From contig NZ_JALEGV010000012.1 of the NCBI RefSeq assembly GCF_022763245.1, positions 248,001 to 312,000 of the forward strand: a DNA stretch of 64,000 bases. The letters are read 5' to 3'. The first letter of the stretch is position 1. Each line of letters begins with the position of its first letter. Source of the DNA: Oricola sp. Its GTDB lineage: Bacteria > Pseudomonadota > Alphaproteobacteria > Rhizobiales > Rhizobiaceae. Both the position numbers and the translations under genes were made by a program. This document shows, piece after piece, positions 1 to 64,000 of this stretch. The notes under the pieces were generated by a model that worked only from the letters and a program-made list of their open reading frames with translations, did not search any database and was not told where the DNA came from.

Positions 1-419
1 CCGTCCAGCAGGACGAGGACGGCGACGACGACGCGTCGGAGGCGTCCTGCGGGCTTCCGCTCACCAAGCGCTCGGGCGCACGCACGCTCGGCGCCATCAT
101 TCGCCGCGTGCCCGGTGCGCGGGCCGGCGACCTGACCGCGATCTATCTGCGCGACTGCGACACGGTTTCGGAGATCGAAAGCGAATTCATCCGCCGGATC
201 TTCGACCTCACGCCGGCCGAAGCGGCGGTGACCAATCGGCTTGCGGCCGGCGACACCCTTGAGGACGCCGCGACGACGCTGGGGATCAGCCGCAACACGG
301 CCCGCGCTCACCTGCGGTCGATCTTTTCCAAGAGCGGCATCACCCGGCAGACCGAACTCGTCAGGCTGGTGCTGAGCAGCGCCGTCGTTCTGGGCGAGCG
401 ACCCCGCCAGGCCGCCTGA
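1..419 (+). CDS. LuxR-type HTH transcriptional regulator (C-terminal part, 5' end outside window)
   Basis: The frame is open from the first bases of the window (codons start at base 3), so the GTG at 108 is probably internal and the gene begins upstream. The last 65 or so residues form a LuxR/GerE DNA-binding domain: a DLTPAEAAV start, the helix-turn-helix around LGISRNTARAHLRSIFSKSG, and a TELVRLV third helix. The part before it (GLPLTKRSGARTL) resembles the end of the ligand-domain regulators common in rhizobia, but too little is visible to classify it. The gene ends just before a strong hairpin terminator and converges on the catabolic operon, so it need not regulate it. The class is clear; the effector is unknown. 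Confidence 0.8.
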   Translation, partial: VQQDEDGDDDASEASCGLPLTKRSGARTLGAIIRRVPGARAGDLTAIYLRDCDTVSEIESEFIRRIFDLTPAEAAVTNRLAAGDTLEDAATTLGISRNTARAHLRSIFSKSGITRQTELVRLVLSSAVVLGERPRQAA

Positions 420-461
420 CGGCGGCCAACCGCAGAATTCCGCCTCCTCCCGGGCAAAAGC

Positions 462-490
462 AAAGGGCCGGCGCAAGACGCCGGCCCTTT
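462..490. terminator. Bidirectional intrinsic terminator between convergent genes
   Basis: A perfect 12-bp stem (462-473 with 479-490, sequence aaagggccggcg and its complement) encloses a 5-nt loop. The stem ends in ttt on the plus strand, and the minus-strand side continues ctttgctttt. It lies between the stop of the LuxR gene (419) and the stop of the minus-strand NTF2-like gene (513), so it can serve both. Confidence 0.85.
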
Positions 491-512
491 CGATTCAGCC
501 AGATCGGAACAA

Positions 513-1142
513 TCAGCGCACGCGGTTTCCGTGGACCTCGTGCCCGCGCCGCATGGTCTCGATGAATTCCTCGAGCGGTGCGGGATCGGCGAGCGGACCG
601 TCTTTCGGGCCGCCGCGATCCCAGTATTCCGTCCATGACGGAAACAGCGCGTGGAAGGAGCCTTCATAGGGCTCGCGGCCGGGCCAGCGCATCTTGCGGG
701 AGCCGATCGGCGGCTTGTTCAGGTCGGTCGCATACCAGTAGAGCGGCTGGCGCCGCGCGAAATACCAGCGCCCGTCGACGCGGCGATAGCGGTCGTAATA
801 CATCATCTGCATGATGACCCATTCGGCGCCGGTCTCGTGTTCGTTCTTGGAGTAAACCACGCCGACGCCCTCGTCCGGGCCGATCAGCTCGATGACCGTC
901 GATCCGACATGGTGCGCCGTGCCGTCGAACTGCTTGCGCATCGTCTCGTCGAGCCAGTCGCGCAGGGCCTGGCGCCCCGTCTGTCCCTTGCCGGCCTTGA
1001 CGTCCGGAACGAACAGCCCCGCCATCGCGTCCATGTCGCGCATGTCGAGCGCCAGGGCGTATTTGGAGATGAGCTGGCGAATCTCGTCGCGCGACTCGAT
1101 CCTGTCGAGCCGGCGCAGGATTTCGGCGTGTGTCTCACTCAT
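513..1142 (-). CDS. NTF2/SnoaL-like fold protein (putative dehydratase or isomerase)
   Basis: This 209-aa protein starts with a helix rich in IESRDEIRQLISKYALALDMRD, the usual opening of the NTF2/SnoaL_4 group (scytalone dehydratase, ketosteroid isomerase, BaiE-like). A WYFARRQPLYW strand follows near residue 148. The family works as small cone-shaped lyases or isomerases, or as non-catalytic binders; the sequence does not say which. It is the last gene of the minus-strand block that carries ipdC, echA20 and ipdF, 19 bp after the MaoC gene. In a steroid setting a dehydratase or Delta-isomerase role is plausible but is inference. It is one of five such proteins in the window. Confidence 0.75.
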   Translation of the reverse strand: MSETHAEILRRLDRIESRDEIRQLISKYALALDMRDMDAMAGLFVPDVKAGKGQTGRQALRDWLDETMRKQFDGTAHHVGSTVIELIGPDEGVGVVYSKNEHETGAEWVIMQMMYYDRYRRVDGRWYFARRQPLYWYATDLNKPPIGSRKMRWPGREPYEGSFHALFPSWTEYWDRGGPKDGPLADPAPLEEFIETMRRGHEVHGNRVR

Positions 1143-1161
1143 CGCATCGCTCCGTTGCGGG

Positions 1162-1620
1162 TCAGAAGTAGTATCGGCCGACGATGTCGGCGACGCAGCC
1201 GGGCTTCGCCGACCCCTCGATCTCCATCGTCACGCGCACGGTCGTCTGCACCGCGTTCCCGTCCAGGACGTCGGCCTTGACCAGTTCGCCAACCGCACGC
1301 ACGCGCGACCCGACGGGCACCGGCGCCGGAAACCGCAGGCGGTCGGCGCCGCAATTGATGCCCATCTTCATGCCTTCGGCGCGAAACAGTTCCGGCAGGA
1401 ACATGTTGATCAGCGAGAAGGTCAGATAGCCGTGGGCGACGGTGCCGCCGAAGGGGCCGTCCTTCGCCTTCTCGGGATCGACATGGATCCACTGGTGGTC
1501 GCCGGTCGCGTCGGCGAACGTGTCGATGCGCGCCTGGTCGACGGTCAGCCACGCGCTTTCGCCGAGCTGCATGCCGACTGCGTCAGCCGCCTCCTGCGGC
1601 GAGGAAAACACCAGTCCCAT
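1162..1620 (-). CDS. MaoC-family hydratase (R-specific enoyl-CoA hydratase type)
   Basis: This 152-aa single-hotdog protein matches the usual length of MaoC/PhaJ hydratases. The catalytic D-x4-H signature is present as D41 and H46 (ATGDHQWIH), followed by the family stretch FGGTVAHGYL around residues 57-66. Such enzymes hydrate 2-enoyl-CoA to (R)-3-hydroxyacyl-CoA. The gene starts 3 bp after the ipdF stop and belongs to the same minus-strand operon, so its substrate is probably an enoyl-CoA intermediate of the steroid rings or side chain. A thioesterase-like role is a less likely alternative. Confidence 0.85.
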   Translation of the reverse strand: MGLVFSSPQEAADAVGMQLGESAWLTVDQARIDTFADATGDHQWIHVDPEKAKDGPFGGTVAHGYLTFSLINMFLPELFRAEGMKMGINCGADRLRFPAPVPVGSRVRAVGELVKADVLDGNAVQTTVRVTMEIEGSAKPGCVADIVGRYYF

Positions 1621-1623
1621 CGC

Positions 1624-2424
1624 TTACGCTCTCTGGCTGGAGACCGAGACGATCTCGCCGACCATGTAGCCGGAATAGTCGCTTGCCAGGAACATCATCA
1701 CATTGGCGACTTCCCAGACCTCGGCGGCGCGGCCGAAGGCCTCCTGCGCGGTCAGGGCTTCCAGTTCGCCCGGCCCGGCGGCCTTCTTGAGGAATTCGTG
1801 CATCGCGATGGACGGCGACACCGCATTGATGCGGATGCCGTGCTCGGCCGCTTCCACGGCGCTGCAGCGGGTGAACGCCATGACGGCCGCCTTGGCCGCG
1901 GCGTAGTGCGACTGCCCCTTCTGCGCCCGCCAGCCCAGCACGGAGGCGTTGTTGACGATCACGCCGCTCTTGCGCGGCATCATCTTCTTCAGGACCGCCC
2001 GCGTCATGCGCATCGTTCCGTTGAGGGTCACGTCGAGCACCAGGTTCCATTCCTGGTCCGTCATCTCGACCACGGGCTTGAACCCGCCCATGCCGGCATT
2101 GTTGATCAGCACGTCGATGCCGCCGAGAGCCTCCTCGGCGGCGTCCACCAGCGCCTGGACGTCGTCCTCGACGGTGACGTTGCACAGTCTGGCGTGAACC
2201 TCCGCGCCGCCCAGCGCGCGTAGCTTGTCCGCCGCCTCGTTCAGCCGGCGCTCATGGATGTCGGAGATCATGATGGCCCGGCAGCCCTCCTCGATCGCCC
2301 GCCTGGCGGCCGCGAAGCCGATGCCGACGCCGGCCGCCGCGGTGATCAGGACGGAGCGCCCCTTGAGAAGGTCATGGCCCTCGACATAGGCCGGCGCCGC
2401 AACGAGTTCGTCTTCGCTCATCAT
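1624..2424 (-). CDS. ipdF: IpdF-like short-chain dehydrogenase (steroid C/D-ring pathway)
   Basis: A 266-aa classical SDR with an unusual nucleotide-binding loop (ITAAAGVGIG, residues 27-36), NNAG at 108-111, and catalytic S161, Y174 and K178. The segments NNASVLGWRAQKGQSHYAAAK, INAVSPSIAMHEFL and the SVSSQ end match what I remember of M. tuberculosis IpdF (Rv3559c), which interconverts the 5-hydroxy and 5-oxo group of the HIC-CoA intermediate. The start is the first of two ATGs; it overlaps the echA20 stop by one base (TGATG), which indicates translational coupling. The order ipdC-echA20-ipdF supports the call. SDR function is certain; the specific assignment rests on motif recall and context. 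Confidence 0.8.
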   Translation of the reverse strand: MMSEDELVAAPAYVEGHDLLKGRSVLITAAAGVGIGFAAARRAIEEGCRAIMISDIHERRLNEAADKLRALGGAEVHARLCNVTVEDDVQALVDAAEEALGGIDVLINNAGMGGFKPVVEMTDQEWNLVLDVTLNGTMRMTRAVLKKMMPRKSGVIVNNASVLGWRAQKGQSHYAAAKAAVMAFTRCSAVEAAEHGIRINAVSPSIAMHEFLKKAAGPGELEALTAQEAFGRAAEVWEVANVMMFLASDYSGYMVGEIVSVSSQRA

Positions 2425-3200
2425 CAATCCTGCTTCGTTTTCGTCTTGTCGAAATCCGCCTCGCGCTTGTCGACGAAGGCGTCGCGCGCCTCCTGCGACT
2501 CCGACGTCATGTAGGCCTGCGCGGTGAAGCCCTGCTCCCAGCGGTACTTGTGCTCCAGGTCGCCGTCCTCGATGCCGTTCAGCGCCTCCTTGGCGAGCCG
2601 GATCATGACCGCGCTCTTGGCGGCGATCTTGCCGGCGAGCGTCATCGCGGCCGCCCGCAACTCGTCGCGCGGCACCACCTGCTCGACCGCGCCGAGCCGG
2701 TAGGCCTCGGCCGAGTCGATCGGCTCGCCGGTGAAATACATCTGCCGCACCTTCTGCACCGGGAACAGCCGCTGCAGATGCGCGCCGGCCCCGAGCGCCC
2801 CGCGATCCACCTCCGGCACGCCGAAAGTGGCGTCGGACGAACACAGGACGATGTCGGACGAGCCGCAGATGCCGATGCCGCCGCCGAGGATGTAGCCATG
2901 CGCGGCGGCGATCACGGGTTTCAGGCCCCGGTGGATGGCGCGGAAGGTCTCCCAGTTGCCGGCATTGACCTCCGGAATGCGCTCGGGATGCCTTTGCAAT
3001 TCCTTGATGTCGACGCCGGCGCAGAAGCCCTTGCCCTCGGCGCGAATGACGATCACCCGCACGTCGGGATTGGCCTGCAGCGCGTCGATCTCCTGCGACA
3101 GGCTCCGCCACCCGACGCTGTCGAGCGCGTTGACCGGCGGGTTTTCGATGACCAGTTCGGCGATGCTGTCGCTCACCTGGCTCCAGAACTGTTTGCTCAT
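2424..3200 (-). CDS. echA20: EchA20-like crotonase, ring-opening hydrolase of steroid catabolism
   Basis: A 258-aa crotonase with the oxyanion segments FCAGVDIKE (59-67) and GGGIGICGSSD (106-116). The second canonical glutamate is kept as E130 (FGVPEVDRGALGAG), but the first (GGGxE in enoyl-CoA hydratase) is replaced by IG. That argues against plain hydratase chemistry and fits EchA20 (Rv3550), reported to open the last five-membered ring of HIEC-CoA hydrolytically. The C-terminal YRWEQGFTAQ segment also resembles EchA20. The start at 3200 has a good GGGAGAAG ribosome site 6-7 bases upstream. It sits between ipdC (14 bp gap) and ipdF (1 bp overlap). Confidence 0.8.
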   Translation of the reverse strand: MSKQFWSQVSDSIAELVIENPPVNALDSVGWRSLSQEIDALQANPDVRVIVIRAEGKGFCAGVDIKELQRHPERIPEVNAGNWETFRAIHRGLKPVIAAAHGYILGGGIGICGSSDIVLCSSDATFGVPEVDRGALGAGAHLQRLFPVQKVRQMYFTGEPIDSAEAYRLGAVEQVVPRDELRAAAMTLAGKIAAKSAVMIRLAKEALNGIEDGDLEHKYRWEQGFTAQAYMTSESQEARDAFVDKREADFDKTKTKQD

Positions 3201-3214
3201 GGTGTTCTTCTCCC

Positions 3215-4288
3215 TTAGCCGGCGTGGATCAGCGCCGAGGTCGCCGACAGCCGCTCGTTTGCTTCGCTCATGATCCGGGCGATGAGCTCCTCGCAGCTTT
3301 CGAGCTTCCCGATCATCGCCGCCGCCTGGCCGCTCGGCAGGAGGCCGTGGACCGGATCGCCCTTGACCACGCCGCGCTGCACCAGCGTCGGCAGGTTGGG
3401 CGCCATGACCGTCTGCGCGAAACTGTTTTCGCCGCTGGCGAGAACCTTCATGCCGAGTTTCATCATCCCGATCGGCCCGACGCCGGCTTCCTTGCCCCAC
3501 TGGCGCGCATATTTCATGCTCATCGCCAGGCGCGCTGGAAACGACATGCCTTCCAGGCGCCGGATCTCCTCGTTCTCGATGAAGCGCTGCGGCAGGCCGT
3601 CCACGGCGAGCGTCACCCGGATCGCCGTCGGATCCTTCGTGACGAGATAGCGTTCGAGCGCCGAACGCGGCACCGGCGAATCGCTGGTCAGAAGGAAGCG
3701 GGTTCCCATCGCGATGCCGGCCGCGCCATAGGCGAGCGCGGCGGCGAGGCCGCGCCCGTCGAACATGCCGCCGGCGGCGACCACCGGGACCTTCACCGAA
3801 TCGAGGACCTGCGGCAGCAGGATCGTGGTCGGCACGGCGCCGGTGTGACCGCCGCCCTCGCCGCCCTGGACCGTGATGACGTCGGCGCCCAACTCCACCG
3901 CCTTGACCGCGTGTTTCACCGCGCCGACCGTCGGCATGCAGATGACGCCCGCATCCTTGAGACGGCCGATCGTCTTCGCGTCGGGACCGCGGCCGTAGCT
4001 GACGGCGCGGACCTTGTGCTTGATGACCATCTCGATCACTTCCTCGGCGTTCGGCTGGAACATGTGGAAGTTCACGCCGAACGGCCGGTCGGTCAGGGAC
4101 TTGATCTTGAGAAGCTGGTTCTCGACGTCGCCCGGTTCGGTGGTCGCTCCCGCGAAGAACCCGAACCCGCCGGCATTGCATGTCGACGCCGTCAGCCGGG
4201 CGTCGGCGACCCACCCCATCGCGGTTTGGACCACCGGGAACCGGCAGCCGAGTTTGTCGCAAAGGATGGTGTGGAGATCGCTCGACAT
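3215..4288 (-). CDS. ipdC: IpdC-like flavin enzyme (nitronate monooxygenase/NPD fold)
   Basis: A 357-aa TIM-barrel flavoprotein. The FMN-binding signatures are clear: GGEGGGHTG (142-150), AAGGMFDGRGLA (171-182) and GIAMGTRFL (191-199). The N-terminal FPVVQTAMGWVADARL and the long C-terminal extension (SFAQTVMAPNLPTLVQRG, LLPSGQ) set it apart from generic 2-nitropropane dioxygenases and match my memory of IpdC (Rv3553), which introduces a double bond into HIC-CoA. The ATG at 4288 has a weak GGAAAA site. It is the first gene of the ipdC-echA20-ipdF-MaoC-NTF2 group, 68 bp downstream of a copy of the shared operator motif. Confidence 0.8.
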   Translation of the reverse strand: MSSDLHTILCDKLGCRFPVVQTAMGWVADARLTASTCNAGGFGFFAGATTEPGDVENQLLKIKSLTDRPFGVNFHMFQPNAEEVIEMVIKHKVRAVSYGRGPDAKTIGRLKDAGVICMPTVGAVKHAVKAVELGADVITVQGGEGGGHTGAVPTTILLPQVLDSVKVPVVAAGGMFDGRGLAAALAYGAAGIAMGTRFLLTSDSPVPRSALERYLVTKDPTAIRVTLAVDGLPQRFIENEEIRRLEGMSFPARLAMSMKYARQWGKEAGVGPIGMMKLGMKVLASGENSFAQTVMAPNLPTLVQRGVVKGDPVHGLLPSGQAAAMIGKLESCEELIARIMSEANERLSATSALIHAG

Positions 4289-4355
4289 GTTTTTTCCAAC
4301 GGTGCAGTTTCAGGCGTGACGGTAACCCTGATGGGCCATGCGATGCACTGCAACA

Positions 4356-4371
4356 TCGTCTGAACGGCCTA
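4356..4371 (-). promoter_or_regulatory. Shared operator motif, copy upstream of ipdC
   Basis: Read towards ipdC the site is TAGGCCGTTCAGACGA, continuing TG. It lies 68 bp before the ATG, in the 92-bp gap between the SDR at 4381 and ipdC. It has the same polarity and the same GACGATG end as the copies at 17931, 21057, 21088 and 30263. Confidence 0.6.
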
Positions 4372-4380
4372 CTGACCGCA

Positions 4381-5145
4381 TCAGTAGAAGACGCGCCCGC
4401 CATTCACCATCAGCGTCTGCCCCGTGATGAAACGAGCCTTGTCGCTCGACAGGAACACGACCGCATTCGCGATGTCTTCGGGTTCGCAGAGTTCGCCGAG
4501 CGGGATCGCGTTCTTCGCACGATCATAGGCGTCCTGCGGGATGCGCTGCATCGCCCGGGTGTTGGTCGGTCCGGGGCAGACGGCGTTGACATTGACCTTG
4601 AACGGCCCGAGTTCGCGCGCCAGCGCCCGCGTGAAGCCGAGCACGCCGGACTTGGCGGAAGCGTAGTCCACCGTGCCGATGTCGCCATTCATCGCCGAAT
4701 CCGACGAGATCGACACGATCTTCCCCGTGCGCCGCTCGCGCATCTCCTCGACCACCTGGCGCGAACACATCAGCGTGGTCATCAGCGAGACGTTGATGAC
4801 GAATTGCAGCGTTTCCGGCTTCGCCTGGTAGAACTCCGAATAGTTCTCGCGCGCCGTCTGGCCGATATTGTTGAGCAGCATGTCGATCGGGCCGAGGTCC
4901 TTGCGAGCCTGGTCGAAGGCGGCGGTCACCTCCTCCTGCTTGGTCAGGTCGCCGACGACCGGCACCGCGCGCACGCCCTTCGCCTTGACGAGATCCGCCG
5001 TCTCGGCAAGCGCGTCCGCCTCGCGATCGAAAACCGCGACGTCGGCGCCTTCCTCCGCATAGGCCAGGGCGGCAGCCCGGCCGATCCCGTTGCCCGCCCC
5101 CGTGACGACCGCGATCATCCCCGCAAATGGCTTTTCCGAACGCAT
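4381..5145 (-). CDS. Classical SDR family oxidoreductase
   Basis: A 254-aa SDR with TGAGNGIG at 15-22, LNNIG in place of NNAG (91-95), and catalytic S148, Y161 and K165 (DYASAKSG). D40 at the end of the second beta strand (VAVFD) favours NAD over NADP. The C-terminal GQTLMVNGGRVFY is typical. It lies downstream of the NTF2-like gene at 5176 (30 bp gap) in the operon led by the acyl-CoA dehydrogenase pair. Substrate unknown; a hydroxysteroid or 3-hydroxyacyl-CoA dehydrogenase role would fit the surroundings. Confidence 0.85.
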   Translation of the reverse strand: MRSEKPFAGMIAVVTGAGNGIGRAAALAYAEEGADVAVFDREADALAETADLVKAKGVRAVPVVGDLTKQEEVTAAFDQARKDLGPIDMLLNNIGQTARENYSEFYQAKPETLQFVINVSLMTTLMCSRQVVEEMRERRTGKIVSISSDSAMNGDIGTVDYASAKSGVLGFTRALARELGPFKVNVNAVCPGPTNTRAMQRIPQDAYDRAKNAIPLGELCEPEDIANAVVFLSSDKARFITGQTLMVNGGRVFY

Positions 5146-5175
5146 CGAATTCTCCTCCCGTTTTGGCCGATCCCG

Positions 5176-5745
5176 TCAACCGGGGTGGCGCTTGAACAAT
5201 TGCAGCAATGAATAGGACAGGTCGTCCGGCCCGGCTTTTCCCGGCGGGCTGCCCGCGGCAAAATCCTCGTAGGCGCTCCGATCGACCGGCCGTTTCTGCG
5301 CCCAGTCCAGGGTTATGGAGCGCGAGAGGAACCGCCACTCGCCCTGCCGGCGCCGGTAGCGATCGAGACTGCGGCTTCCGGTCACCACCTCCTCGGCGTC
5401 CGGTCCGGACGTTCGGTGATAGTTGATCTTGTAGACCTCGCCCTCGGCCTCGTCGCCGTCGATCTCGAAGGTCATGTTGACCACATAGTGGTCGGTCATT
5501 TCGTAGTTCGACAGCGCCCGCCTGACGAACGCGACATAGTCGTCGGCATTGCCGGCGAACATGTTGCCGTGCTCCTCGAACGCGTCATCGTGATAGAGGC
5601 TGCGCAACAGCGCGAAATCGCGCCTGTCGACCGCGCGCGAATAGGCCGTCACCAGCCGGCGCAGGCTTTCGCGGGCGATGGTTTCCTCGATCGTGGCGTC
5701 GCGGATGCCCAAGGACGCCTCACCCAAGTCCGCCGCGTGGCTCAC
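5176..5745 (-). CDS. NTF2/SnoaL-like fold protein
   Basis: A 189-aa protein of the SnoaL_4 type: the helix ARESLRRLVTAYSRAVDRRDFALLRSLYHDDAFEEHG, then strands ending in YRRRQGEWRFLSRSITLDW. The only start that keeps the N-terminal helix is a GTG at 5745. It overlaps the end of the FadE30-like gene by 26 bp and has no clear ribosome site, which suggests translational coupling. Dehydratase or isomerase chemistry is possible; no catalytic residue can be assigned with confidence. Confidence 0.75.
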   Translation of the reverse strand: MSHAADLGEASLGIRDATIEETIARESLRRLVTAYSRAVDRRDFALLRSLYHDDAFEEHGNMFAGNADDYVAFVRRALSNYEMTDHYVVNMTFEIDGDEAEGEVYKINYHRTSGPDAEEVVTGSRSLDRYRRRQGEWRFLSRSITLDWAQKRPVDRSAYEDFAAGSPPGKAGPDDLSYSLLQLFKRHPG

Positions 5746-6904
5746 GCGGCATGCCGAGCCCCTGCTCGGCGATCAGGTTGAGCTGGATCTCGTTGGTGCC
5801 GCCGTAGATCGTGTCGGCGCGGCTGAACAGGAACAATTGTTGCAACCGCTCGCGGCGCAGGTCGCCGCCGACGAGGTTGGCCTCGGTTCCCATGACGTCC
5901 ATGGCGAGCTTGCCGAGATCGCGATGCCAGTTGGACCAGTGATACTTGTAGCCCAGCCGTTCGCGGCGCGCCTCTTCCGACGTGTCCTCGGACAGGACCC
6001 GCATCGCCAGGTAGCGCATGGCCCGCAGGCCCACCCAGGCCTTGGCGATGCGCTGGCGCATCGCCGGCGAGCGCGAAGCCCCGTTCTCGCGGGCGATCGC
6101 GCAGATCAGGTCGAGTTCCTGCGCGAAGGCCATCTGCTGGCCGAGCGTCGAGATGCCCCGCTCGAAGCCGAGCAGGGCCATGGCGATCTTCCATCCCTCG
6201 CCGGGCTTTCCGACGACATGCTCCGGTTTCGCCACGGCATCGTCGAGGAACACGGAATTGAACTCCGCGCCGCCGCCGATCTGCCGGATCGGCTGCACCT
6301 CGACGCCGGGCTGGTCGAGAGGCATCAGCAGGAAGACGAGGCCGTTTCGGCCGACCGATCCCTCTTCGCACCGCGCCAGAACGAAGATCCAGTCCGACAG
6401 ATGCGCGAGCGACGTCCAGACCTTCTGGCCGCTCACGTGCCAGTCGCCCGTCGACGGATCCTGGCGGGCGCGCGTGCGAATGTTGCCGAGATCGGAGCCG
6501 GCGCTCGGTTCCGAATAGCCCTGGCACCAATATTCCGTGCCCGCGCGAATGCCCGGCAGGAACCGGTCCTTCTGTTCCTGCGTGCCGAACGCGATCAGCG
6601 TCGGGCCCATCAATCCTTCGCCGATATGGCCCATGCGGCCGGGACCGCCGGCGATGCCGTATTCCTCCTGGAACACGACCTGCTCGGCGACGGACAGGCC
6701 GCGGCCGCCATGCTCTTCCGGCCAGCCCGGGCACGTCCAGCGTCCCGCGGCCAGTTCGCGTTCCCATTCCTTGCGCAACTCGGGGAAGGCGTCGCCGTCG
6801 CCCGCATTGCCGCGATAGCGCAGCGGCTCGAAACGGCCCCTCAGATGGTCGGCCATCCAGGCGCGGACCTCCGTGCGCAACTGCGTCAGGGTGTCTGCGC
6901 TCAT
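5720..6904 (-). CDS. fadE30: FadE30-like acyl-CoA dehydrogenase
   Basis: A 394-aa acyl-CoA dehydrogenase with the flavin segment WCQGYSEPSAGSDL (126-139), WTSLAHLSDWIFVLAR (163-178), and a helix-G glutamate E248 (GFERGISTLGQQ) that could be the catalytic base, as in isovaleryl-CoA dehydrogenase. The C-terminal YGGTNEIQ flavin motif is present. These segments closely follow what I recall of FadE30 (Rv3560c), the 5-OH-HIP-CoA dehydrogenase that starts beta-oxidation of the HIP side chain. The ATG overlaps the stop of the companion gene at 6901 by 4 bp. Family certain; FadE30 identity likely. Confidence 0.72.
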   Translation of the reverse strand: MSADTLTQLRTEVRAWMADHLRGRFEPLRYRGNAGDGDAFPELRKEWERELAAGRWTCPGWPEEHGGRGLSVAEQVVFQEEYGIAGGPGRMGHIGEGLMGPTLIAFGTQEQKDRFLPGIRAGTEYWCQGYSEPSAGSDLGNIRTRARQDPSTGDWHVSGQKVWTSLAHLSDWIFVLARCEEGSVGRNGLVFLLMPLDQPGVEVQPIRQIGGGAEFNSVFLDDAVAKPEHVVGKPGEGWKIAMALLGFERGISTLGQQMAFAQELDLICAIARENGASRSPAMRQRIAKAWVGLRAMRYLAMRVLSEDTSEEARRERLGYKYHWSNWHRDLGKLAMDVMGTEANLVGGDLRRERLQQLFLFSRADTIYGGTNEIQLNLIAEQGLGMPREPRGGLG

Positions 6905-8046
6905 GCCGCCGCCCCTTCTTCGAACATTCCGGCTGCGATCACCGCGAGATGGTCTTCCGGCGACCCGAGAAGCGAACAGGCCGCCTGGGCGCGCTTGAAA
7001 TAGAGATGCGGATCATATTCCCAGGTGAACCCGACACCGCCGTGAAGCTGGATCGCCTCTTCCGACGCCCGGAAGAGCAGGTCGGACGCCAGGGCGCGTG
7101 CCGCCGACACCTCCCGCGCCGTCTCCGCGCCGAGCCCCGCCTCGAGGGTCGCGGCCGCGCCGTAAACGAGGGCCCTCGCCTCGGCCAGATCGACCTCAAG
7201 CCGTGCGCAGCGATGCTTGACGGCCTGGAAGGATGCGATCGTGCGCCCGAACTGCACGCGCTCGGCGACATAGGCCAGCGTCACGTCCATCACGCCGCGC
7301 GCCGCGCCGACCTGTTCCGCGGCGAGCCCCAATTGGGCGGTCGCCACGGCGCCTGCGACGTCTCGCCCCGTGTAGGCGCCTCCATCGAGGCGCGACTGCG
7401 CGCAAACGGCAAGACCGCGCATCGTCAATTCGCCGATCTGGCGGGTTCCGTCGAGCGTTTCCAGACGCCGCACCTCGTGCCCGGCGTCCCGTTCGAGGGC
7501 GAACAGGGCCAGGTCCTCGCCCAACCGGGCAGGCACGAGAACGACATCCGCGGCCTCCAGATCGATCACCTGCGCAACCCGGCCGCCCAGCCTGTATCCC
7601 GCCTCCGTGGCTTCGGCCACGACAGCGGTCGCGGAGAGCGGATCGACCGCGCCTGCGTTCCCCCAGGCCACGGCCACGGCGATCTCGCCTGCGGCGATAC
7701 GCGGAAGATAGTGTTGTCGCGCCTCGTCGCTTGCGACCGCCAGCAACAGCGGAACGCCGGCGCAGATCGTCGACCACAGGGGAACCGCCGCCAGTCTTTC
7801 GCCGGCGGCTTCCATCAGGATGGCGAGTTCGGTCTTGCCGAGGCCGAGCCCGTCATGGGCCTCGGGTACGGCCATCGCGCACCAGCCCAGTTCGCCGGCG
7901 ATCGCCGACCATAGCCCGGCGTCGAAACCCGTTCCCGCATTGACGGTCTGCCGCACCCGCTCCGACGCCGACTTGTCGGCCAGAAAGCGGCGCGCCTCTT
8001 CCCGGATGAAACGCTGTTCGTCGTTGAAAACGAGATCCATTGTCAT
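6901..8046 (-). CDS. Acyl-CoA dehydrogenase, probable partner subunit
   Basis: A 381-aa acyl-CoA dehydrogenase whose C-terminal half is well kept (QFGRTIASFQAVKHRCAR, IQLHGGVGFTWEYDPHLYFKRA). Its middle beta domain lacks the usual TEP.SGSD motif, reading VAWGNAGAVDPL instead, and no clear catalytic Glu is seen. Steroid degraders often use alpha2beta2 acyl-CoA dehydrogenases in which each subunit supplies part of the site (FadE28-FadE29 type). The 4-bp overlap with the FadE30-like gene suggests such a heteromer here. It heads the operon running down to 4381; a degenerate operator-like site lies 83 bp upstream. Confidence 0.82.
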   Translation of the reverse strand: MTMDLVFNDEQRFIREEARRFLADKSASERVRQTVNAGTGFDAGLWSAIAGELGWCAMAVPEAHDGLGLGKTELAILMEAAGERLAAVPLWSTICAGVPLLLAVASDEARQHYLPRIAAGEIAVAVAWGNAGAVDPLSATAVVAEATEAGYRLGGRVAQVIDLEAADVVLVPARLGEDLALFALERDAGHEVRRLETLDGTRQIGELTMRGLAVCAQSRLDGGAYTGRDVAGAVATAQLGLAAEQVGAARGVMDVTLAYVAERVQFGRTIASFQAVKHRCARLEVDLAEARALVYGAAATLEAGLGAETAREVSAARALASDLLFRASEEAIQLHGGVGFTWEYDPHLYFKRAQAACSLLGSPEDHLAVIAAGMFEEGAAA

Positions 8047-8128
8047 CTTCTGCTGCTATATTGGCCGGGGCATGCTGACCGCAAGCACCGTCGCCTGTGC
8101 CGGATGCCACCGCCGCCTCGTACTCGCA

Positions 8129-8144
8129 TCGTCCGAACGAAGGA
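8129..8144 (-). promoter_or_regulatory. Degenerate copy of the shared operator motif
   Basis: Read towards the acyl-CoA dehydrogenase gene at 8046 the site is TCCTTCGTTCGGACGA, continuing TGCG. The downstream half (CGGACGATG) is intact and the upstream half is degenerate. It is 83 bp from the start codon, the same range as the stronger copies. Confidence 0.4.
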
Positions 8145-8155
8145 TAGGCCCGCCC

Positions 8156-8569
8156 TCAGCCGGCGGAGAAGACGATTTCGGTGTCACGGCGCGCGAATTT
8201 CCAGCCGTCGGAGGTGAGCCTGTAACGGTCGTCATACCGACCGATGACCTGCGGGACGAGGGCCGACGCCGCATCCTCGCCCGATCCGAAATAGAGGAAG
8301 ACGGCCCTGCCCCTGGCGTTTTCCGGGTCGTCCACGTCGATCGTCACGTTCTGCACGACATGCAGCGAGGTTCCGGTCTGCGGTTTCGCCGCAAGATAGG
8401 CGCGGATGGCGTCATGGCCCTGCACCGGCCCCTGCCAGGTGATCCATTCCGCGTCTTCGGCCCACAGGCCGACCAGGTCCTCGTGGCGGAAACTGTCCAC
8501 ATAGTCGCAGAATTGGGTGACGAGGCGCTCGCATGCGCGTTCCGCCATGAGGCGCTGACTATCTTCCAT
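8156..8569 (-). CDS. NTF2/SnoaL-like fold protein
   Basis: A 137-aa single-domain NTF2-like protein: an N-terminal helix (ERLVTQFCDYVDSFRHEDLVGLWAEDAEW), then GPVQGHDAIRAYL and the closing strand YRLTSDGWKFARRDTEI. The start at 8569 has a strong AGGAGGG site 7 bases upstream. It is transcribed divergently from another NTF2-like gene (8703), so one 133-bp region serves both. The size equals that of typical SnoaL-like cyclases or dehydratases. No substrate can be read from the sequence. Confidence 0.75.
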   Translation of the reverse strand: MEDSQRLMAERACERLVTQFCDYVDSFRHEDLVGLWAEDAEWITWQGPVQGHDAIRAYLAAKPQTGTSLHVVQNVTIDVDDPENARGRAVFLYFGSGEDAASALVPQVIGRYDDRYRLTSDGWKFARRDTEIVFSAG

Positions 8570-8702
8570 GCCGTGACCCTCCTGTTGCCGGTGATCCCCA
8601 TGGCTAGGGACAGGCGGATCACCCGCGCATCATTCAAATGAACGATGGAGACCGCCCGTCGCTGGCCGATAGTGCGGGTTTGCAGCCACGGGAGGAGCGC
8701 GA

Positions 8703-9224
8703 GTGGCCGGTGAAAATGAAGACGGCAGCCGCATCGACGCGCTGGAACGGCGCTTGCGCGATGTCGAGGACCAATTGGCGATCTACCGGCTGCTTGCCGC
8801 CTACGGCCCGGCGGTCGACAGCCGCACGGAAGCGGCCACGGCCGGACTGTGGACCGAGACGGGCCGCTACGACTATGGCGGCGCGCCGCTCGTCGGCGCG
8901 CAGGCGATCGGCGATCTCGTCAACATCCAGCCGCATGTCGGCTATGTCGAACGCGGCTGCGCCCATGTCATCGGCATGCCGTTCGTCGCCGTCGAGGGCG
9001 ACCGGGCGACGGCCACCGGCTATTCCCGCGTCTATCTGCATGACGGGGACGGCTGGAAGGTGGAGCGCACGAGCGCCAACCGCTGGGAACTCGAAAGAAC
9101 GCAATCGGGCTGGAAGGTCGCCAATCGCGTGAACCGTCTGCTGGACGGATCGCCCGACGGGCGCGAATTGCTGTCGCGCGCTTTCGTACAATCAAACGGG
9201 GAGGAAACCGATGTCGTTTCTTGA
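8703..9224 (+). CDS. NTF2/SnoaL-like fold protein
   Basis: A 173-aa protein opening with a coiled helix (IDALERRLRDVEDQLAIYRLLAAYGPAVDSR) reminiscent of the BaiE-like bile-acid dehydratase subgroup, then a small beta domain containing GYSRVYLHDGDGWKVER. It starts at GTG 8703, chosen because GGAGGAG lies about 6 bases upstream. The 3' end overlaps the next SDR gene by 14 bp, so the two are probably made together. A dehydratase or isomerase paired with the SDR is a reasonable guess, not shown. Confidence 0.75.
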   Translation: MAGENEDGSRIDALERRLRDVEDQLAIYRLLAAYGPAVDSRTEAATAGLWTETGRYDYGGAPLVGAQAIGDLVNIQPHVGYVERGCAHVIGMPFVAVEGDRATATGYSRVYLHDGDGWKVERTSANRWELERTQSGWKVANRVNRLLDGSPDGRELLSRAFVQSNGEETDVVS

Positions 9225-10086
9225 AGGCAAGGCCGTCGTCATCACCGGGGCCGGCGGCGGTCTCGGCGCCGCCTATGCGAAACTCGCCGCGTCTTTCGGC
9301 GCCGCGATCGTCGTCAACGATGTCGATCCCGACGCCGCGCAGGCGGTAGTCGGCGCGATCGAGGCGGATGGCGGCCGCGCGATCGCGCAACCGGGCGACA
9401 TCTCGCAATGGGATTTCGCCGAGACGCTCGTCGACGCCTGCGTCGACACGTTCGGCACGATGACCGGCTTCGTCAACAATGCCGGCATCTTGCGGCCGGC
9501 GCTCATCGAAGACGTGACCGAACGCGACCTGCGCCGCATGATCGAGGTCAACCTGATCGGCACGGTCGCCTGCGCGCAGGCGGCAGCCCGGCGTCTCAAG
9601 GCGCTTGGCGGCGGTTCCGTCGTCAATGTCGCCTCGGGCTCGCAGGCCGGCGACATCGCGCTCGGCGGCTATGCCGCGACCAAGGGCGCCATCGCGTCGC
9701 TGACATATAGCTGGGCGATGGAATTGCGCGGCACCGGCGTGCGAATGAACGCCCTCTCGCCGCTCGCGGAAACCGCCATGGCCGGCGTCAACGCGCATCT
9801 GATGGCGATCCAGTCGCAAAACCGCGAGGTCCACTATGCGGCGCTGCCGCCCGCCGAAGCCAATGCGCCGGTGGTCGCCTATCTGCTTTGCGACGACGCG
9901 GCCGGGATCAACGGCCAGGTGATCCGGATCGCCGGCCGCCAGTTGTCGCTCGTCACCCATCCGACGATCGCCAGCCCTGTTCTTGAGGATGACTGGACAT
10001 TCGAGAAAGTCGCGGACGCGTTTGCGACAACACTTTCGGCGAAACAGCACAAACTCGGCCTGGCCATGCCCGAAGACGGCAAATGA
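9211..10086 (+). CDS. SDR resembling the dehydrogenase domain of multifunctional beta-oxidation enzymes
   Basis: A 291-aa SDR with TGAGGGLG at 12-19, D37 suggesting NAD, NNAG at 89-92, a catalytic serine at 142 or 144, Y154 and K158 (GGYAATKGA). The VVITGAGGGLGAAYAKLAASFGA and VVNDVD opening resembles the (3R)-hydroxyacyl-CoA dehydrogenase part of peroxisomal MFE-2/HSD17B4, and the C-terminus is longer than in ordinary SDRs. A strong GGGGAGG ribosome site precedes the ATG. It probably oxidises a hydroxyl on a steroid or CoA-linked intermediate; the exact substrate is unknown. Confidence 0.82.
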   Translation: MSFLEGKAVVITGAGGGLGAAYAKLAASFGAAIVVNDVDPDAAQAVVGAIEADGGRAIAQPGDISQWDFAETLVDACVDTFGTMTGFVNNAGILRPALIEDVTERDLRRMIEVNLIGTVACAQAAARRLKALGGGSVVNVASGSQAGDIALGGYAATKGAIASLTYSWAMELRGTGVRMNALSPLAETAMAGVNAHLMAIQSQNREVHYAALPPAEANAPVVAYLLCDDAAGINGQVIRIAGRQLSLVTHPTIASPVLEDDWTFEKVADAFATTLSAKQHKLGLAMPEDGK

Positions 10087-10216
10087 CGGGTACCCTACGG
10101 AAGTTGTGCATGATCGCGGGGGCTGATCGTTTGCAGGCCTATGCGGATTGTTGTAGGTCGCGATTTGCCCGAGAATACGGGATTCCGGATCGATCCCGGC
10201 ACTGGAAGGACAGGAC

Positions 10217-10981
10217 GTGAACCAATCGAGCGCAGCCGCGGAAAAGGATGGCGAGGGCCGCAACGGGCGCGCCTCGGCGTCTCGAAGCACGAGCGAAGCG
10301 CGTAGCGCCACCAATCCGCGCAAGGAACTCGTTCGCGAACAACTGATCGACATCGCCGCGCAGCTGTTCGACAGCAAGGGCTACGTCCAGACGAGCATCA
10401 ACGACATCGCCCGCGCCATCGGCCTCGGACGGTCGGCCGTCTACCACTATTTCCGCAACAAGGAGGAGATCCTCGCCGCCCTTGTGGAATCGGAAGCGCT
10501 GACGCCGTCGCACCAGCTCCAGGACCTGATGGAGCAGCCGAACCTGACGCCGCGAGACCGGTTGCGCCGCGCGATCGTCGACGGCATCAAGCGCCGCCTG
10601 TCCTCCGGTTCCCGCTTCATCCTGTTCGCCCGCCTGGAGACCCAGATTCCCGACGAACTCGGCCCGCGCTACAATCAGGGCCGCCGCGACATCTACGATT
10701 TCTACGTGCGCTGCATCGCCGAGGGCATCGAATGCGGGGAGTTCCGCGAGGTCGATCCGAAGATCGCCGCGTTTGCCGTGATCGGCATGGCGAACTGGAC
10801 GTCGCGCTGGTATTCGCCGGCCGGCGTGCGCCAGCCCGAGGAAATCGGCGAAATCATCGCCGATTTGGCGCTGCACGCGCTGACGGTTCGTGAAAGCGCG
10901 GTGCAGGACGACACGGGCATCCGCAACACGCTCGGCCAGATGCGCGAACAGATCGACTGGCTCGAACGCAATCTCACCTGA
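10217..10981 (+). CDS. TetR-family regulator, KstR2/acyl-CoA-responsive type
   Basis: A 254-aa protein with a basic, low-complexity first 35 residues, then a TetR_N domain (LIDIAAQLFDSKGYVQTSINDIARAIGLGRSAVYHYFRNKEEILAALV). The C-terminal segment containing ANWTSRWYSPAGVRQPEEIGEI is typical of TetR proteins that sense acyl-CoA esters, including KstR2, the repressor of HIP catabolism in actinobacteria. It starts at GTG 10217 with AGGA upstream. It lies centrally among the steroid genes, so it is a candidate owner of the shared operator motif. A perfect-dyad version of that motif starts 21 bp past its stop. Confidence 0.85.
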   Translation: MNQSSAAAEKDGEGRNGRASASRSTSEARSATNPRKELVREQLIDIAAQLFDSKGYVQTSINDIARAIGLGRSAVYHYFRNKEEILAALVESEALTPSHQLQDLMEQPNLTPRDRLRRAIVDGIKRRLSSGSRFILFARLETQIPDELGPRYNQGRRDIYDFYVRCIAEGIECGEFREVDPKIAAFAVIGMANWTSRWYSPAGVRQPEEIGEIIADLALHALTVRESAVQDDTGIRNTLGQMREQIDWLERNLT

Positions 10982-11001
10982 TATCCGCCAAGCCGGCCGC
11001 C

Positions 11002-11017
11002 TAGTCCGTTCGGACTA
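11002..11017. promoter_or_regulatory. Perfect-palindrome version of the shared operator motif
   Basis: TAGTCCGTTCGGACTA; the dyad extends one base further on each side (11000-11008 with 11011-11019). It lies between the TetR stop (10981) and the LysR start (11174). It matches both halves of the polar sites found elsewhere and also contains a T-N11-A LysR box, so either neighbouring regulator could bind it. Confidence 0.6.
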
Positions 11018-11173
11018 GGGAGCCTGTGACCGCGGCGCGTATGATCGGGCTCGATCTCGTTGCGGGAGGAGGCCGGGACAGATGAACCGCGACAATCCGG
11101 ACGGCCGCACCGCCGTTTCCGCGTACCTTCGACATCCGACCTGGCCTTTCCTCGCCGTTGCGGATGCGACACG

Positions 11174-12124
11174 ATGATCCTGCGCAACCTCGCCAAGTTC
11201 GATCTGAACCTCCTGCAGGTCTTCTCCGCCGTCTACAGCGAGAGCAGCATCACCCGCGCCGCGGACTCCCTGAATGTCACCCAGCCGGCGGTCAGCAACA
11301 GCCTCGCCAAGCTACGTGAGATCTTCGGCGACCCGCTCTTCGTGCGCGCGAGGCACGGCGTCGCGCCGACGCCGCTGGCGAACGCCCTGATCCATCCGGT
11401 GACCGAGGCCCTGACGTCGCTCGACCGGGCGCTTGCGGCGCATCAGTGCTTCGATCCCGCCGCGAGCGAACGCATCATGAGCTTCAGCATGAGCGATTTC
11501 GCCGAGGCGATGATCCTCGCACCCTTCGTCGGCGCGGTGAACCGGCGAGCCTCGCGCATCACGATCCGCAACAATTTCATCGCCGAACGCGATCTGTGCT
11601 TCGGCCTCGCCTCCGGCGAGATCGACTTCGCCATCGAGTCGCATCCGCTGCGGGAACCCGACATGGGAAACCGACTGCTCCTGGAAGACGAGTTCGTCTG
11701 CGTGATGCGGGCGGACCATCCCGCCGCTTCCGGCGCGTTCACGCTGGAGACCTATCTTTCGCTCGACCACCTGCACATCTCCAACCGCCCGCGCAACGCC
11801 AACCTCGTGGATGGAGCGCTCGCCCGCGTGCGGCAGAAGCGGCGGGTGGCGGCGACCCTCGAACACTGCCTCGGCGCCGGCGCGATCCTTCAGCAAAGCG
11901 ATCTGTGCCTGACGATCCCGAGAGGCTTCGTGAGCCGGTTCCTGTCCGACGACTGTTTCGTCACGCGACCGCGCCCCTTCCGGATGCCGCCGCTGAGAAC
12001 CTGGCTGTACTGGCATCCGACGACGGAAAACAGCCCGGCCCACAACTGGGTCCGGCAGGTGATGGACGACTGTTTCCCCACGCCGCACACGCTTGCCACG
12101 GCACTGCATCATAACTCGCCGTGA
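11174..12124 (+). CDS. LysR-family transcriptional regulator
   Basis: A 316-aa LysR protein of the NodD/NahR/LinR-like branch. The N-terminal winged helix-turn-helix is clear (FDLNLLQVFSAVYSESSITRAADSLNVTQPAVSNSLAKLRE, then FGDPLFVRARHGVAPTPLA), followed by a periplasmic-binding-like effector domain. I chose ATG 11174 (MILRNLAKFDLNLL) rather than the longer open frame from 11060 because the family begins there. The gene precedes the FrhB-aminotransferase-SMP30-RidA block on the same strand and is its likely regulator. The effector is unknown. Confidence 0.85.
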   Translation: MILRNLAKFDLNLLQVFSAVYSESSITRAADSLNVTQPAVSNSLAKLREIFGDPLFVRARHGVAPTPLANALIHPVTEALTSLDRALAAHQCFDPAASERIMSFSMSDFAEAMILAPFVGAVNRRASRITIRNNFIAERDLCFGLASGEIDFAIESHPLREPDMGNRLLLEDEFVCVMRADHPAASGAFTLETYLSLDHLHISNRPRNANLVDGALARVRQKRRVAATLEHCLGAGAILQQSDLCLTIPRGFVSRFLSDDCFVTRPRPFRMPPLRTWLYWHPTTENSPAHNWVRQVMDDCFPTPHTLATALHHNSP

Positions 12125-12248
12125 TGAGTGTCATTCAGACTGGCGATTTGTTCCCGCAAACCGGCGCAACCTAGAATTCCTCCCGTGTGCCGGACCTCCG
12201 ACGTGACCGCGTGTCGCCCGGAATTCCCGGCATGCAGGGAGGATATGC

Positions 12249-13565
12249 ATGCGGGTCGCAGAACGGGTGGAAGACATCGTGACATCCGGGCTGTGCACCG
12301 GATGCGGCATGTGCGAGAGCCTGCTCGGCAGCGACACGCTGCGCATGGACCTCTCGCCGGAAGGCTTCATGCGCCCGCGCCAGATCCGCACGCTCTCCAA
12401 GGCCGACGAAGGAGCGGTCATGCAGGCCTGCGCCGGGCACCGCCAGGTCGGGCCGGAGCCGGTCGGCATCGAGCCGCACCGAATGTTCGGATCGTGCCTG
12501 CATCTCGCCAAGGGCCATGCGACGGCTCCCGACATGCGCTTCGAGGGCGCGACCGGCGGCGTGCTGACGGCGGTCGCCGCCTTTCTGGTCGAAGAGAAAC
12601 TGGTCGACGCGATCATCCAGATCGGCGCGTCCGATTCAGATCCCTTCGCCAACGAGGTTCGGTTCAACACGACGCGTGAAGAGATCGTCGCCTCGGCGGG
12701 CTCGCGCTACGGGCCGGTCGCGCCGCTGACGCAGGTCCACGCGGCGCTCGACAGCGGCAAGCGCTTCGCCTTCATCGGCAAGCCCTGCGACGTGGCGACC
12801 CTGCGCAACCTGGCGAAGACCGATCCGCGGGTCGATCGGCAGATTCCCTACATGCTCGCCATGTTCTGCGGCGGCTCGCCCAGCGTGTCGGCCACCCACA
12901 ATGTCGTGCGACGCTTCGGCGAGGACCCGCGCGAGATCGCCGAATTCCGGTATCGCGGCCGCGGCTGGCCCGGACCGACCTTCGTGCGGACCCGGAAAGG
13001 CACGGTCCACCGGCAGAGCTACGACGACACCTGGTTCGGCGACCTGACCTTCGAGCTCATGTTTCGCTGCAAGATCTGCGCTGACGGGCTCGGCGAACAT
13101 GCCGATCTGGTCGGCGGGGATTGCTGGGTCATGGAAGACGGCAAGCCGAGCCACCGCGAGATGGGCGACGGCTGGAACATCGTGATCGGCAGGACGACGC
13201 GCGGCGCCGAACTCGCCGCGAAGGCCGTCGAAGCCGGCTACCTCCACGAAGAGCCGTTCACGATCGCCGAATTCGAAAAGATGCATGACGACCACGCGCT
13301 GAAGAAGCGCTCCGTGTTCTGGCGCCTGCTCGCATTGACCGCCACACGCCAGCCCCGGCCGCGATACGAGCGGTTGCGCGTCGCCGAGGCCGGATGGCGC
13401 AACGCCAGCTGGCGCGAGAGATGGGCCGCATTCCAGGGCACGTTCCTGCGCTCTGTCGCAGGACGCAACAGGGAAAGCGGGATCGGTTCGGGCAGCTTCG
13501 TGCTCGAAGAGACGAGAAACGACATCGAGAAACCGGCAAGAGGAGGAGAACCACATGCCGCTTAA
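12249..13565 (+). CDS. Coenzyme F420 hydrogenase/dehydrogenase beta-subunit (FrhB) family Fe-S flavoprotein
   Basis: A 438-aa protein of the FrhB/HCAR/BciB family. It has an N-terminal cluster motif C16-x2-C19-x2-C22 (CTGCGMC) and further cysteines at 61, 180 (GKPCD), 207 (FCGG), 274, 277 and 292; the second signature is CKICADGLGEHADLVGGDCW. Family members reduce F420, chlorophyll precursors or conjugated double bonds using Fe-S and FAD. F420 synthesis is not visible here, so a reductive step on an organic substrate fed by ferredoxin seems more likely. GGGAGG lies 7 bases before the ATG. It overlaps the aminotransferase gene by 11 bp. Family confident, substrate unknown. Confidence 0.8.
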   Translation: MRVAERVEDIVTSGLCTGCGMCESLLGSDTLRMDLSPEGFMRPRQIRTLSKADEGAVMQACAGHRQVGPEPVGIEPHRMFGSCLHLAKGHATAPDMRFEGATGGVLTAVAAFLVEEKLVDAIIQIGASDSDPFANEVRFNTTREEIVASAGSRYGPVAPLTQVHAALDSGKRFAFIGKPCDVATLRNLAKTDPRVDRQIPYMLAMFCGGSPSVSATHNVVRRFGEDPREIAEFRYRGRGWPGPTFVRTRKGTVHRQSYDDTWFGDLTFELMFRCKICADGLGEHADLVGGDCWVMEDGKPSHREMGDGWNIVIGRTTRGAELAAKAVEAGYLHEEPFTIAEFEKMHDDHALKKRSVFWRLLALTATRQPRPRYERLRVAEAGWRNASWRERWAAFQGTFLRSVAGRNRESGIGSGSFVLEETRNDIEKPARGGEPHAA

Positions 13566-14775
13566 CCACCTGCGCTCGAAGGCGTCCGGCACGGGGCCGG
13601 CGCTCTTCTTTCCCGACCCGGAAGTTCCGGCAGTCTTCAATTTCGACCAGGGCCTGGCGGCTCCGGAAACCTTTCCCCTCGCCGATCTCGAACGGCTGGC
13701 GAAAGGCGTGGTGGATCGCGACGGCCCCTCCGTGCTCGATTACTTCGACCCGAAGGTCGGCTACGAGGAACTCGTCTTCGGCTATCGCGGATTGCGCACG
13801 CAGATCGCCAACCGCATCGAGCGGATGCAGGGCCGCGCGCTCGGCCATATGGGCGTCATACTGACGTCCGGTTCGGTCCAGGGCATCGCGCTGGCCATGC
13901 ACGGATATCTCGACAAGGGCGACATCGTCGCGGTCGAGGCGTCGTCCTTCCCCTATGCGCTGCGTTTTGCGGAAATGTCCGGCGGCGAGGTGCGCCCGGT
14001 CCCCGTCGACGCCGACGGCATGGACATCGACGCGCTGGAGACGCTGATCGCCGACATCGCGTCCGAGGGACGACGGCTGAAGATGGTCTACACCATCCCG
14101 ACCTTCCAGACGCCGACGGCGACCGAGATGTCGGTCGAACGCCGGCAACGCCTGGTCGATCTCGCGGACAAGCACGATTTCATCATCATCGAGGACGACG
14201 TCTATGGCGACCTGCGCTTCGCAGGCGAGCCGCTGCCGACGCTGCTGTCGCTCGACAAGGGCGGCAAGGTGATCCAGTGCGGTTCCTTCAGCAAGATCAT
14301 CGCCCCGGCGCTGAGACTGGGCTGGATCGCTGGCGAGGCCGAGGCGATCGAACCGCTCGCCGCGATGCGCCAGGACCTCGGCGTGGCGCAATGGATCGCC
14401 CGCATCATGGAAGCCTACATGCTGGAGGGGCTGCTCGAACCGCATCTGGAAAAGGCGGCTGCGGTCTATGGCAGCAAGGCGCGGGTGGCGGCGGAGGCGA
14501 TGCGCGCGCATTGCGGCGACTTCGTCCGGTTCACCATGCCGCGCGGCTCCTTTTACCTCTGGGTGGAGATCGACGACCGGATCGACTGGGACAAGGCGTC
14601 GGCCGAAGCCGCGCGGGAGGGTATCTTCTTCAGGCCCGGCGAACGCTTCATGGGCGAAACCGGCGGCCGCAAGTTCCTGCGCCTCGCCTACAGCCATGTG
14701 AGCGAGCAGGTCATCGCCGACGGCATCAAGCGGCTCGGCGCGATCCTGCGCGCCAACGTCCGGGCCGCCGCATGA
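13555..14775 (+). CDS. PLP-dependent class I/II aminotransferase (MocR-domain/2-aminoadipate aminotransferase type)
   Basis: A 406-aa fold-type I PLP enzyme without the GntR domain of MocR. The Schiff-base lysine is K247 (CGSFSKIIAPALRLGW), the aspartate of the PLP nitrogen is in EDDVYGDL (213-220), and the IPTFQTPT segment at 181-188 is typical. It probably transfers an amino group between an amino acid and a 2-oxoacid. A GGAGGAG site precedes ATG 13555, and the 3' end overlaps the lactonase gene by 4 bp. In an operon with a reductase, a lactonase and a RidA-like protein, an imine or enamine intermediate is plausible. Confidence 0.85.
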   Translation: MPLNHLRSKASGTGPALFFPDPEVPAVFNFDQGLAAPETFPLADLERLAKGVVDRDGPSVLDYFDPKVGYEELVFGYRGLRTQIANRIERMQGRALGHMGVILTSGSVQGIALAMHGYLDKGDIVAVEASSFPYALRFAEMSGGEVRPVPVDADGMDIDALETLIADIASEGRRLKMVYTIPTFQTPTATEMSVERRQRLVDLADKHDFIIIEDDVYGDLRFAGEPLPTLLSLDKGGKVIQCGSFSKIIAPALRLGWIAGEAEAIEPLAAMRQDLGVAQWIARIMEAYMLEGLLEPHLEKAAAVYGSKARVAAEAMRAHCGDFVRFTMPRGSFYLWVEIDDRIDWDKASAEAAREGIFFRPGERFMGETGGRKFLRLAYSHVSEQVIADGIKRLGAILRANVRAAA

Positions 14776-15623
14776 TCCCGGCACGGACGATAGCGACCGG
14801 GTTTGCCTATCCGGAAGGGCCGCGCTGGCACGACGGCCAGCTCTGGTTCGCCGACCAGCATGACGAAACGGTCCACATCCTGGCGCCCGACGGCGCCAGG
14901 AAGGGCTCCTTTCACGTGCCCGGCGGCCCGTCCGGCATGGGATGGACCACGGACGGCGATCTGCTCGTGGTCTCGATGGACGAGCACAAGGTGTTCAGAC
15001 GGAGCGGCGACGCCCTGGCGCTGCATGCCGACCTCTCCTCCCATCACCGCTACCAGACGAACGAAATGGTCGTCGACCATCACGACCGCGCCTATGTCGG
15101 CAATATCGGTTTCGATTTCGAAGCCGGCGAAGAGGTCAAACCGACCATGCTGCTGCTCGTGGAAAGCGACGGCACGGTTTCCGTCGCGGCCGACGACCTG
15201 CTGTGCCCGAACGGCAGCGTCATCACGCCGGACGGCCGGACGCTCATCATCGCGGAATCCCTCGCCCACCGCCTGACGGCCTTCGACATCGCCGCCGACG
15301 GCTCCCTGTCCAACCGCCGGGTGTTCGCGGAGGTTCCCGGCCATGTGCCCGACGGCATCTGCCTCGACGCAGAGGGGTATGTCTGGGCCGCGTCGCCATT
15401 CACCAATTCGGTGATCCGGGTGCGCGAAGGCGGCGACATCACCGACACGGTCCGCATCGACGACGCCGGCGCCTATGCCTGCATTCTCGGCGGGCCGGAC
15501 GGACGCGACCTCTATGTGTGCTGCGCCAATCCTGGCATGCGGCCGGCAACCGTCGAACAGCGCGGCGGCCGCATCGACGTGGCGCGAGTGACTGTGCCCG
15601 CCGCGAAAGGGGCACGGCCATGA
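14772..15623 (+). CDS. SMP-30/gluconolactonase-family lactone hydrolase
   Basis: A 283-aa six-bladed beta-propeller. The metal ligands expected for the family can be placed: E15 (YPEGPRW), N97 (YQTNEMVVD), N147 (LCPNGSV) and D194 (VPDGICLD). Enzymes of this group hydrolyse sugar or other lactones with Ca or Zn. The ATG overlaps the aminotransferase stop (ATGA), and the stop overlaps the RidA-like start in the same way, so the three are translated as a unit. Substrate unknown. Confidence 0.85.
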   Translation: MIPARTIATGFAYPEGPRWHDGQLWFADQHDETVHILAPDGARKGSFHVPGGPSGMGWTTDGDLLVVSMDEHKVFRRSGDALALHADLSSHHRYQTNEMVVDHHDRAYVGNIGFDFEAGEEVKPTMLLLVESDGTVSVAADDLLCPNGSVITPDGRTLIIAESLAHRLTAFDIAADGSLSNRRVFAEVPGHVPDGICLDAEGYVWAASPFTNSVIRVREGGDITDTVRIDDAGAYACILGGPDGRDLYVCCANPGMRPATVEQRGGRIDVARVTVPAAKGARP

Positions 15624-16015
15624 ACGCCGCCACGCGCCGCGAATGCCTGAACCCGCCCGGCATGGCTTTTGCCGGCATGAGCCAGGGCGTGCGGGTGGGC
15701 GACACGATCCATGTTTCCGGTCAGGTCGCCTTGCGCGACGGCGGGGTGATCGGCATCGGCGATCCCGAAGCACAGGCCCGGCAGTGCCTCGCCAACATCG
15801 AAGCTGTGCTGAACCTGTCGGGCGCAGGACTGGCGGATGTCGTCGCACTGCGCTGCTATCTCGTCGATGCGGCGCACTACCCTGCCTATTCGGCGGTCAA
15901 GAACGCGCTCTTTCCCATCGATCCGCCTTGCGGAACCGCGGTGATCGTGAAGGGCCTCTTGCTGCCGGAACTGCTGATCGAGGTCGAAGCCGTCGCGACC
16001 TTGCCGGGGGGCTGA
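15620..16015 (+). CDS. RidA/YjgF-family protein lacking the imine-deaminase arginine
   Basis: A 131-aa protein of the Rid superfamily (VRVGDTIHVSGQVAL near 25-39, ANIEAVLNLSGAGLADVVALRCYL). In true RidA enzymes a conserved arginine precedes the final VEIEAIA strand. Here that region reads VIVKGLLLPELLIEVEAVA, with lysine at the expected place, so ordinary imine deaminase activity is doubtful and a different Rid subgroup is likely. It is the last gene of the LysR-FrhB-aminotransferase-lactonase block (4-bp overlap upstream) and converges on the VOC gene with only 14 bp between stops. Confidence 0.8.
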   Translation: MNAATRRECLNPPGMAFAGMSQGVRVGDTIHVSGQVALRDGGVIGIGDPEAQARQCLANIEAVLNLSGAGLADVVALRCYLVDAAHYPAYSAVKNALFPIDPPCGTAVIVKGLLLPELLIEVEAVATLPGG

Positions 16016-16029
16016 CGTCGCCCGGCAGA

Positions 16030-16626
16030 TCAGTCGAACACCACCTTCGCGTCGGTGAGGAAATCGCCATAGGTGTCGTAGCGGATCAGGGGATCGCCGC
16101 CCGTCCAGGACTTCAGCCGCTCCGACACCGCCTCGCGCGCCTTGCGCCAGCGCGGCGGCACGATTTCCAGCATGGGGCCGACCACGGACGGCGACTTGTA
16201 ATAGACGATCGACTGGTCCTGCCCCACGATCGGGATCACCAGTTCGGCCTCGTAACCGGCCTGCTCGACACGGCGCCGGGCCTCGTCATAATCGGGCACC
16301 CAATAGCCCAGATGCTGCAGGCCTTCGCGCCCCGAGGCGAGGAACTCGGTATAGGGCGACGGGGCGTCGTTCACCTGCTGGATCAGTTCCAGCTGGACAT
16401 CGCCGATGAAGCCGAACGCCAGGCGCATTTCGATGCTGACCTGTTCACCGCGGAACCGGGACGGATTGGGCGGCCGGCCTGTCCCGTTTTCCAGGAACAG
16501 GAACGGTCCGATCCCCAGCACGTCGATCCAGTGGCGAACCGCGGCGTCAAGGTCGCGAACGACGAAGCCGAGCTGCGTCGCCGGCCCAAGAACGGGTTTC
16601 AGATCCGCATGCTGGTCGGTCTGCAT
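16030..16626 (-). CDS. VOC/glyoxalase-fold protein
   Basis: A 198-aa protein with two beta-alpha-beta-beta-beta modules: LGFVVRDLDAAVRHWIDVLGIGPF (about 18-41) and, later, LQHLGYWVPDYDEARRRVEQAGYEAELV. Methylmalonyl-CoA epimerases, dioxygenases and isomerases share this fold. The histidine and glutamate ligands are incomplete by eye (H109 in LQHLGYW and E156 in MLEIV may serve). It lies 11 bp after the thiolase gene and is probably co-transcribed. In a pathway ending in methyl-branched acyl-CoAs, epimerase activity would make sense, but this is inference. ATG 16626 is chosen over longer open sequence because the domain starts there. Confidence 0.7.
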   Translation of the reverse strand: MQTDQHADLKPVLGPATQLGFVVRDLDAAVRHWIDVLGIGPFLFLENGTGRPPNPSRFRGEQVSIEMRLAFGFIGDVQLELIQQVNDAPSPYTEFLASGREGLQHLGYWVPDYDEARRRVEQAGYEAELVIPIVGQDQSIVYYKSPSVVGPMLEIVPPRWRKAREAVSERLKSWTGGDPLIRYDTYGDFLTDAKVVFD

Positions 16627-16637
16627 GGCGTCCACCG

Positions 16638-17843
16638 TCAGTTGAAGATCTCGAAGAGGCCGGCCGCGCCCATGCCGCCGCCGACACACATCGTCACGAC
16701 GCCGTATTTCGCCTTGCGGCGGCGTCCCTCGACCAGCACATGCGCCGCAGCGCGCGCGCCCGTCATGCCGAACGGATGGCCGACCGCGATGGCGCCGCCA
16801 TCGACATTGAGCTTGTCCGGATCGATCCCGAGCGTGTCGCGGCAATAGAGCGCCTGGCTGGCGAAAGCCTCGTTCAGTTCCCACAGGTCGATGTCGCCGA
16901 TCTTGAGCCCGTGCTGCTTCAGGAGCTTCGGAACCGCGAAGACCGGGCCGATGCCCATCTCTTCCGGCGGGCAACCCGCAACCGCCATGCCGCGATAGGC
17001 CCCCAGCGGCTCGAGCCCGCGGCGGGCGGCTTCGGCGGCTTCCATCACCACCAGCGCGGCCGCACCGTCGGAGAGCTGCGACGCGTTGCCCGCGGTCACG
17101 TATTCGCCCACCTTGACGACTTCGCCGTCGGCGAAAACCGGCTTCAGCTTGGCCAATCCCTCCAGCGTGGTGTCGGCGCGGAAACCCTCGTCATGCGTCA
17201 AGGTGACGTCATGGACACTTGATTCCTTCGTCTCCCGGTCCACCACTATCTTGCGCGACGGCATTGCAACGATTTCCTCGTCGAAGCGGCCCGCTTCATG
17301 GGCGGCGGCCGTGCGCAACTGGCTTGCCAGCGCGAAAGCGTCCTGCGCCTCGCGGCTGACGCCGTATTTGCGCGCCACGATCTCGGCCGTCTCGATCATC
17401 GTCATGTACATGTGCGGCCAGCGCTTCAACACCGTCTCGGACTGGTTGCGGTAGGTGTTCTTGTGCTTGTTCTGCGTCAGGCTGATCGATTCCACGCCAC
17501 CGGCGACGACCGTCTCCATGCCGTCGACGATGACCTGCTTGGCCGCGATCGACACGGCCATGAGCCCGGACGAGCACATGCGATCGACCGTCATGCCGGG
17601 CACGCTGTCCGGAAGGCCGGCGGCGGCTGCGGTCAGCCGGCCGATATTGTAGCCCTGTGTGCCCTGCTGGGCCGAGCAGCCCATGATCACGTCTTCGACC
17701 GATGCCGGATCGACGCCCGCCCGCCGGACCGCCTCGCGCGCGGCATGGCCCGACAGCGCCGGCGCTTCGGTGTCATTGAACGCACCGCGAAAGGCCTTTC
17801 CGATGGGCGTACGAGCGACAGATACGATGACGGCTTCACGCAC
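16638..17843 (-). CDS. Thiolase (acetyl-CoA acyltransferase), candidate FadA6 role
   Basis: A 401-aa thiolase with the complete catalytic set: nucleophile C90 (VDRMCSSGL), H356 (VGHPFGMTG) and C386 ([10 protein letters not shown]). NEAFA is present as ELNEAFASQ. It cleaves 3-oxoacyl-CoA to acyl-CoA and acetyl-CoA. In the mycobacterial HIP pathway FadA6 does this late in ring-carbon degradation; the location in this locus suggests the same role, though sequence alone does not separate FadA5, FadA6 and AtoB types. It starts at GTG 17843 with GGAG 7 bases upstream. A shared operator copy lies 88 bp upstream. Confidence 0.85.
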
Positions 17844-17930
17844 GAGAATTCTCCGAAACTGGCAACAAAGGCGGCCGGATCGGAACCCGGCATCTCGGCC
17901 AAGCCGTAGGACACGCGACGAAAGGCAGCA

Positions 17931-17946
17931 TCGTCTGAAGGGACTA
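17931..17946 (-). promoter_or_regulatory. Shared operator motif, copy upstream of the thiolase gene
   Basis: Read towards the thiolase the site is TAGTCCCTTCAGACGA, continuing TGCTG. It is 88 bp before the GTG start and sits in the 117-bp gap between the thiolase and the SDR at 17961. It is one of the best matches to the consensus. Confidence 0.65.
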
Positions 17947-17960
17947 GCGAAGGGCCGCCG

Positions 17961-18719
17961 TCACGAGATCAGGATGCCGCTGTCCACGCAAAGCTGCTGG
18001 CCGGTGGTGCGCCGGGATTCGTCGGAAGCAAGGAAGATCGCGGCGTTGGCGACGTCTTCCGGCTCGCTCATGCCGAGAAGATAAGCGCGTTTCTGCGCCT
18101 CCAGATGCGGCTCCGTGGCGAAGAATCGCAGCACGCGCTCGGTCGCAACCGCGCCGGGCACGATCACGTTGACCCGCACCTTGTCGGCCGCATACTCGAC
18201 GGCCATCGAGCGCGTCAGGGAGATGACCGCCCCCTTGGAAGCCGAATAGGCGTCACGGTTCGGCACGCCCATCGCCCCCATGATCGAGGATGTGTTGATC
18301 ACCGACCCGCCGCCGCGCCGAACCAGGTGCGGAATGCCGAAATGGCAGCACAGCCAGGTTCCGAACAGGTCGAGCTCAAGCGTGTTCCAGAAGACCTCGG
18401 CCGGGGTGTCCGTCACCGGTCCGTCCTTGGCCGACGACCCGCCCGCATTGTTGTAGAGGATGTCGAGCCCGCCGAAGGCGTCCACCGTCTCGGCGAGCGC
18501 CTGCTGGACGCTGTCCTCCTTCGTCACGTCGGTTCGAACGAACCGCGCCTTTCCGCCGGCAGCCCGGATTTCGGCGGCGATGCGCTCGCCCTCCTCCTGT
18601 CGGCGGCCTGCGACGGCGACCTGCGCGCCCTCGCGGGCGAACGCCCGGCAGGCGACCTCGCCGATGCCGCCCGTCCCGCCCGTGATGAAGGCCACCTTTC
18701 CCTCGAGACGATTGCCCAT
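17961..18719 (-). CDS. Classical SDR family oxidoreductase
   Basis: A 252-aa SDR: TGGTGGIG at 13-20, NNAG at 90-93, catalytic serine at 144 or 145, Y158 and K162 (DAYSASKGA). R39-R40 after the second strand favours NADP. ATG 18719 is used because AGGGAGAAGG lies just upstream; the longer open frame to 18917 lacks support. It is last in the operon 20995-17961 (epimerase-like, NTF2, SDR, SDR). A hydroxysteroid dehydrogenase role is plausible; the substrate cannot be read. Confidence 0.85.
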   Translation of the reverse strand: MGNRLEGKVAFITGGTGGIGEVACRAFAREGAQVAVAGRRQEEGERIAAEIRAAGGKARFVRTDVTKEDSVQQALAETVDAFGGLDILYNNAGGSSAKDGPVTDTPAEVFWNTLELDLFGTWLCCHFGIPHLVRRGGGSVINTSSIMGAMGVPNRDAYSASKGAVISLTRSMAVEYAADKVRVNVIVPGAVATERVLRFFATEPHLEAQKRAYLLGMSEPEDVANAAIFLASDESRRTTGQQLCVDSGILIS

Positions 18720-18729
18720 GCCCTTCTCC

Positions 18730-19605
18730 CTATTTGTCCCCGCGCGGCGTATAGCCGTCCGCCACGATGATCGGCAGATGGGTCCAGCCATTGTCCTGCA
18801 TGCGCATCCAGGCCCCGGCGGCAAGCGCGCCGCCATCGACCACGACGGTCGTGCCGGAGACCCAGCCCGACAGGCGGTCCGATGCCAGATACAGCACTGC
18901 GCCGGCCGAATCGGCACCTTCCCCGAAGCGCCCGATCGGGAACCACCGCTTCAGATATTCCCGGTTCTCGGGCGGGACCCGGCTGGTCGCCGTGATCTGC
19001 GCCGAATTCGTGGTCTCGGGCGCGACGGCGTTGACCCGGATCCCGTGCTGCCCGACTTCCACCGCCAGGCTCTGCGTGAAACCGGTGATCGCGGATTTGA
19101 ACGCCGCGTAGGCCACCGTCAGCGGAATGCCGCGAAACGCCTCGACCGTGGACAGGTTGACGATGCTGCCGCCCTTGCCCGAGCGTCGCATCAGCGGGAT
19201 CGCGGCCTTGGTCACATGGAACATGTGCAGCAGGTTCACCTCGTAGAGCGCCTGCCACTGATCCTCGTCGGATTCCACGAACTCCGTCTTGAAGCCGAGA
19301 TAGTCGCCCACATTGTTGACCAGGACGTCGAGCCGGCCGAAGCGCGAGTCCACGGCCTCGATCAGGCGTCGGACCTCGTCGCCCTTGCGGACGTCGGCTT
19401 CGACGACGAGGGCGTCGCACCCCGTCTTTTCAAGCGCGTCGCGCACCTCGCCCGCCCGTTCGGCGTCGATTTCGGCGACCGCGACGCGCATGCCGGCCTG
19501 CGCGAACAATTCGGCGGTGGCACGTCCTATTCCCGCCCCGCCGCCGGTGACGAGAGCGACCTTGCCGGCGAGGCCGATGATGGACATTTCGTCGGCGGCG
19601 CTCAT
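18730..19605 (-). CDS. Classical SDR family oxidoreductase with C-terminal extension
   Basis: A 291-aa SDR with TGGGAGIG at 20-27, NNVG at 97-100, and catalytic S152, Y166 and K170 (VAYAAFKSA). The Rossmann acidic residue (AEID, 45-48) suggests NAD. About 35 residues follow the usual VDGG end (GAWMRMQDNGWTHLP), an uncommon tail that resembles SDRs acting on CoA thioesters or bulky substrates; this last point is inference. The ATG overlaps the stop of the NTF2-like gene at 19602 (ATGA). Confidence 0.83.
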   Translation of the reverse strand: MSAADEMSIIGLAGKVALVTGGGAGIGRATAELFAQAGMRVAVAEIDAERAGEVRDALEKTGCDALVVEADVRKGDEVRRLIEAVDSRFGRLDVLVNNVGDYLGFKTEFVESDEDQWQALYEVNLLHMFHVTKAAIPLMRRSGKGGSIVNLSTVEAFRGIPLTVAYAAFKSAITGFTQSLAVEVGQHGIRVNAVAPETTNSAQITATSRVPPENREYLKRWFPIGRFGEGADSAGAVLYLASDRLSGWVSGTTVVVDGGALAAGAWMRMQDNGWTHLPIIVADGYTPRGDK

Positions 19606-20078
19606 GTGTCGGCTCCCTCTCTGCGCGCCGGATCGTCGGCGCGATGCTGCCGCCCGGTTCGGCATGTGGCGTCCCCGACAAGGACCAGGTTCCGACGGGC
19701 GAGCAGCCACGCATCGTCGACCTTGCGGAAGGCGTCCTCGTAGCGGACGGTCATTTCGTAGCAATGCTCCGCGCCCGCATCGTCTCGGTAGTAGTGTCTC
19801 GCATAGGTGTAGGTTTCCGCCGCGGCCTCGTCGCCGTCGAATTCCGGCACCATCGCCACCACGCCGTGATGCGTGCGGTCGTAGAGCCGCTTCATCACGG
19901 CCGGAACGGTCGCGAGCTCGTCCCGGCCGACGAACCGTCCCCGCGGCGCCTCCAGCACGCCGTCCGGCGTGAATTGCGCGGCGAACAGCGCGCCGTCGCC
20001 GCGGTCGACCGCCATCGCATAGCGGTCAGCCACCATTCTCAGGGCGAAGGCGGCAAGGAGCGGTCCCTCGCCGGTCAT
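19602..20078 (-). CDS. NTF2/SnoaL-like fold protein
   Basis: A 158-aa NTF2-like protein: the helix AFALRMVADRYAMAVDRGDGALFAAQFTPDGVLE, then RGRFVGRDEL, and the closing strand VRYEDAFRKVDDAWLLARRNLVLVG, the SnoaL_4 layout. It overlaps both neighbours by 4 bp (ATGA at each end), so it is tightly coupled to the epimerase-like gene and the SDR. Coupling with an SDR recurs in this window (5176/4381, 8703/9211, 19602/18730), which hints at paired hydroxyl oxidation and dehydration steps. Confidence 0.75.
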   Translation of the reverse strand: MTGEGPLLAAFALRMVADRYAMAVDRGDGALFAAQFTPDGVLEAPRGRFVGRDELATVPAVMKRLYDRTHHGVVAMVPEFDGDEAAAETYTYARHYYRDDAGAEHCYEMTVRYEDAFRKVDDAWLLARRNLVLVGDATCRTGRQHRADDPARREGADT

Positions 20079-20995
20079 CGGCCTGCCTCGTCGGCCGACA
20101 CCATGTCCACCACTTCCCGGACCGCACGCTCGACATCGTTGCGCGAATAGCCGAGGCTGTCCGTCTCCGCCGGATCGGGCTCGTAGGAAAGGACGTTGCC
20201 TCTGCCCGGAACGATGAAGGCGTCGGGCAGGAACGGATGTTCCTCGTCGCGCTCCTCGACCCGTTGCGAACTACCGACCGCGTCGAAGAACAGCTGGAAG
20301 AAATCGCAGAACCGCAGGTTCTGGTCACCGACGAGATAGGCCTTGCCGGATTCCGCGTTGCCAAGGGCTCCGGAGATCGCCTCACACAGCGATTTCACCG
20401 ACATGTAATTGGTTCCGCCCGCAGGCGCGAACACCGGAATGTCGGGTCGTTCACCGCGCGCCCATGCGGCCAGGGACTCATAGCGCTTCGCCGAGATGCC
20501 CTGGATGGCGCCGACGATCGATGGCGGATTGAGCGTCGAGACGTTGAAGCTGGCGTCGGCCAGCGCCCGCGCGCCTTCATCGGCCAGTTTGCGCGCCCGC
20601 ACGTAATCGTCGGTCTCGGCCAGATGCGGCATCACCTGGTGATAGTAGCTGCCAAGCTGCACGACGCGCCCGACCCCCGCCCGCTTCGCGCGGGCGACGA
20701 AATTCGGAACGCCCTCGATCTGCATGACCCGCCAGAATTCGTCCCGGTCGGTTCCCCTCGGCAAATGGCGGATGTCGTTGCCCGCCGCGAACACGACGGC
20801 ATCGAAGCCTTCCAACTCGCTTTCGCTGAACTCGCCCTGCGAATAGTCGCCATAAAGCGCCGGAAACCGCGCCATCGGCGTTCCTTCCGGAGCCGGCTTG
20901 CGAGCGCCCACGACGACATCGTGCCCGTCTTGCGCCAGCTTCTGCACCGCGTGACCGCCTATCATGCCGGTCCCGCCAATCACGAGCACCTTCAT
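20075..20995 (-). CDS. NAD(P)-dependent epimerase/atypical SDR
   Basis: A 306-aa extended/atypical SDR with GGTGMIGGH near residues 8-16 and a divergent active site (YVRARKLADEG). The substrate domain carries NPPSIVGAIQG. Such proteins act as epimerases, reductases or ligand-binding redox sensors. It heads the operon 20995-17961, and GGAGGAAGG precedes ATG 20995. A shared operator copy lies 62 bp upstream, and a second copy faces the divergent SDR. Reaction unknown. Confidence 0.78.
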   Translation of the reverse strand: MKVLVIGGTGMIGGHAVQKLAQDGHDVVVGARKPAPEGTPMARFPALYGDYSQGEFSESELEGFDAVVFAAGNDIRHLPRGTDRDEFWRVMQIEGVPNFVARAKRAGVGRVVQLGSYYHQVMPHLAETDDYVRARKLADEGARALADASFNVSTLNPPSIVGAIQGISAKRYESLAAWARGERPDIPVFAPAGGTNYMSVKSLCEAISGALGNAESGKAYLVGDQNLRFCDFFQLFFDAVGSSQRVEERDEEHPFLPDAFIVPGRGNVLSYEPDPAETDSLGYSRNDVERAVREVVDMVSADEAGR

Positions 20996-21056
20996 TCGCC
21001 TTCCTCCCTGCGTCTCATCATTGCGCGCAGAATCGAACAGCCTCGCGTGCATCGCA

Positions 21057-21072
21057 TCGTCTGCATGGATTA
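21057..21072 (-). promoter_or_regulatory. Shared operator motif, copy for the 20995-17961 operon
   Basis: Read towards the epimerase-like gene the site is TAATCCATGCAGACGA, continuing TGCG, 62 bp before its ATG. It forms a back-to-back pair with the copy at 21088, with 15 bp between them, in the divergent promoter region. Confidence 0.6.
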
Positions 21073-21087
21073 GCCGGGCCCGCCGCA

Positions 21088-21103
21088 TACCTCATACAGA
21101 CGA
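21088..21103 (+). promoter_or_regulatory. Shared operator motif, copy for the SDR-ligase unit
   Basis: TACCTCATACAGACGA, continuing TGCATC, on the plus strand, 59 bp before ATG 21162. Its polarity is opposite to the copy at 21057, so each site points at its own gene. Confidence 0.6.
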
Positions 21104-21161
21104 TGCATCGCCCCCGGCGCGATGATGGTTTCGCAGTCACGACGGCTACAGGGTGGAGGGC

Positions 21162-21932
21162 ATGGTGACGAGGCGGCTCGAAAACAGATCGATACTCGTC
21201 ACGGGCGCCACCGGCGCGATCGGCCGCGGAACGGCGCACCGGCTCGCTTCTGAGGGCGCACGCCTCGCGCTCGCGGACCGCGACGACGACACGCTCGCCG
21301 CATTGGCGGACGAGATCGAGGCATCGGGAGCCTTTCGCCCAGCCACGCTCGTCCATGACGCGGCCTCGGCGCAATCGAACGCGACGCTGGTGCACGACGC
21401 CGTCGCCCGGATGAATGGCCTCGACGCCGTCTGCAATGTTGCCGGGATCTACACCAAGGCGCATTCGGCCGACGTTTCGGACAGCGAGTGGGATCGCGTG
21501 CTCCAGATCAACCTGTCGAGCGTCTTCACGATCTGCCGGGAAGCAATCGGTCCCTTGGCGCAAACCGGCGGATGCGTGGTGAACACCTCCTCGCTGGCCG
21601 CGCTCGAAGGCCTCGCCTATTCGACGGCCTATGCCGTTTCCAAGGCCGGGGTCATCGCCCTGACGAAGTCCCTCGCCGCCGAATACGCGGCCACGGGCAT
21701 CCGCTTCAACGCCATCTGCCCCGGCGGGATACGCTCGTCCATGAGCACCGTTCCGGCGGTGACCGATGCCGATCCCGACCTGACGTTCCGGCGGTCGAAG
21801 CTGCGCGGGTTCGAGGGCGGACTGGGCGAACCGAAGGACATCGCCGCGGCTTTCGCCTATCTCGTGTCAGAGGACGCCCGTTTCGTTTCGGGCTCGGTCA
21901 TGGTGATCGACGGAGCCCAGTTCCTGCTGTAG
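21162..21932 (+). CDS. Classical SDR family oxidoreductase
   Basis: A 256-aa SDR: TGATGAIG at 14-21, CNVAG in place of NNAG (91-95), catalytic serine at 143 or 144, Y157 and K161 (TAYAVSKAG). D39-R40 is ambiguous for cofactor choice. The start is uncertain: GTG 21153, ATG 21162 and GTG 21165 are all in frame, and GGAGGG (21155-21160) is almost adjacent to the ATG. I list the ATG; GTG 21165 would give a better spacing. The acyl-CoA ligase follows after 41 bp on the same strand. Confidence 0.83.
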   Translation: MVTRRLENRSILVTGATGAIGRGTAHRLASEGARLALADRDDDTLAALADEIEASGAFRPATLVHDAASAQSNATLVHDAVARMNGLDAVCNVAGIYTKAHSADVSDSEWDRVLQINLSSVFTICREAIGPLAQTGGCVVNTSSLAALEGLAYSTAYAVSKAGVIALTKSLAAEYAATGIRFNAICPGGIRSSMSTVPAVTDADPDLTFRRSKLRGFEGGLGEPKDIAAAFAYLVSEDARFVSGSVMVIDGAQFLL

Positions 21933-21973
21933 CAGCACCACTCGTGCGAACGAGAGATCAAGAAAGTTCGAAG

Positions 21974-23512
21974 ATGGAAACCCTCTCGCAAATCCTGACG
22001 CGCAACACCCGCTTGGTCGCGGACCGCCCGTTCATCGTCACCGACGACGAAACGATCGCATACGAGGATTTCTCGCGCCGGACGGCACAACTGGCCAATG
22101 TGCTGCGCGACAAGGGCATCGGCAAGGGCGACCGGGTCGCCCTCTATCTGCCGAGCACGCCGATGATGGCGATCGCGTTCTGGGCCTGCCAGCGGCTGGG
22201 CGCGATTCCCGCGCCCGTCAGCGCCATGTTTCGCCACGCCGAGCTGCGCAAGATCATCGCCCATGCGGGCATGAAGGCGCTGATCGCCGACGCGACCACC
22301 TGGCCCTACTTCTCCGAAATCCGCGACGAGTTTCCCGCCCTCGAGCAATGTCTCGTGGCCGGCGGCGGCGAGAGCGGAGCGGACCTCCTCGACCTGATCG
22401 CGGCGGCGTCCCCGTCCTTCGAGGACGAACCCTGCGATCCTCGTGACATCGCCTGCCTGTTCTTCACCTCCGGCACGACGGGAACGCCGAAGGGCACGGC
22501 GCAGACGCATTTCAACATCGTCTCGACGCTGCGCGACATGATGGTCTCGCACCGGAACCGTTTCGGCTCGGAAGTCTATGTCTGCGCGGTCCCGCTGTTC
22601 ACGAATTTCGGTCTCAATGTCACGCTGAACCTCTGCCTCTTCGGCGGCGGCACGATCGTGCTGCACGAGCGCTGGAACACGCAGCGCGTGCTGGCGGACA
22701 TCGTCCGCCACGAAGCGACCTATTTCGGCGGCACCCCGACCATGTATGTCTACATCGTCAACGAATATGACCGGGACAAGCACGATCTACGCTCGTTGCG
22801 CGTCTGCACCACCGGCGGTTCACCGGTGCCGCAATCCGTCATCCAGCGTTTCGAGGAATTGAGCGGCGCCCGCGTCACCCAGGTCTACGGCTCGACGGAG
22901 ACCTGCGGGCAAAACGTCATGGAGCCGACCCTCGGCGTGCGCAAGCGCGGTTCCGCCGGCCTGCCGGTCGGCAGTTCGCGCATCAAGGTCGTGGACGACA
23001 GCGACAACGAAGTGCCGGTCGGCGAGATCGGCGAGATCATCATTGGCGGCGATTGCGTCGCCGCCGGCTATTGGCAGGACGAGAAGGCGACCGCGGAGGC
23101 CTTTTCCGCCGACGGCTGGCGATCGGGCGACCTCGGCTATGTCGACGAGGACGGCTACCTGTTCATCGTGGACAGGAAAAAGGACGTCATCATCGCCGGA
23201 GGCCACAACATCTACCCGCTCGAGATCGAGACGCTGCTCTACCAGCACGCCGCCGTCGCCATGTGCGCCGTGGTCGGCGTTCCGGATGCCGACAAGGGCG
23301 AGATCCCGGTCGCGGTCGTCGTTCTCGACGAAAAGGAACAGGTGACCGCGGACGAACTGAACGCCTATTGCCGGCAGCACCTCGCCGCCTACAAGGCGCC
23401 GCGGGTCATCGAATTCATCGCCGACATGCCGGTCGAAGCGGCCAAGATCCGGAAACGCGATCTCGTCAACGCTCTCAAGGACGGCACGCTCGACCAGTAT
23501 CGCCGCCGTTAG
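21974..23512 (+). CDS. Acyl-CoA ligase (AMP-forming), candidate FadD3/HIP-CoA synthetase role
   Basis: A 512-aa ANL-superfamily ligase. The P-loop motif FFTSGTTGTPKGT lies at 163-175, the adenine motif YGSTETCGQ near 309, and the hinge and ATP segment GWRSGDLGYVDEDGYLFIVDRKKD near 380-403. Near the C-terminus the catalytic lysine region reads AAKIRKRDL instead of the usual GKILK; a lysine is still available. It activates a carboxylic acid to its CoA thioester. In this locus the natural substrate would be HIP or a side-chain acid, but the sequence does not distinguish FadD3 from related ligases. It converges on the SDR at 23566. Confidence 0.83.
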   Translation: METLSQILTRNTRLVADRPFIVTDDETIAYEDFSRRTAQLANVLRDKGIGKGDRVALYLPSTPMMAIAFWACQRLGAIPAPVSAMFRHAELRKIIAHAGMKALIADATTWPYFSEIRDEFPALEQCLVAGGGESGADLLDLIAAASPSFEDEPCDPRDIACLFFTSGTTGTPKGTAQTHFNIVSTLRDMMVSHRNRFGSEVYVCAVPLFTNFGLNVTLNLCLFGGGTIVLHERWNTQRVLADIVRHEATYFGGTPTMYVYIVNEYDRDKHDLRSLRVCTTGGSPVPQSVIQRFEELSGARVTQVYGSTETCGQNVMEPTLGVRKRGSAGLPVGSSRIKVVDDSDNEVPVGEIGEIIIGGDCVAAGYWQDEKATAEAFSADGWRSGDLGYVDEDGYLFIVDRKKDVIIAGGHNIYPLEIETLLYQHAAVAMCAVVGVPDADKGEIPVAVVVLDEKEQVTADELNAYCRQHLAAYKAPRVIEFIADMPVEAAKIRKRDLVNALKDGTLDQYRRR

Positions 23513-23565
23513 AGGGTGTCAGATTAAGGTCGAATTCGGCACTCAGGCTGGAAAGACGACGGAGT

Positions 23566-24366
23566 TCAGGCGTCGAGCGGCGTGCCCTTGTCCACGTCGC
23601 CCGCGGCGGCATAGACGCTCCAGCCTCCGTCCACCGGCACGACTGCGCCGGTGACATAGCTGGCCCAGTCGGACAGCAGGAAGGCCGCGGCACGCGCCAT
23701 TTCCTCCGGCTCGGCGAAGCGGCCGAGCGGCGTGCGCCTCTCGATCACGCCCGGATCGAAGACCTTGCGCTCCAGCAGCGAACGGACCATCGGCGTGCGT
23801 GTGTAGGCCGGCGCGATGCAGTTCACCCGCACCCCGACCGGCCCCCATTCGCAGGCGAGCGTCTTCGTCAGATGGATGACCCCCGCCTTGGCGACGCCAT
23901 AGGCCGACCGCCCGGGAAACGCGCCAAGACCGACGATCGAGGAGACGTTCACGATCGACCCGGACCGCTGTTTCACCATGATGGCGCCCGCTGCGCGGCA
24001 GACGAGATAGGTGCCGCGCAAGTTCACGTCGACGACACGCTGCCACCGCTCCGGATCCTGCACGTGGACGGGCACGAGATCGTCGCCGATGCCCGCCGAA
24101 TTGAGAACCATGTCGAGCCCGCCGAGGGCGGCGGCAGCCTCCGAGACCATGCGATCGGCATCGCCGGCATCCGAAACGTCCCCACCCACGCCGTGTTTCG
24201 CGCCGGTTTCTGCCAAGGAGGCCCGCGCCTTGTCGGCGTCGATGTCCGCGACAGCGACCTCGGCACCGAGATCGCAAAGGAACTTTGCGGTGGCGGCGCC
24301 GATGCCGCTCGCCCCGCCGGTGACGAGCGCCTTGCGGCCGTCGAGATTGATGGAGACGTCAGGCAT
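23566..24366 (-). CDS. Classical SDR family oxidoreductase
   Basis: A 266-aa SDR: TGGASGIG at 16-23, LNSAG (88-92), catalytic serine at 142 or 143, Y156 and K160 (SAYGVAKAG). D41 (VAVADID) suggests NAD. Its start overlaps the upstream SDR gene by 8 bp, and it is the last gene of the minus-strand liv operon that begins at 30150. An alcohol or hydroxyacyl-CoA dehydrogenase role is likely; the substrate is unknown. Confidence 0.85.
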   Translation of the reverse strand: MPDVSINLDGRKALVTGGASGIGAATAKFLCDLGAEVAVADIDADKARASLAETGAKHGVGGDVSDAGDADRMVSEAAAALGGLDMVLNSAGIGDDLVPVHVQDPERWQRVVDVNLRGTYLVCRAAGAIMVKQRSGSIVNVSSIVGLGAFPGRSAYGVAKAGVIHLTKTLACEWGPVGVRVNCIAPAYTRTPMVRSLLERKVFDPGVIERRTPLGRFAEPEEMARAAAFLLSDWASYVTGAVVPVDGGWSVYAAAGDVDKGTPLDA

Positions 24367-25117
24367 CTGGATCGCTTTCGCCTTCGCCGTCCTTCTTGAA
24401 ATGGAAATCCGGCGCCCATTCGCTGGCCGGCGCCCGGTGCAGGTCGAGATAGGCCTGCGCGACGAGATCGTGATCGTAGGGCGTGCCGGGCCGCATCGTC
24501 CCGTGGATCGCGATCGTCGAGACGTGGACGCCGTGATCGACGAGTTCCTTGAACAGGGAGTGGCCGAGACTGCGCAAGGCTGCCTTGCCCATCGAGGTGA
24601 CGCCCCATTCGATCCAGGGCCCGAAGGCGAGCACGCCCCCGGTGAGCAGGATCGTTCCGCTCCCGTGCTCGATCATCGCCGGCGCAACCCGGGCCGCCGC
24701 ATGATGCGCTCCGGCGACATTGGTCCGGAACGCGTCGACCACGTAATCGACGCTCGCCGGTTCGCCATGCGCTTCCCAGCCGCTCGACGTTCCGTAATTG
24801 GCTTCTGCGATGCCGGAGCGGGTGACGAAACGCGCGGGCTCGATGATCGCGGCATTGTAGACGAGCACCTCGGCGTCGCCATAGCGTGCGCGGATGTCGT
24901 CATGCACCTGATCCATGACGTCGGGCTTGCCGGCGTCTCCGACGAAGCCCGCTACGTCCAGGCCCTCGGATCGCATGGCGGTCTCGTGGTCGCGGATCGC
25001 GCCGGCGCTGCGTCCGACAAAGGCGACGGCAAAGCCGTTGGAGGCGAAAGTGCGCACGAGCGCCTGGCCGAGCCCCGGCCCCATGCCGATGACGATGGCG
25101 AGCGGTTTCGATGTCAT
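24359..25117 (-). CDS. Divergent SDR lacking the catalytic tyrosine
   Basis: A 252-aa SDR-fold protein that keeps the cofactor loop (GMGPGLG, 11-17) and YNAA (87-90) but not the standard active site. K178 is present (TSMGKAAL), yet the residue four before it is T174 instead of Tyr, and the serine strand reads LLTGG. It may be a binding protein, a partner subunit, or an enzyme with a changed mechanism. ATG 25117 overlaps the permease stop (ATGA), so it is coupled to the ABC transporter genes. Confidence 0.72.
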   Translation of the reverse strand: MTSKPLAIVIGMGPGLGQALVRTFASNGFAVAFVGRSAGAIRDHETAMRSEGLDVAGFVGDAGKPDVMDQVHDDIRARYGDAEVLVYNAAIIEPARFVTRSGIAEANYGTSSGWEAHGEPASVDYVVDAFRTNVAGAHHAAARVAPAMIEHGSGTILLTGGVLAFGPWIEWGVTSMGKAALRSLGHSLFKELVDHGVHVSTIAIHGTMRPGTPYDHDLVAQAYLDLHRAPASEWAPDFHFKKDGEGESDPDA

Positions 25118-27060
25118 GACGCGATCCCCGACTTTGCCTTGCCGTCGACCTCGCCCGCAACGGCCCTGTCGGACTGCCGCGTTATCCGATTGGAGAGGAA
25201 CTCCTCCAGCGTCCCGACGATGCCCTTGCGCAGGAACAGCACGCAAAGCACGAAGATCGCGCCCTGCATGACCACCACCCACGCGCCGAACGTGGCGAGC
25301 TTCGTCTGCAGGGTGACGACGACGGCTGCGCCGACGACCGGGCCGAGCAACGTGCCGACACCGCCGATGAGCGTCATCAACAGAGCGTCGGCCGACGTCA
25401 TGAAATAGACGTCTGCGAGCGACGCGATCTGGAAAATGATCGCCTTCATGCTGCCGGCGAGACCCGAGAGCGCCGCTGACAGGGTGAAGGCGATGAGCTT
25501 GTAATTGTCGGTGGAGTAACCCAGCGAGATCGAGCGCGCCTCGTTTTCCCGGATGGATTTCAGCGTCTGCCCGAAGGGCGAATGCAGGACGCGGTAGAGG
25601 AAGGCGAAGGCCGCGAGGAACACCGCGAGCATCACGTAATACATAGTCATCGCGTTCGACAGGTCGATGAAGCCGAACAGCATGCCGCGCGGTACCGACT
25701 GGATGCCGTCCTCGCCATGGGTCCAATCGGCCTGGACCGCATAGAAGTAGACGATTTGCGCGAGCGCCAGCGTGATCATCGCGAAGTAGAGCCCCTGGCG
25801 TCGGATCGCGAGCCAGCCGAACAGCGCGCCGAGCACGGTGGAGGCGCAGACGCCGGCGAGGATGCACAGTTCCGGCGGTACGCCCCAGACAGCGGCCATA
25901 TGTGCTGCGACATAGGACGCAGCTCCGAAGAAGGCGGCGTGGCCGAAGGCAAGCAGCCCGCCGTAACCGAAGATCAGATTGTAGGCCATCGCGAAGAGCG
26001 CGAAGCAAAGGATCTTCATCGCGAAGATCGGGAACAGCATGAAGGGCAGTATCGATCCGACAGCCAGGAGGATGACGAACCAGAGCCGGCCGTTTTCCAG
26101 GATGCTCCCCGACCGCCCCGACGACACGTCCGCGACGGAGTGGACCGACGTGTCACGGCCGAACAGGCCCGCCGGCCGCAGCACCAGGATGATCGCCATC
26201 AGGATGAAGATGACGGTCGTGGAGGCTTGCGGATAGAAGACCTTGGTCAGACCCTCGATCAACCCCATCATCAACCCGCTGAAGATGGCGCCGGAGATCG
26301 AGCCCATGCCGCCGATCACGACAACCGCGAAGATCGTGATGATGATCGACTGCCCCATTTGCGGCCCGACCTGGTAGATCGGCGCGGCCATGACGCCGGC
26401 GAAACCCGCAAGCCCGACGCCGAACGCGTAGGTCAGCATGAGCATGCGCGGCACGTTGATGCCGAAGGCGCGCACGAGATCCGGGTTCTCGGTTGCCGCG
26501 CGCAGATAGGAGCCGAGCTTCGTCCGCTCGATCAGGAACCAGGTTCCGAAGCAGACCACCACGGCGGCGACCACCACCCAGGCGCGGTAATAGGGCAGGA
26601 ACATGAAGCCGAGATTGACGCCGCCGCGCAGCAGTTCCGGCACGTCGTAACGCTGGCCGGCCGCCCCGTAGCGGACGTTGAACAGCCCTTCGATGAGCAT
26701 GGCCAGCCCGACCGTCAGCAACAGCCCGTAGGCGTGGTCGAGATCGTAGACCTTGCGGATGAAGACGCGCTCCATCAGCGCGCCGATCGCCGCCACCCCG
26801 ATCGGCACGAGGATCAGGGCCCACCAGTAATTGATCGAGGGCAGGCCGAGACCGGGAAACAGGGTCGGCAGATTGTAGAGGTACCAGGCGCCGAACGCGC
26901 CGAGCATGTATTGCGCCCCGTGGACGAAATTGCCGATGCGCAGCATGCCGAAGATGATTGCGACGCCGAGGCTCATCAGCGCGTAGAACGAGCCGTTGAT
27001 CAGCCCGATGAACAACTGGCCGAATAGCAACGCCGGCGAGATTCCGATCAGGTCGGTCAT
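25114..27060 (-). CDS. Fused LivH-LivM branched-chain-type ABC permease
   Basis: A 648-aa inner-membrane protein joining the two usually separate HAAT permeases. Residues 1 to about 295 are LivH-like (NGSFYALMSLGVAIIFGML, then IGGMGSISGAI, ending LRPAGLFG). Residues from about 325 onward are LivM-like (AMAYNLIFGYGGLLAFGHAAFFG, SIRENEARSISLGY, GGVGTLLGPVVGA). No stop codon separates them, and a roughly 25-residue polar linker joins them. LivF lies 2 bp upstream. With LivG, LivF and the binding protein it would import an amino acid or, as often in catabolic loci, an organic acid. Confidence 0.88.
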   Translation of the reverse strand: MTDLIGISPALLFGQLFIGLINGSFYALMSLGVAIIFGMLRIGNFVHGAQYMLGAFGAWYLYNLPTLFPGLGLPSINYWWALILVPIGVAAIGALMERVFIRKVYDLDHAYGLLLTVGLAMLIEGLFNVRYGAAGQRYDVPELLRGGVNLGFMFLPYYRAWVVVAAVVVCFGTWFLIERTKLGSYLRAATENPDLVRAFGINVPRMLMLTYAFGVGLAGFAGVMAAPIYQVGPQMGQSIIITIFAVVVIGGMGSISGAIFSGLMMGLIEGLTKVFYPQASTTVIFILMAIILVLRPAGLFGRDTSVHSVADVSSGRSGSILENGRLWFVILLAVGSILPFMLFPIFAMKILCFALFAMAYNLIFGYGGLLAFGHAAFFGAASYVAAHMAAVWGVPPELCILAGVCASTVLGALFGWLAIRRQGLYFAMITLALAQIVYFYAVQADWTHGEDGIQSVPRGMLFGFIDLSNAMTMYYVMLAVFLAAFAFLYRVLHSPFGQTLKSIRENEARSISLGYSTDNYKLIAFTLSAALSGLAGSMKAIIFQIASLADVYFMTSADALLMTLIGGVGTLLGPVVGAAVVVTLQTKLATFGAWVVVMQGAIFVLCVLFLRKGIVGTLEEFLSNRITRQSDRAVAGEVDGKAKSGIAS

Positions 27061-27062
27061 GG

Positions 27063-27785
27063 CTAGACTCCGAGATAGGTCTGGATTTTCTGCTCGCTGG
27101 TTGCGAGATCGGCCTTGTCGATGGTTTCCACGACCTTGCCGTGCTCCACGATGCAGAAGCGGTCCGCTATCTTCGCCGCGAAATGAAAGTTCTGTTCGAC
27201 GAGCAGGATCGTGTAGCCGCGTTCCTTGAGTGCCGAGATCACCGAGCCGATCTGCTTGACGATCACCGGGGCAAGTCCTTCGGTCGGCTCGTCGAGAAGC
27301 AGGGTCTTCGCCCCGGTGCGCAGGATGCGGCCGATGGCCAGCATCTGTTGTTCGCCACCGGAGAGCTTGGTGCCCTGGCTGTGCCAGCGCGCCTTCAGGT
27401 TCGGGAAGAGCTCCAACAGGTCCTTGTTGCTCATGCCGCCAGGCGCGACCACGGGCGGCAGTTCGAGGTTCTCGCCGACGGTGAGGCTGGAGAAGATACC
27501 GCGCTCTTCCGGACAGTAGGCGACGCCCACCTTGGCGACCACTTCCGGCGGCGCCTTGGAGATGTCCTTGCCGGAGAAGACGATTTCGCCGCTTCTGCGG
27601 CGCATCAGCCCCATGATCGCGCGCAGGGTCGAGGTCTTTCCGGCGCCGTTGCGCCCGAGAAGCGTGACCAACTCGCCCGCACGCACGTCGAAGGAGACGC
27701 CGTGCAGCGCCTTGCTCTCGCCGTACCATCCTTCGAGATTGCGCACCTGGAGAAGCGGTCTGGAAGCCGAAGCGCCGTCAGTCAT
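27063..27785 (-). CDS. livF: LivF-type ABC transporter ATPase
   Basis: A 240-aa ATPase with Walker A GRNGAGKT (44-51), signature LSGGEQQ (141-147), Walker B LLLDEP (162-167) and the family segment YCPEERGIFSSLTVGENL. LivF and LivG form the ATPase pair of HAAT importers. It starts inside the end of livG (8-bp overlap) and ends 2 bp before the fused permease gene. Confidence 0.93.
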   Translation of the reverse strand: MTDGASASRPLLQVRNLEGWYGESKALHGVSFDVRAGELVTLLGRNGAGKTSTLRAIMGLMRRRSGEIVFSGKDISKAPPEVVAKVGVAYCPEERGIFSSLTVGENLELPPVVAPGGMSNKDLLELFPNLKARWHSQGTKLSGGEQQMLAIGRILRTGAKTLLLDEPTEGLAPVIVKQIGSVISALKERGYTILLVEQNFHFAAKIADRFCIVEHGKVVETIDKADLATSEQKIQTYLGV

Positions 27786-28548
27786 CGGTTCCTCCGATAT
27801 AGGCTTCGATCACGCGGTGGTCCTGCGAGACCGTCTGGTAGTCGCCCTCGGCCAGCACCCGCCCGAGCGCCAGAACGGTGATCGTGTCGGACAGGGCGGC
27901 GACGACGGACAGATTGTGTTCCACCATCAGGATGGTCCGGTTTGCCGAGACCCGGCGGATGAGTTCGGCGATGCGGTCGACGTCCTCGTGGCCAAGGCCG
28001 GAGGTCGGCTCGTCGAGGAGCAGCATCTCCGGATCCAGCGCCAGCGTCGTCGCGATCTCGAGCGCGCGTTTTCGGCCATAGGACAAAAGGGTCGCCGGCC
28101 GCTCGCTATAGGCGAGAAGCCCGACCTGATCGAGCAGTTCGTCGATCCGCCCGTCCAGCGCCTTCAGGGCCTTTTCGCTCTGCCAGAAGCGATAGGAGTT
28201 GCCGAGAGGACGCTGCAGCGCGATACGGACGTTCTCGCGCACCGTCATGCGCGGAAAGACAGCGGAAATCTGGAACGAGCGCACGATACCCCGGCGCGCG
28301 ACCTGCTCGGGGCGCAGGCTCGTGATGTCCTCGCCATTGTAGCGGATGGTCCCGCTGCTGGGCCGCAGGAACTTCGTGATGAGGTTGAACGTGGTGGTCT
28401 TGCCGGCGCCGTTCGGCCCGATCAGCGCGTGGATGGAGTGCCGGCGCACCTTGAGATCGACATCCTTGACGGCATCGAAGCCGAAGAACGTCTTCGTCAG
28501 GGCCGAAGCCTCGATAATGTAGTCCGCCGTTGCGGCACCGGCTGTCAT
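27778..28548 (-). CDS. livG: LivG-type ABC transporter ATPase
   Basis: A 256-aa ATPase with Walker A GPNGAGKT (44-51), FQISAVFPRMTVRENV, Walker B LLLDEP and the LivG-specific insert after it (TSGLGHEDV, HNLSVV). The ABC signature is the variant LSYGRKR, common in LivG-like proteins where LSGGQ is degenerate. Its ATG overlaps the stop of the DUF1330 gene (ATGA). It pairs with LivF below it. Confidence 0.92.
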   Translation of the reverse strand: MTAGAATADYIIEASALTKTFFGFDAVKDVDLKVRRHSIHALIGPNGAGKTTTFNLITKFLRPSSGTIRYNGEDITSLRPEQVARRGIVRSFQISAVFPRMTVRENVRIALQRPLGNSYRFWQSEKALKALDGRIDELLDQVGLLAYSERPATLLSYGRKRALEIATTLALDPEMLLLDEPTSGLGHEDVDRIAELIRRVSANRTILMVEHNLSVVAALSDTITVLALGRVLAEGDYQTVSQDHRVIEAYIGGTDD

Positions 28549-28853
28549 GTTCCCTGCTCTCCAACATCGAGGCCGTCCAGAAGCACGCCGCGCGCTTTCG
28601 CCGCGCGCTGACGCAATGCGATCAGCTCCTGATATTCGTCGGAGTGATAGAAGCTGTATGCCGCCTCATAGGTCGGGAACTCGACGACCGACAGGCTGGC
28701 CGGTGCCCAGCCGCCCTCGAGCGGCGTCGGGTCTGCGCTGTTGGCGAGAAAACGGCCCCCGCTCGCCGCCATGACCGGCCCCGCGACGCGGCGATATTCT
28801 TCCCATGCCGCCGGATCGGTGATCTCGATCTCAAAGATCATGTAGCTCGGCAT
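28545..28853 (-). CDS. DUF1330 family small protein
   Basis: A 102-aa ferredoxin-like (dimeric alpha-beta barrel) protein: MPSYMIFEIEITDPAAWEEY at the start, GGRFLANSADPTPLEGGW in the middle, then VVEFPTYEAAYSFYHSDEYQEL. Function is not established for the family. It has a GGGAGG site 7 bases before its ATG and sits between the binding-protein gene and livG in the transport operon, an unusual place. A role in handling the imported compound is possible but unproven. Confidence 0.85.
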   Translation of the reverse strand: MPSYMIFEIEITDPAAWEEYRRVAGPVMAASGGRFLANSADPTPLEGGWAPASLSVVEFPTYEAAYSFYHSDEYQELIALRQRAAKARGVLLDGLDVGEQGT

Positions 28854-28910
28854 GAACAGCCTCCCTGCGCAATTCGGACGGATTTCTGGCGTGCAAACGC
28901 GCGATGGACC

Positions 28911-28941
28911 GGGAGAGGCGAGCCCGAGCCGCCTCTCCCGT
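28911..28941 (-). other. Stem-loop after the binding-protein gene
   Basis: An 11-bp perfect stem (28911-28921 with 28931-28941) and a 9-nt loop, 15 bases after the stop of the substrate-binding protein on the minus strand and 57 bases before the DUF1330 gene. No T-run follows, so it is more likely an mRNA-stabilising or attenuating hairpin, as often seen after binding-protein genes, than a full terminator. Confidence 0.6.
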
Positions 28942-28956
28942 CGTTGCCGTTCGAGC

Positions 28957-30150
28957 TTACTTGCCGATCGTGCAGGCCGATTCCGAATAGGGCTTGAACG
29001 CCTCCTCGGCAGGGATGGCCGCGATCAGCTTGAAGAAGTCGTCCTTCTCCTCGACCTCCGCGGGCGTCTTCACCTGCAGCGAGTACTGGTCGTGGATTAG
29101 CCGGCCATTCGGATACATCGTGCTGTTGTGAATGAAGAAATCCTCGATCTCCATCTCATGCATGACCTTGAGCACGGCATCCGGATCGTCGGTGCCGGCC
29201 GTCTCCACGGCGTCGAGATAGTTCGACACGGCCGAATAGGTTCCAGCCGCGATCCAGCCCGGCGCATTGCCGGTGATTTCCATCATCCGCTTGCCGAACT
29301 CGTAGGATGCCTCGTCCTGCTTCCAGAACCACGGCACGCCGAACCGGACGCCCTGCATCGCTTCGACGCCGATGGCGCGCGCGTCGGACTGGTGCAGAGC
29401 CGGCAGCGTGACCTGCATGCCCGACGCCATGATGCCGAATTCCTGGACCTGCTTGACCGCGTTGACGAGATCCGGGCCGCTGACATTGAGGATCAGCGCT
29501 TCGGCACCGGAGGCCTGGGCCTGCAGCAGGTAGGACGAGAAGTCCGTGGAGCCGAGCGGCGCCCGGATCTTGCCGGCGACCGTGCCGCCGCCGTCGACGA
29601 TCGCGGCTTCTTCCGTCGCTTCCTGCACCTTGCCGGCTTCATAGTCCGGCGACAGGATGAAGAAGGACTTGACGCCGTCGGATAGCAGCGCCTTGACCGG
29701 GCCGGTGAACATCGAATGGGCGTCATAGGCCCATGCGATCACGTGCCCGTTGCAATCCGCCTCGGTCGGCTTGTCGGTCAGCGGCGACACGAACAGGCCG
29801 ATCTTGCCGGTTTCCCCGATCAGCGTGTTCACGCCAAGCGCGATGGCGGAGTTGGCCATGTCGGCGATGACGTCGACGCCGTCCTGCTCCAGCCACTGGC
29901 GCGCGATGGCCAAGCCGACTTCGGGCTTGTTCTGGTGGTCGGCGGAAACGAGTTCGATCGGCTTGCCGAGAGCCGTTCCGCCGTGGTCCTTGATCGCCAA
30001 TTCGACGGCGTGAACGACTTCCGTCCCCCCCAACGCCGAAAAGGACGAACTCTGGTCGTTGAGCACGCCGATCTTCACTGCACCGTCCTCGGCCAGGACG
30101 GCAGTGGACGGAATCGACAACGCAATCGCCAACGCGATCTTGAGCTTCAT
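28957..30150 (-). CDS. Liv/HAAT-type ABC transporter substrate-binding protein
   Basis: A 397-aa periplasmic protein with a signal peptide of about 20 residues (IALAIALSIPSTAVLA, then EDG). The mature part follows the Peripla_BP_6 pattern: VKIGVLNDQSS, ELVSADHQNKPEVGLAIARQWLEQDGVDVIAD, and later SYLLQAQASGAEALILN. Cysteines at C176-type positions and near the C-terminus (ESACTIGK) could form a disulphide. It heads the liv operon, 113 bp downstream of a shared operator copy, so uptake seems to be co-regulated with the catabolic genes. The ligand may be an organic acid and not an amino acid. Confidence 0.88.
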   Translation of the reverse strand: MKLKIALAIALSIPSTAVLAEDGAVKIGVLNDQSSSFSALGGTEVVHAVELAIKDHGGTALGKPIELVSADHQNKPEVGLAIARQWLEQDGVDVIADMANSAIALGVNTLIGETGKIGLFVSPLTDKPTEADCNGHVIAWAYDAHSMFTGPVKALLSDGVKSFFILSPDYEAGKVQEATEEAAIVDGGGTVAGKIRAPLGSTDFSSYLLQAQASGAEALILNVSGPDLVNAVKQVQEFGIMASGMQVTLPALHQSDARAIGVEAMQGVRFGVPWFWKQDEASYEFGKRMMEITGNAPGWIAAGTYSAVSNYLDAVETAGTDDPDAVLKVMHEMEIEDFFIHNSTMYPNGRLIHDQYSLQVKTPAEVEEKDDFFKLIAAIPAEEAFKPYSESACTIGK

Positions 30151-30262
30151 GATTTTCCTCCCTTTTTTGTCCGATGCACGAATTCATCGACAACACGGGC
30201 GCTTCTACCGACAGGCCGGAGCGCGCCACGGATAACGTTCAGTGCATCGCAGCAAGTAAACA

Positions 30263-30278
30263 TCGTCCAAAGAGACTA
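30263..30278 (-). promoter_or_regulatory. Shared operator motif, copy upstream of the liv operon
   Basis: Read towards the binding-protein gene the site is TAGTCTCTTTGGACGA, continuing TGTT, 113 bp before ATG 30150. It lies in the 283-bp divergent region between the liv operon and the ipdAB operon. Confidence 0.6.
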
Positions 30279-30337
30279 TCGGACCCGGCGACGCTCCGCT
30301 GTGATTTGATCAACGAATTCCGCCCGTTCCGGTCCCG

Positions 30338-30353
30338 TAGTCTCATCGGACGA
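30338..30353 (+). promoter_or_regulatory. Shared operator motif, copy upstream of the ipdAB operon
   Basis: TAGTCTCATCGGACGA on the plus strand, 81 bp before ATG 30434. Together with the copy at 30263 it makes a back-to-back pair, as at 21057/21088. The rest of the 283-bp gap (30151-30433) shows no gene. Confidence 0.65.
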
Positions 30354-30433
30354 TTTGGCGCCAATTCGGTTCGGGCATGTGTTGGGCAATCGCTCCAGTA
30401 GCGCCCGAAACCAATCATGGATCTGCCAGACTG

Positions 30434-31414
30434 ATGAAAGCGGTCATCTGCAAGGAATTCGCTCCACGTTCCGAGCTGAGGCTTGAAGACGCCCCGTCAC
30501 CGGTGCCCGGAGACGGGGAGGTGCTGATCAAGGTCGAGGCGTGCGGCGTCAATTTCTTCGACGGGCTGATGGTGGAAGGCAACTACCAGACGAAGCCGGA
30601 TCGCCCGTTCACGCCGGGCAGCGAAGTCGCGGGCGTCGTCACCGGCATCGGCGCCGGGGTGACCGGCCTGCAGCCCGGAACACGCGTGATCGCCTTCAAC
30701 GGCATCGGCGGATACGCCGAGGAAGCGGTGGCGCTGGCCGAGCGGGTCTATCCGATCCCCGACTCGATGACCTTCACTCAGGCCGCGGGCTTCCTGATCA
30801 CCTATGCAACCTCGCACCACGCCCTGAAGGACCGGGCGAAACTGCAGCCGGGAGAAACCCTTCTCGTCCTCGGCGCGGCCGGCGGCGTCGGGCTGACGGC
30901 CGTCGAACTCGGCAAGCAGATGGGGGCCCGCGTGATCGCGGCGGCATCCAGCGAGGAAAAACTCGCGCTCTGCCGGCGCCATGGCGCCGACGAGACCGTC
31001 AATTACGCGACCGAGGAACTGAGGCCGCGACTGAAGGAACTGACGGGCGGAAAGGGCGTGGACGTCGTCTACGACCCGGTCGGCGGCGCGACGACCGAGA
31101 CCGCATTGCGCAGCCTTGCCACGAACGGCCGCCACCTGGTGATCGGCTTTGCCGCGGGCGACATCCCGAAAGTGCCTTTGAACCTGTTGCTGCTGAAGCA
31201 GACCGCGCTTGTCGGGGTGTTCTGGGGCGCCTTCGCGCGGGCCAATCCCGAACGCCACGCGGCCAACATGGCCGAACTCTTCTCCTGGTTCGACCAGGGC
31301 AAGCTCAACCCGCACATTCATGCCGAATATCCGCTCGATCAGTTCGCCGACGCCTTGAGCGCGGTGATGGAGCGGACCGCGCAGGGCAAGGTCGTCCTGC
31401 GGATGGCCGACTGA
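30434..31414 (+). CDS. NADPH:quinone oxidoreductase/MDR-family zinc-less dehydrogenase
   Basis: A 326-aa medium-chain dehydrogenase/reductase of the quinone oxidoreductase group. An N-terminal GroES-like domain (VEACGVNFFDGLMVEG) is followed by a Rossmann domain with LVLGAAGGVGLTAVELGKQMGARVIAAASSEEK. The zinc ligands of alcohol dehydrogenases are absent. It probably reduces an enone or quinone double bond with NADPH. It is the first gene of the plus-strand operon that carries ipdA and ipdB, 81 bp past an operator copy. Its steroid substrate, if any, is not known. Confidence 0.85.
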   Translation: MKAVICKEFAPRSELRLEDAPSPVPGDGEVLIKVEACGVNFFDGLMVEGNYQTKPDRPFTPGSEVAGVVTGIGAGVTGLQPGTRVIAFNGIGGYAEEAVALAERVYPIPDSMTFTQAAGFLITYATSHHALKDRAKLQPGETLLVLGAAGGVGLTAVELGKQMGARVIAAASSEEKLALCRRHGADETVNYATEELRPRLKELTGGKGVDVVYDPVGGATTETALRSLATNGRHLVIGFAAGDIPKVPLNLLLLKQTALVGVFWGAFARANPERHAANMAELFSWFDQGKLNPHIHAEYPLDQFADALSAVMERTAQGKVVLRMAD

Positions 31415-31444
31415 GAATTTGACCCGAAGCGAAAGCGCTATTCG

Positions 31445-33538
31445 ATGAACGAAATGGATATTCAAACCGTCACGCTCGAACGACAAGGGGCCGTCCTTGT
31501 CGCGACGGTCGACAACCCGCCGGTCAACGCGCTCTCCCATTCGGTGCGCGCCGGGCTCGTCGATGCCGTTGAAGCGCTCGAATCCGATCCGCAGGCCAAG
31601 GCGCTCGTGATCGTCTGCGCCGGGCGCACATTCATCGCCGGGGCGGACATTCGCGAATTCAACAAGCCTTTGAAGGAGCCGCGTCTCGGCGTTCTGATCG
31701 AACGTCTCGACCGCTGCGAAAAGCCCGTTATCGCGGCCATGCACGGCACGGCACTCGGCGGCGGCCTCGAAATCGCGCTCGCCTGCAGCTACCGCGTCGC
31801 CCTCGAAAGCGCCCGGTTCGGATTGCCGGAAGTCAAGCTCGGCCTGTTGCCGGGATCCGGCGGCATCGTGCGCCTGCCGCGCCTGATCGGCGTCGAGGAA
31901 GCCCTCGCGATGATCAGCCAGGGCAATCAGGTCGATGCTGAGCATGCGCTTGAGACCGGCCTGCTCGACGAGGTGATGGCCGACGATCTGCGCGCCGGCG
32001 CGCTGGCCTTCGCCGAGCGGATCGTCGCGGAAGGCGGAGCGATCCGGCGTACGAGCGATTTGCCCGTGCCGACGATCGAGCCCGGCTTCCTCGATGCCAA
32101 GCGCGCCGAATTCGCCAAGAAGTTCAAGGGCCTCGACGCGCCGCAGATCGCCGTCGATCTCGTCGAGATGATGTCGACGACCCCGTTCCAGGAGGCCGCG
32201 GCCAGGGAATACGCGACCTGCAAGGAACTGATCGCTTCCCCGCAATCGCAGGCCCTTCGCCACCTCTTCGCCGCCGAACGCGCCGCGCTGAAGATCGACG
32301 GCGTGCCCGCCGAGGTCGAACCGCGCGAAATCCGCACGGTCGCCGTGGCAGGCCCCGGTGTCATGGGGCGCGGCATCGCCATCTGCTTCCTGAACGCCGG
32401 CTATCCGGTGGTCCTCCTCGGCAAGGACGAGGAGAACCTGTCGAAGGGCGTCGGCGGCATTCGCAAGATCCTCGAAAGCGGCGTCAAGCGCGGACGGATG
32501 ACCCAGGAAGCGGCCGACGAGCAGATGTCGCACCTCACCCCGACGCTGGACTATGCCGATCTCGGCGCTGTCGATCTCGTCGTCGAAGCCGTCACCGAGG
32601 ATCTCGCCACCAAGAAGGATGTCTTCGCCAGGCTCGACGCGGCGCTCCCAGACCGCGCGATCATCGCCACCAACACCTCCTTCCTCGACATCGAGGCATT
32701 GGCATCCTCCGTCACGCGGCCCGAAAATGTCGCCGGCATGCATTTCTTCAATCCGGCGAACGTGATGAAGCTTCTCGAAAACGTGCGCGCCGGCCGCACC
32801 GCTCCGGACGTTCTCGCCACGATCACGTCCGTCGGAAAGAAGATCGGAAAAGTGCCGGTCATGGTCGGCCGGTCGGAAGGTTTCGTCGCCAACCGGATGC
32901 TGTCCAAGCGCTCGCGCGAGGCCCAGTTCCTGCTCGAAGACGGCGCGACGCCGCAACAGATCGACAAGGTCCTGTCCGGCTTCGGCTTCCCGATCGGACC
33001 GTTCGCGTTGGCCGACCTGGCCGGCATGGACGTGATGGCGGCCGCCCGCAAGGCCAGGCTCGCAGGCATGACGCCGCGCGAGCAGGCCTGCGACATCGTC
33101 GACAAGCTCGCGGCGGCCGGACGGCTCGGCCAGAAGACCGGCGCCGGCTACTATCTCTACGGCGACGACCGGAAACCGCAGCCGGATCCGGCGGTCGACG
33201 AACTGCTGGCCGCCCACCGCGCCGAGCGCGGCTTGCCCCAGCGCGAAATCACCGACGAGGAAATCCTCGAACGCTGCCTCTACGCGATGGTCAACGAGGC
33301 CGCGAAGATCATCGACGAAGGCGCGGCCGCGCGCCCGGGCGACATCGACGTCATCTGGACGAACGGCTTCGGCTGGCCGACCCATCTGGGAGGGCCGATG
33401 TTCTGGGCCAACCGGATCGGATTGCCGAACGTGAAGGCGGCGCTTGAAAAATACAGCGCCCTTGTCGGCGAGGAATACTTCAGGCCGGCCAACCTCATCG
33501 AAAGCCTCGTGGCCGAAGGACGCGGCTTCTATGACTGA
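31445..33538 (+). CDS. Bifunctional enoyl-CoA hydratase/3-hydroxyacyl-CoA dehydrogenase
   Basis: A 697-aa fusion of the peroxisomal-bifunctional/FadJ type. The crotonase part (1 to about 190) has both catalytic glutamates, E109 (GGGLEIAL) and E129 ([14 protein letters not shown]). The dehydrogenase part has the NAD loop GPGVMGRG (303-310), TNTS at 409-412 and catalytic H433 (HFFNPANVM, where N replaces the usual S). A C-terminal helical repeat follows to the end. It would hydrate and oxidise enoyl-CoAs made by the acyl-CoA dehydrogenases here. It lies 30 bp after the quinone oxidoreductase gene and 41 bp before ipdA. Confidence 0.9.
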
Positions 33539-33579
33539 TTTCCACCCCCCAATGAACTCGCAGGACGGATAATTCGCCC

Positions 33580-34458
33580 ATGAACAAGGAAATGTCCCTC
33601 AAGTCCGTGGTCGCCGAGCTGCGCGACGGCATGACGATCGGTGTCGGCGGTTGGGGTCCGCGGCGCAAGCCCATGGCCCTGATCCGCGAGATCCTTCGAT
33701 CGGATCTGAAGGATCTGACGATCGTGGCCTATGGCGGCCCCGAAGTCGGCATGCTCTCGGCCGCCGGCAAGCTCGCCAAGGCGACCTACGGTTTCGTCTC
33801 GCTCGATTTCATTCCGATCGAGCCCTATTTCCGCAAGGCACGCCAGGAAGGCACGCTCGACGTCTGCGAACTGGACGAGGGCCTGCTCTATCTCGGCCTG
33901 CGCGCCGCGGGCCATTGCGTCCCCTTCGTTGCGACGCGGGTTGGGGTGGGGTCGGCGGTGATGTCGAACAACCCGGACTTCAAGACCGTGACGTCGCCCT
34001 ATGCGGACGGCGAGGAGTTGCTGGCGATGCCGGCGATCAAGCTGGACGCGGCGCTGATCCATGTCAGCCGCGCCGACCGCGCCGGTAACACACTGACTTT
34101 CGGGCCTGATCCCTATTTCGACGAGTTCTTCGCCAGGGCCGCAGACAAGGTCTACGTGACCACCGAGGAACTGGTGGACACGATCGCCTCGGAGGATCCC
34201 GAGGACCTCAAGGCCAACCTGTTCGAGCCCTATCTGGTGACAGGTGTCGTCGAAACTCCCCTCGGCGCGCATCCGACCACCATGCATGCGAGCTATGGTT
34301 GGGACGAGGCGCATCTGAAGGCCTATGCGGCCTCGGCCAACGAGGAAAACGGCTGGCAGCCCTTCTTCGACAAGCACATCGCGGGCGACGAGCAGAGCTA
34401 TCTCGAAAGCGTCGGCGGCGGCGAGCACATCCGCACCCTTCCCATTCCCACTTTCTGA
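33580..34458 (+). CDS. ipdA: IpdA-like subunit of the ring-cleaving COCHEA-CoA hydrolase
   Basis: A 292-aa protein of the CoA-transferase family I alpha fold. The segments DGMTIGVGGWGPRRKPMALI (17-36), VAYGGPEVGMLSAAGK (49-64), YGFVSLD (70-76), ELDEG (97-101) and FGPDPYFDEFF match IpdA (Rv3551) as I remember it. IpdAB uses a CoA-transferase fold but hydrolyses the last steroid ring by a retro-Claisen reaction; the DEG segment is about where its essential glutamate falls. The partner ipdB follows after 10 bp. An ordinary CoA-transferase is the alternative, but the paired motifs and locus favour IpdAB. Confidence 0.85.
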   Translation: MNKEMSLKSVVAELRDGMTIGVGGWGPRRKPMALIREILRSDLKDLTIVAYGGPEVGMLSAAGKLAKATYGFVSLDFIPIEPYFRKARQEGTLDVCELDEGLLYLGLRAAGHCVPFVATRVGVGSAVMSNNPDFKTVTSPYADGEELLAMPAIKLDAALIHVSRADRAGNTLTFGPDPYFDEFFARAADKVYVTTEELVDTIASEDPEDLKANLFEPYLVTGVVETPLGAHPTTMHASYGWDEAHLKAYAASANEENGWQPFFDKHIAGDEQSYLESVGGGEHIRTLPIPTF

Positions 34459-34468
34459 CGGACGCGCC

Positions 34469-35272
34469 ATGACCACTGCACAAGACTTCACTCTCGCGGA
34501 ACTGATCGTCGTCGCGGCCGCCGAGGCGTGGCGGGGCGACGGCGAATTGCTGGGCACGGGCATCGGCCCGCTGCCGCGCCTGGCGGTCAGCCTTGCCAAG
34601 ATGACCTTCGAACCCGGCCTGCAACTGACGGACGGCGAAGCCTTCCTGACCGAGGAACCGGTCCCGATCGGTCCGCGCGGCGACTACAAGCCGAAATATA
34701 CGGGCCGGATGCACTACACCCGCGTCTTCGACAGCGTCTGGTCGGGTCGTCGCCACGCGATGGTGACGCCGGTGCAGGTCGACCGCTGGGGACAGGCCAA
34801 CATCTCGGCGCTCGGCCCCGACTTCAAGAAGCCGAAGGTCCAGATGCTCGGCGTTCGCGGTTTTCCCGGGAACAGCGTCTCGCACAAGAACTCCATGTTC
34901 CTGCCCAACCACTCCAAGCGCACCTTCATCGAGGGCGAGGTCGACGTGGTCGCCAGCGTCGGCTTCAAGAAAGACACCTGGCCGGCCAACGCACCGGAAG
35001 ACTTCGTAAAGCTGGGACTGATCGTCACCAATCTCTGCGTCTTCGACTTCAACGGGCCTGACCATGCGGCGCGCGTCCTGTCGCTGCATCCCGGCGTGAG
35101 CTTCGACGAGGTGCAGGACAACACCGGCTTCCCGATGCTGAAGGCGGACGGCATGACGGAGACCGCGGCGCCCACGCAAGAGCAGATCGAGCTCATCAAC
35201 AGGGTCGATCCTCACAATGTCCGCGCCAAGGTGCTCAGGGACAATCCGCCCGGTATCCGCCCGGCCGCCTGA
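34469..35272 (+). CDS. ipdB: IpdB-like subunit of the ring-cleaving COCHEA-CoA hydrolase
   Basis: A 267-aa CoA-transferase beta-fold protein. [55 protein letters not shown] and [17 protein letters not shown] follow IpdB (Rv3552) closely from memory. It forms the hydrolase with IpdA, opening COCHEA-CoA to a methyl-oxo-octanedioyl-CoA chain. ATG 34469 is used because the domain begins there. An acyl-CoA dehydrogenase gene follows after 41 bp in the same operon. Confidence 0.85.
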
Positions 35273-35313
35273 CCTCCCGCCTCCCCTCGCCAACAAACGG
35301 ACATCGGTCGACC

Positions 35314-36522
<1,209 letters not shown>

Positions 36523-36525
36523 CCC

Positions 36526-37596
36526 ATGGACGCCGCCCGTTTCGTCGGCACGGAACCGCTGCCCCCGGACAGCCCGATCGAGCCTGCGCGGCTGCAGGCC
36601 TATCTCCGCGGCCATCTGCCGGGCTGTGACGGCGACCTAACCGTCGAGCGTTTCCGCGGCGGCCAATCGAACCCGACCATGGTTCTCTCCTTCGACGGCG
36701 AGCGCAAGCTCGTGCTTCGCAAGAAGCCGGACGGCAAGCTCCTACCGTCCGCGCACGCCGTCGATCGCGAATTCCGCGTCATTTCCGCCCTCTGCGACAA
36801 TGGCGTGCCCGTGGCCCGTCCACGCCTGCTCTGCGACGACGACGGCGTCGTCGGCACCATGTTCTACATCATGGATTACGTGGAGGGCCGCTCGTTCTGG
36901 GAACCCTGGCTTCCGGACCTGGCGCCTGCCGATCGCAGGGCGATCTATGCCGAAATGGGCCGCGTCATCGCGAGATTGCACCAGATCGACCATGTCGCGG
37001 CGGGGCTGGAGGATTTCGGCCGTCCGAACGACTATGTGGCGCGCCAGGTCGCGCGCTGGTCGAAGCAGTATCGCGCGTCGGAGACGGAGACCATCGAGGC
37101 GATGGACCGCCTGATCGACTGGCTGCCCGAGAACATCCCCGTCCAGCGCCGCGCGAGCCTCATTCACGGCGACTACCGGATCGACAACATGATCTTCCAT
37201 CCGGCCGAACCGCGCATCCTGGCGGTCGTCGATTGGGAGTTGTCGACCATCGGCGACCCCGTGGCAGACTTCGCCTATCACATGCTGAGCTGGCACTTTC
37301 CGCGCAAGCCCTATCGGGGGCTCGCCGATATCGACCTCGCGCCGCTCGGCATTCCCGGAGAACGCGAATACCGCGACGCCTATCTCGCCGCGACCGGCCA
37401 GCAGGACGTCAGCGACCGGGACTGGTACGCCTATCTGGCATTCTGCCTGTTTCGCGTCGCCGCGATCCGCCAGGGCATCATGAAACGCGTGACCGAGGGC
37501 ACCGCCTCCAACGCGCATGCCCGCGAGGCCGGCGCGCTTGCCCGCCCCGTTTCCGAACTCGGCTGGCGCTACGCCCAACGCGCGATGCAGATGTGA
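36526..37596 (+). CDS. Phosphotransferase (APH/ACAD10-kinase-like) family protein
   Basis: A 356-aa kinase-fold protein with VLRKKPDG around the ATP lysine (63-70), catalytic loop HGDYRIDN (214-221) and metal motif VVDWELSTIGDP (234-245). All key kinase residues appear intact. Homologues fused or adjacent to ACAD10/11-type dehydrogenases phosphorylate the hydroxyl of hydroxyacyl-CoAs so that it can be eliminated. Its position directly after such a dehydrogenase (3 bp) supports that role. An antibiotic-resistance function is unlikely in this context. Confidence 0.85.
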   Translation: MDAARFVGTEPLPPDSPIEPARLQAYLRGHLPGCDGDLTVERFRGGQSNPTMVLSFDGERKLVLRKKPDGKLLPSAHAVDREFRVISALCDNGVPVARPRLLCDDDGVVGTMFYIMDYVEGRSFWEPWLPDLAPADRRAIYAEMGRVIARLHQIDHVAAGLEDFGRPNDYVARQVARWSKQYRASETETIEAMDRLIDWLPENIPVQRRASLIHGDYRIDNMIFHPAEPRILAVVDWELSTIGDPVADFAYHMLSWHFPRKPYRGLADIDLAPLGIPGEREYRDAYLAATGQQDVSDRDWYAYLAFCLFRVAAIRQGIMKRVTEGTASNAHAREAGALARPVSELGWRYAQRAMQM

Positions 37597-37614
37597 CAAC
37601 CAACGAGGACGACG

Positions 37615-38391
37615 ATGAGCGAAGCGGCAGATCTCTTTCCCCAGGGCGCGCGCGCCCTTGTCATCGGTGGCAGCGGCGGCGTCGGCGCCGAAATCTGCCG
37701 CGTTCTGGCGCGTGACGGCTGCGATGTCGCGCTGACCTATTACAGCAACCAGGGGAAGGCCGAAGCGGCCGCCGCCCTCGTGCGCGACGAGGGCCGGCAA
37801 GCCTCGCTTCACCAGATCAACATCGAGGAACCGGAGCCCGTTCGCCAACTGGTCGAAGACGTCGCTTCGCAGGGCGGCATCCACACGCTCGTCTATGCAG
37901 CCGGTCCGCTCGTGCCGCTGATCCACCTGAGCAAGGTCGAGCCGGCGCTGATGAAGAAGCACCTGCTTCAGGACACGTTCGGCTTCTTCAACGTCGTGCA
38001 TTACGCCATTCCGCACCTGCGCGAGGCGCGGGGATCGATCGTTGCCGTGCAGAGCGCCGCGCAATTCCGCTACGCCTCCGCCGACGGCCTCTCCGTCGTG
38101 CCGAAATCCGGCGTCAACGCGATCATGAAGGCCGTGGCGAAAGAGGAAGGCCGTTACGGCGTCCGCGCCAATGGCGTCGCGCTCGGCATCATCGACGCCG
38201 GTCAGCATCCGGAACTCATCAAGCAGGGCTTCATCGACGAGAAATACGTCGCCGCGGCGGCCGCCAACGTGCCGCTGAAGTTCTGGGGCGCGCCCATCGA
38301 CGTGGCGGAAGCCGTCACCTATCTCGCCTCGGGCCGGGCGCGTTTCGTCAGCGGTCAGGTCATCAATGTCGATGGCGGCTATCACGTCTAG
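37615..38391 (+). CDS. SDR-fold protein lacking the catalytic tyrosine
   Basis: A 258-aa SDR-like protein with the nucleotide loop GGSGGVG (18-24) and S147 in the serine strand (AVQSAAQ). The usual YxxxK reads SVVPK, so S160 stands where Tyr is expected and K164 is kept; Y153 is nearby but out of register. The C-terminal GQVINVDGGYH is normal. It may be a reductase with an altered active site or a non-catalytic partner. It lies 18 bp after the kinase gene; its end overlaps the GMC gene by 26 bp. Confidence 0.75.
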   Translation: MSEAADLFPQGARALVIGGSGGVGAEICRVLARDGCDVALTYYSNQGKAEAAAALVRDEGRQASLHQINIEEPEPVRQLVEDVASQGGIHTLVYAAGPLVPLIHLSKVEPALMKKHLLQDTFGFFNVVHYAIPHLREARGSIVAVQSAAQFRYASADGLSVVPKSGVNAIMKAVAKEEGRYGVRANGVALGIIDAGQHPELIKQGFIDEKYVAAAAANVPLKFWGAPIDVAEAVTYLASGRARFVSGQVINVDGGYHV

Positions 38392-39991
38392 GGTCGCGCG
38401 GTCCGGGCGTTCGCCGGACTACGACTATGTGATCGTCGGCGGCGGGTCAGCCGGATGCGTGCTCGCCAACCGCCTGAGCGAGGATCCCGGGTGCCGCGTC
38501 CTGCTGATGGAAGCGGGACCGGGCTGGTATCACCCTTTGTCGGACATGCCGCGCGGATGGGTCACGCTGACCGCGCACAAGCATCGCGCCTGGTCCTTCC
38601 CGGTCGAACCGGAGGAAGGCCGCCCTGCCGGCGAAAGCTGGGCGCGCGGGCGCGGGATCGGCGGGTCGAGCGCCATCAACGGCATGGTCTACTGCCACGG
38701 CGCGCCGCAGGACTATGACGCATGGAGCAAATTCGGCGTCGGCGGTTGGGACTGGAAGCAGTTTCAACGCGCCTTTGCAGCGCTTGAACGCAAACCCGAC
38801 GGCAGCGGCGGCCCGCTCGACACCGGCACCCGCCCCCTCGCCGAACCGCTGTGCAGCGCGGTCATCGAGGCCGGCCGTGCCATGGGATTGCAGCCGAGAG
38901 ACATCATCCGTGGCGCGGGCGAAGAGGCCGTCGGCACCTATGCACACACCGTCGGCAGAAGCGGACGGCGCTCGAGCGCGGCGCGCACATTTCTCGATCC
39001 CGTCCGCGGCCGCCGCAACGTCACGGTGATGGCGAACGCGCAGGCGACACGAATCCTGGTCGAGGGCGGGCGCGCCAGGGGTGTCGCGTTCCGGCGGGGC
39101 CGGCAGGTGGATACCGTTCGCGGCCGGGAGATCATCCTTTCGTGCGGGACGATGCAGTCGCCGCAGCTGCTCCAGCTTTCGGGGATCGGACCGGAAAGGG
39201 TCCTGCGAGCCGCCGGCGTGAGGTGCGTGACCGACCTGCCCGGCGTCGGCGAGAACCTGGCCGAACACCTCGTGATCGCCCTGCCCCAACGGCTCAGGGA
39301 CTTTCCGAGCCACAACGCCCGGCTGAGAGGGGTCGCGCTTATCCGTGAAGTCGCGCGATACTACCTGACCGGTACGGGCCTGATGAGCTACGGGGCGTCG
39401 GAAATGGGTGCTTTCGTGCGCTCGTCGCCGTTGGCGGACTACCCCGACATCCAGATCTCGCTGTCGCCCTACACCTTCGCGCGTGGTCTTCTGCAGGGCC
39501 GGCTCCGCCTCGAAGCCGAGCCCGGGCTGACGGTGATCGGCTACGCGCTCCGCCCGGACAGCCGCGGCACGGTCTCCATCCGCAGCGGGTCCATCTGCGA
39601 CCTGCCAGCAATCGTCCCGCGTTGGCTGCATGCCGAGAGCGACCGGTCTCTCGCCGTTGCCATGATGCGCGCCATGCGCGATTTCGCCAGCCAGCCGCCG
39701 CTCGCCCGCTTCCTGGAAAAGGAAATCTGGCCGGGTGCCTCCGTGACGGGTGACGCCGAGATGCTGAAGGCGTTTCGGGGAAGCTTCGTGTCGGGCCTCC
39801 ACGCCGTCGGCACATGCCGGATGGGCGATGACGGCATGGCCGTGGTCGACGACGGTCTCCGCGTTCGCGGCGTCGAAGGATTGCGCGTGGTCGACGCCTC
39901 GGTGATCCCCGCCCCGGTTTCCAGCAACACCAACGGCCCGGTCATGGCGCTGGCGTGGCTGGCGGCCGAGAGGATCGTCGCCGGACGATAA
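38366..39991 (+). CDS. GMC-family FAD oxidoreductase (choline dehydrogenase-like)
   Basis: A 541-aa GMC oxidoreductase: FAD motif YVIVGGGSAGCVLANRLSEDP begins near residue 21; GRGIGGSSAINGMVY near 94-108 and SCGTMQSPQLLQLSGIG are the two GMC signatures; the catalytic histidine is in GLHAVGTCRMG and the C-terminal asparagine in SNTNGPVMALAW. It probably oxidises an alcohol and passes electrons to a quinone or oxygen. The start lies inside the SDR gene (ATG 38366 or 38372). It is the last gene of the ipdAB operon. A sterol or steroid alcohol is possible, not shown. Confidence 0.85.
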   Translation: MSMAAITSRVARSGRSPDYDYVIVGGGSAGCVLANRLSEDPGCRVLLMEAGPGWYHPLSDMPRGWVTLTAHKHRAWSFPVEPEEGRPAGESWARGRGIGGSSAINGMVYCHGAPQDYDAWSKFGVGGWDWKQFQRAFAALERKPDGSGGPLDTGTRPLAEPLCSAVIEAGRAMGLQPRDIIRGAGEEAVGTYAHTVGRSGRRSSAARTFLDPVRGRRNVTVMANAQATRILVEGGRARGVAFRRGRQVDTVRGREIILSCGTMQSPQLLQLSGIGPERVLRAAGVRCVTDLPGVGENLAEHLVIALPQRLRDFPSHNARLRGVALIREVARYYLTGTGLMSYGASEMGAFVRSSPLADYPDIQISLSPYTFARGLLQGRLRLEAEPGLTVIGYALRPDSRGTVSIRSGSICDLPAIVPRWLHAESDRSLAVAMMRAMRDFASQPPLARFLEKEIWPGASVTGDAEMLKAFRGSFVSGLHAVGTCRMGDDGMAVVDDGLRVRGVEGLRVVDASVIPAPVSSNTNGPVMALAWLAAERIVAGR

Positions 39992-40232
39992 CGCGCGCCT
40001 CGGCGAAGCAGACGTCGATATCCCGTTCGCAAGCAGGCTGCCGAGCGCGTCTGTCGCCGGGCGATCCTCGTTGCGGATCAGCGCCGGAAGGCCTACCAAG
40101 GCAAGAACGCCATTGCAGACCCTTCAAGCCGACAAGACTTGGCACCCGCCCGTTCAGTCGGCCCGCCAAAGACCTCACCGCAACAAGAGCCCGACCCGGG
40201 TTCGCTGACACACGAACATTCGGAGTATCGCC

Positions 40233-40862
40233 GTGATCGATTTCTACACCTGGACCACGCCAAACGGCCGCAAGGTCTCCATCATGCTGGAAGAACTCGG
40301 TATCGACTACACCGTGCACCCGATCAATATCGGCGAGGGAGAGCAGAAGGCGCCGGACTATCTGAAGATCAGCCCGAACAACAAGATCCCGGCGATCGTC
40401 GACCGCGACACTGGCATGACGCTGATGGAATCGGGCGCGATCCTGATCTATCTCGCCGAGAAATACGGGAAGTTTCTGCCGAAAGAAGGCGAGGCGCGCT
40501 ATCGCACGCTGGAATGGCTGATGTGGCAGATGGGAGGCCCGGGCCCGATGCTCGGCCAGGTTCACCACTTCGTGCATTTCAACCCCGGCAAGGCGCCCTA
40601 TGCCGAGGAGCGCTTTTCCGCCGAGGCCAAGCGCCTCTACGGCGTCCTGAACACGCGCCTGGAAGGCCGCGACTATCTGGTCGACGAATACACGATCGCG
40701 GACATGGCGTTGTGGCCGTGGATCTCGCGCTTCGAATGGCAGGGGATCGACCTCGCCGAATTCCCCAATGTCCGCGCCTGGTACCAACGGGTCGCGGCGC
40801 GCCCGGCCGTGCAAACCGGCTACCATGTTCCCAAGAAAGCCGGCGAGATTCCGACGGCCTGA
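40233..40862 (+). CDS. Glutathione S-transferase family protein (YfcG/YghU-like)
   Basis: A 209-aa GST with a thioredoxin-like N-terminal domain (MIDFYTWTTPNGRKVSIMLEELG, then SPNNKIPAIVD and the glutathione cis-proline/ES motif LMESGAILIYLAEKYG) and a helical C-terminal domain (ADMALWPWISRFE). TPNGRKVS near 8-15 is typical of the Nu-class disulphide reductases. GTG 40233 has GGAG about 7 bases upstream. It is separated from the GMC gene by a 241-bp gap in which I see nothing, so it may be its own unit. Confidence 0.85.
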   Translation: MIDFYTWTTPNGRKVSIMLEELGIDYTVHPINIGEGEQKAPDYLKISPNNKIPAIVDRDTGMTLMESGAILIYLAEKYGKFLPKEGEARYRTLEWLMWQMGGPGPMLGQVHHFVHFNPGKAPYAEERFSAEAKRLYGVLNTRLEGRDYLVDEYTIADMALWPWISRFEWQGIDLAEFPNVRAWYQRVAARPAVQTGYHVPKKAGEIPTA

Positions 40863-40870
40863 CCGAGGGA

Positions 40871-40891
40871 CGAGCGCTGCGCAAGCGCTCG
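40871..40891 (+). terminator. Weak hairpin after the GST gene
   Basis: An 8-bp stem (40871-40878 with 40884-40891) and a 5-nt loop, 9 bases past the GST stop, in the 169-bp gap between this gene and the convergent ABC ATPase gene. There is no clear T-run, so termination strength is uncertain. Confidence 0.35.
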
Positions 40892-41031
40892 GACAACTCC
40901 TCTTCGGAAAGGCACGCGGGCGGGCCCGCAGCCCGGCTAGTCTTGGCCGGGCCGGGTCGGTTTCCGGCTCGGCTCACGAACGGGAAGGTGCCGCTGCCGC
41001 CAACGGCAACACCGACACCCCGGCCGACGCG

Positions 41032-41829
41032 TCAGGTGTCGAGCGTGTCGTGTATCGTGCTTCGGATCCGCTCGCGGTCGGCATCGCCGATGTCTGCCGA
41101 CATCCTCAGATCGAGCGCGATCTCCGCCGGACGCTTCAACACGACGATGCGGTCGCCAATGTCGAACGCTTCGTCGATCGAGTGGGTGATGAACACCGCC
41201 GTCTTCTTGTTCTCCCGAACAAGGCGCGCGAATTCGGTCCGAAGCCGCCGCGAGGTGATTTCATCCAGCGCGGAGAACGGTTCGTCGCACAGTAGCAGCG
41301 GCGCGTCGGTGGCAAAGGCCCGACTGATGGAAACGCGCTGGCGCATCCCGCCTGACAGCGCATGCGGATAGTCGTTCTCGTGCCCTCTCAGCCCCAGTGC
41401 ATTCAGCCAGTAGAGCGCCCGCTCGGTACGCTCGGCGGCGGAGAGCCCCAGCGTCTCGAGTCCGAATTCGACATTCTTCACGGCGCTGCGCCAGGGCAGC
41501 AACCTGTCGGACTGGAAGACGATGGCCATCTTCCCCCGATACGAGTTGAAATCGGAGAAGGGCGAATTGCCCATCACTTCGACCGTGCCTTCGGTTGGCG
41601 ACATCAGGCCGGAGATCATGTTGAACATGGTCGACTTGCCACAGCCGGTCTTGCCGAGCAGCGCGACAAGCGCGCCTTTGTGGATCTCGAGCGAGAGATC
41701 GTCGACGGCGAGGAGAGAGCCGAAACGCTTCGATACGTTTCGGAACGCGATCTCGACTTCGGCGCCTTCAGGCGCGGCGTAACGCATGTCTTCGAGGGAT
41801 AGCATCTGATCTGCCTTCAGCACATTCAT
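41032..41829 (-). CDS. SsuB/TauB-like ABC transporter ATPase
   Basis: A 265-aa ATPase with Walker A GKTGCGKST (59-67), signature LSGGMRQR (158-165), Walker B LLLCDEP (178-184) and ALDE. The FQSDRLLPWRSAVKNVEFGLE segment is typical of nitrate/sulfonate/taurine (SsuB/TauB/NrtCD) ATPases. ATG 41829 is chosen because AGGGGCGG lies just upstream. It is the third gene of the binding protein-permease-ATPase operon transcribed from 43627. Confidence 0.9.
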   Translation of the reverse strand: MNVLKADQMLSLEDMRYAAPEGAEVEIAFRNVSKRFGSLLAVDDLSLEIHKGALVALLGKTGCGKSTMFNMISGLMSPTEGTVEVMGNSPFSDFNSYRGKMAIVFQSDRLLPWRSAVKNVEFGLETLGLSAAERTERALYWLNALGLRGHENDYPHALSGGMRQRVSISRAFATDAPLLLCDEPFSALDEITSRRLRTEFARLVRENKKTAVFITHSIDEAFDIGDRIVVLKRPAEIALDLRMSADIGDADRERIRSTIHDTLDT

Positions 41830-41840
41830 GAGACCGCCCC

Positions 41841-42647
41841 TTAGCTGCGTTCGGATTTCGAACGATGCCTGACGGCAACTTGCTCGAATTTCGACAGGAT
41901 CCACTGGAACAGAAGGACGAAGAAAACCAGTTGCAGGGTCCAGGCCAGCGCACCGGCCATGTCGAAGAGTTGCTGTTGCTGGAGGAGCTGGTAGCCGACA
42001 CCGCCGGAGGATCCGACGAGTTCCGCAACCACCACCACGCGCGACGCGTTGCCGAGATTGACCTTCCACGCGGTGATGACCTCGGGAAGGACGGCCGGGA
42101 GCACCATCGCCGTGAAGAACTTCCATCGCGTGGGACGGAAGCTCATGACCATCTCGAGAAGGTCCTTGTCCATGCCGCGCAACGCGCCGACGATCTGAAA
42201 GGTGAATGCCGGCAGCGTCGTGATCACCATGATGAAGAGGATGCGGAACTCGACTCCGTGGAACCAGATGATGGCGAATACGACCCAGGAGAGCGCCGGG
42301 ATACCTTGAAAGAAGGTCAAGGTGGGTGTGAGCAACCGATCGGCCGCCCGGAAATTCGCAATGGCGACACCCAGAACCGCGCCGAGCAGGAACGCCCCTG
42401 CCAATCCACCCAGAATACGCATCGCGGTCGCGAGAACCGAGGTGAACTGCGACCAGGTGGTAAGGATCGTCCACACTCTCGCAAAGACGTCGATGAGTGA
42501 CGGAAACAGGAACGGCGGAAAGAACAGCGAGGCGACCTGCCACGCGACCGCGATCAGGACGAAGGGCGCGGCGAGCCAGAAGGCCCACCGCGCAATGTCG
42601 AACACCGGTTCGGCAAGGGACTGCCGATCGGAAGCCACATCGCTCAT
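41841..42647 (-). CDS. SsuC/TauC-like ABC transporter permease
   Basis: A 268-aa permease with about six membrane segments. The BPD_transp_1 loop is clear (AWKVNLGNASRVVVVAELVGSSGGVGYQL), preceded by FFQGIPALSWVVFAIIWFHGVEFRILFI. It belongs to the nitrate/sulfonate/taurine/hydroxymethylpyrimidine permease group. It overlaps the binding-protein gene by 4 bp and precedes the ATPase gene by 11 bp. Confidence 0.9.
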   Translation of the reverse strand: MSDVASDRQSLAEPVFDIARWAFWLAAPFVLIAVAWQVASLFFPPFLFPSLIDVFARVWTILTTWSQFTSVLATAMRILGGLAGAFLLGAVLGVAIANFRAADRLLTPTLTFFQGIPALSWVVFAIIWFHGVEFRILFIMVITTLPAFTFQIVGALRGMDKDLLEMVMSFRPTRWKFFTAMVLPAVLPEVITAWKVNLGNASRVVVVAELVGSSGGVGYQLLQQQQLFDMAGALAWTLQLVFFVLLFQWILSKFEQVAVRHRSKSERS

Positions 42648-43627
42648 TCGCTTGTTGCTCCATCGATCGTGGCATCGGTCGGCATTTTCGGCAGGTAGCC
42701 GAGTTCAACACCCACCTTGTAGACGCTGCGGATTTCTTCCGTCATGTCCGAGGCCTTGGCCACATTGAGCCCCAGCCGGTCATTCTGCTTGATCAGAGTG
42801 ACGTAGTTGTTGCGCACGTCGTCCGTGCCGTTGCCCGCGATGATCGCGGCGGCATCCTCGGGGTTGGCCATCACGTAGTCGGCGGCATCCGAGTATGCGG
42901 CGAAGAGCGCCTCCACGGCCTCGGGATTGGCTTCCACCCAATCACGATGCGCGGCGACGCCGAGATACGGGATCTTTTCCGATCCGGCGAACTCGGCCCA
43001 CGCACCCTTGATGTTCAGGTCGATCGAGCGGATCGCATCGTTCTGCGCCGACAGCGATGTGAAAGCTGGCTCCCAGAGCTGCACGGCGGCGGCACGGTCC
43101 GCCATCGCATAGCCGACGAGGCCCGGGGGCGCCGTGTTCACGGCCGTGACCGTCGACAGGTCGACACCCTGCTGGGCGGCAAGCCAGCGAAACATCTGGT
43201 AATTGGTCGTTCCGGTCGCGGCGGCAAGATCCTTGCCGGCCAGGTCGCCCAGGGACTGGACGTCGTCACGTGTCGTGACCACCGCGCCCCAATAGTCGAA
43301 GAGATTGAAAAGGTAGGTCGCCTCGACGCCGCGCGCCTCAGCCAGTCCGACGGTCAGCAGAGCCGCCGAGCCGCCCACCTTGAATTCGCCGGAATTGAAC
43401 TGCGCGGCATAGGCGTCCGGCGTCCGCTGCTCGAAGGTGATGTCGAGCCCGTGCGCCTCGTCGAAGCCCTGGCTCTCGATGATCGGCGGCAGGAACGCGC
43501 CGAGGGACGGCGGTCCGAACACCACGATGGAGACCTCGGTGAGCGCGTCCTGGGCCGCAGCGGGGCCGCAAAATGCGACGCTTGCCGCGATGGCGGTGGC
43601 CGACAACAGCTGTTGAATGGTTCTCAT
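42644..43627 (-). CDS. SsuA/NMT1-like ABC transporter substrate-binding protein
   Basis: A 327-aa periplasmic protein. I chose ATG 43627 because GGGAGGAAAA stands upstream and a signal peptide follows (MRTIQQLLSATAIAASVAFC, cleavage after AAAQ near 25). The mature part has the NMT1/SsuA layout: QFNSGEFKVGGSAALLTVGLAEARGVEATYLF, then LAGKDLAAATGTTNYQMF. The family binds sulfonates, taurine, pyrimidines or aromatic sulfonates and acids. No desulfonating enzyme is nearby, so the ligand may be a carboxylate. Confidence 0.88.
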   Translation of the reverse strand: MRTIQQLLSATAIAASVAFCGPAAAQDALTEVSIVVFGPPSLGAFLPPIIESQGFDEAHGLDITFEQRTPDAYAAQFNSGEFKVGGSAALLTVGLAEARGVEATYLFNLFDYWGAVVTTRDDVQSLGDLAGKDLAAATGTTNYQMFRWLAAQQGVDLSTVTAVNTAPPGLVGYAMADRAAAVQLWEPAFTSLSAQNDAIRSIDLNIKGAWAEFAGSEKIPYLGVAAHRDWVEANPEAVEALFAAYSDAADYVMANPEDAAAIIAGNGTDDVRNNYVTLIKQNDRLGLNVAKASDMTEEIRSVYKVGVELGYLPKMPTDATIDGATSE

Positions 43628-43695
43628 GTTTTCCTCCCTACGTCGCGCTTGTGCTGGGCTCGAAATCGCCAGACCGCGCTCAATTGCCATCAAAC

Positions 43696-43723
43696 GTTAC
43701 AGTCCGATTGCGCAAATTGTCAA
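43696..43723 (-). promoter_or_regulatory. Putative sigma-70 promoter of the SsuABC-like operon
   Basis: On the minus strand TTGACA (43718-43723) and TGTAAC (43696-43701) are 16 bp apart and lie about 70 bp before ATG 43627, in an AT-rich gap (43628-43897) with no gene. Confidence 0.4.
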
Positions 43724-43754
43724 ATTATTTATGGTTCATTCTGAGATAAGGCTT

Positions 43755-43773
43755 ATAATTATGATACAATTAT
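43755..43773. promoter_or_regulatory. AT-rich inverted repeat, candidate regulator site
   Basis: ATAATT-7 nt-AATTAT just upstream of the putative promoter for the ABC operon and 125 bp before the divergent TauE/SafE gene. The minus strand reads AATTGTATCATAATT, which recalls the AT-rich GTAT-type half sites of GntR/FCD operators. Assignment to the regulator at 48741 is a guess. Confidence 0.35.
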
Positions 43774-43897
43774 GTTGCAGGCGCGAAGGTCAATTGCCCT
43801 TTCCGGCAGATTTCTCAACAAAATCAATCACAGCACTGTTCGCAGTCGCCACATCACCCATAAGCGATTGGCACATTGTCATAGTCCGGAGTGTTTC

Positions 43898-44647
43898 ATG
43901 ATGAGTGCTGGAATCCTCGGTGCCGCGTTCCTCCTGCTGGCGATCGGTGGCGCGCTGAAGGGGATTGTCGGCATTGGGCTGCCCATGGTCGCCATTCCCG
44001 GTCTCGCTTTGCTTGTCGGGTTGCCAAAGGCACTGGCGATCGTCGCCGTGCCTGTCGCGGCGGCCAATCTCGTGCAGGTCTGGCAGTTTCGCCATGCGTT
44101 CGCGGACCGTGGAGCGCTCTTGCCCTTCATCCTCGCAGGAGGCGCCGGCACTGCCGTGGGGACCTCGTTGCTCGTCAGCATCCCCGAGGCTCTGCTCGAG
44201 ATCGGCCTCGCCGCAATCCTGATCATCTACATCGTCTTGCGGCTCGCGGCTCCGACGCTCGCGATGCAACCGCAGGCCGCGCGCCGCCTGGCCTTGCCGG
44301 TTGGGCTTGCCGCAGGCCTGCTGCATGGCCTGACCGGCATTTCGGGCCCGATCGGGATTACGTTCTTTCACGCCCAGCGCCCGACGCGGCCCTTGTTCGT
44401 GTTTTCCACCGGCGTGATGTTCTTCGTCTTCGCAGCCGTACAGATCCCCGTTCTGGGCGTCACGGGCTTGTTCGCCGAAGGCGTCCTGGCCACCGGGCTG
44501 CTCACCTTGCCGGCAGTGGCCATCGGCTTGTGGGGTGGGAATGTGCTGGCGCGTCGAATTCCGATCAGGCTGTTCGACAATCTGGTGCTCGCCGTGTTGG
44601 GCTGGACCGCGCTCGCGCTGCTTTGGCGTGCCTATCAGGGCGGTTAG
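43898..44647 (+). CDS. TauE/SafE family membrane permease (first copy)
   Basis: A 249-aa membrane protein with about eight hydrophobic segments in two repeats. The TauE/SafE features GGALKGIVGIGLPMVAIPGL near the N-terminus and GLLHGLTGISGPIGITFF in the second half are present. The family exports sulfite, sulfoacetate or other small anions. ATG 43898 (or 43901) has GGAG 7-10 bases upstream. It is divergent from the SsuABC-like operon and runs tail to tail into a second family member with overlapping stop codons. Confidence 0.88.
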   Translation: MMSAGILGAAFLLLAIGGALKGIVGIGLPMVAIPGLALLVGLPKALAIVAVPVAAANLVQVWQFRHAFADRGALLPFILAGGAGTAVGTSLLVSIPEALLEIGLAAILIIYIVLRLAAPTLAMQPQAARRLALPVGLAAGLLHGLTGISGPIGITFFHAQRPTRPLFVFSTGVMFFVFAAVQIPVLGVTGLFAEGVLATGLLTLPAVAIGLWGGNVLARRIPIRLFDNLVLAVLGWTALALLWRAYQGG

Positions 44648-45435
44648 GCCGCGGTCATAAGGCCTCGAAAGATCATGATCGCGGCGCCGAGGCAAAGCAC
44701 AGCTCGGTACGCACGGAAGAAGGTCGCGTCTGCAAGCCTTCGCGAAACGCGCGTGCCGAGCCAACCCGCAAGAAGCCCCCCAGGCAGCAGCAGCATCGCT
44801 TCGCCGGCCACACTCCATGTGATCTCGCCGGCCAGCGTGAGCATGCTTGTGCGCCAAATGAGGATCACGGCTGTCACGAGAATGATCGTGCCACGGAACC
44901 CCTGTCGTTCCCGTTCGAAGATACGGACATAGAGAGAGATGAAGGCGATGGCGCCGGCGCCGATGATCCCTGAGATCAGACCGGCGGTCGTGCCGAAGAC
45001 AGGGGCGCTGAAACGCGGATGCGCCCGCACCCAGGGTTCAAGCGGCTTCAGCCAGCCTCGAGCATCGGCGAGCACCGAGAAGAGGATGATGCCGCCCGCG
45101 AGGATGCTGAGCGACGTGCCCTCGAGCCGGGCAAAGACCCATACCCCGAAGGCGATGGCAGGGAGCAGAAAGAGAGCGGCGCGCGCAACGAGCGCCCGCT
45201 GGCCGTTGCGCAATCCGTCAGGCAGGTACTGCACATGGGTGGCGAGGTTGCTCACCGCGGCAAGCACGACGGCGTGGTGCGGTTCCACCAACATCGATCC
45301 GGCAAGGATCAAGATCGGCACAGCCCCGTAGCCGAATATCCCTTTCACGAAGAAGGCGGCCGCATAGACCGCCCCGAGCAAATACACCTGCCAGGCAAGC
45401 AACCCGGCAAAGATCTCCGTTCCAAACAGGTTCAT
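44644..45435 (-). CDS. TauE/SafE family membrane permease (second copy)
   Basis: A 263-aa membrane protein: AFFVKGIFGYGAVPILILAGSMLVEPHHAVVLAAV near the N-terminus and GTTAGLISGIIGAGAIAFISLY in the second half. It is clearly divergent from the copy at 43898, so this is not a recent tandem duplication. Its gene converges on that copy: the stop codons overlap in TTAG at 44644-44647. It follows the aldehyde dehydrogenase gene by 10 bp and is probably co-transcribed, which suggests export of a product or anion from that pathway. Confidence 0.87.
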   Translation of the reverse strand: MNLFGTEIFAGLLAWQVYLLGAVYAAAFFVKGIFGYGAVPILILAGSMLVEPHHAVVLAAVSNLATHVQYLPDGLRNGQRALVARAALFLLPAIAFGVWVFARLEGTSLSILAGGIILFSVLADARGWLKPLEPWVRAHPRFSAPVFGTTAGLISGIIGAGAIAFISLYVRIFERERQGFRGTIILVTAVILIWRTSMLTLAGEITWSVAGEAMLLLPGGLLAGWLGTRVSRRLADATFFRAYRAVLCLGAAIMIFRGLMTAA

Positions 45436-45445
45436 GCGCCGGCGC

Positions 45446-46873
45446 TCAGGCGGCGGCGAAGCCGAGGATCGCCTTCAGTTCGGTGAAGTCTTCCAGGCCG
45501 TGTACACCCTGCTCGCGCCCGTTCCCGGAATGGCGATAGCCGCCAAACGGCACATCGCCTTTTGCCGGCGCATAGTTGAGGTAGGCGCGCCCGACACGAA
45601 TGCGCCGGGCAGCATCATGCAGTTCACCGGTATCCGTCGCCGAGATGTAGGTTGCCAGGCCGTAGTCGGTATCGTTGGCGATGGCGATGGCCTCGTCGAT
45701 GTCGTCATAGGCGATCAGACACAGCACCGGACCGAAGATCTCCTCGCGGGCGATGGTCATGTCGTTCGTCACATTCGAGAAAACGGTCGGCCGCACATAG
45801 TAGCCGACCTCCAGCCCCTCGGGTTTGCCGGGGCCGCCGGTGACAAGGCGCGCGCCTTCATCGATGCCGGACCGGATCAGATCCTCCACCCGCCGCCACT
45901 GGGTTTCATTGACGAGAGGGCCAAGGTCCGTGCCCTGCTCCCGGGGGTCGCCCGTCTTCATGTCCTCGGCTGCGCTGCGAGCGATCTGCTCTGCCTCCGC
46001 GAGCCGTTCACGCTGGACAAGCATCCGGGTCGGCGCCTGGCATGACTGGCCGGAATTGCGGAAACACAGCTTGGTACCGGCGGCAACCGCCTGCTTGAAA
46101 TCGGCCGACGGCAAGATCAGATTGGCCGACTTGCCTCCGAGTTCCTGATGGACGCGCTTGACGCTGTCTGCCGCCGCTTTGGCGACCGCGACGCCGCCCC
46201 GCGTGGATCCGGTGAAGCTGACCATGTCAACGTCGGGATGGGCAGAGAGCTGCGCTCCGACGGTCGGGCCCTCCCCCTGCACCATGTTGAAGACGCCTGC
46301 CGGCAAGCCGGCCGACGCGACGATCTCGCTCAGTATCACTGCCGAGAGCGGCGAAACCTCCGAAGGTTTCCAGACCATGGTGCACCCTGCGGCCAAGCCG
46401 TAGGCGATCTTCGACGCCGCCTGGTTGATTGGCCAATTCCACGGCGTGATGAAGGCGCAGACGCCGATCGGTTCGCGCACCACCAGCGACGTCCCGACCC
46501 GTTCCTCGAAGTCGTAGTCGCGGATGATCTTGGCGGCCATCACGAACCTTTCGCGCGGCATGACGACCTGTACGCTCCGCGAAAACGACAATGGTGAGCC
46601 CATCTCGGTGCTTATCGCATCGGCGAGATCATCGGCACGGCGGTCGTATTCGGCAACGATGCGGTCGAGCACATCCGCACGATCGGCAGGCTTCGTTGTC
46701 GACCAATCTCCGAATGCCCGACGAGCGGCAGAAACGGCCTCGTCCACATCCTCCGCCGAACCGCAGGTGATTTTCGCCGCCGACGTCTCGGTCGCCGGAT
46801 CGATGACGTCCAGAACATTGCCGCGTGCGGGACGCCAAGTGCCGTCGATAAATGCGTCTCCGAGATGGTTCAT
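45446..46873 (-). CDS. Aldehyde dehydrogenase (NAD-dependent, ALDH superfamily)
   Basis: A 475-aa ALDH with N146 (ITPWNWPIN), E244 (QELGGKSAN) and nucleophile C278 (NSGQSCQAPTRM), all intact. The FTGSTRGG cofactor loop is at 220-227. It oxidises an aldehyde to an acid. GGGGAGAG precedes ATG 46873. It is divergent from a ThDP enzyme of the benzoylformate-decarboxylase type, which would make the aldehyde; the two probably share one control region with a palindromic operator. Confidence 0.9.
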   Translation of the reverse strand: MNHLGDAFIDGTWRPARGNVLDVIDPATETSAAKITCGSAEDVDEAVSAARRAFGDWSTTKPADRADVLDRIVAEYDRRADDLADAISTEMGSPLSFSRSVQVVMPRERFVMAAKIIRDYDFEERVGTSLVVREPIGVCAFITPWNWPINQAASKIAYGLAAGCTMVWKPSEVSPLSAVILSEIVASAGLPAGVFNMVQGEGPTVGAQLSAHPDVDMVSFTGSTRGGVAVAKAAADSVKRVHQELGGKSANLILPSADFKQAVAAGTKLCFRNSGQSCQAPTRMLVQRERLAEAEQIARSAAEDMKTGDPREQGTDLGPLVNETQWRRVEDLIRSGIDEGARLVTGGPGKPEGLEVGYYVRPTVFSNVTNDMTIAREEIFGPVLCLIAYDDIDEAIAIANDTDYGLATYISATDTGELHDAARRIRVGRAYLNYAPAKGDVPFGGYRHSGNGREQGVHGLEDFTELKAILGFAAA

Positions 46874-46919
46874 GTCGGTCTCTCCCCAAGCATTGCGTTC
46901 TGTGGATATTGCAGATTAT

Positions 46920-46933
46920 GTATTACGTAATAC
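46920..46933. promoter_or_regulatory. Perfect 14-bp palindrome in the divergent ALDH/ThDP promoter
   Basis: GTATTACGTAATAC, within the 87-bp gap between the aldehyde dehydrogenase start (46873) and the ThDP enzyme start (46961), about 28 bp before the latter. GTAT...ATAC dyads are typical of GntR/FCD operators, and an FCD regulator is encoded at 48741. Confidence 0.65.
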
Positions 46934-46960
46934 GAAAATGCGCAACGGGGGAGAAAGCGA

Positions 46961-48715
46961 ATGAGCGAGGCATCGCAGGTGAAGATGGAATGGGGCTCCG
47001 ACCTCATGGCGCAGGCGCTGAGGGACCGGGGCGTGGAGTGGGTCTTCCTCAATCCGGGATCCAGCTATCGCGGACTGCATGATTCGCTGGTCAACTATCT
47101 GGGCGATGAAAACCCGAAGATCGCGCTCGCAACACATGAAGCCATCGCTGTCGCCATGGCCCATGGCTACGCGAAGGCGTCCGGCAAGCCGGGATACGCC
47201 ATCCTTCACAACCTTGTGGGATTGATGAATGGCTCGATGTCGGTCTTCAACGCCTTCTGCGACCAGACGCCAATGGTCATTCTGGGCGGGTCAGGACCTG
47301 CCGACCCCGACAAGAGGCGCTTCATCGACTGGGCGCATTCGGCGAATACGCAGGGAGACCTCGTGCGTGCATACGTGAAATGGACGGACGAGCCCGCCAC
47401 ACTCGCCGGTGCCATGGATTCAATGCTGCGCGCCGAGCGCATAGCGCGCACCGGACCCCCTGGACCGGTCTATGTTTCCCTCGACGCGGGACTGCAGGAG
47501 GAACCGCTGGACGCCACACAGGAAACGGGAGCCGCCCTGCCACGCTATGCGCCGCCGCCGGATCTTCAGCCTGACCCCGCAGCAGTGGAAAGGGTGGCTC
47601 GGCGCCTGATAGAAGCGGAAGCGCCGCTCGTCGTATGCGGCCGGCTCGGGATCGAAGCGCGCGCCACCGAACCCCTGATACGGTTGGTGGAAGCCATCGG
47701 CGCCGCCTATCTCGATGACCGATGCACCGTCTGCCTGCCAACGTCCCATCCTCAAAACCTCAATGGTGACAAGGCGGCGCGCGGCGAAGCCGACGTCATA
47801 CTCGCAATCGACGTGCACGACCTGACGCTGGCGACGCGTGGATACGGCACCGGGCGCAGCCAGATCATGGGCACCGGGGCGGGAGCGGCCGACGCCCACG
47901 TCATCGATGTCTCTCTCAACAACTGGTTCGGAAATTCGTGGAGCCGCTTCGGCGGCCCGACACCGCCTCTGGACGATCAAATCCAGGCAACACCGCTCAA
48001 GGCGCTGGAAGCGTTGGCGGATGCGGCGGAGCGGCTTGGCGGGAGCCCGGCCATCGCAGCACGTCGCAAACGGCTTGCCGAACGCCACGCCGCCGTCCGG
48101 GGCAACGCAAAAAAACGGCTGGAAAGCCGATGGTCGGAGAGCCCGGTCTCCATGGATCGCCTCACGCATGAGGTGCACGAAGCGGTCAGTGCCGAAGACT
48201 GGCGCCTCGTCGTGCGAAACCATCGCTCATGGCGTGACGGCTACTGGGATTTCCCCGGCTGCGGCTACTATCTCGGCGGCGACGGCGGCGGCGGCGTCGG
48301 CTATGGACCCGGCGCCGCGGTCGGTGCCGCGCTCGCGTTGAAGGATCAGGATGTGTTTCCGGTGTCGATCATAGGCGATGGCGATTTCATGATGGCGCCG
48401 GGCGCCCTGTGGACAGCAACGCACCACAAGGCGCCGCTCTTGATGGTGATCATGAACAATCGTTCCTGGGGCAACGATGAACTGCATCAGCGTGAAGTCG
48501 CCCACCAGCGCGGTCGCGCGGTGGACCGCGCTCACATCGGCCAGCGCACGGAGGAGCCCCATGTCGACCTCGCCGCCATCGCTCGCGGCTTCGGCGCGTG
48601 GGCCGCAGGACCAATCGATGACCCCGAGGCCGTCGCACCTGCCTTGCGGGAGGCGGTCAACCGGGTCAAGAATGGCGAGGTTGCGGTGGTCGAAGTGATC
48701 ACCGGTCTGGTTTGA
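46961..48715 (+). CDS. ThDP-dependent enzyme, benzoylformate decarboxylase-like
   Basis: A 584-aa three-domain ThDP enzyme. The cofactor-activating glutamate is E60 (ATHEAIAVAMAHGYA), H83 (ILHNLVG) matches the active-site histidine of benzoylformate decarboxylase, and the Mg/ThDP motif GDGD begins at 472 and runs to the MNN about 30 residues later. It most likely decarboxylates a 2-oxoacid to an aldehyde, handed to the divergent aldehyde dehydrogenase. Sulfopyruvate decarboxylation is an alternative given the TauE/SafE permeases. GGGGGAG precedes the ATG; the GntR gene follows after 25 bp. Confidence 0.85.
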   Translation: MSEASQVKMEWGSDLMAQALRDRGVEWVFLNPGSSYRGLHDSLVNYLGDENPKIALATHEAIAVAMAHGYAKASGKPGYAILHNLVGLMNGSMSVFNAFCDQTPMVILGGSGPADPDKRRFIDWAHSANTQGDLVRAYVKWTDEPATLAGAMDSMLRAERIARTGPPGPVYVSLDAGLQEEPLDATQETGAALPRYAPPPDLQPDPAAVERVARRLIEAEAPLVVCGRLGIEARATEPLIRLVEAIGAAYLDDRCTVCLPTSHPQNLNGDKAARGEADVILAIDVHDLTLATRGYGTGRSQIMGTGAGAADAHVIDVSLNNWFGNSWSRFGGPTPPLDDQIQATPLKALEALADAAERLGGSPAIAARRKRLAERHAAVRGNAKKRLESRWSESPVSMDRLTHEVHEAVSAEDWRLVVRNHRSWRDGYWDFPGCGYYLGGDGGGGVGYGPGAAVGAALALKDQDVFPVSIIGDGDFMMAPGALWTATHHKAPLLMVIMNNRSWGNDELHQREVAHQRGRAVDRAHIGQRTEEPHVDLAAIARGFGAWAAGPIDDPEAVAPALREAVNRVKNGEVAVVEVITGLV

Positions 48716-48740
48716 AGCATCGACGGCGTGCAGGTAAGCG

Positions 48741-49433
48741 ATGACAACAGCGAAGGTCGATCTCACACTGGAGCAGCCTGTCGAGCTGTTGCGCGACCGG
48801 GTGCTGGCGAAAATTCGCTGGGCGATCATGGCGGGCCACTACCCTCCCGGCGGGCGGCTCCTGGAGCGTGAGCTCTGCGAAGCGCTGGGTGTCAGCCGCA
48901 CCTCCGTGCGCGAAGCGCTGCGGCAACTCGAGATCGAGCAGCTCGTTGCCACCGGGCCGCGCGGCAGACCGTTCGTTGCCGTGGTGACGGCGGAGGCTGC
49001 CCGGTCAATCTACGAGCTGCGGGAAATCCTCGAATGCGCCGCCGCCCGGCTCTTCACGGCGCGTGCGGGTCCGGCGGAGATGGCAGCGCTCCAGGTCCTC
49101 GCGGCGCGCTTTCGCAAGGCACTCGAAAGTGGGGACCTGGAAGAACGCCTGGCCGTCAAGGCGGAGTTCTACGAGGTCCTGTTCAAGGGCGCCGGCAATC
49201 CCGACATGGCCCGGGTTTTCGTCCAGCTGTTCAATCGCATCGGCTTCCTGCGCTACCGCTCGCTGGCCAAACAGGAACGCGCCGAACGTCGCGCTTCCGA
49301 ACTCGACGATATCGTCGAGCGGCTGTTGGAGCGGGACGCGGAAGGCTCTGAAGCAGCGATTCGCCAGCATATCGGTGCCGTGGCACGTGCAGCGATCGAT
49401 TGGCTGGAGTCGCAGGCGGGGCGCGATGGCTGA
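48741..49433 (+). CDS. GntR-family regulator with FCD effector domain
   Basis: A 230-aa protein: winged helix-turn-helix at about 15-75 (YPPGGRLLERELCEALGVSRTSVREALRQLEIEQLV), then an FCD domain (IYELREILECAAARLFTA; metal or acid ligands expected in the helical bundle, with HIGAV near the end). FCD regulators sense carboxylic acids and usually repress. It follows the ThDP enzyme gene and probably controls the divergent ALDH/ThDP promoter through the 46920 palindrome. Confidence 0.88.
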   Translation: MTTAKVDLTLEQPVELLRDRVLAKIRWAIMAGHYPPGGRLLERELCEALGVSRTSVREALRQLEIEQLVATGPRGRPFVAVVTAEAARSIYELREILECAAARLFTARAGPAEMAALQVLAARFRKALESGDLEERLAVKAEFYEVLFKGAGNPDMARVFVQLFNRIGFLRYRSLAKQERAERRASELDDIVERLLERDAEGSEAAIRQHIGAVARAAIDWLESQAGRDG

Positions 49434-49911
49434 AGCGCTATGGCCTTTCTCGCTGCGGTTCTATGACGACGCAGGAACGCAGAAAGCGTGTCTCGCTCTC
49501 CAGGATCAGTTTGGCGGCGACGTGAACCTCATGCTCTGGTTGCTGTGGCGTGCCAGCAAGGGCGAGGTGATCGACGCCTCCGGTGTCAGGCAGTTGGATG
49601 ACTTGGTCAAACCCTGGCGCAATGAGGTGGTCCAGCCGCTGAGAGCCCTCCGGCGACATATGAAGGAACGGGATCTGGGGCCGGGCCGCGAAGCGCAGGA
49701 CGGCGTTCGGGAACGCATCAAGGCCGTGGAGCTCTCTGCCGAGAAGGCCCAGCAAGCCATGCTGGACGCGGCGGAAATTCTGCCCGAAGCCGCTGCGTCC
49801 CCGGCCGATGCGGCGGCTCTGAACCTGCAAGCCTATGGCGGGCATCTCGGTGCGGAATTCTCCGACGGCGTCACCCGCGTTCTGCTCGCACGCTTCAGTG
49901 CGATCAGTTGA
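49426..49911 (+). CDS. TIGR02444-like protein of unknown function
   Basis: A 161-aa alpha-helical protein with a LWPFSLRFYDDAGTQKACLALQDQFGGDVNLMLWLLW opening, which I recognise as the TIGR02444 family (function not established). ATG 49426 overlaps the end of the GntR gene by 8 bp. The 3' end almost touches the convergent ThDP gene (6 bp between stops). The family is usually found outside catabolic operons, so its presence here may be accidental. Confidence 0.7.
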   Translation: MAEALWPFSLRFYDDAGTQKACLALQDQFGGDVNLMLWLLWRASKGEVIDASGVRQLDDLVKPWRNEVVQPLRALRRHMKERDLGPGREAQDGVRERIKAVELSAEKAQQAMLDAAEILPEAAASPADAAALNLQAYGGHLGAEFSDGVTRVLLARFSAIS

Positions 49912-49917
49912 CCGTCG

Positions 49918-51663
49918 TCAGTGCCGTGGCAGCCGGACGTGGAGCAGGACCGACTTTCCGGAACGAGCGAGTGCCACCGCATTCGCCACCTCTTCCGCGA
50001 CGCTGGCAGGATCATCGAGACGGATGCCGGTGAAGCCGAACATCGCCGCCATGGCACTGAATTCCGTGTCGTCGCGAAAATCTGAAGCGAAATCACCGTC
50101 GTGTTCCGCCGCCCCGTCGGGATAGACCCTGCGCGTCGAGGACTTCACCGCTGACCAGCCGGCATTGTCGAGCACGACGGTCAGCAACGGCAGGTCATAT
50201 TGCCGGGAAACGGCGAACATGGACGCAGGGTTGTTGTAGTAGAAGGCTCCGTCGCCGACGATCTGCACGACAAGCGCCTCGGGGCGTGCAAGCTTGTATC
50301 CGAGCGCCATGCCGCCGGACGCGCCGAGCCCGCCGCCCCCGGTCCTGGTCATGGTGCCCCCGAGCGGACGAGGGATCTGGCGCACCATGACTGGCTGGTT
50401 TCGGACGGCCTCGTGAAAGATCACATCGTCGGGCCGAAGCGCCGCGCCAAGCGCTCGAAGGACATGATGCGGATTGAGCGCATTGGGCTGCCCCGGATCG
50501 GACGCTGCCTCGCGCGCCGAGTCGCGTCGCTTCTCGCCGGATGCGCGCAAGGCCGAGACACGCGCAGAAGCCCGTTCTGCCTGTTCGGGGGTGCGTCGGG
50601 CAGCGACGATGTCGCAGAGGCTTTCGACGATCTCCGCGCTGTGTCCCTCGAGGCGAAGATTGGCCGGGAAGCTCCAGACAGGCGATCCGATCTTGAGCGC
50701 GTCGATATCGATGTGTGCCCAATAGGCATTCGCGTCGGGACGGTTCTCGGACGGAATCCAGGGAACATCGCTGTCCACGACAAGGCCCACATCGGCTTCA
50801 GACAGCCGGTCTCCCGGCAAGCCGCCGGCGAAGGTGTCCATCTCATGATTGCAGTTGGACACCATGGCGTTCTCGACGACTGCGGCACCGATCAACAGGG
50901 ACAGCTTTTCGATGGCCTCCGACGTGCCGGCCGAATGCCCGGCATAGGACGTAATGATCAGCGGATGGTCGGCGCGAAGAAGCCTCTCGGCGAGGTCTTC
51001 CAATGCCGCAGGAGGGACACTCTGCGGCCGCATCTCTCCGAACCTGGATGACGGAAAGTGCGGCAGTTCGGCGGCGTCGGCTTCGCCCGTCAACGCCTCT
51101 CGGGGAAGCATCAGGTAGACAGGTCCCCTGGCCCCCGATTGCATGACAGTGTGCGCACGCCGCACCACTTCACCCACATGCACCGCCGATTGCAGGGTGT
51201 ATTCCCATTTCACGTAAGGACGCACGACAGAACCCTGGTCCTGCGGCTCCTGAATGAAGTGCACGTAGTTGTCCCGCGTCCCGGGCAGTTCACCGTGACT
51301 TGTGTACGGCGCCTTGCCCGCCATCAGGAGGAGCGGCAACCGCGATCGGTTCGCGTTGTGCATGGCGGTGGCCGCATTGGTCGTTCCCACATCGACATGG
51401 ACGAGGACCGCCTGCCCGCGGCCCGTCGCGAAAGCATAACCCATCGCCATATGCGCGGCCGTGCTCTCATGCGGGCACAACAGCACATGCGGGGCACGAC
51501 GGCCCTCCGCGCGCCAGCGGGCCATCTCTTCGATGATCGGCGCGTGATCGGTGCCGAGATTTGCGAAAACATACTCGATCTCACAGTCGACGAGCGCCTG
51601 AAGAAGATGGTGGGCCGCACTGCGCTTGCCCTCCGCGTTGACGCCTTCATGCGCCTCGTTCAC
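49918..51663 (-). CDS. ThDP-dependent enzyme, acetolactate synthase/decarboxylase-like
   Basis: A 581-aa ThDP enzyme with E66 (LCPHESTAAHMAMGYAFATG) and the Mg/ThDP motif IVGDGAFYYNNP near 487. The N-terminal EYVFANLGTDHAPIIEEM is typical of acetolactate-synthase-like proteins encoded in catabolic loci. No ATG fits the N-terminus. I use GTG 51663, 5 bp past the tctA stop; GTG 51642 is also possible. It is the last gene of the tctCBA unit, so the imported tricarboxylate-like or aromatic acid may be its substrate or precursor. Confidence 0.82.
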   Translation of the reverse strand: MNEAHEGVNAEGKRSAAHHLLQALVDCEIEYVFANLGTDHAPIIEEMARWRAEGRRAPHVLLCPHESTAAHMAMGYAFATGRGQAVLVHVDVGTTNAATAMHNANRSRLPLLLMAGKAPYTSHGELPGTRDNYVHFIQEPQDQGSVVRPYVKWEYTLQSAVHVGEVVRRAHTVMQSGARGPVYLMLPREALTGEADAAELPHFPSSRFGEMRPQSVPPAALEDLAERLLRADHPLIITSYAGHSAGTSEAIEKLSLLIGAAVVENAMVSNCNHEMDTFAGGLPGDRLSEADVGLVVDSDVPWIPSENRPDANAYWAHIDIDALKIGSPVWSFPANLRLEGHSAEIVESLCDIVAARRTPEQAERASARVSALRASGEKRRDSAREAASDPGQPNALNPHHVLRALGAALRPDDVIFHEAVRNQPVMVRQIPRPLGGTMTRTGGGGLGASGGMALGYKLARPEALVVQIVGDGAFYYNNPASMFAVSRQYDLPLLTVVLDNAGWSAVKSSTRRVYPDGAAEHDGDFASDFRDDTEFSAMAAMFGFTGIRLDDPASVAEEVANAVALARSGKSVLLHVRLPRH

Positions 51664-51668
51664 CGCGC

Positions 51669-53189
51669 TCAACCTGAAATCTCCGCTTCTGTGCTCTCTT
51701 CGTCCTTCGGGCTCTTCTTGGACGGCTTCAACCAGACCCAAAGCAGGAGGCACATGAACATCAGGGTCACGAGGCTGATCGGCCGGGTGACGAAGATGGA
51801 GACATCCATCTTGTTCGCCGTGAGCGCGTTGCGAAGGTTCTGTTCAAGGATCGGCCCGAGCACGATTCCCAGGACCGCGGGCGCGGTCGGGAAACGAAAC
51901 CGGACCAGCAGATAGCCCATCATGCCGAATATGATGACCAGCTTGAGGTAGAACGGATTGGAGGCAAGCGAAAAGGCGCCGGCCCCGGCGACCACGAGGA
52001 TGCACGGCACCATCACCCCAGCCGGGATTTCAAGCACCTTGGCAGCCAGTCGCCGCCCGCTGATGCCGAGCACCAGCATCAGGATGTTCGAGAACAGGAG
52101 CAACCACAGGATCGAGTAGAAGAGCTCGGTGTTCTGCGGGATGAAGAAGGGCCCGGTTTCAAACCCCTGGATCATCAGTGCGCCTACGAGGACCGCCGTT
52201 ACCGGATCGCCCGGTATCCCGAGCGTGAGGAGCGGGACAAGCGCGCCGCCGGTGACTGCATTGTTGGCGACCTCGCAGGAGACCACTCCCTTGATTTCGC
52301 CCTCGCCATATTTGTCACCTGGTTTGGCCGTGCGGAGCGCGTCCGAGTAGCTGACCCACGAGGCAATCGACGGCCCCGTGCCCGGCAAGACGCCAATGAT
52401 GGCGCCGATGATCGCAGACTTCACGATCAGCCACTTGGACTTGATCATCGTACCGATGATTTCAGAGATCGGCGTCGTTTGCTGAACGGGCAGGACTTCG
52501 GCCTCGCCGCGCTTCTTCACCGTCAGCAGCATCATCTGCGCGACCGCGAATAGGCCTATGAGGGCCGCCGTTGTCGGAATTCCGCCCATCAGGTTGGGTT
52601 GACCGAACAGGAAGCGGCCCACCCCGGACACCGGATCGAGGCCAACGGTCGAAGCGAGAATGCCGATGAATGCCGCCGCAAGCCCCTTGATCATCGAGCC
52701 GCGGGAGATCCCTGCGACACAGACGATGCCGACCAGCGCGAACGTGAAATACTCGACCGAGGTGAAACTGAGCGCCACCTTCGCAAGCGAGGGCGCGATG
52801 AGTGCCAGCATGGTGAGAGAAAAAAGGCCGCCGATGAACGAAGACAAGACAGCTGTGACGATCGCCTTGTCGCCCTGGCCTTTCATCGCAAGCGAGTATC
52901 CGTCGAGCGCCGTCGCCGCCGATCCGGGTGCGCCGGGCGTGTTGAGCAGGATCGCGGGGATCGAACCGGCAAAGTAGCCAGAGCAATAGATGCCCAGCAG
53001 CAAGGCCATCGAACTGGTGGGCCCCATCGCATATGTGACCGGCAGGAACAGGACGATCGCGGAGGTGGCCGTCAGCCCCGGGGCCGCGCCGAACACCATG
53101 CCGACGACGGCACCGAGAAAGACGAAGAGCAGGGTGAGCGGGTCCATGACCGCCGCCGCCCCTGCCGCGAGGTGTGAGATCAGATCCAT
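51669..53189 (-). CDS. tctA: TctA large membrane subunit of a tripartite tricarboxylate (TTT) transporter
   Basis: A 506-aa membrane protein with about twelve segments. The TctA signatures GAAPGLTATSAIVLFLPVTY and GVLPGTGPSIASWVSY (the two PG-containing repeats) and LTLGIPGDPVTAVLVGAL are present. The end is charged (KPSKKSPKDEES). It works with TctB and the periplasmic TctC to import carboxylates with protons or sodium. ATG 53189 overlaps the tctB end by 10 bp. Confidence 0.93.
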   Translation of the reverse strand: MDLISHLAAGAAAVMDPLTLLFVFLGAVVGMVFGAAPGLTATSAIVLFLPVTYAMGPTSSMALLLGIYCSGYFAGSIPAILLNTPGAPGSAATALDGYSLAMKGQGDKAIVTAVLSSFIGGLFSLTMLALIAPSLAKVALSFTSVEYFTFALVGIVCVAGISRGSMIKGLAAAFIGILASTVGLDPVSGVGRFLFGQPNLMGGIPTTAALIGLFAVAQMMLLTVKKRGEAEVLPVQQTTPISEIIGTMIKSKWLIVKSAIIGAIIGVLPGTGPSIASWVSYSDALRTAKPGDKYGEGEIKGVVSCEVANNAVTGGALVPLLTLGIPGDPVTAVLVGALMIQGFETGPFFIPQNTELFYSILWLLLFSNILMLVLGISGRRLAAKVLEIPAGVMVPCILVVAGAGAFSLASNPFYLKLVIIFGMMGYLLVRFRFPTAPAVLGIVLGPILEQNLRNALTANKMDVSIFVTRPISLVTLMFMCLLLWVWLKPSKKSPKDEESTEAEISG

Positions 53190-53620
53190 GTCGGCAGCAC
53201 CAGTTGGAAGCCGCGGGTGAACGCGAAGTAGAGACCGAACGCGAGCACCAGGGGCAGAATCGTCAAGAGCGGAACGGAACGGTGACCGAAACTCCAGATC
53301 GTCACGAAAGTCAGCACTGCCGCGGCGACACGAAAGTCCAGCGCCGCGAAGAACCAGTAGAAGATGAACAACAGTCCGCCCACGACGGCCACGCGGCTGT
53401 CGATCAGCCCGGGCAGCGGCGTCGCTTCCGCGCGCAGGCCGCGAATGACGAGCAGAAGTCCACATACCATGAGCCCGAACGCACACAGCAGGGGAAAGAA
53501 GTTCGGCGGCAGGGTCGCTCCTGCTGCACCGGTACCCATGCCGAGTGACAGGTAGACGACAGCCGCGCCAAAGGCGGTGAGCGCCCCGCCCGAAACCGTG
53601 TCTTCATGCTTGAGAGCCAT
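53180..53620 (-). CDS. tctB: TctB small membrane subunit of the TTT transporter
   Basis: A 146-aa protein with four predicted membrane segments (GGALTAFGAAVVYLSLGMG; FFPLLCAFGLMVCGLLLVI; VAVVGGLLFIFYWFFAAL; LTILPLVLAFGLYFAF), the normal layout of TctB. ATG 53620 is chosen over the longer open frame because GGAAGAAG lies upstream and the first helix follows. It lies 113 bp after tctC and overlaps tctA. Confidence 0.9.
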   Translation of the reverse strand: MALKHEDTVSGGALTAFGAAVVYLSLGMGTGAAGATLPPNFFPLLCAFGLMVCGLLLVIRGLRAEATPLPGLIDSRVAVVGGLLFIFYWFFAALDFRVAAAVLTFVTIWSFGHRSVPLLTILPLVLAFGLYFAFTRGFQLVLPTWI

Positions 53621-53733
53621 ATCTTCTTCCTTGCCAGGGCAGCAGACGCGCCGGAGGTTCACCACGATGATCGGAGCGTGGCGCCTGCCAGGATGCATGC
53701 CGGGCAGGCGCCGTTGGTCTTGCGGGCAGCGCC

Positions 53734-54708
53734 CTACTTGGCCAGTCCGGCCTCCACCAGGATCGGACGGATGTCTTCCTGGGTGGCGCCGATCTCGTCA
53801 CGCATTTCCTGCGGTCCCAGATAAGCCGGATTGAAGTAGAACTGGTCGAGGCGCTCCTCGAATGCCGGATCTTCCAGCGTTTCCTTCACTGCCGTCGCGA
53901 TCGCATCAACTGCTTCCTGGGGAACCCCTTTCGGCCCCACCAATCCGAACCACTGCGACCGCAGATAGGGGAAGCCTTCCTCCGTGTGCGTCGGAACGTC
54001 AGGCAGGTATTTCCAGCGCTTCTCGGCGGCCAGTGCCAGGACGCGGATATCGCTCTTGCCACTATCGTCGATCATGGGAGGATAGTTCGATCCGCCGCCA
54101 GAATAGAAATCCACCTCGCCCGACAGAAGCTTCACCATCGCTTCCTGGCCGGAGTTGGAATTGACATATGTCGCCTTGAGGTCGTTCTGGGCGAGAAAAA
54201 CAGCCATGGCCAGGTGCGGACCCGAACCGATACCCGATCCCGACCAGGTGAGATCGTTGCCGCTCTTCATCGCCTCCACGAGGTCGCCCAGCGTCTTGTA
54301 GTCGCTGCTGGCGGCAACGGCGACGCCGGAAGGAATGGACACCATCCGCGCGATCGTGGTGAAGCTGTCGGGCGTATATCCGGAGCTGTCCATGATCGGA
54401 CGGGCGGCCAAGGTGGAATCGGAACCGACACCGATCGTGTAGCCGTCAGGCCGTGCAAGAGCGAGGTTGGCCAGACCGACCGCGCCACCTGCGCCGGGCT
54501 GGTTCACGATCACGATCGGCTGGCCCAGGCGCTCCTCCAGCGCCGGTGCGAACATGCGGGCCAACTGATCGGTCGCGCCTCCCTGACCGAACGGGACGAC
54601 GAGTTGTATAGGCTTTTTCGGAAAGTCTTGAGCCGCGGACATCGACGTGCCCAAGACAACCAGCGCGGCACATGCGGCAGCGCCTTTCAGGAAATTTCTC
54701 ATTTTCAT
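53734..54708 (-). CDS. tctC: TctC periplasmic solute-binding protein of the TTT transporter
   Basis: A 324-aa secreted protein: signal peptide about 1-24 (FLKGAAACAALVVLGTSMSA, then AQ), then the Bug-family features QLVVPFGQGGATDQLARMFAPALEE and VNQPGAGGAVGLANLALARPDGYTIG. ATG 54708 has GAGGAGG upstream. These proteins bind carboxylic acids such as citrate, phthalates or other aromatic acids. It heads the tctC-tctB-tctA-ThDP unit, 113 bp after the amidohydrolase gene. Confidence 0.92.
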   Translation of the reverse strand: MKMRNFLKGAAACAALVVLGTSMSAAQDFPKKPIQLVVPFGQGGATDQLARMFAPALEERLGQPIVIVNQPGAGGAVGLANLALARPDGYTIGVGSDSTLAARPIMDSSGYTPDSFTTIARMVSIPSGVAVAASSDYKTLGDLVEAMKSGNDLTWSGSGIGSGPHLAMAVFLAQNDLKATYVNSNSGQEAMVKLLSGEVDFYSGGGSNYPPMIDDSGKSDIRVLALAAEKRWKYLPDVPTHTEEGFPYLRSQWFGLVGPKGVPQEAVDAIATAVKETLEDPAFEERLDQFYFNPAYLGPQEMRDEIGATQEDIRPILVEAGLAK

Positions 54709-54821
54709 GTATTCCTCCTCTGTTTCCGGTTCGCTGGACGGCTGATAGACGACCGCCTGCATGTCTCATCGCCCAAGGCATCATGTGCCGGTGGACGTGA
54801 GATTCCCTCGGCGCGGCGGAC

Positions 54822-56072
54822 CTAGACCGCCACGGCCTCTTGCTTCTGCTGCTGACGTTCCTTCTTCCAGCCGCTCAATTCGGGTTCGAGCCCGAAAAGT
54901 CGCGCCGCGTTGCCGCCGAGTATGTTGCGTTTGGCAGTCTCCGAGAGGAACGGCAGGTCGTAGATCGTGCTGGGGAGATCCATGTCCCAGTGCGGGTAAT
55001 CCGACGAGTAGAGAAGCTGCGATTCCGCGCCCATCATCTTGAAGGTGAGCTCGAGCGCCTCGCGATTGTCGACCATCTCCATCGGCTGGGAGGTGTAGAA
55101 CATGTCGCGCATGTACTCGGACGGCTTCTTCTTCAGGAGCGGCGCATCGGAGGAACGCATCATGTACTCGTTATCGAGCCGCTGCATGAGGAACGGAATC
55201 CAGGCCAGTCCGGCTTCGATCCACATGACATTGAGCTTGGGGAACCGCTCCGGCAGGCCATTGATGACCCAATTGGAGAGGTGGACCATGTTGTGCCAGG
55301 CAAAGCCCAGCGCATGCAGCACCAGGAACCGATTGGCCGCCGTCGAGAGTCCCGGTTCCTGACCGCCAAGGCCGGTGTGGAACCCCAAAGGCAAGCCGCG
55401 CTCTTCGAGCATGCGATAGGTTCGCAGATAGGCGTTGTCGTAAACGCCCTTGTAGCGCGTGGTGGTCACCATGAAGCCGATCACGCCCTCATGGTCGCCG
55501 AATTCCTCGATGATCTTCGGGCAGGCCTCGGGGTCGTTGAACGGCAGATAGAGCATCGATTTCAGCCGCCGGTCTTGCGACAGGACGCGCTCGCATAGCC
55601 ACCGATTGTAGCCGAAGGCCAATTCGACCTCGAGATCGACCCGAGGACTGAGACCCAGATTGAGGAGCGGCGTCGGAAACATGCACGCGACATCGACGCC
55701 CATGGCGTCCATCCAGCGGCGCATCAGCGTGACGTCGCGATGCGGCGTCTCCGGTACCGCTTCCTTCTTGCGGTTCGGGTAGCGGGTGAGCCGCCCGCCG
55801 AGATCCTGATACTGGCCGAAGCCGGTGGTGATGCCCTTGCGGCTGATCCCCTGATAGAGAATCTCGTTTCGCAGCACGTCATTGCGGACATAGCTGGCGA
55901 TTTCGGTGGAGGCTTCGTTTTCGTAGTGGTGGCTGTCGACGTCGACGATGAAGAACTCGTCGTAGCCGCGCGCTTCCGCCTGCTGGCGCGCATGGCGCAG
56001 ATGCGTGCGGGTGTCGAATGGCTCGGATGTCAGGTCGCGCTGGTCCGTGACCAGCCGTTCATGCGTGTTCAT
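54822..56072 (-). CDS. Amidohydrolase-2 (ACMSD-like) family protein
   Basis: A 416-aa TIM-barrel metal-dependent hydrolase or decarboxylase. The N-terminal metal motif is VDVDSHHYE instead of plain DxHxH; further candidate ligands are H in GFHTGLGG and the acid in YSSDYPHWDMD. The WIEAGLAWIPFLMQRLD stretch is typical of the family. Members include aminocarboxymuconate-semialdehyde and gamma-resorcylate decarboxylases. The start at 56072 has GGAGGAGG upstream and overlaps the preceding small gene (ATGA). The reaction here is unknown. Confidence 0.82.
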   Translation of the reverse strand: MNTHERLVTDQRDLTSEPFDTRTHLRHARQQAEARGYDEFFIVDVDSHHYENEASTEIASYVRNDVLRNEILYQGISRKGITTGFGQYQDLGGRLTRYPNRKKEAVPETPHRDVTLMRRWMDAMGVDVACMFPTPLLNLGLSPRVDLEVELAFGYNRWLCERVLSQDRRLKSMLYLPFNDPEACPKIIEEFGDHEGVIGFMVTTTRYKGVYDNAYLRTYRMLEERGLPLGFHTGLGGQEPGLSTAANRFLVLHALGFAWHNMVHLSNWVINGLPERFPKLNVMWIEAGLAWIPFLMQRLDNEYMMRSSDAPLLKKKPSEYMRDMFYTSQPMEMVDNREALELTFKMMGAESQLLYSSDYPHWDMDLPSTIYDLPFLSETAKRNILGGNAARLFGLEPELSGWKKERQQQKQEAVAV

Positions 56073-56434
56073 GCCGTGACCTCCTCCGGTAAATCGGCGA
56101 GCGTGTTCTGACGGGCGGGACGGATATTGTTCATCTGTTCCCACAGCCCGAGTTCGAAGATTTCCATGCGCCCCGCGTCGAGCATGGCCAGAGACGCGAT
56201 GGCGATTTCGGTGGCGGTGACGGCGCTGTTTCGGCCGAACGGCATGAGCCGCGCGCCGGTTTCGGCCTTGGCCACGTAAAGGCGCACGCAGGCTGCTAGC
56301 GCCTGCCCCAGCGCCTCGTCATCGACACTGTCGAGGGCGCCATCGACGACGACGTCGTCGACAAGGGCCGCGATCTCGCTCGCCGCCTCACGAAAACGCG
56401 GGCCGGCATCAGACGCGCAGAAAGACATCGTCAT
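56069..56434 (-). CDS. Hypothetical 121-aa protein of the Rieske-amidohydrolase group
   Basis: I do not recognise this protein. It is helical and acidic, with ALVDDVVVDGALDSVDDEALGQALAACVRLYVAKAE in the middle and GRNSAVTATEIAIASLAMLDAGRMEIFELGLW near the end. The start is ATG 56434 (or 56428), after GAGGAAAGGG. The gene overlaps the Rieske gene by 26 bp at its start and the amidohydrolase by 4 bp at its end, so the three are tightly coupled and may form one complex. Confidence 0.65.
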   Translation of the reverse strand: MTMSFCASDAGPRFREAASEIAALVDDVVVDGALDSVDDEALGQALAACVRLYVAKAETGARLMPFGRNSAVTATEIAIASLAMLDAGRMEIFELGLWEQMNNIRPARQNTLADLPEEVTA

Positions 56435-56777
56435 CCCTTTCCTCGACTTCGTATTTGCGAAGCTTGAGCTGCGCATCGCAGACGTTGACGCCGTCGGAGA
56501 GGCGATATTCGTAACCGTGCCAGGGGCAGACGATGTGCAGTTCGCCCTCGTCGAATTCCTGTCCGATGAACCGGCCGTCGGCGTCGACATTGTCGAAGAC
56601 GCGGGGCATCCGAACGCCCTCGCAGGCGGGACCGCCCTGGTGCGGACACAGGTTGCGATAGGCGTAGAGCTTGCCGCCCTGCCTGATCACCCCTATCTCC
56701 AGGTCGCCCATGTCAACGATGCGGACCCCGCCATCGGGGATCTCGTCGCGACCGCATATCCTGTATTCCTGCATCAC
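56409..56777 (-). CDS. Rieske [2Fe-2S] protein with an enlarged cluster-binding loop
   Basis: A 122-aa Rieske protein with ligands C44 and H46 (LCPHQGG) and C84 and H87 (CPWHGYEY). The distance between the two pairs (37 residues between H46 and C84) is about twice that of common Rieske ferredoxins because of an inserted segment at about 52-78 (VRMPRVFDNVDADGRFIGQEF). No Rieske oxygenase alpha subunit is in the window, so it is probably an electron carrier for another enzyme. It lies upstream of the 121-aa protein gene and 32 bp after the UbiD-type gene. Confidence 0.87.
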   Translation of the reverse strand: MMQEYRICGRDEIPDGGVRIVDMGDLEIGVIRQGGKLYAYRNLCPHQGGPACEGVRMPRVFDNVDADGRFIGQEFDEGELHIVCPWHGYEYRLSDGVNVCDAQLKLRKYEVEERDDDVFLRV

Positions 56778-56809
56778 TTCCTCCCAGAGCGGTGCCTTGC
56801 CCGCCCGTC

Positions 56810-58462
56810 TCAGTCGTTCATTTTCTTCAGGCTCTCATCCGGATCGACGCGGCTCTCGGGCTTCAGTCCCTCGACCTGAAGCGTCGCGCTGATCCGACCG
56901 TTTTCGATGTATTCGCCCTGCGCGGCGCGTTTCGCCGCCGCGTCCCAGATTTCGTGCCAGGCACCGAGCGAGTATCCGTGCCAGGGCTTCTGAGGCATGA
57001 GCCTCGGCAGCTCCATGTCCTCCCAGATCGCCTTGGCGCGTTCCATATATTCGCGTGCCGGCAGGGCGAGCGGCGGCATCGGCGACTTCATCGTCGCATC
57101 GACGAGAAGCGTGGAATCCTCTTCGCCGGCATGCTCGCGCTTCGGGCCGTGTCCCTGTCCGCGATGCGGCACAAGCTGCATGTCCTCCACCGGGTTCGAG
57201 CGGTAGGCCATCGCCCACAGGATCGCGTCGGGACTGTCGACGTCGATGTCCTCGTTCACGGCGATGCAGATCTTGCCGCAATCCCCCTTGAAGAAGGCCG
57301 CTCCGTTCAACGCCCGCCAGATCTCTGTCCGCGGCGTTCCCGGTTCGATCGTGATCACGCTGACACGCAGCAGCCCCGTCAGCGGCTCGTGCAGCGAGAC
57401 CTTTTTCACGCCCTTGATCGAGAGCGTCGACTTCAGATGGTGCGTGAAGAGCGGTTCGTAGGCGACGCGCTTGATGACGGAGCTCTCCGAAGGCGCGACC
57501 TGGCTGATATAGCTCGGTATGACAGCGTCCTTGCGGCGGGTCACGGCCGTCACGCGCATCGGCATGTTGTATTCTTCCAGCGCCACGTGGCCATGGCTTT
57601 CCCCGAAGGGGCCTTCCGGCTCCACGCGGGTGGTGTCGATGTATCCCTCGATCACCACCTCGGCCTCAGCAGGCACCATCAGCGGAACCGTCCTGGCCTT
57701 GGTGACGCGGATGGGTGCGCCGGCAAGTCCGCCCGCGACATCGAACTCGTCGACCCCGATGGGCATCTTCTGGGGTCCCATGAAGGCAACGTAGGGCGGA
57801 CAGCCCAGAACGATCGCCACCGGCATTTCGCGGTCGCCGGCGGCCTGGTGCTTCAGGTAGTGCTGATAGCCCCCCGCCCCGCCCACCCGGGTTGCCATGC
57901 GCACGACCAGCCGATCCGGCGCCTTCAGAGCACAGCGATAGGTGCCCATGTTCTGGACGAGATCCTCGGGATCGCGCGTGATGACATTGGTTGCCGAAAG
58001 CGTTGGTGCACTGTCGAAGCCCGGCGTCGAAACCGGGATCGGCAAGACATCGATGCCGTGCCCTTCCTGGCTGAGGATGTCCCCCTCCTCGACGATCTCA
58101 TGGCAGGGAGCGTTGTCGACCTCCACCGGCTTGACCGGATTGGCGATCGCATGCGCCCATTTGTCGGCGATCTCGTCGAGCGAACAGCCCATCCCCGTCG
58201 CGTAGACAGCGCGATTGGCCGCCATTCCGCCGACGATAACCGGGATGTCGTAGTCACGTCCCTTGCCGTCACGGATGTTGGTGAACAGGAAAGCCTTGCG
58301 ATCCTCTTCCTTGAGGCCGCCGACATATTGCCAGCGCACCAGCGGGTGCATCTCCGCATCCTTGTCGATGGGACGATCGACGCGGGTCAGCAGGCCCGAT
58401 GCCTCGAGCTCCGCAATATGATCGTGCAGATCGCGATAGGTACGGTCGGTCGCAATACTCAA
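56810..58462 (-). CDS. UbiD-family prenylated-FMN decarboxylase
   Basis: A 550-aa UbiD-type (de)carboxylase. N171 and R176 (NMGTYR) and the catalytic acid pair E283 and E288 (EGPFGE) are all in place, so it should bind prenylated FMN and act on an aromatic, heteroaromatic or alpha,beta-unsaturated acid. I place the start at TTG 58462: GGGAGA stands about 6 bases upstream and the codon overlaps the ubiX stop (TTGA). A longer frame from GTG 58492 has no ribosome site. The partner UbiX directly upstream makes the cofactor. Confidence 0.88.
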   Translation of the reverse strand: MSIATDRTYRDLHDHIAELEASGLLTRVDRPIDKDAEMHPLVRWQYVGGLKEEDRKAFLFTNIRDGKGRDYDIPVIVGGMAANRAVYATGMGCSLDEIADKWAHAIANPVKPVEVDNAPCHEIVEEGDILSQEGHGIDVLPIPVSTPGFDSAPTLSATNVITRDPEDLVQNMGTYRCALKAPDRLVVRMATRVGGAGGYQHYLKHQAAGDREMPVAIVLGCPPYVAFMGPQKMPIGVDEFDVAGGLAGAPIRVTKARTVPLMVPAEAEVVIEGYIDTTRVEPEGPFGESHGHVALEEYNMPMRVTAVTRRKDAVIPSYISQVAPSESSVIKRVAYEPLFTHHLKSTLSIKGVKKVSLHEPLTGLLRVSVITIEPGTPRTEIWRALNGAAFFKGDCGKICIAVNEDIDVDSPDAILWAMAYRSNPVEDMQLVPHRGQGHGPKREHAGEEDSTLLVDATMKSPMPPLALPAREYMERAKAIWEDMELPRLMPQKPWHGYSLGAWHEIWDAAAKRAAQGEYIENGRISATLQVEGLKPESRVDPDESLKKMND

Positions 58463-59049
58463 TTGTTTTCTCCCTGAGGCTGGCCCTGCCACCGCCTGAC
58501 CGTGCCGACGTCGATTCCCAGCAGGTCGAGTGCCCGTCCCGCGAGATGGTCGACGATGTCGTCCACCGAGGCCGGCCGGTAGTAGAAGCCCACGACGGCC
58601 GGCATCACGATGGCCCCGGCGTCCGTGACATCCTTCATCGCGCGCAGGTGCCCGGCATGCAGCGGCGTTTCGCGAAACAGCAGGACAAGGCGGCGGCGCT
58701 CCTTGAGGCAGACATCCGCGGCACGAGAAATCAGGTCGTCGGTCAGGCAGGAGGCAAGCGCACCCATCGTCTTGACCGAGCAGGGCGCGACGATCATGCC
58801 CTCGCAGCGGAACGAACCCGACGCGATCGCAGCCCCGATGTCCTTGAAATTGTGGCTCACATCCGCAAGCGCGCTCACCTGGTCGGCGGTGTAATCCGTT
58901 TCGATGTTGAGCGTGCGCACCGCGGCCGGCGACATCACGAGATGCGTCTCGACGCCATCGACCTCGCGCAACAGTTCCAGAAGGCGCACGCCAAGCACCG
59001 TGCCCGATGCGCCCGTGATTCCTATGATGACGCGACGCGGTTCAGCCAT
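58459..59049 (-). CDS. ubiX: UbiX-like flavin prenyltransferase
   Basis: A 196-aa protein of normal UbiX length with the FMN-binding start IIGITGASGTVLGVRLLELL, the central SGSFRCEGMIVAPCSVKTMGALA and the FRETPLHAGHL motif. It prenylates FMN to make the UbiD cofactor. The stop overlaps the TTG start of the UbiD-type gene, and its own start overlaps the hydrolase stop by 8 bp, so cofactor maker and user are translated together. Confidence 0.92.
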   Translation of the reverse strand: MAEPRRVIIGITGASGTVLGVRLLELLREVDGVETHLVMSPAAVRTLNIETDYTADQVSALADVSHNFKDIGAAIASGSFRCEGMIVAPCSVKTMGALASCLTDDLISRAADVCLKERRRLVLLFRETPLHAGHLRAMKDVTDAGAIVMPAVVGFYYRPASVDDIVDHLAGRALDLLGIDVGTVRRWQGQPQGENN

Positions 59050-59842
59050 GCTGCGCCTCGCATTTCGCGACAAAGGCCTCGAGGGCCTGCGCGAACGCGT
59101 CCGGCGCTTCGATGGCGGACACGTGGGCCGCATCGAGAACCACCAGATCGGCGCCTGACGCGAGCCTGACCATTTCCTCCGACCGTGCGACGGGCGAGGA
59201 CTGGTCGTGCTCACCGGCGATGACGAGCGTCGGTCCGGGCCAGGCGGCAAGCGCCGTCGAGACATCTCCGGTCTCAAGTGCATGGCAGGCCGCAGCATAG
59301 CCTTCCGGCGACATCGCTTCGAGCATGGTCCGCACCTGTGCGGTTTCATGCGGGTGCGTGTCGCGCCAGCCCTTCGTAAGCCAGCGTTCCAACGTCGGCG
59401 ATACGAGCCCGGCGTAGTCGCCCGCGCGCGCCGCCTCGGCACGATCGCGCCACAACCCGGGAGGCGGAAAATTCACGGCGGTATTGGCAAGCGCCAGCCC
59501 GGCGACCCGGTCAGGCGCCTCTTCGGCCAGCTGCACAGCGGTCAGCCCGCCCAGCGAAAGCCCGCACAGCACCGCGGTTTCAAGGCCTTCGGCGTCCATC
59601 ACGGCGCGCGCGTCGGCGGCGAGTTCGTCCAGCGTCAGCGGTGCGGCAGGGATGTCGGAAGCGCCGTGTCCCTGCGCGTCATAGGCGATCGTGAGCCGAT
59701 CGAGCCGGTCGCGCACCGCGTCCCACATCGTGTGGTCGGCGGCAAACGAGTTGAGAAACATGACCGGCAAGCCGGAGCCGTCGCGACGCGACACGGCGAG
59801 CTCGTGGCCCTGCGGCGTCCTGATCCTGTGTGTCTTTCCCAT
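59042..59842 (-). CDS. Alpha/beta hydrolase (enol-lactonase-like)
   Basis: A 266-aa alpha/beta hydrolase with nucleophile S96 (CGLSLGGL), acid in GEHDQSSP and histidine in AAHVSAIEAPDAF. The overall pattern (MFLNSFAADHTMWD, YDAQGHGASD) is that of 3-oxoadipate enol-lactonases. It could open a lactone or hydrolyse an ester or C-C bond after ring oxidation. It lies 35 bp after the CoxG-like gene in the same operon. Confidence 0.88.
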   Translation of the reverse strand: MGKTHRIRTPQGHELAVSRRDGSGLPVMFLNSFAADHTMWDAVRDRLDRLTIAYDAQGHGASDIPAAPLTLDELAADARAVMDAEGLETAVLCGLSLGGLTAVQLAEEAPDRVAGLALANTAVNFPPPGLWRDRAEAARAGDYAGLVSPTLERWLTKGWRDTHPHETAQVRTMLEAMSPEGYAAACHALETGDVSTALAAWPGPTLVIAGEHDQSSPVARSEEMVRLASGADLVVLDAAHVSAIEAPDAFAQALEAFVAKCEAQHG

Positions 59843-59877
59843 CGCTCACCTCCTCCCGGCGCCGATTGCCGCTATGG

Positions 59878-60339
59878 TCAATTTGCTGCTTTTTCGGCTC
59901 CGAAATGCTTCTTGAGCGCATTGAAGAACTGTTTCGTCAGATGCTTGGCGACCGACTTCAGCACCCGCTGCCCCACGCCGGCCACCAGGCCGCCAATCTC
60001 GCCCTCGCCCTCGTAGTCGAGGCGCGACTTGCCCGGCTCCAACTCCGTGATCGTGAATTTCGCCGTGCCGTCGCCCGTGCCCAGAGTACCGCCACCGGAG
60101 ACCGTGATGTGACAGCTCTCCGGCGCATCCTTGTCGAAGAGACGAACCCTGCCGTCGAAAGACCCGCCGACGGCCGCGACCTTCAGCTGCATCTGGACCT
60201 CGTAGTCATCGGGACCGACCTCGGTCATGTCCTTGCAGCCGGGGATGCATTCGGTGAGGACGGCGGGATCCTGCAGCGCGTCCCACAGGTCCTGCCGGCT
60301 GGCTGCGATCTCCTCGCTGCCGGAGAGCTCCATCTTCAT
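59878..60339 (-). CDS. CoxG-family SRPBCC protein
   Basis: A 153-aa START/SRPBCC protein of the carbon monoxide dehydrogenase subunit G group: MELSGSEEIAASRQDLWDALQDPAVLTECIPGCKDM, then YEGEGEIGGLVAGVGQRVL. CoxG-like proteins accompany molybdenum hydroxylases and are thought to help maturation or link the enzyme to the membrane quinone pool. The start shares a base with the amidohydrolase stop (TGATG). Its presence fits the large molybdenum subunit at 61319. Confidence 0.88.
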   Translation of the reverse strand: MKMELSGSEEIAASRQDLWDALQDPAVLTECIPGCKDMTEVGPDDYEVQMQLKVAAVGGSFDGRVRLFDKDAPESCHITVSGGGTLGTGDGTAKFTITELEPGKSRLDYEGEGEIGGLVAGVGQRVLKSVAKHLTKQFFNALKKHFGAEKAAN

Positions 60340-61322
60340 CAGGCTTCTCCCATCAGTTCCAGCGCAAGGCCGCATTCGATGCGGTGGCGCTGTTCCTGGG
60401 TGAGCTGCACGCCGTCCAGGATTTCGCGCGGCTTCGGGTCGCCGATGGGGAACGGCATGTCGGAGCCCAGCATGATCCGGTCAGCACCGACGCAGTCGAT
60501 CAGCATTTGCAGCGCACGCGGGTCGTGCAGCAACGTGTCGTAGTAGAGCATCGACATGGCCTTGACCGGGTCGGCCATGTCTTCGGGATGAAGCGCGTGA
60601 TTGTGGCGCAGCCGGCCGATGACATAGGGCAACGCCGCGCCGCCGATACCGACGACGATCTTCGCGTTCGCGTATTTCTCGACATGGCCGGAATAGATGA
60701 TCCGCGTCACCGCGATCAGGCTGTCGGTGATCCGCCCCAACGCGTTCGGCAGACCGAAGTCGTGTACCCGCACATCACCCGCGTCGAACACGGGGTGAAT
60801 CGCGACGATCGAGCCCAGTTCGTGCGCCGCCTGCCAGAACGGGTCCAATGCCGGATCGTCGAGCTCGCCGCCACCATTGTCCGGCTGCGTGCCGATCATC
60901 GTGCCGGAGAACCCGGCGTCATGCGCCTCGCGCAGCACTTCCGCCGCCGCCGCCCCGTCCTGGGTCGGCGTGACGGACAGCCCGACGAAACGTCCGCCGC
61001 TCTCCTTGCCCGCAGCAAGAAGATGGGCGTTGATCGTGCGTGCCCAGGCCTTGCCTTCCTCCACGGGAAGGTCGTTGCCGAACATGTCGAGCCAGCCGGC
61101 GACCACCTGCCGGTCGATGCCCTGCGCATCCATCCAGCCAAGACGTTTCTCGAGGTTCGTCAGACCGGGCGAGACCGGACGCGTCGGCTTCTTGCCGGAG
61201 AAGGCGAAGCTGACGCTTCCGTCCTTCGGCGTGATCGCCACGCTGGGAAATTCGGATGCGCGGTCCTGAAGTTCTTCCAGCAGCCGCGGCGGAACCAGAT
61301 GGGCGTGAGCGTCGATGATCAT
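60339..61322 (-). CDS. Amidohydrolase-2 (ACMSD-like) family protein
   Basis: A 327-aa metal-dependent hydrolase or decarboxylase with MIIDAHAHLVPP (HxH ligands at residues 6 and 8), a central HPVFDAG histidine and the aspartate in LGSDMPFP. This is the ACMSD/gamma-resorcylate decarboxylase pattern at normal length. It is distinct from the copy at 54822, so two different steps are likely. It overlaps the molybdenum subunit gene by 4 bp upstream. Confidence 0.87.
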   Translation of the reverse strand: MIIDAHAHLVPPRLLEELQDRASEFPSVAITPKDGSVSFAFSGKKPTRPVSPGLTNLEKRLGWMDAQGIDRQVVAGWLDMFGNDLPVEEGKAWARTINAHLLAAGKESGGRFVGLSVTPTQDGAAAAEVLREAHDAGFSGTMIGTQPDNGGGELDDPALDPFWQAAHELGSIVAIHPVFDAGDVRVHDFGLPNALGRITDSLIAVTRIIYSGHVEKYANAKIVVGIGGAALPYVIGRLRHNHALHPEDMADPVKAMSMLYYDTLLHDPRALQMLIDCVGADRIMLGSDMPFPIGDPKPREILDGVQLTQEQRHRIECGLALELMGEA

Positions 61323-63715
61323 GTGTTCTCCTTGGCCGAGGCGATGGCGTCGCTGACAGCGCTCATCCGGATCGGCAGCTTGTTCAGGTGAATGTTCCAG
61401 AGGCTGAGCGCATCGTGGATCGCGCCGGAAATAGCCGCCGGCGCGCCCAGATAGCCGCTTTCGCCCGATCCCTTCTGGCCGAATTCGGTGAAGGGCGAAG
61501 GGGTGCAATGATGCACGATCTCGACCTCGGGCACCTCGTTGGACGAGGGCATGAGGTAGTCGAGGAAGCTTTGGGTCATCAGGTGACCCTCCGCGTCATA
61601 GGCGAACTCCTCGAGCAGCGCCGCACCGATGCCGTGCGCAATGCCGCCCAGAGTCATGCCCTTGACGATGTGCGGGTTGATGACCGTGCCGCAATCGTGA
61701 CCGATGACGTAGCGCCGGATCTCGGGCTTGGCGAGCACGGGGTCGAACGCCATCAGCACCACGTGGAACTCGAAGGAGTAGCAGGGATACATTTGCGCCC
61801 TGCCGTCCTTCGGCAACTCGACGCCTGTCGGAACCTGCTGAATGAAACTGGCGGTCAGCCCCGGATTGGTGCCCTCCGGCAGGTCGTGAAAGCGACGATG
61901 GGCGATATCGACCACCTCGGCCCATTCGACTTTCTGCCCCTCGGGACCGTGAACGACGCCCTCGGCATAGGTCACGGCGTCTTTGGCGACCCCCATGGAA
62001 TGGGCGGCGATCGACATGATCTGGCGCTTGAGGTCGCGCGCGGCATTGGCCGCGGCTCCCCCGAGCATGATCGCCATGCGGCTGCCGACCGGAGAGTTTC
62101 CAGGCAGCGAACCGAGGCTGTCGGGCCGCACGACGCGGATGAGATCCGGGTCGATCTCCAGCACTTCGCCGACCACCGTCGCCGCGAGCGTCTCGTGCCC
62201 CTGGCCCGAGCTCGTGGTGTGGATGGTGACCGTGACGTCGCCCAGCGCGTCGACATTGACACGGCTGCCCTCCATCCATGTGGAGGTGCGGTTCTTGGGA
62301 TTGAGCAGCGGCTCGAAGGACGAGTTGCCGCCCGACGGCTCAAGACACGCTGCAATGCCGATGCCTGCGCAAAGCCCCTCGGCGCGCAGCCGGTCGCGTT
62401 CGGCGACGATGCCCTCATACCCGGCCTGCGCCAAGACCTTGTCGACGACGGCGTGATAGTCGCCGCTGTCATATTTGCTGCCCGACGGGATTTCCCAGGG
62501 GAACTCTTCCGCCCGGATGAAGTTCTTGCGCCGCAACGCAATCCTGTCCATCCCGAGATGGGCGGCGATCCGGTCCATCATCGTTTCGATCGCGTAGTTC
62601 GTCGGCGACTGGCCGAAGCCGCGCACAGCCTCCTGCACCGCCTTGTTCGTTGTCACCGAAACCGCGCGGTACTGGACCGACTTGATGCGGTAGGGCCCGA
62701 CGATGGCGCCGATCGGCTTGCCGAGCTGGAACGGTGCCCGGCCCGCATAGGCGCCGGCATTGTCGAGGGCGCGCATCTTCATCGCGTTGACGGTGCCGTC
62801 GCGGTCGAAGGCGACCTCGATGTCGAAGATTCGCTCCGGTCCGTGTGCATCGCCGGAACGCATATTCTCCAGCCGGTCTTCGATCAGACGCACCGGACGC
62901 CCCAGTTTCCGGGCGAGATAGGCCGCAAGAACGGTGTGCTTGATCCCGCGCTTGACGCCGTAGGAGCCGCCGACATCGACGTCGTAATGGACGCGCACCT
63001 CATTGCCGCGCAGGCCAAGCGCCCGTGCAATCTGGTCGGCATATTTCGGCATCTGGATCGACGCCCAGACATCCAGGACGTTGTCCCAGGCGTTCCACTC
63101 GCAGATCACGCCGAAGGTCTCGATCGGCACGGTGGAATTGCGACCCCAGGTCACCCTAAGCTTGAGCGTCTCGTCGCTCTCGGCGAAGTCCTCGTCAACC
63201 GGACCCCAGTCGAATGTGCGATCTAGCAGGACGTTGGAGCCGTGCGCCGGATGAACGGGCGTGGACCCCTCTTCCATCGCCTTCTCGGGGTCCATCACGA
63301 AACCGAGCTTCTCGCCCTTGACCCTGACCTTCTCGGCAGCGTCCTCGGCCGCAGCGCGGCTGGTCGCAACCACCGCCGCGACCCATTCGCCAGCATAGCG
63401 GTTCTGGCCGACCGCAAGCGGAAAGCGGCGCACGTCCGGCGTGTCGAGGCCGTTCATCAGCGGATTGACGGCGCTGGACAGTTCGCGCCCGTCGACGACG
63501 TCGATCACGCCCTCCATCGCCAGCGCCTCGGACGCGTCGACCTGCTCGATCATGGCGGCGGGATGCTGGCTCGCGACGAGCGCCACATGCACCATGCCGG
63601 GGCGTTCGATGTCCTGCACGAAGCGTCCGGCACCGGCGACGAAACGCACGTCCTCGCGAACGCGCCGATCCGATGAGACATATCGGCCGGAGAATGGCTT
63701 GGCGTGCTCGGTCAT
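61319..63715 (-). CDS. Xanthine dehydrogenase-family molybdopterin-binding large subunit
   Basis: A 798-aa molybdenum hydroxylase large subunit. The active-site glutamate is in QKGSGESGYLG, and GGSYGVKRG and EAVRGFGQSP mark the cofactor-binding loops. The CSFR loop of CO dehydrogenase is absent, so this should hydroxylate an organic substrate (aldehyde or N-heterocycle type). It is coupled by a 4-bp overlap to the small Fe-S subunit. The FAD subunit is not in the window and may lie upstream beyond 64000. Confidence 0.9.
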   Translation of the reverse strand: MTEHAKPFSGRYVSSDRRVREDVRFVAGAGRFVQDIERPGMVHVALVASQHPAAMIEQVDASEALAMEGVIDVVDGRELSSAVNPLMNGLDTPDVRRFPLAVGQNRYAGEWVAAVVATSRAAAEDAAEKVRVKGEKLGFVMDPEKAMEEGSTPVHPAHGSNVLLDRTFDWGPVDEDFAESDETLKLRVTWGRNSTVPIETFGVICEWNAWDNVLDVWASIQMPKYADQIARALGLRGNEVRVHYDVDVGGSYGVKRGIKHTVLAAYLARKLGRPVRLIEDRLENMRSGDAHGPERIFDIEVAFDRDGTVNAMKMRALDNAGAYAGRAPFQLGKPIGAIVGPYRIKSVQYRAVSVTTNKAVQEAVRGFGQSPTNYAIETMMDRIAAHLGMDRIALRRKNFIRAEEFPWEIPSGSKYDSGDYHAVVDKVLAQAGYEGIVAERDRLRAEGLCAGIGIAACLEPSGGNSSFEPLLNPKNRTSTWMEGSRVNVDALGDVTVTIHTTSSGQGHETLAATVVGEVLEIDPDLIRVVRPDSLGSLPGNSPVGSRMAIMLGGAAANAARDLKRQIMSIAAHSMGVAKDAVTYAEGVVHGPEGQKVEWAEVVDIAHRRFHDLPEGTNPGLTASFIQQVPTGVELPKDGRAQMYPCYSFEFHVVLMAFDPVLAKPEIRRYVIGHDCGTVINPHIVKGMTLGGIAHGIGAALLEEFAYDAEGHLMTQSFLDYLMPSSNEVPEVEIVHHCTPSPFTEFGQKGSGESGYLGAPAAISGAIHDALSLWNIHLNKLPIRMSAVSDAIASAKENT

Positions 63716-64000
63716 CGGCCGACCTCCATCGCTGCCGTGTTGCTTTCACGCAGCCGCCTGGCCGCCAGCCGTACCGCCTCGACGATCTGTCCGTAGCCCG
63801 TGCAGCGGCAAATATTGCCCGAGATCGCCTCGCGGATTTCTTCGTCCGACGGGTCGCGATTGGTCGCCAGCAATGCCTTGGCCGCGAGGATCATGCCCGG
63901 CGTGCAGTAGCCGCATTGCAGCCCGTGCGTGGCGCAGAAGCTGTCCTGGATGATGTCCATGTCGCCCGGCGTCGATGCCACGCCCTCGATGGTGGTCACC
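63712..64000 (-). CDS. (2Fe-2S)-binding small subunit of a molybdenum hydroxylase (5' end outside window)
   Basis: The visible C-terminal 95 residues contain the second cluster domain: CGYCTPGMILAAKALLA and, 30 residues on, CRCTGYGQIVEAV. This is the CoxS/xanthine-dehydrogenase small subunit pattern. The frame stays open to the window end, so the ferredoxin-like N-terminal domain lies outside. The stop overlaps the large-subunit start by 4 bp. Confidence 0.92.
   Translation of the reverse strand, partial: VTTIEGVASTPGDMDIIQDSFCATHGLQCGYCTPGMILAAKALLATNRDPSDEEIREAISGNICRCTGYGQIVEAVRLAARRLRESNTAAMEVGR

Follow-up and report, generated by a model that had tools for sequence, protein, structure and literature searches.

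Steroid genes and a recurrent box at the locus

The window analysed here is a stretch of 64,000 nucleotides (C33:248001-312000) from an Oricola genome of 5.6 Mb (5,632 kb); positions without a contig prefix refer to the window. It carries a cluster of genes whose domain types fit ipdA/B/C-type, acyl-CoA dehydrogenase and thiolase genes. Names such as ipdC are those of an initial annotation made from the sequence; the family models matched here are broader, and two of the more specific models score below their cut-offs (the best NCBIfam match of the 'ipdC' product is FabK, with 234 bits against a cut-off of 453, and the acyl-CoA dehydrogenase encoded at 6901 reaches 171 bits against IpdE2, cut-off 450). 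Three regulator genes, all on the plus strand, accompany the cluster. The left edge holds the 3′ part (1..419) of a candidate activator gene of the LuxR/GerE type, the first 625 bp of which lie outside (whole gene C33:247376-248419, window position -624 to 419). A TetR-family gene (TetR_C_24; 10217..10981) is conserved with the cluster, and a LysR-family gene (11174..12124) was not found in the related clusters examined.

An 18-bp box recurs upstream of the transcription units. On the minus strand it precedes ipdC (4354..4371, with a -10-like CATCAG at 4328-4333), two acyl-CoA dehydrogenase genes starting at 8046 (8127..8144; CATCCG at 8101-8106), a thiolase gene starting at 17843 (17929..17946; TACGGC at 17903-17908), an epimerase-like operon (21055..21072; GATTCT at 21029-21034) and a liv-type transporter operon starting at 30150 (30261..30278; GAACGT at 30235-30240). 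On the plus strand it precedes an SDR-ligase unit (21088..21105) and a QOR-ipdAB operon (30338..30355; CATGTG at 30376-30381). A pattern search of the window recovered all seven sites listed in the initial annotation to within a few bases, together with the back-to-back pairs described at two divergent promoters. The 'perfect palindrome' reported at 11002-11017 does have perfect 9-bp arms, but these flank a non-palindromic TT centre, forming a 20-bp inverted repeat at 11000-11019.

The box motif is real and does not reflect chance. The pattern TAGTCCnTnCRGACGATG, with up to three mismatches, matched 10 times in the window, compared to a mean of 0.67 in 100 dinucleotide shuffles (maximum 3). 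When the whole genome was scanned with up to two mismatches, 8 of the 20 places found fell inside C33:227057-278278, about 51 kb of the 5,632 kb. For genome-wide use the looser three-mismatch pattern was dropped, as its matches were mostly background (150, versus 115 for a reversed control pattern).

A matrix built from seven of the window copies revealed more boxes left of the window, where the set continues with six promoter readings from five dyads (C33:227057-245770). A model of the box plus -10 element, trained without this genome, recovered 15 promoter readings in C33:208001-312000. Of the nine that fall in the window, two were new: one towards the SnoaL-SDR-TetR genes (8630..8647, plus strand; GATAGT at 8668-8673), whose box part of 11.2 bits is the weakest of the 15, and one towards the LysR gene (11002..11019, plus strand; TATGAT at 11040-11045). 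Right of 30355 in the window the extended matrix (box plus -10, score of at least 12) found no site and the plain 18-bp matrix a single one (12.8 bits, at 58892). Immediately upstream of the LuxR-type gene no box was detected.

Polarity and promoter geometry

Related clusters carry the box at the same positions. Five relatives with a TetR ortholog (63-79% identity) have the same cluster, and in each the matrix places the box before the same orthologs in the same orientation. The same placement was observed in G036, G222, G114, G277, G226, G283, G171 and a second contig of G060. In G036, from which the TetR ortholog is absent, boxes precede ipdC, the enoyl-CoA hydratase operon, the ligase gene and the divergent liv/QOR pair.

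To characterize polarity, 115 sites of at least 17 bits were sorted in 17 regions of 15 genomes, including G165 and G304, which contain no site. With gene starts approximated from tblastn matches, 95 of these sites face an annotated start within 350 bp; 42 of the 95 lie in divergent spacers and also have a start behind them. The other 20 comprise six with a start only behind, eight with no start near and six inside the approximate gene limits. Because of shared descent among sites and genomes, these counts, like those of genomes below, are not independent observations. Weaker exceptions are of three sorts, for example sites in the SDR/SnoaL spacer that face away from the SDR-TetR genes (G277, G226, G019).

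The distance from box to gene is alike within ortholog groups (47-70 bp at 13 enoyl-CoA hydratase promoters, 50-91 bp at 12 ipdC promoters). Downstream of the box an adenine at offset 39 stands out, at 41 of 60 sites from six genomes and, with this genome left out, at 67/103 alphaproteobacterial and 82/117 other sites; adenine frequencies at offsets 18-37 are 6-21%. Thymine occupies offset 43 at 42% of the alphaproteobacterial and 61% of the other sites, and in the gammaproteobacterial set offsets 38-43 resemble a -10 hexamer. No conserved -35-like hexamer was detected near the boxes of either the alphaproteobacterial or the other site set. The conserved -10 adenine is present at 11 of the 12 sites of this genome, the exception being the box at 21088, where the -10 place reads TGGTTT (21126-21131).

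If offsets 38-43 are the -10 element, transcription would start near offset 50-51 and the dyad would be centred near -42.5 to -43.5. Class II activators, LuxR-type proteins among them, bind around -42.5. With the start points so predicted, a dyad near -42, a fixed distance to the -10 and the lack of a -35 element fit a class II activator-dependent promoter, and this geometry would explain the constant orientation of the dyad, with the same half towards the gene. Taken together, these results support the earlier proposal that a shared operator-like element of fixed polarity joins the transcription units into one regulon.

Co-occurrence of the box with a LuxR/GerE-type regulator

The product of the LuxR-type gene (347 aa) has a C-terminal GerE helix-turn-helix (PF00196, 28.2 bits, cut-off 23.5) that is near-invariant in 12 orthologs, while the N-terminal part is variable. 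A structure prediction of modest confidence (mean pLDDT 72.1, pTM 0.44) shows two sensor-like domains plus the helix-turn-helix. Its structural matches, GAF/PAS sensor proteins, VqmA and TraR, all have TM-scores below 0.4 and offer a hint only; a search with the LuxR-type alignment returned no PDB match at E 0.001, and hence no close solved relative. Only the last 419 bases of this gene had been visible to the initial annotation.

Within the family, regulator and cluster coincide. Among 101 relatives, ipdC (E <= 1e-80) and strong LuxR-type orthologs (E <= 3e-82) occur in the same seven genomes, and among 394 family genomes ipdC occurs in 20 and the LuxR-type ortholog in those 20 plus G222. In 75 chosen genomes, matches to the pattern with at most one mismatch were compared to a reversed control: 182 versus 18 in 21 family genomes that carry the LuxR-type gene, and 12 versus 19 in 37 that lack it. 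Ten distant genomes with strong matches to the regulator model gave 38 versus 14. A clear excess was seen in G465 (7 versus 0), G509 (10 versus 1) and G491 (10 versus 0); G720 was uninformative (8 versus 7), and despite good regulator matches no excess was found in G739 (1 versus 1) or in G564, G556, G533, G459 and G572 (0-1 versus 0-2). Seven distant genomes with weaker regulator matches gave 2 versus 10.

The association extends beyond the class. An alignment scan for the regulator yielded 91 loci, of which the best 80 were searched with flanks cut at 10 kb. Sites of at least 16 bits turned up at every one of the 38 alphaproteobacterial loci (138 sites) and at 39 of the 42 others, from Pseudomonas, Endozoicomonas, Marinobacter and others (125 sites); ten column-permuted matrices gave 1-10 matches in total at the same 42 loci (mean 3.5). 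The count at these 42 loci is not independent of how they were selected, as any regulator travelling with steroid genes would gain from it. At a locus on a Caballeronia plasmid, five boxes lie next to a LuxR-type relative of 38% identity, and single sites were found at a Sphingobium locus (16.9 bits) and one Cupriavidus locus (17.5 bits).

Loci of low-identity LuxR paralogs, used as a negative control, gave one match in 46 kb (13 loci) and one in 88 kb (24 loci). The short loci at the five strongest matches of a phylum-wide search held one box in 19 kb, and the locus of a Rhizobium leguminosarum paralog held none. The box does not seem to serve all relatives of the regulator, as might be expected if some are paralogs of different function.

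The distribution of the TetR gene is different. Its ortholog is present in six of the seven ipdC-bearing genomes among the 101 relatives, G036 being the exception, and at 60% identity or more in 20 of the 394 family genomes (not G036), with two further matches at 38 and 41%. G036 is a draft of 140 contigs and 96% completeness, so absence there would count for little by itself. In the best 80 of the 91 loci, with flanks cut at 10 kb, TetR is found beside 17 of the 38 alphaproteobacterial and 0 of the 42 other loci. A whole-genome search with the TetR alignment in 16 of those 42 genomes found no ortholog (best match at most 91 bits, or none), and the loci of these same 16 gammaproteobacterial genomes carry 71 boxes. 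G036 (same family), G465 (same class), G491, G509, G720 and G739 likewise gave at most 91 bits or nothing, whereas five ortholog-bearing genomes scored 296-457 bits. Matches of this size are ordinary TetR proteins, since background TetR paralogs of this genome (G000) reach 79 bits. From the comparison of loci and genomes, the box tracks the LuxR/GerE-type regulator and neither the TetR nor the LysR gene.

A model for activation and its alternatives

These results suggest that the LuxR/GerE-type transcription activator encoded at C33:247376-248419 binds the motif, a reading to which we assign a probability of about 0.85. A dimer would bind the imperfect dyad TAGTCYnnTyRGACGATG directly, with the better conserved half, RGACGATG, adjoining the promoter. 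Centred near -42.5, the activator would take over the role of the absent -35 element, bringing RNA polymerase to the -10 at its fixed distance. The trigger may be a steroid-derived signal perceived by the N-terminal sensor part, and the outcome would be the joint switching-on of the operons for the lower steroid pathway (HIP) and for the transporter, probably along with the SnoaL-SDR-TetR genes and the LysR gene.

The initial annotation had put forward TetR and LysR as the proteins to bind the motif. TetR could be a KstR2-like repressor, with the motif as its operator and a pathway CoA thioester releasing it. Many TetR operators are dyads of similar length, and within the family the gene tracks the cluster, being present at 60% identity or more in 20 of the 21 genomes with the LuxR-type regulator. 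The protein is of the same C-terminal family type as KstR2 and distantly matches its structure 4w97 (E 8.7e-11), although 3dcf and 3vpr match better. KstR2 of Mycobacterium and Rhodococcus is itself a TetR repressor that controls the corresponding actinobacterial genes through the 14-bp palindrome AnCAAGnnCTTGnT, according to the available excerpts (PMC3068626, PMC5380842). The window motif does not conform to this published operator, and the box is retained where the TetR ortholog is missing, in G036, G465, G491, G509 and 16 gammaproteobacterial genomes. Conversely, in G165 and G304, family genomes with only a distant TetR, no box surrounds the TetR gene. A simple repressor would, moreover, need neither a single polarity nor an exact distance to the -10. 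We consider this reading improbable, and TetR was rejected as the binder on its absence from whole genomes that keep both regulator and box. The TetR gene is perhaps itself a target of the box at 8630. In a search upstream of TetR genes from 12 genomes, exact gapped palindromes were common to at most 2 of the 12, and no TetR operator is therefore proposed.

LysR is a far less probable binder still. The most symmetric copy of the box precedes its gene, yet no counterpart was found in the first five relatives, at 80 LuxR-bearing loci (best of 91; above 40% identity) or in 16 other regions, although the box is conserved there. At a LysR-regulated promoter the regulator would be conserved with its site, which was not the case in the loci and regions scanned, and the candidate was rejected. 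With a correctly placed -10 (TATGAT) behind its box, the LysR gene looks like a target. There is, finally, little likelihood that the box is bound by a further regulator whose gene lies elsewhere and is co-inherited with steroid degradation, the LuxR-type gene merely travelling along. The case for the LuxR-type protein is one of association, drawn from a comparison of three candidate regulators; against a mere fellow traveller, the association holds across classes despite different surrounding gene content, and LuxR-type activators are known for this class II geometry. The distribution of the box here shows that nearness alone is no ground for assigning a regulator.

Several known systems come close to the one proposed here. 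The boxes of LuxR/TraR and MalT are dyads of 18-20 bp centred near -42.5, and the MalT half-site GGA(T/G)GA resembles GGACGA of the window box; box sequence and sensor parts otherwise differ. TesR/TeiR of Comamonas testosteroni, a LuxR-type activator needed to induce steroid degradation genes (PMC6895838, PMC6678751, PMC8700777), shares with the window regulator, on descriptions alone, its type and its tie to steroid degradation. The excerpts available name no binding box for TesR/TeiR, in contrast to the one proposed here, and describe TeiR as a membrane-located kinase, whereas the window protein is predicted to have two sensor-like domains plus a helix-turn-helix. One excerpt states that tesR-like genes occur only in C. 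testosteroni (PMC6895838). The KstR2 regulon is comparable in that corresponding HIP-degradation genes are placed under one regulator, but KstR2 is a TetR repressor at AnCAAGnnCTTGnT, as excerpted, whereas in the window the box is polar, its geometry is that of an activator site and the proposed regulator is of the LuxR type. EdcR of Caenibius tardaugens, a TetR repressor of estrogen genes, likewise belongs to an alphaproteobacterial steroid gene cluster and has a dyad near the -10; its motif TnnCnnTACnAnTnGTAnnGnnA is said in the excerpts to overlap the -10 box (PMC8700777), whereas the window dyad differs in sequence and sits upstream of it. LuxR-type and TetR genes are also mentioned next to a progesterone cluster in Caenibius (PMC12239570). 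Reviews, in the parts available, report that regulation of the proteobacterial 9,10-seco pathway has been studied mainly in Comamonas, and the literature searched, mostly open-access and partly in excerpt, contained no description of this box.

Steroid genes behind the box in other genera

Relatives of the LuxR-type regulator in Pseudomonas, Endozoicomonas, Marinobacter and Caballeronia have the same box nearby, and at Pseudomonas-type loci it precedes a KshA-type hydroxylase gene. When genes behind the gammaproteobacterial boxes were clustered, the largest cluster (15 loci) was a KshA-type Rieske oxygenase, with a KshA_C domain of 261 bits (cut-off 23.3). Further targets encode SDRs, a DUF1302 protein, a NUDIX protein, a flavin reductase and an OYE-type oxidoreductase, together with a ketosteroid (delta-1-)dehydrogenase-like flavoprotein (597 bits, below the curated cut-off of 789) and an HsaD-like hydrolase (181 bits, below the curated cut-off of 400). 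Judged by these matches, the box accompanies steroid genes even at loci whose flanks lack the lower-pathway cluster seen in the window.

The odds are slightly in favour of a broader reading, in which the box plus LuxR-type regulator is one cis-regulatory code by which alpha-, beta- and gammaproteobacteria control aerobic steroid degradation, the sensor part being lineage-specific and the regulon shifting between lower-pathway and ring A/B genes. If this is true, steroid regulons, and steroid genes not yet recognized, could be located by searching for the box alone. Together, the conserved box and its regulator open the steroid regulons of many genera to direct testing; the pair helps to place unknown genes in the pathway and supplies parts for steroid biosensors. 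In the Oricola genome itself, chromosomal KshA is represented by one match of 24.6 bits (cut-off 23.3), which makes an upper pathway doubtful here.

The TetR and thiolase genes adjoin each other in genomes G222, G226, G277 and G283. Because of this adjacency, window positions 11060-16850, which lie between the two genes in Oricola sp. and carry LysR, FrhB/FdhB-type, aminotransferase and RidA-type genes, look like an insertion. Boxes were also found in G222 at C1:474645-490006 (loci L185 and L186), where LuxR-type and TetR genes sit side by side; ipdC was absent from the matches in this genome.

Left of the window, a second branched-chain-type ABC transporter (C33:229395-232781; L062:1395-4781) has a box of its own. 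A variant of the box may exist on Cupriavidus plasmids (L287 and L289), to judge from sites there that read TGGTCCATTTGGACTATG.

A whole-genome search of the Oricola strain returned a single KshA_C match (C20:292072-292518), scoring 24.6 bits against a cut-off of 23.3. Given this lone match, ring A/B degradation may be absent from the strain, which may instead grow on partly degraded steroids. Within the ipdAB operon sits an APH-type phosphotransferase gene (window 36526-37596) that weakly matches the ecdysteroid-kinase-like family.
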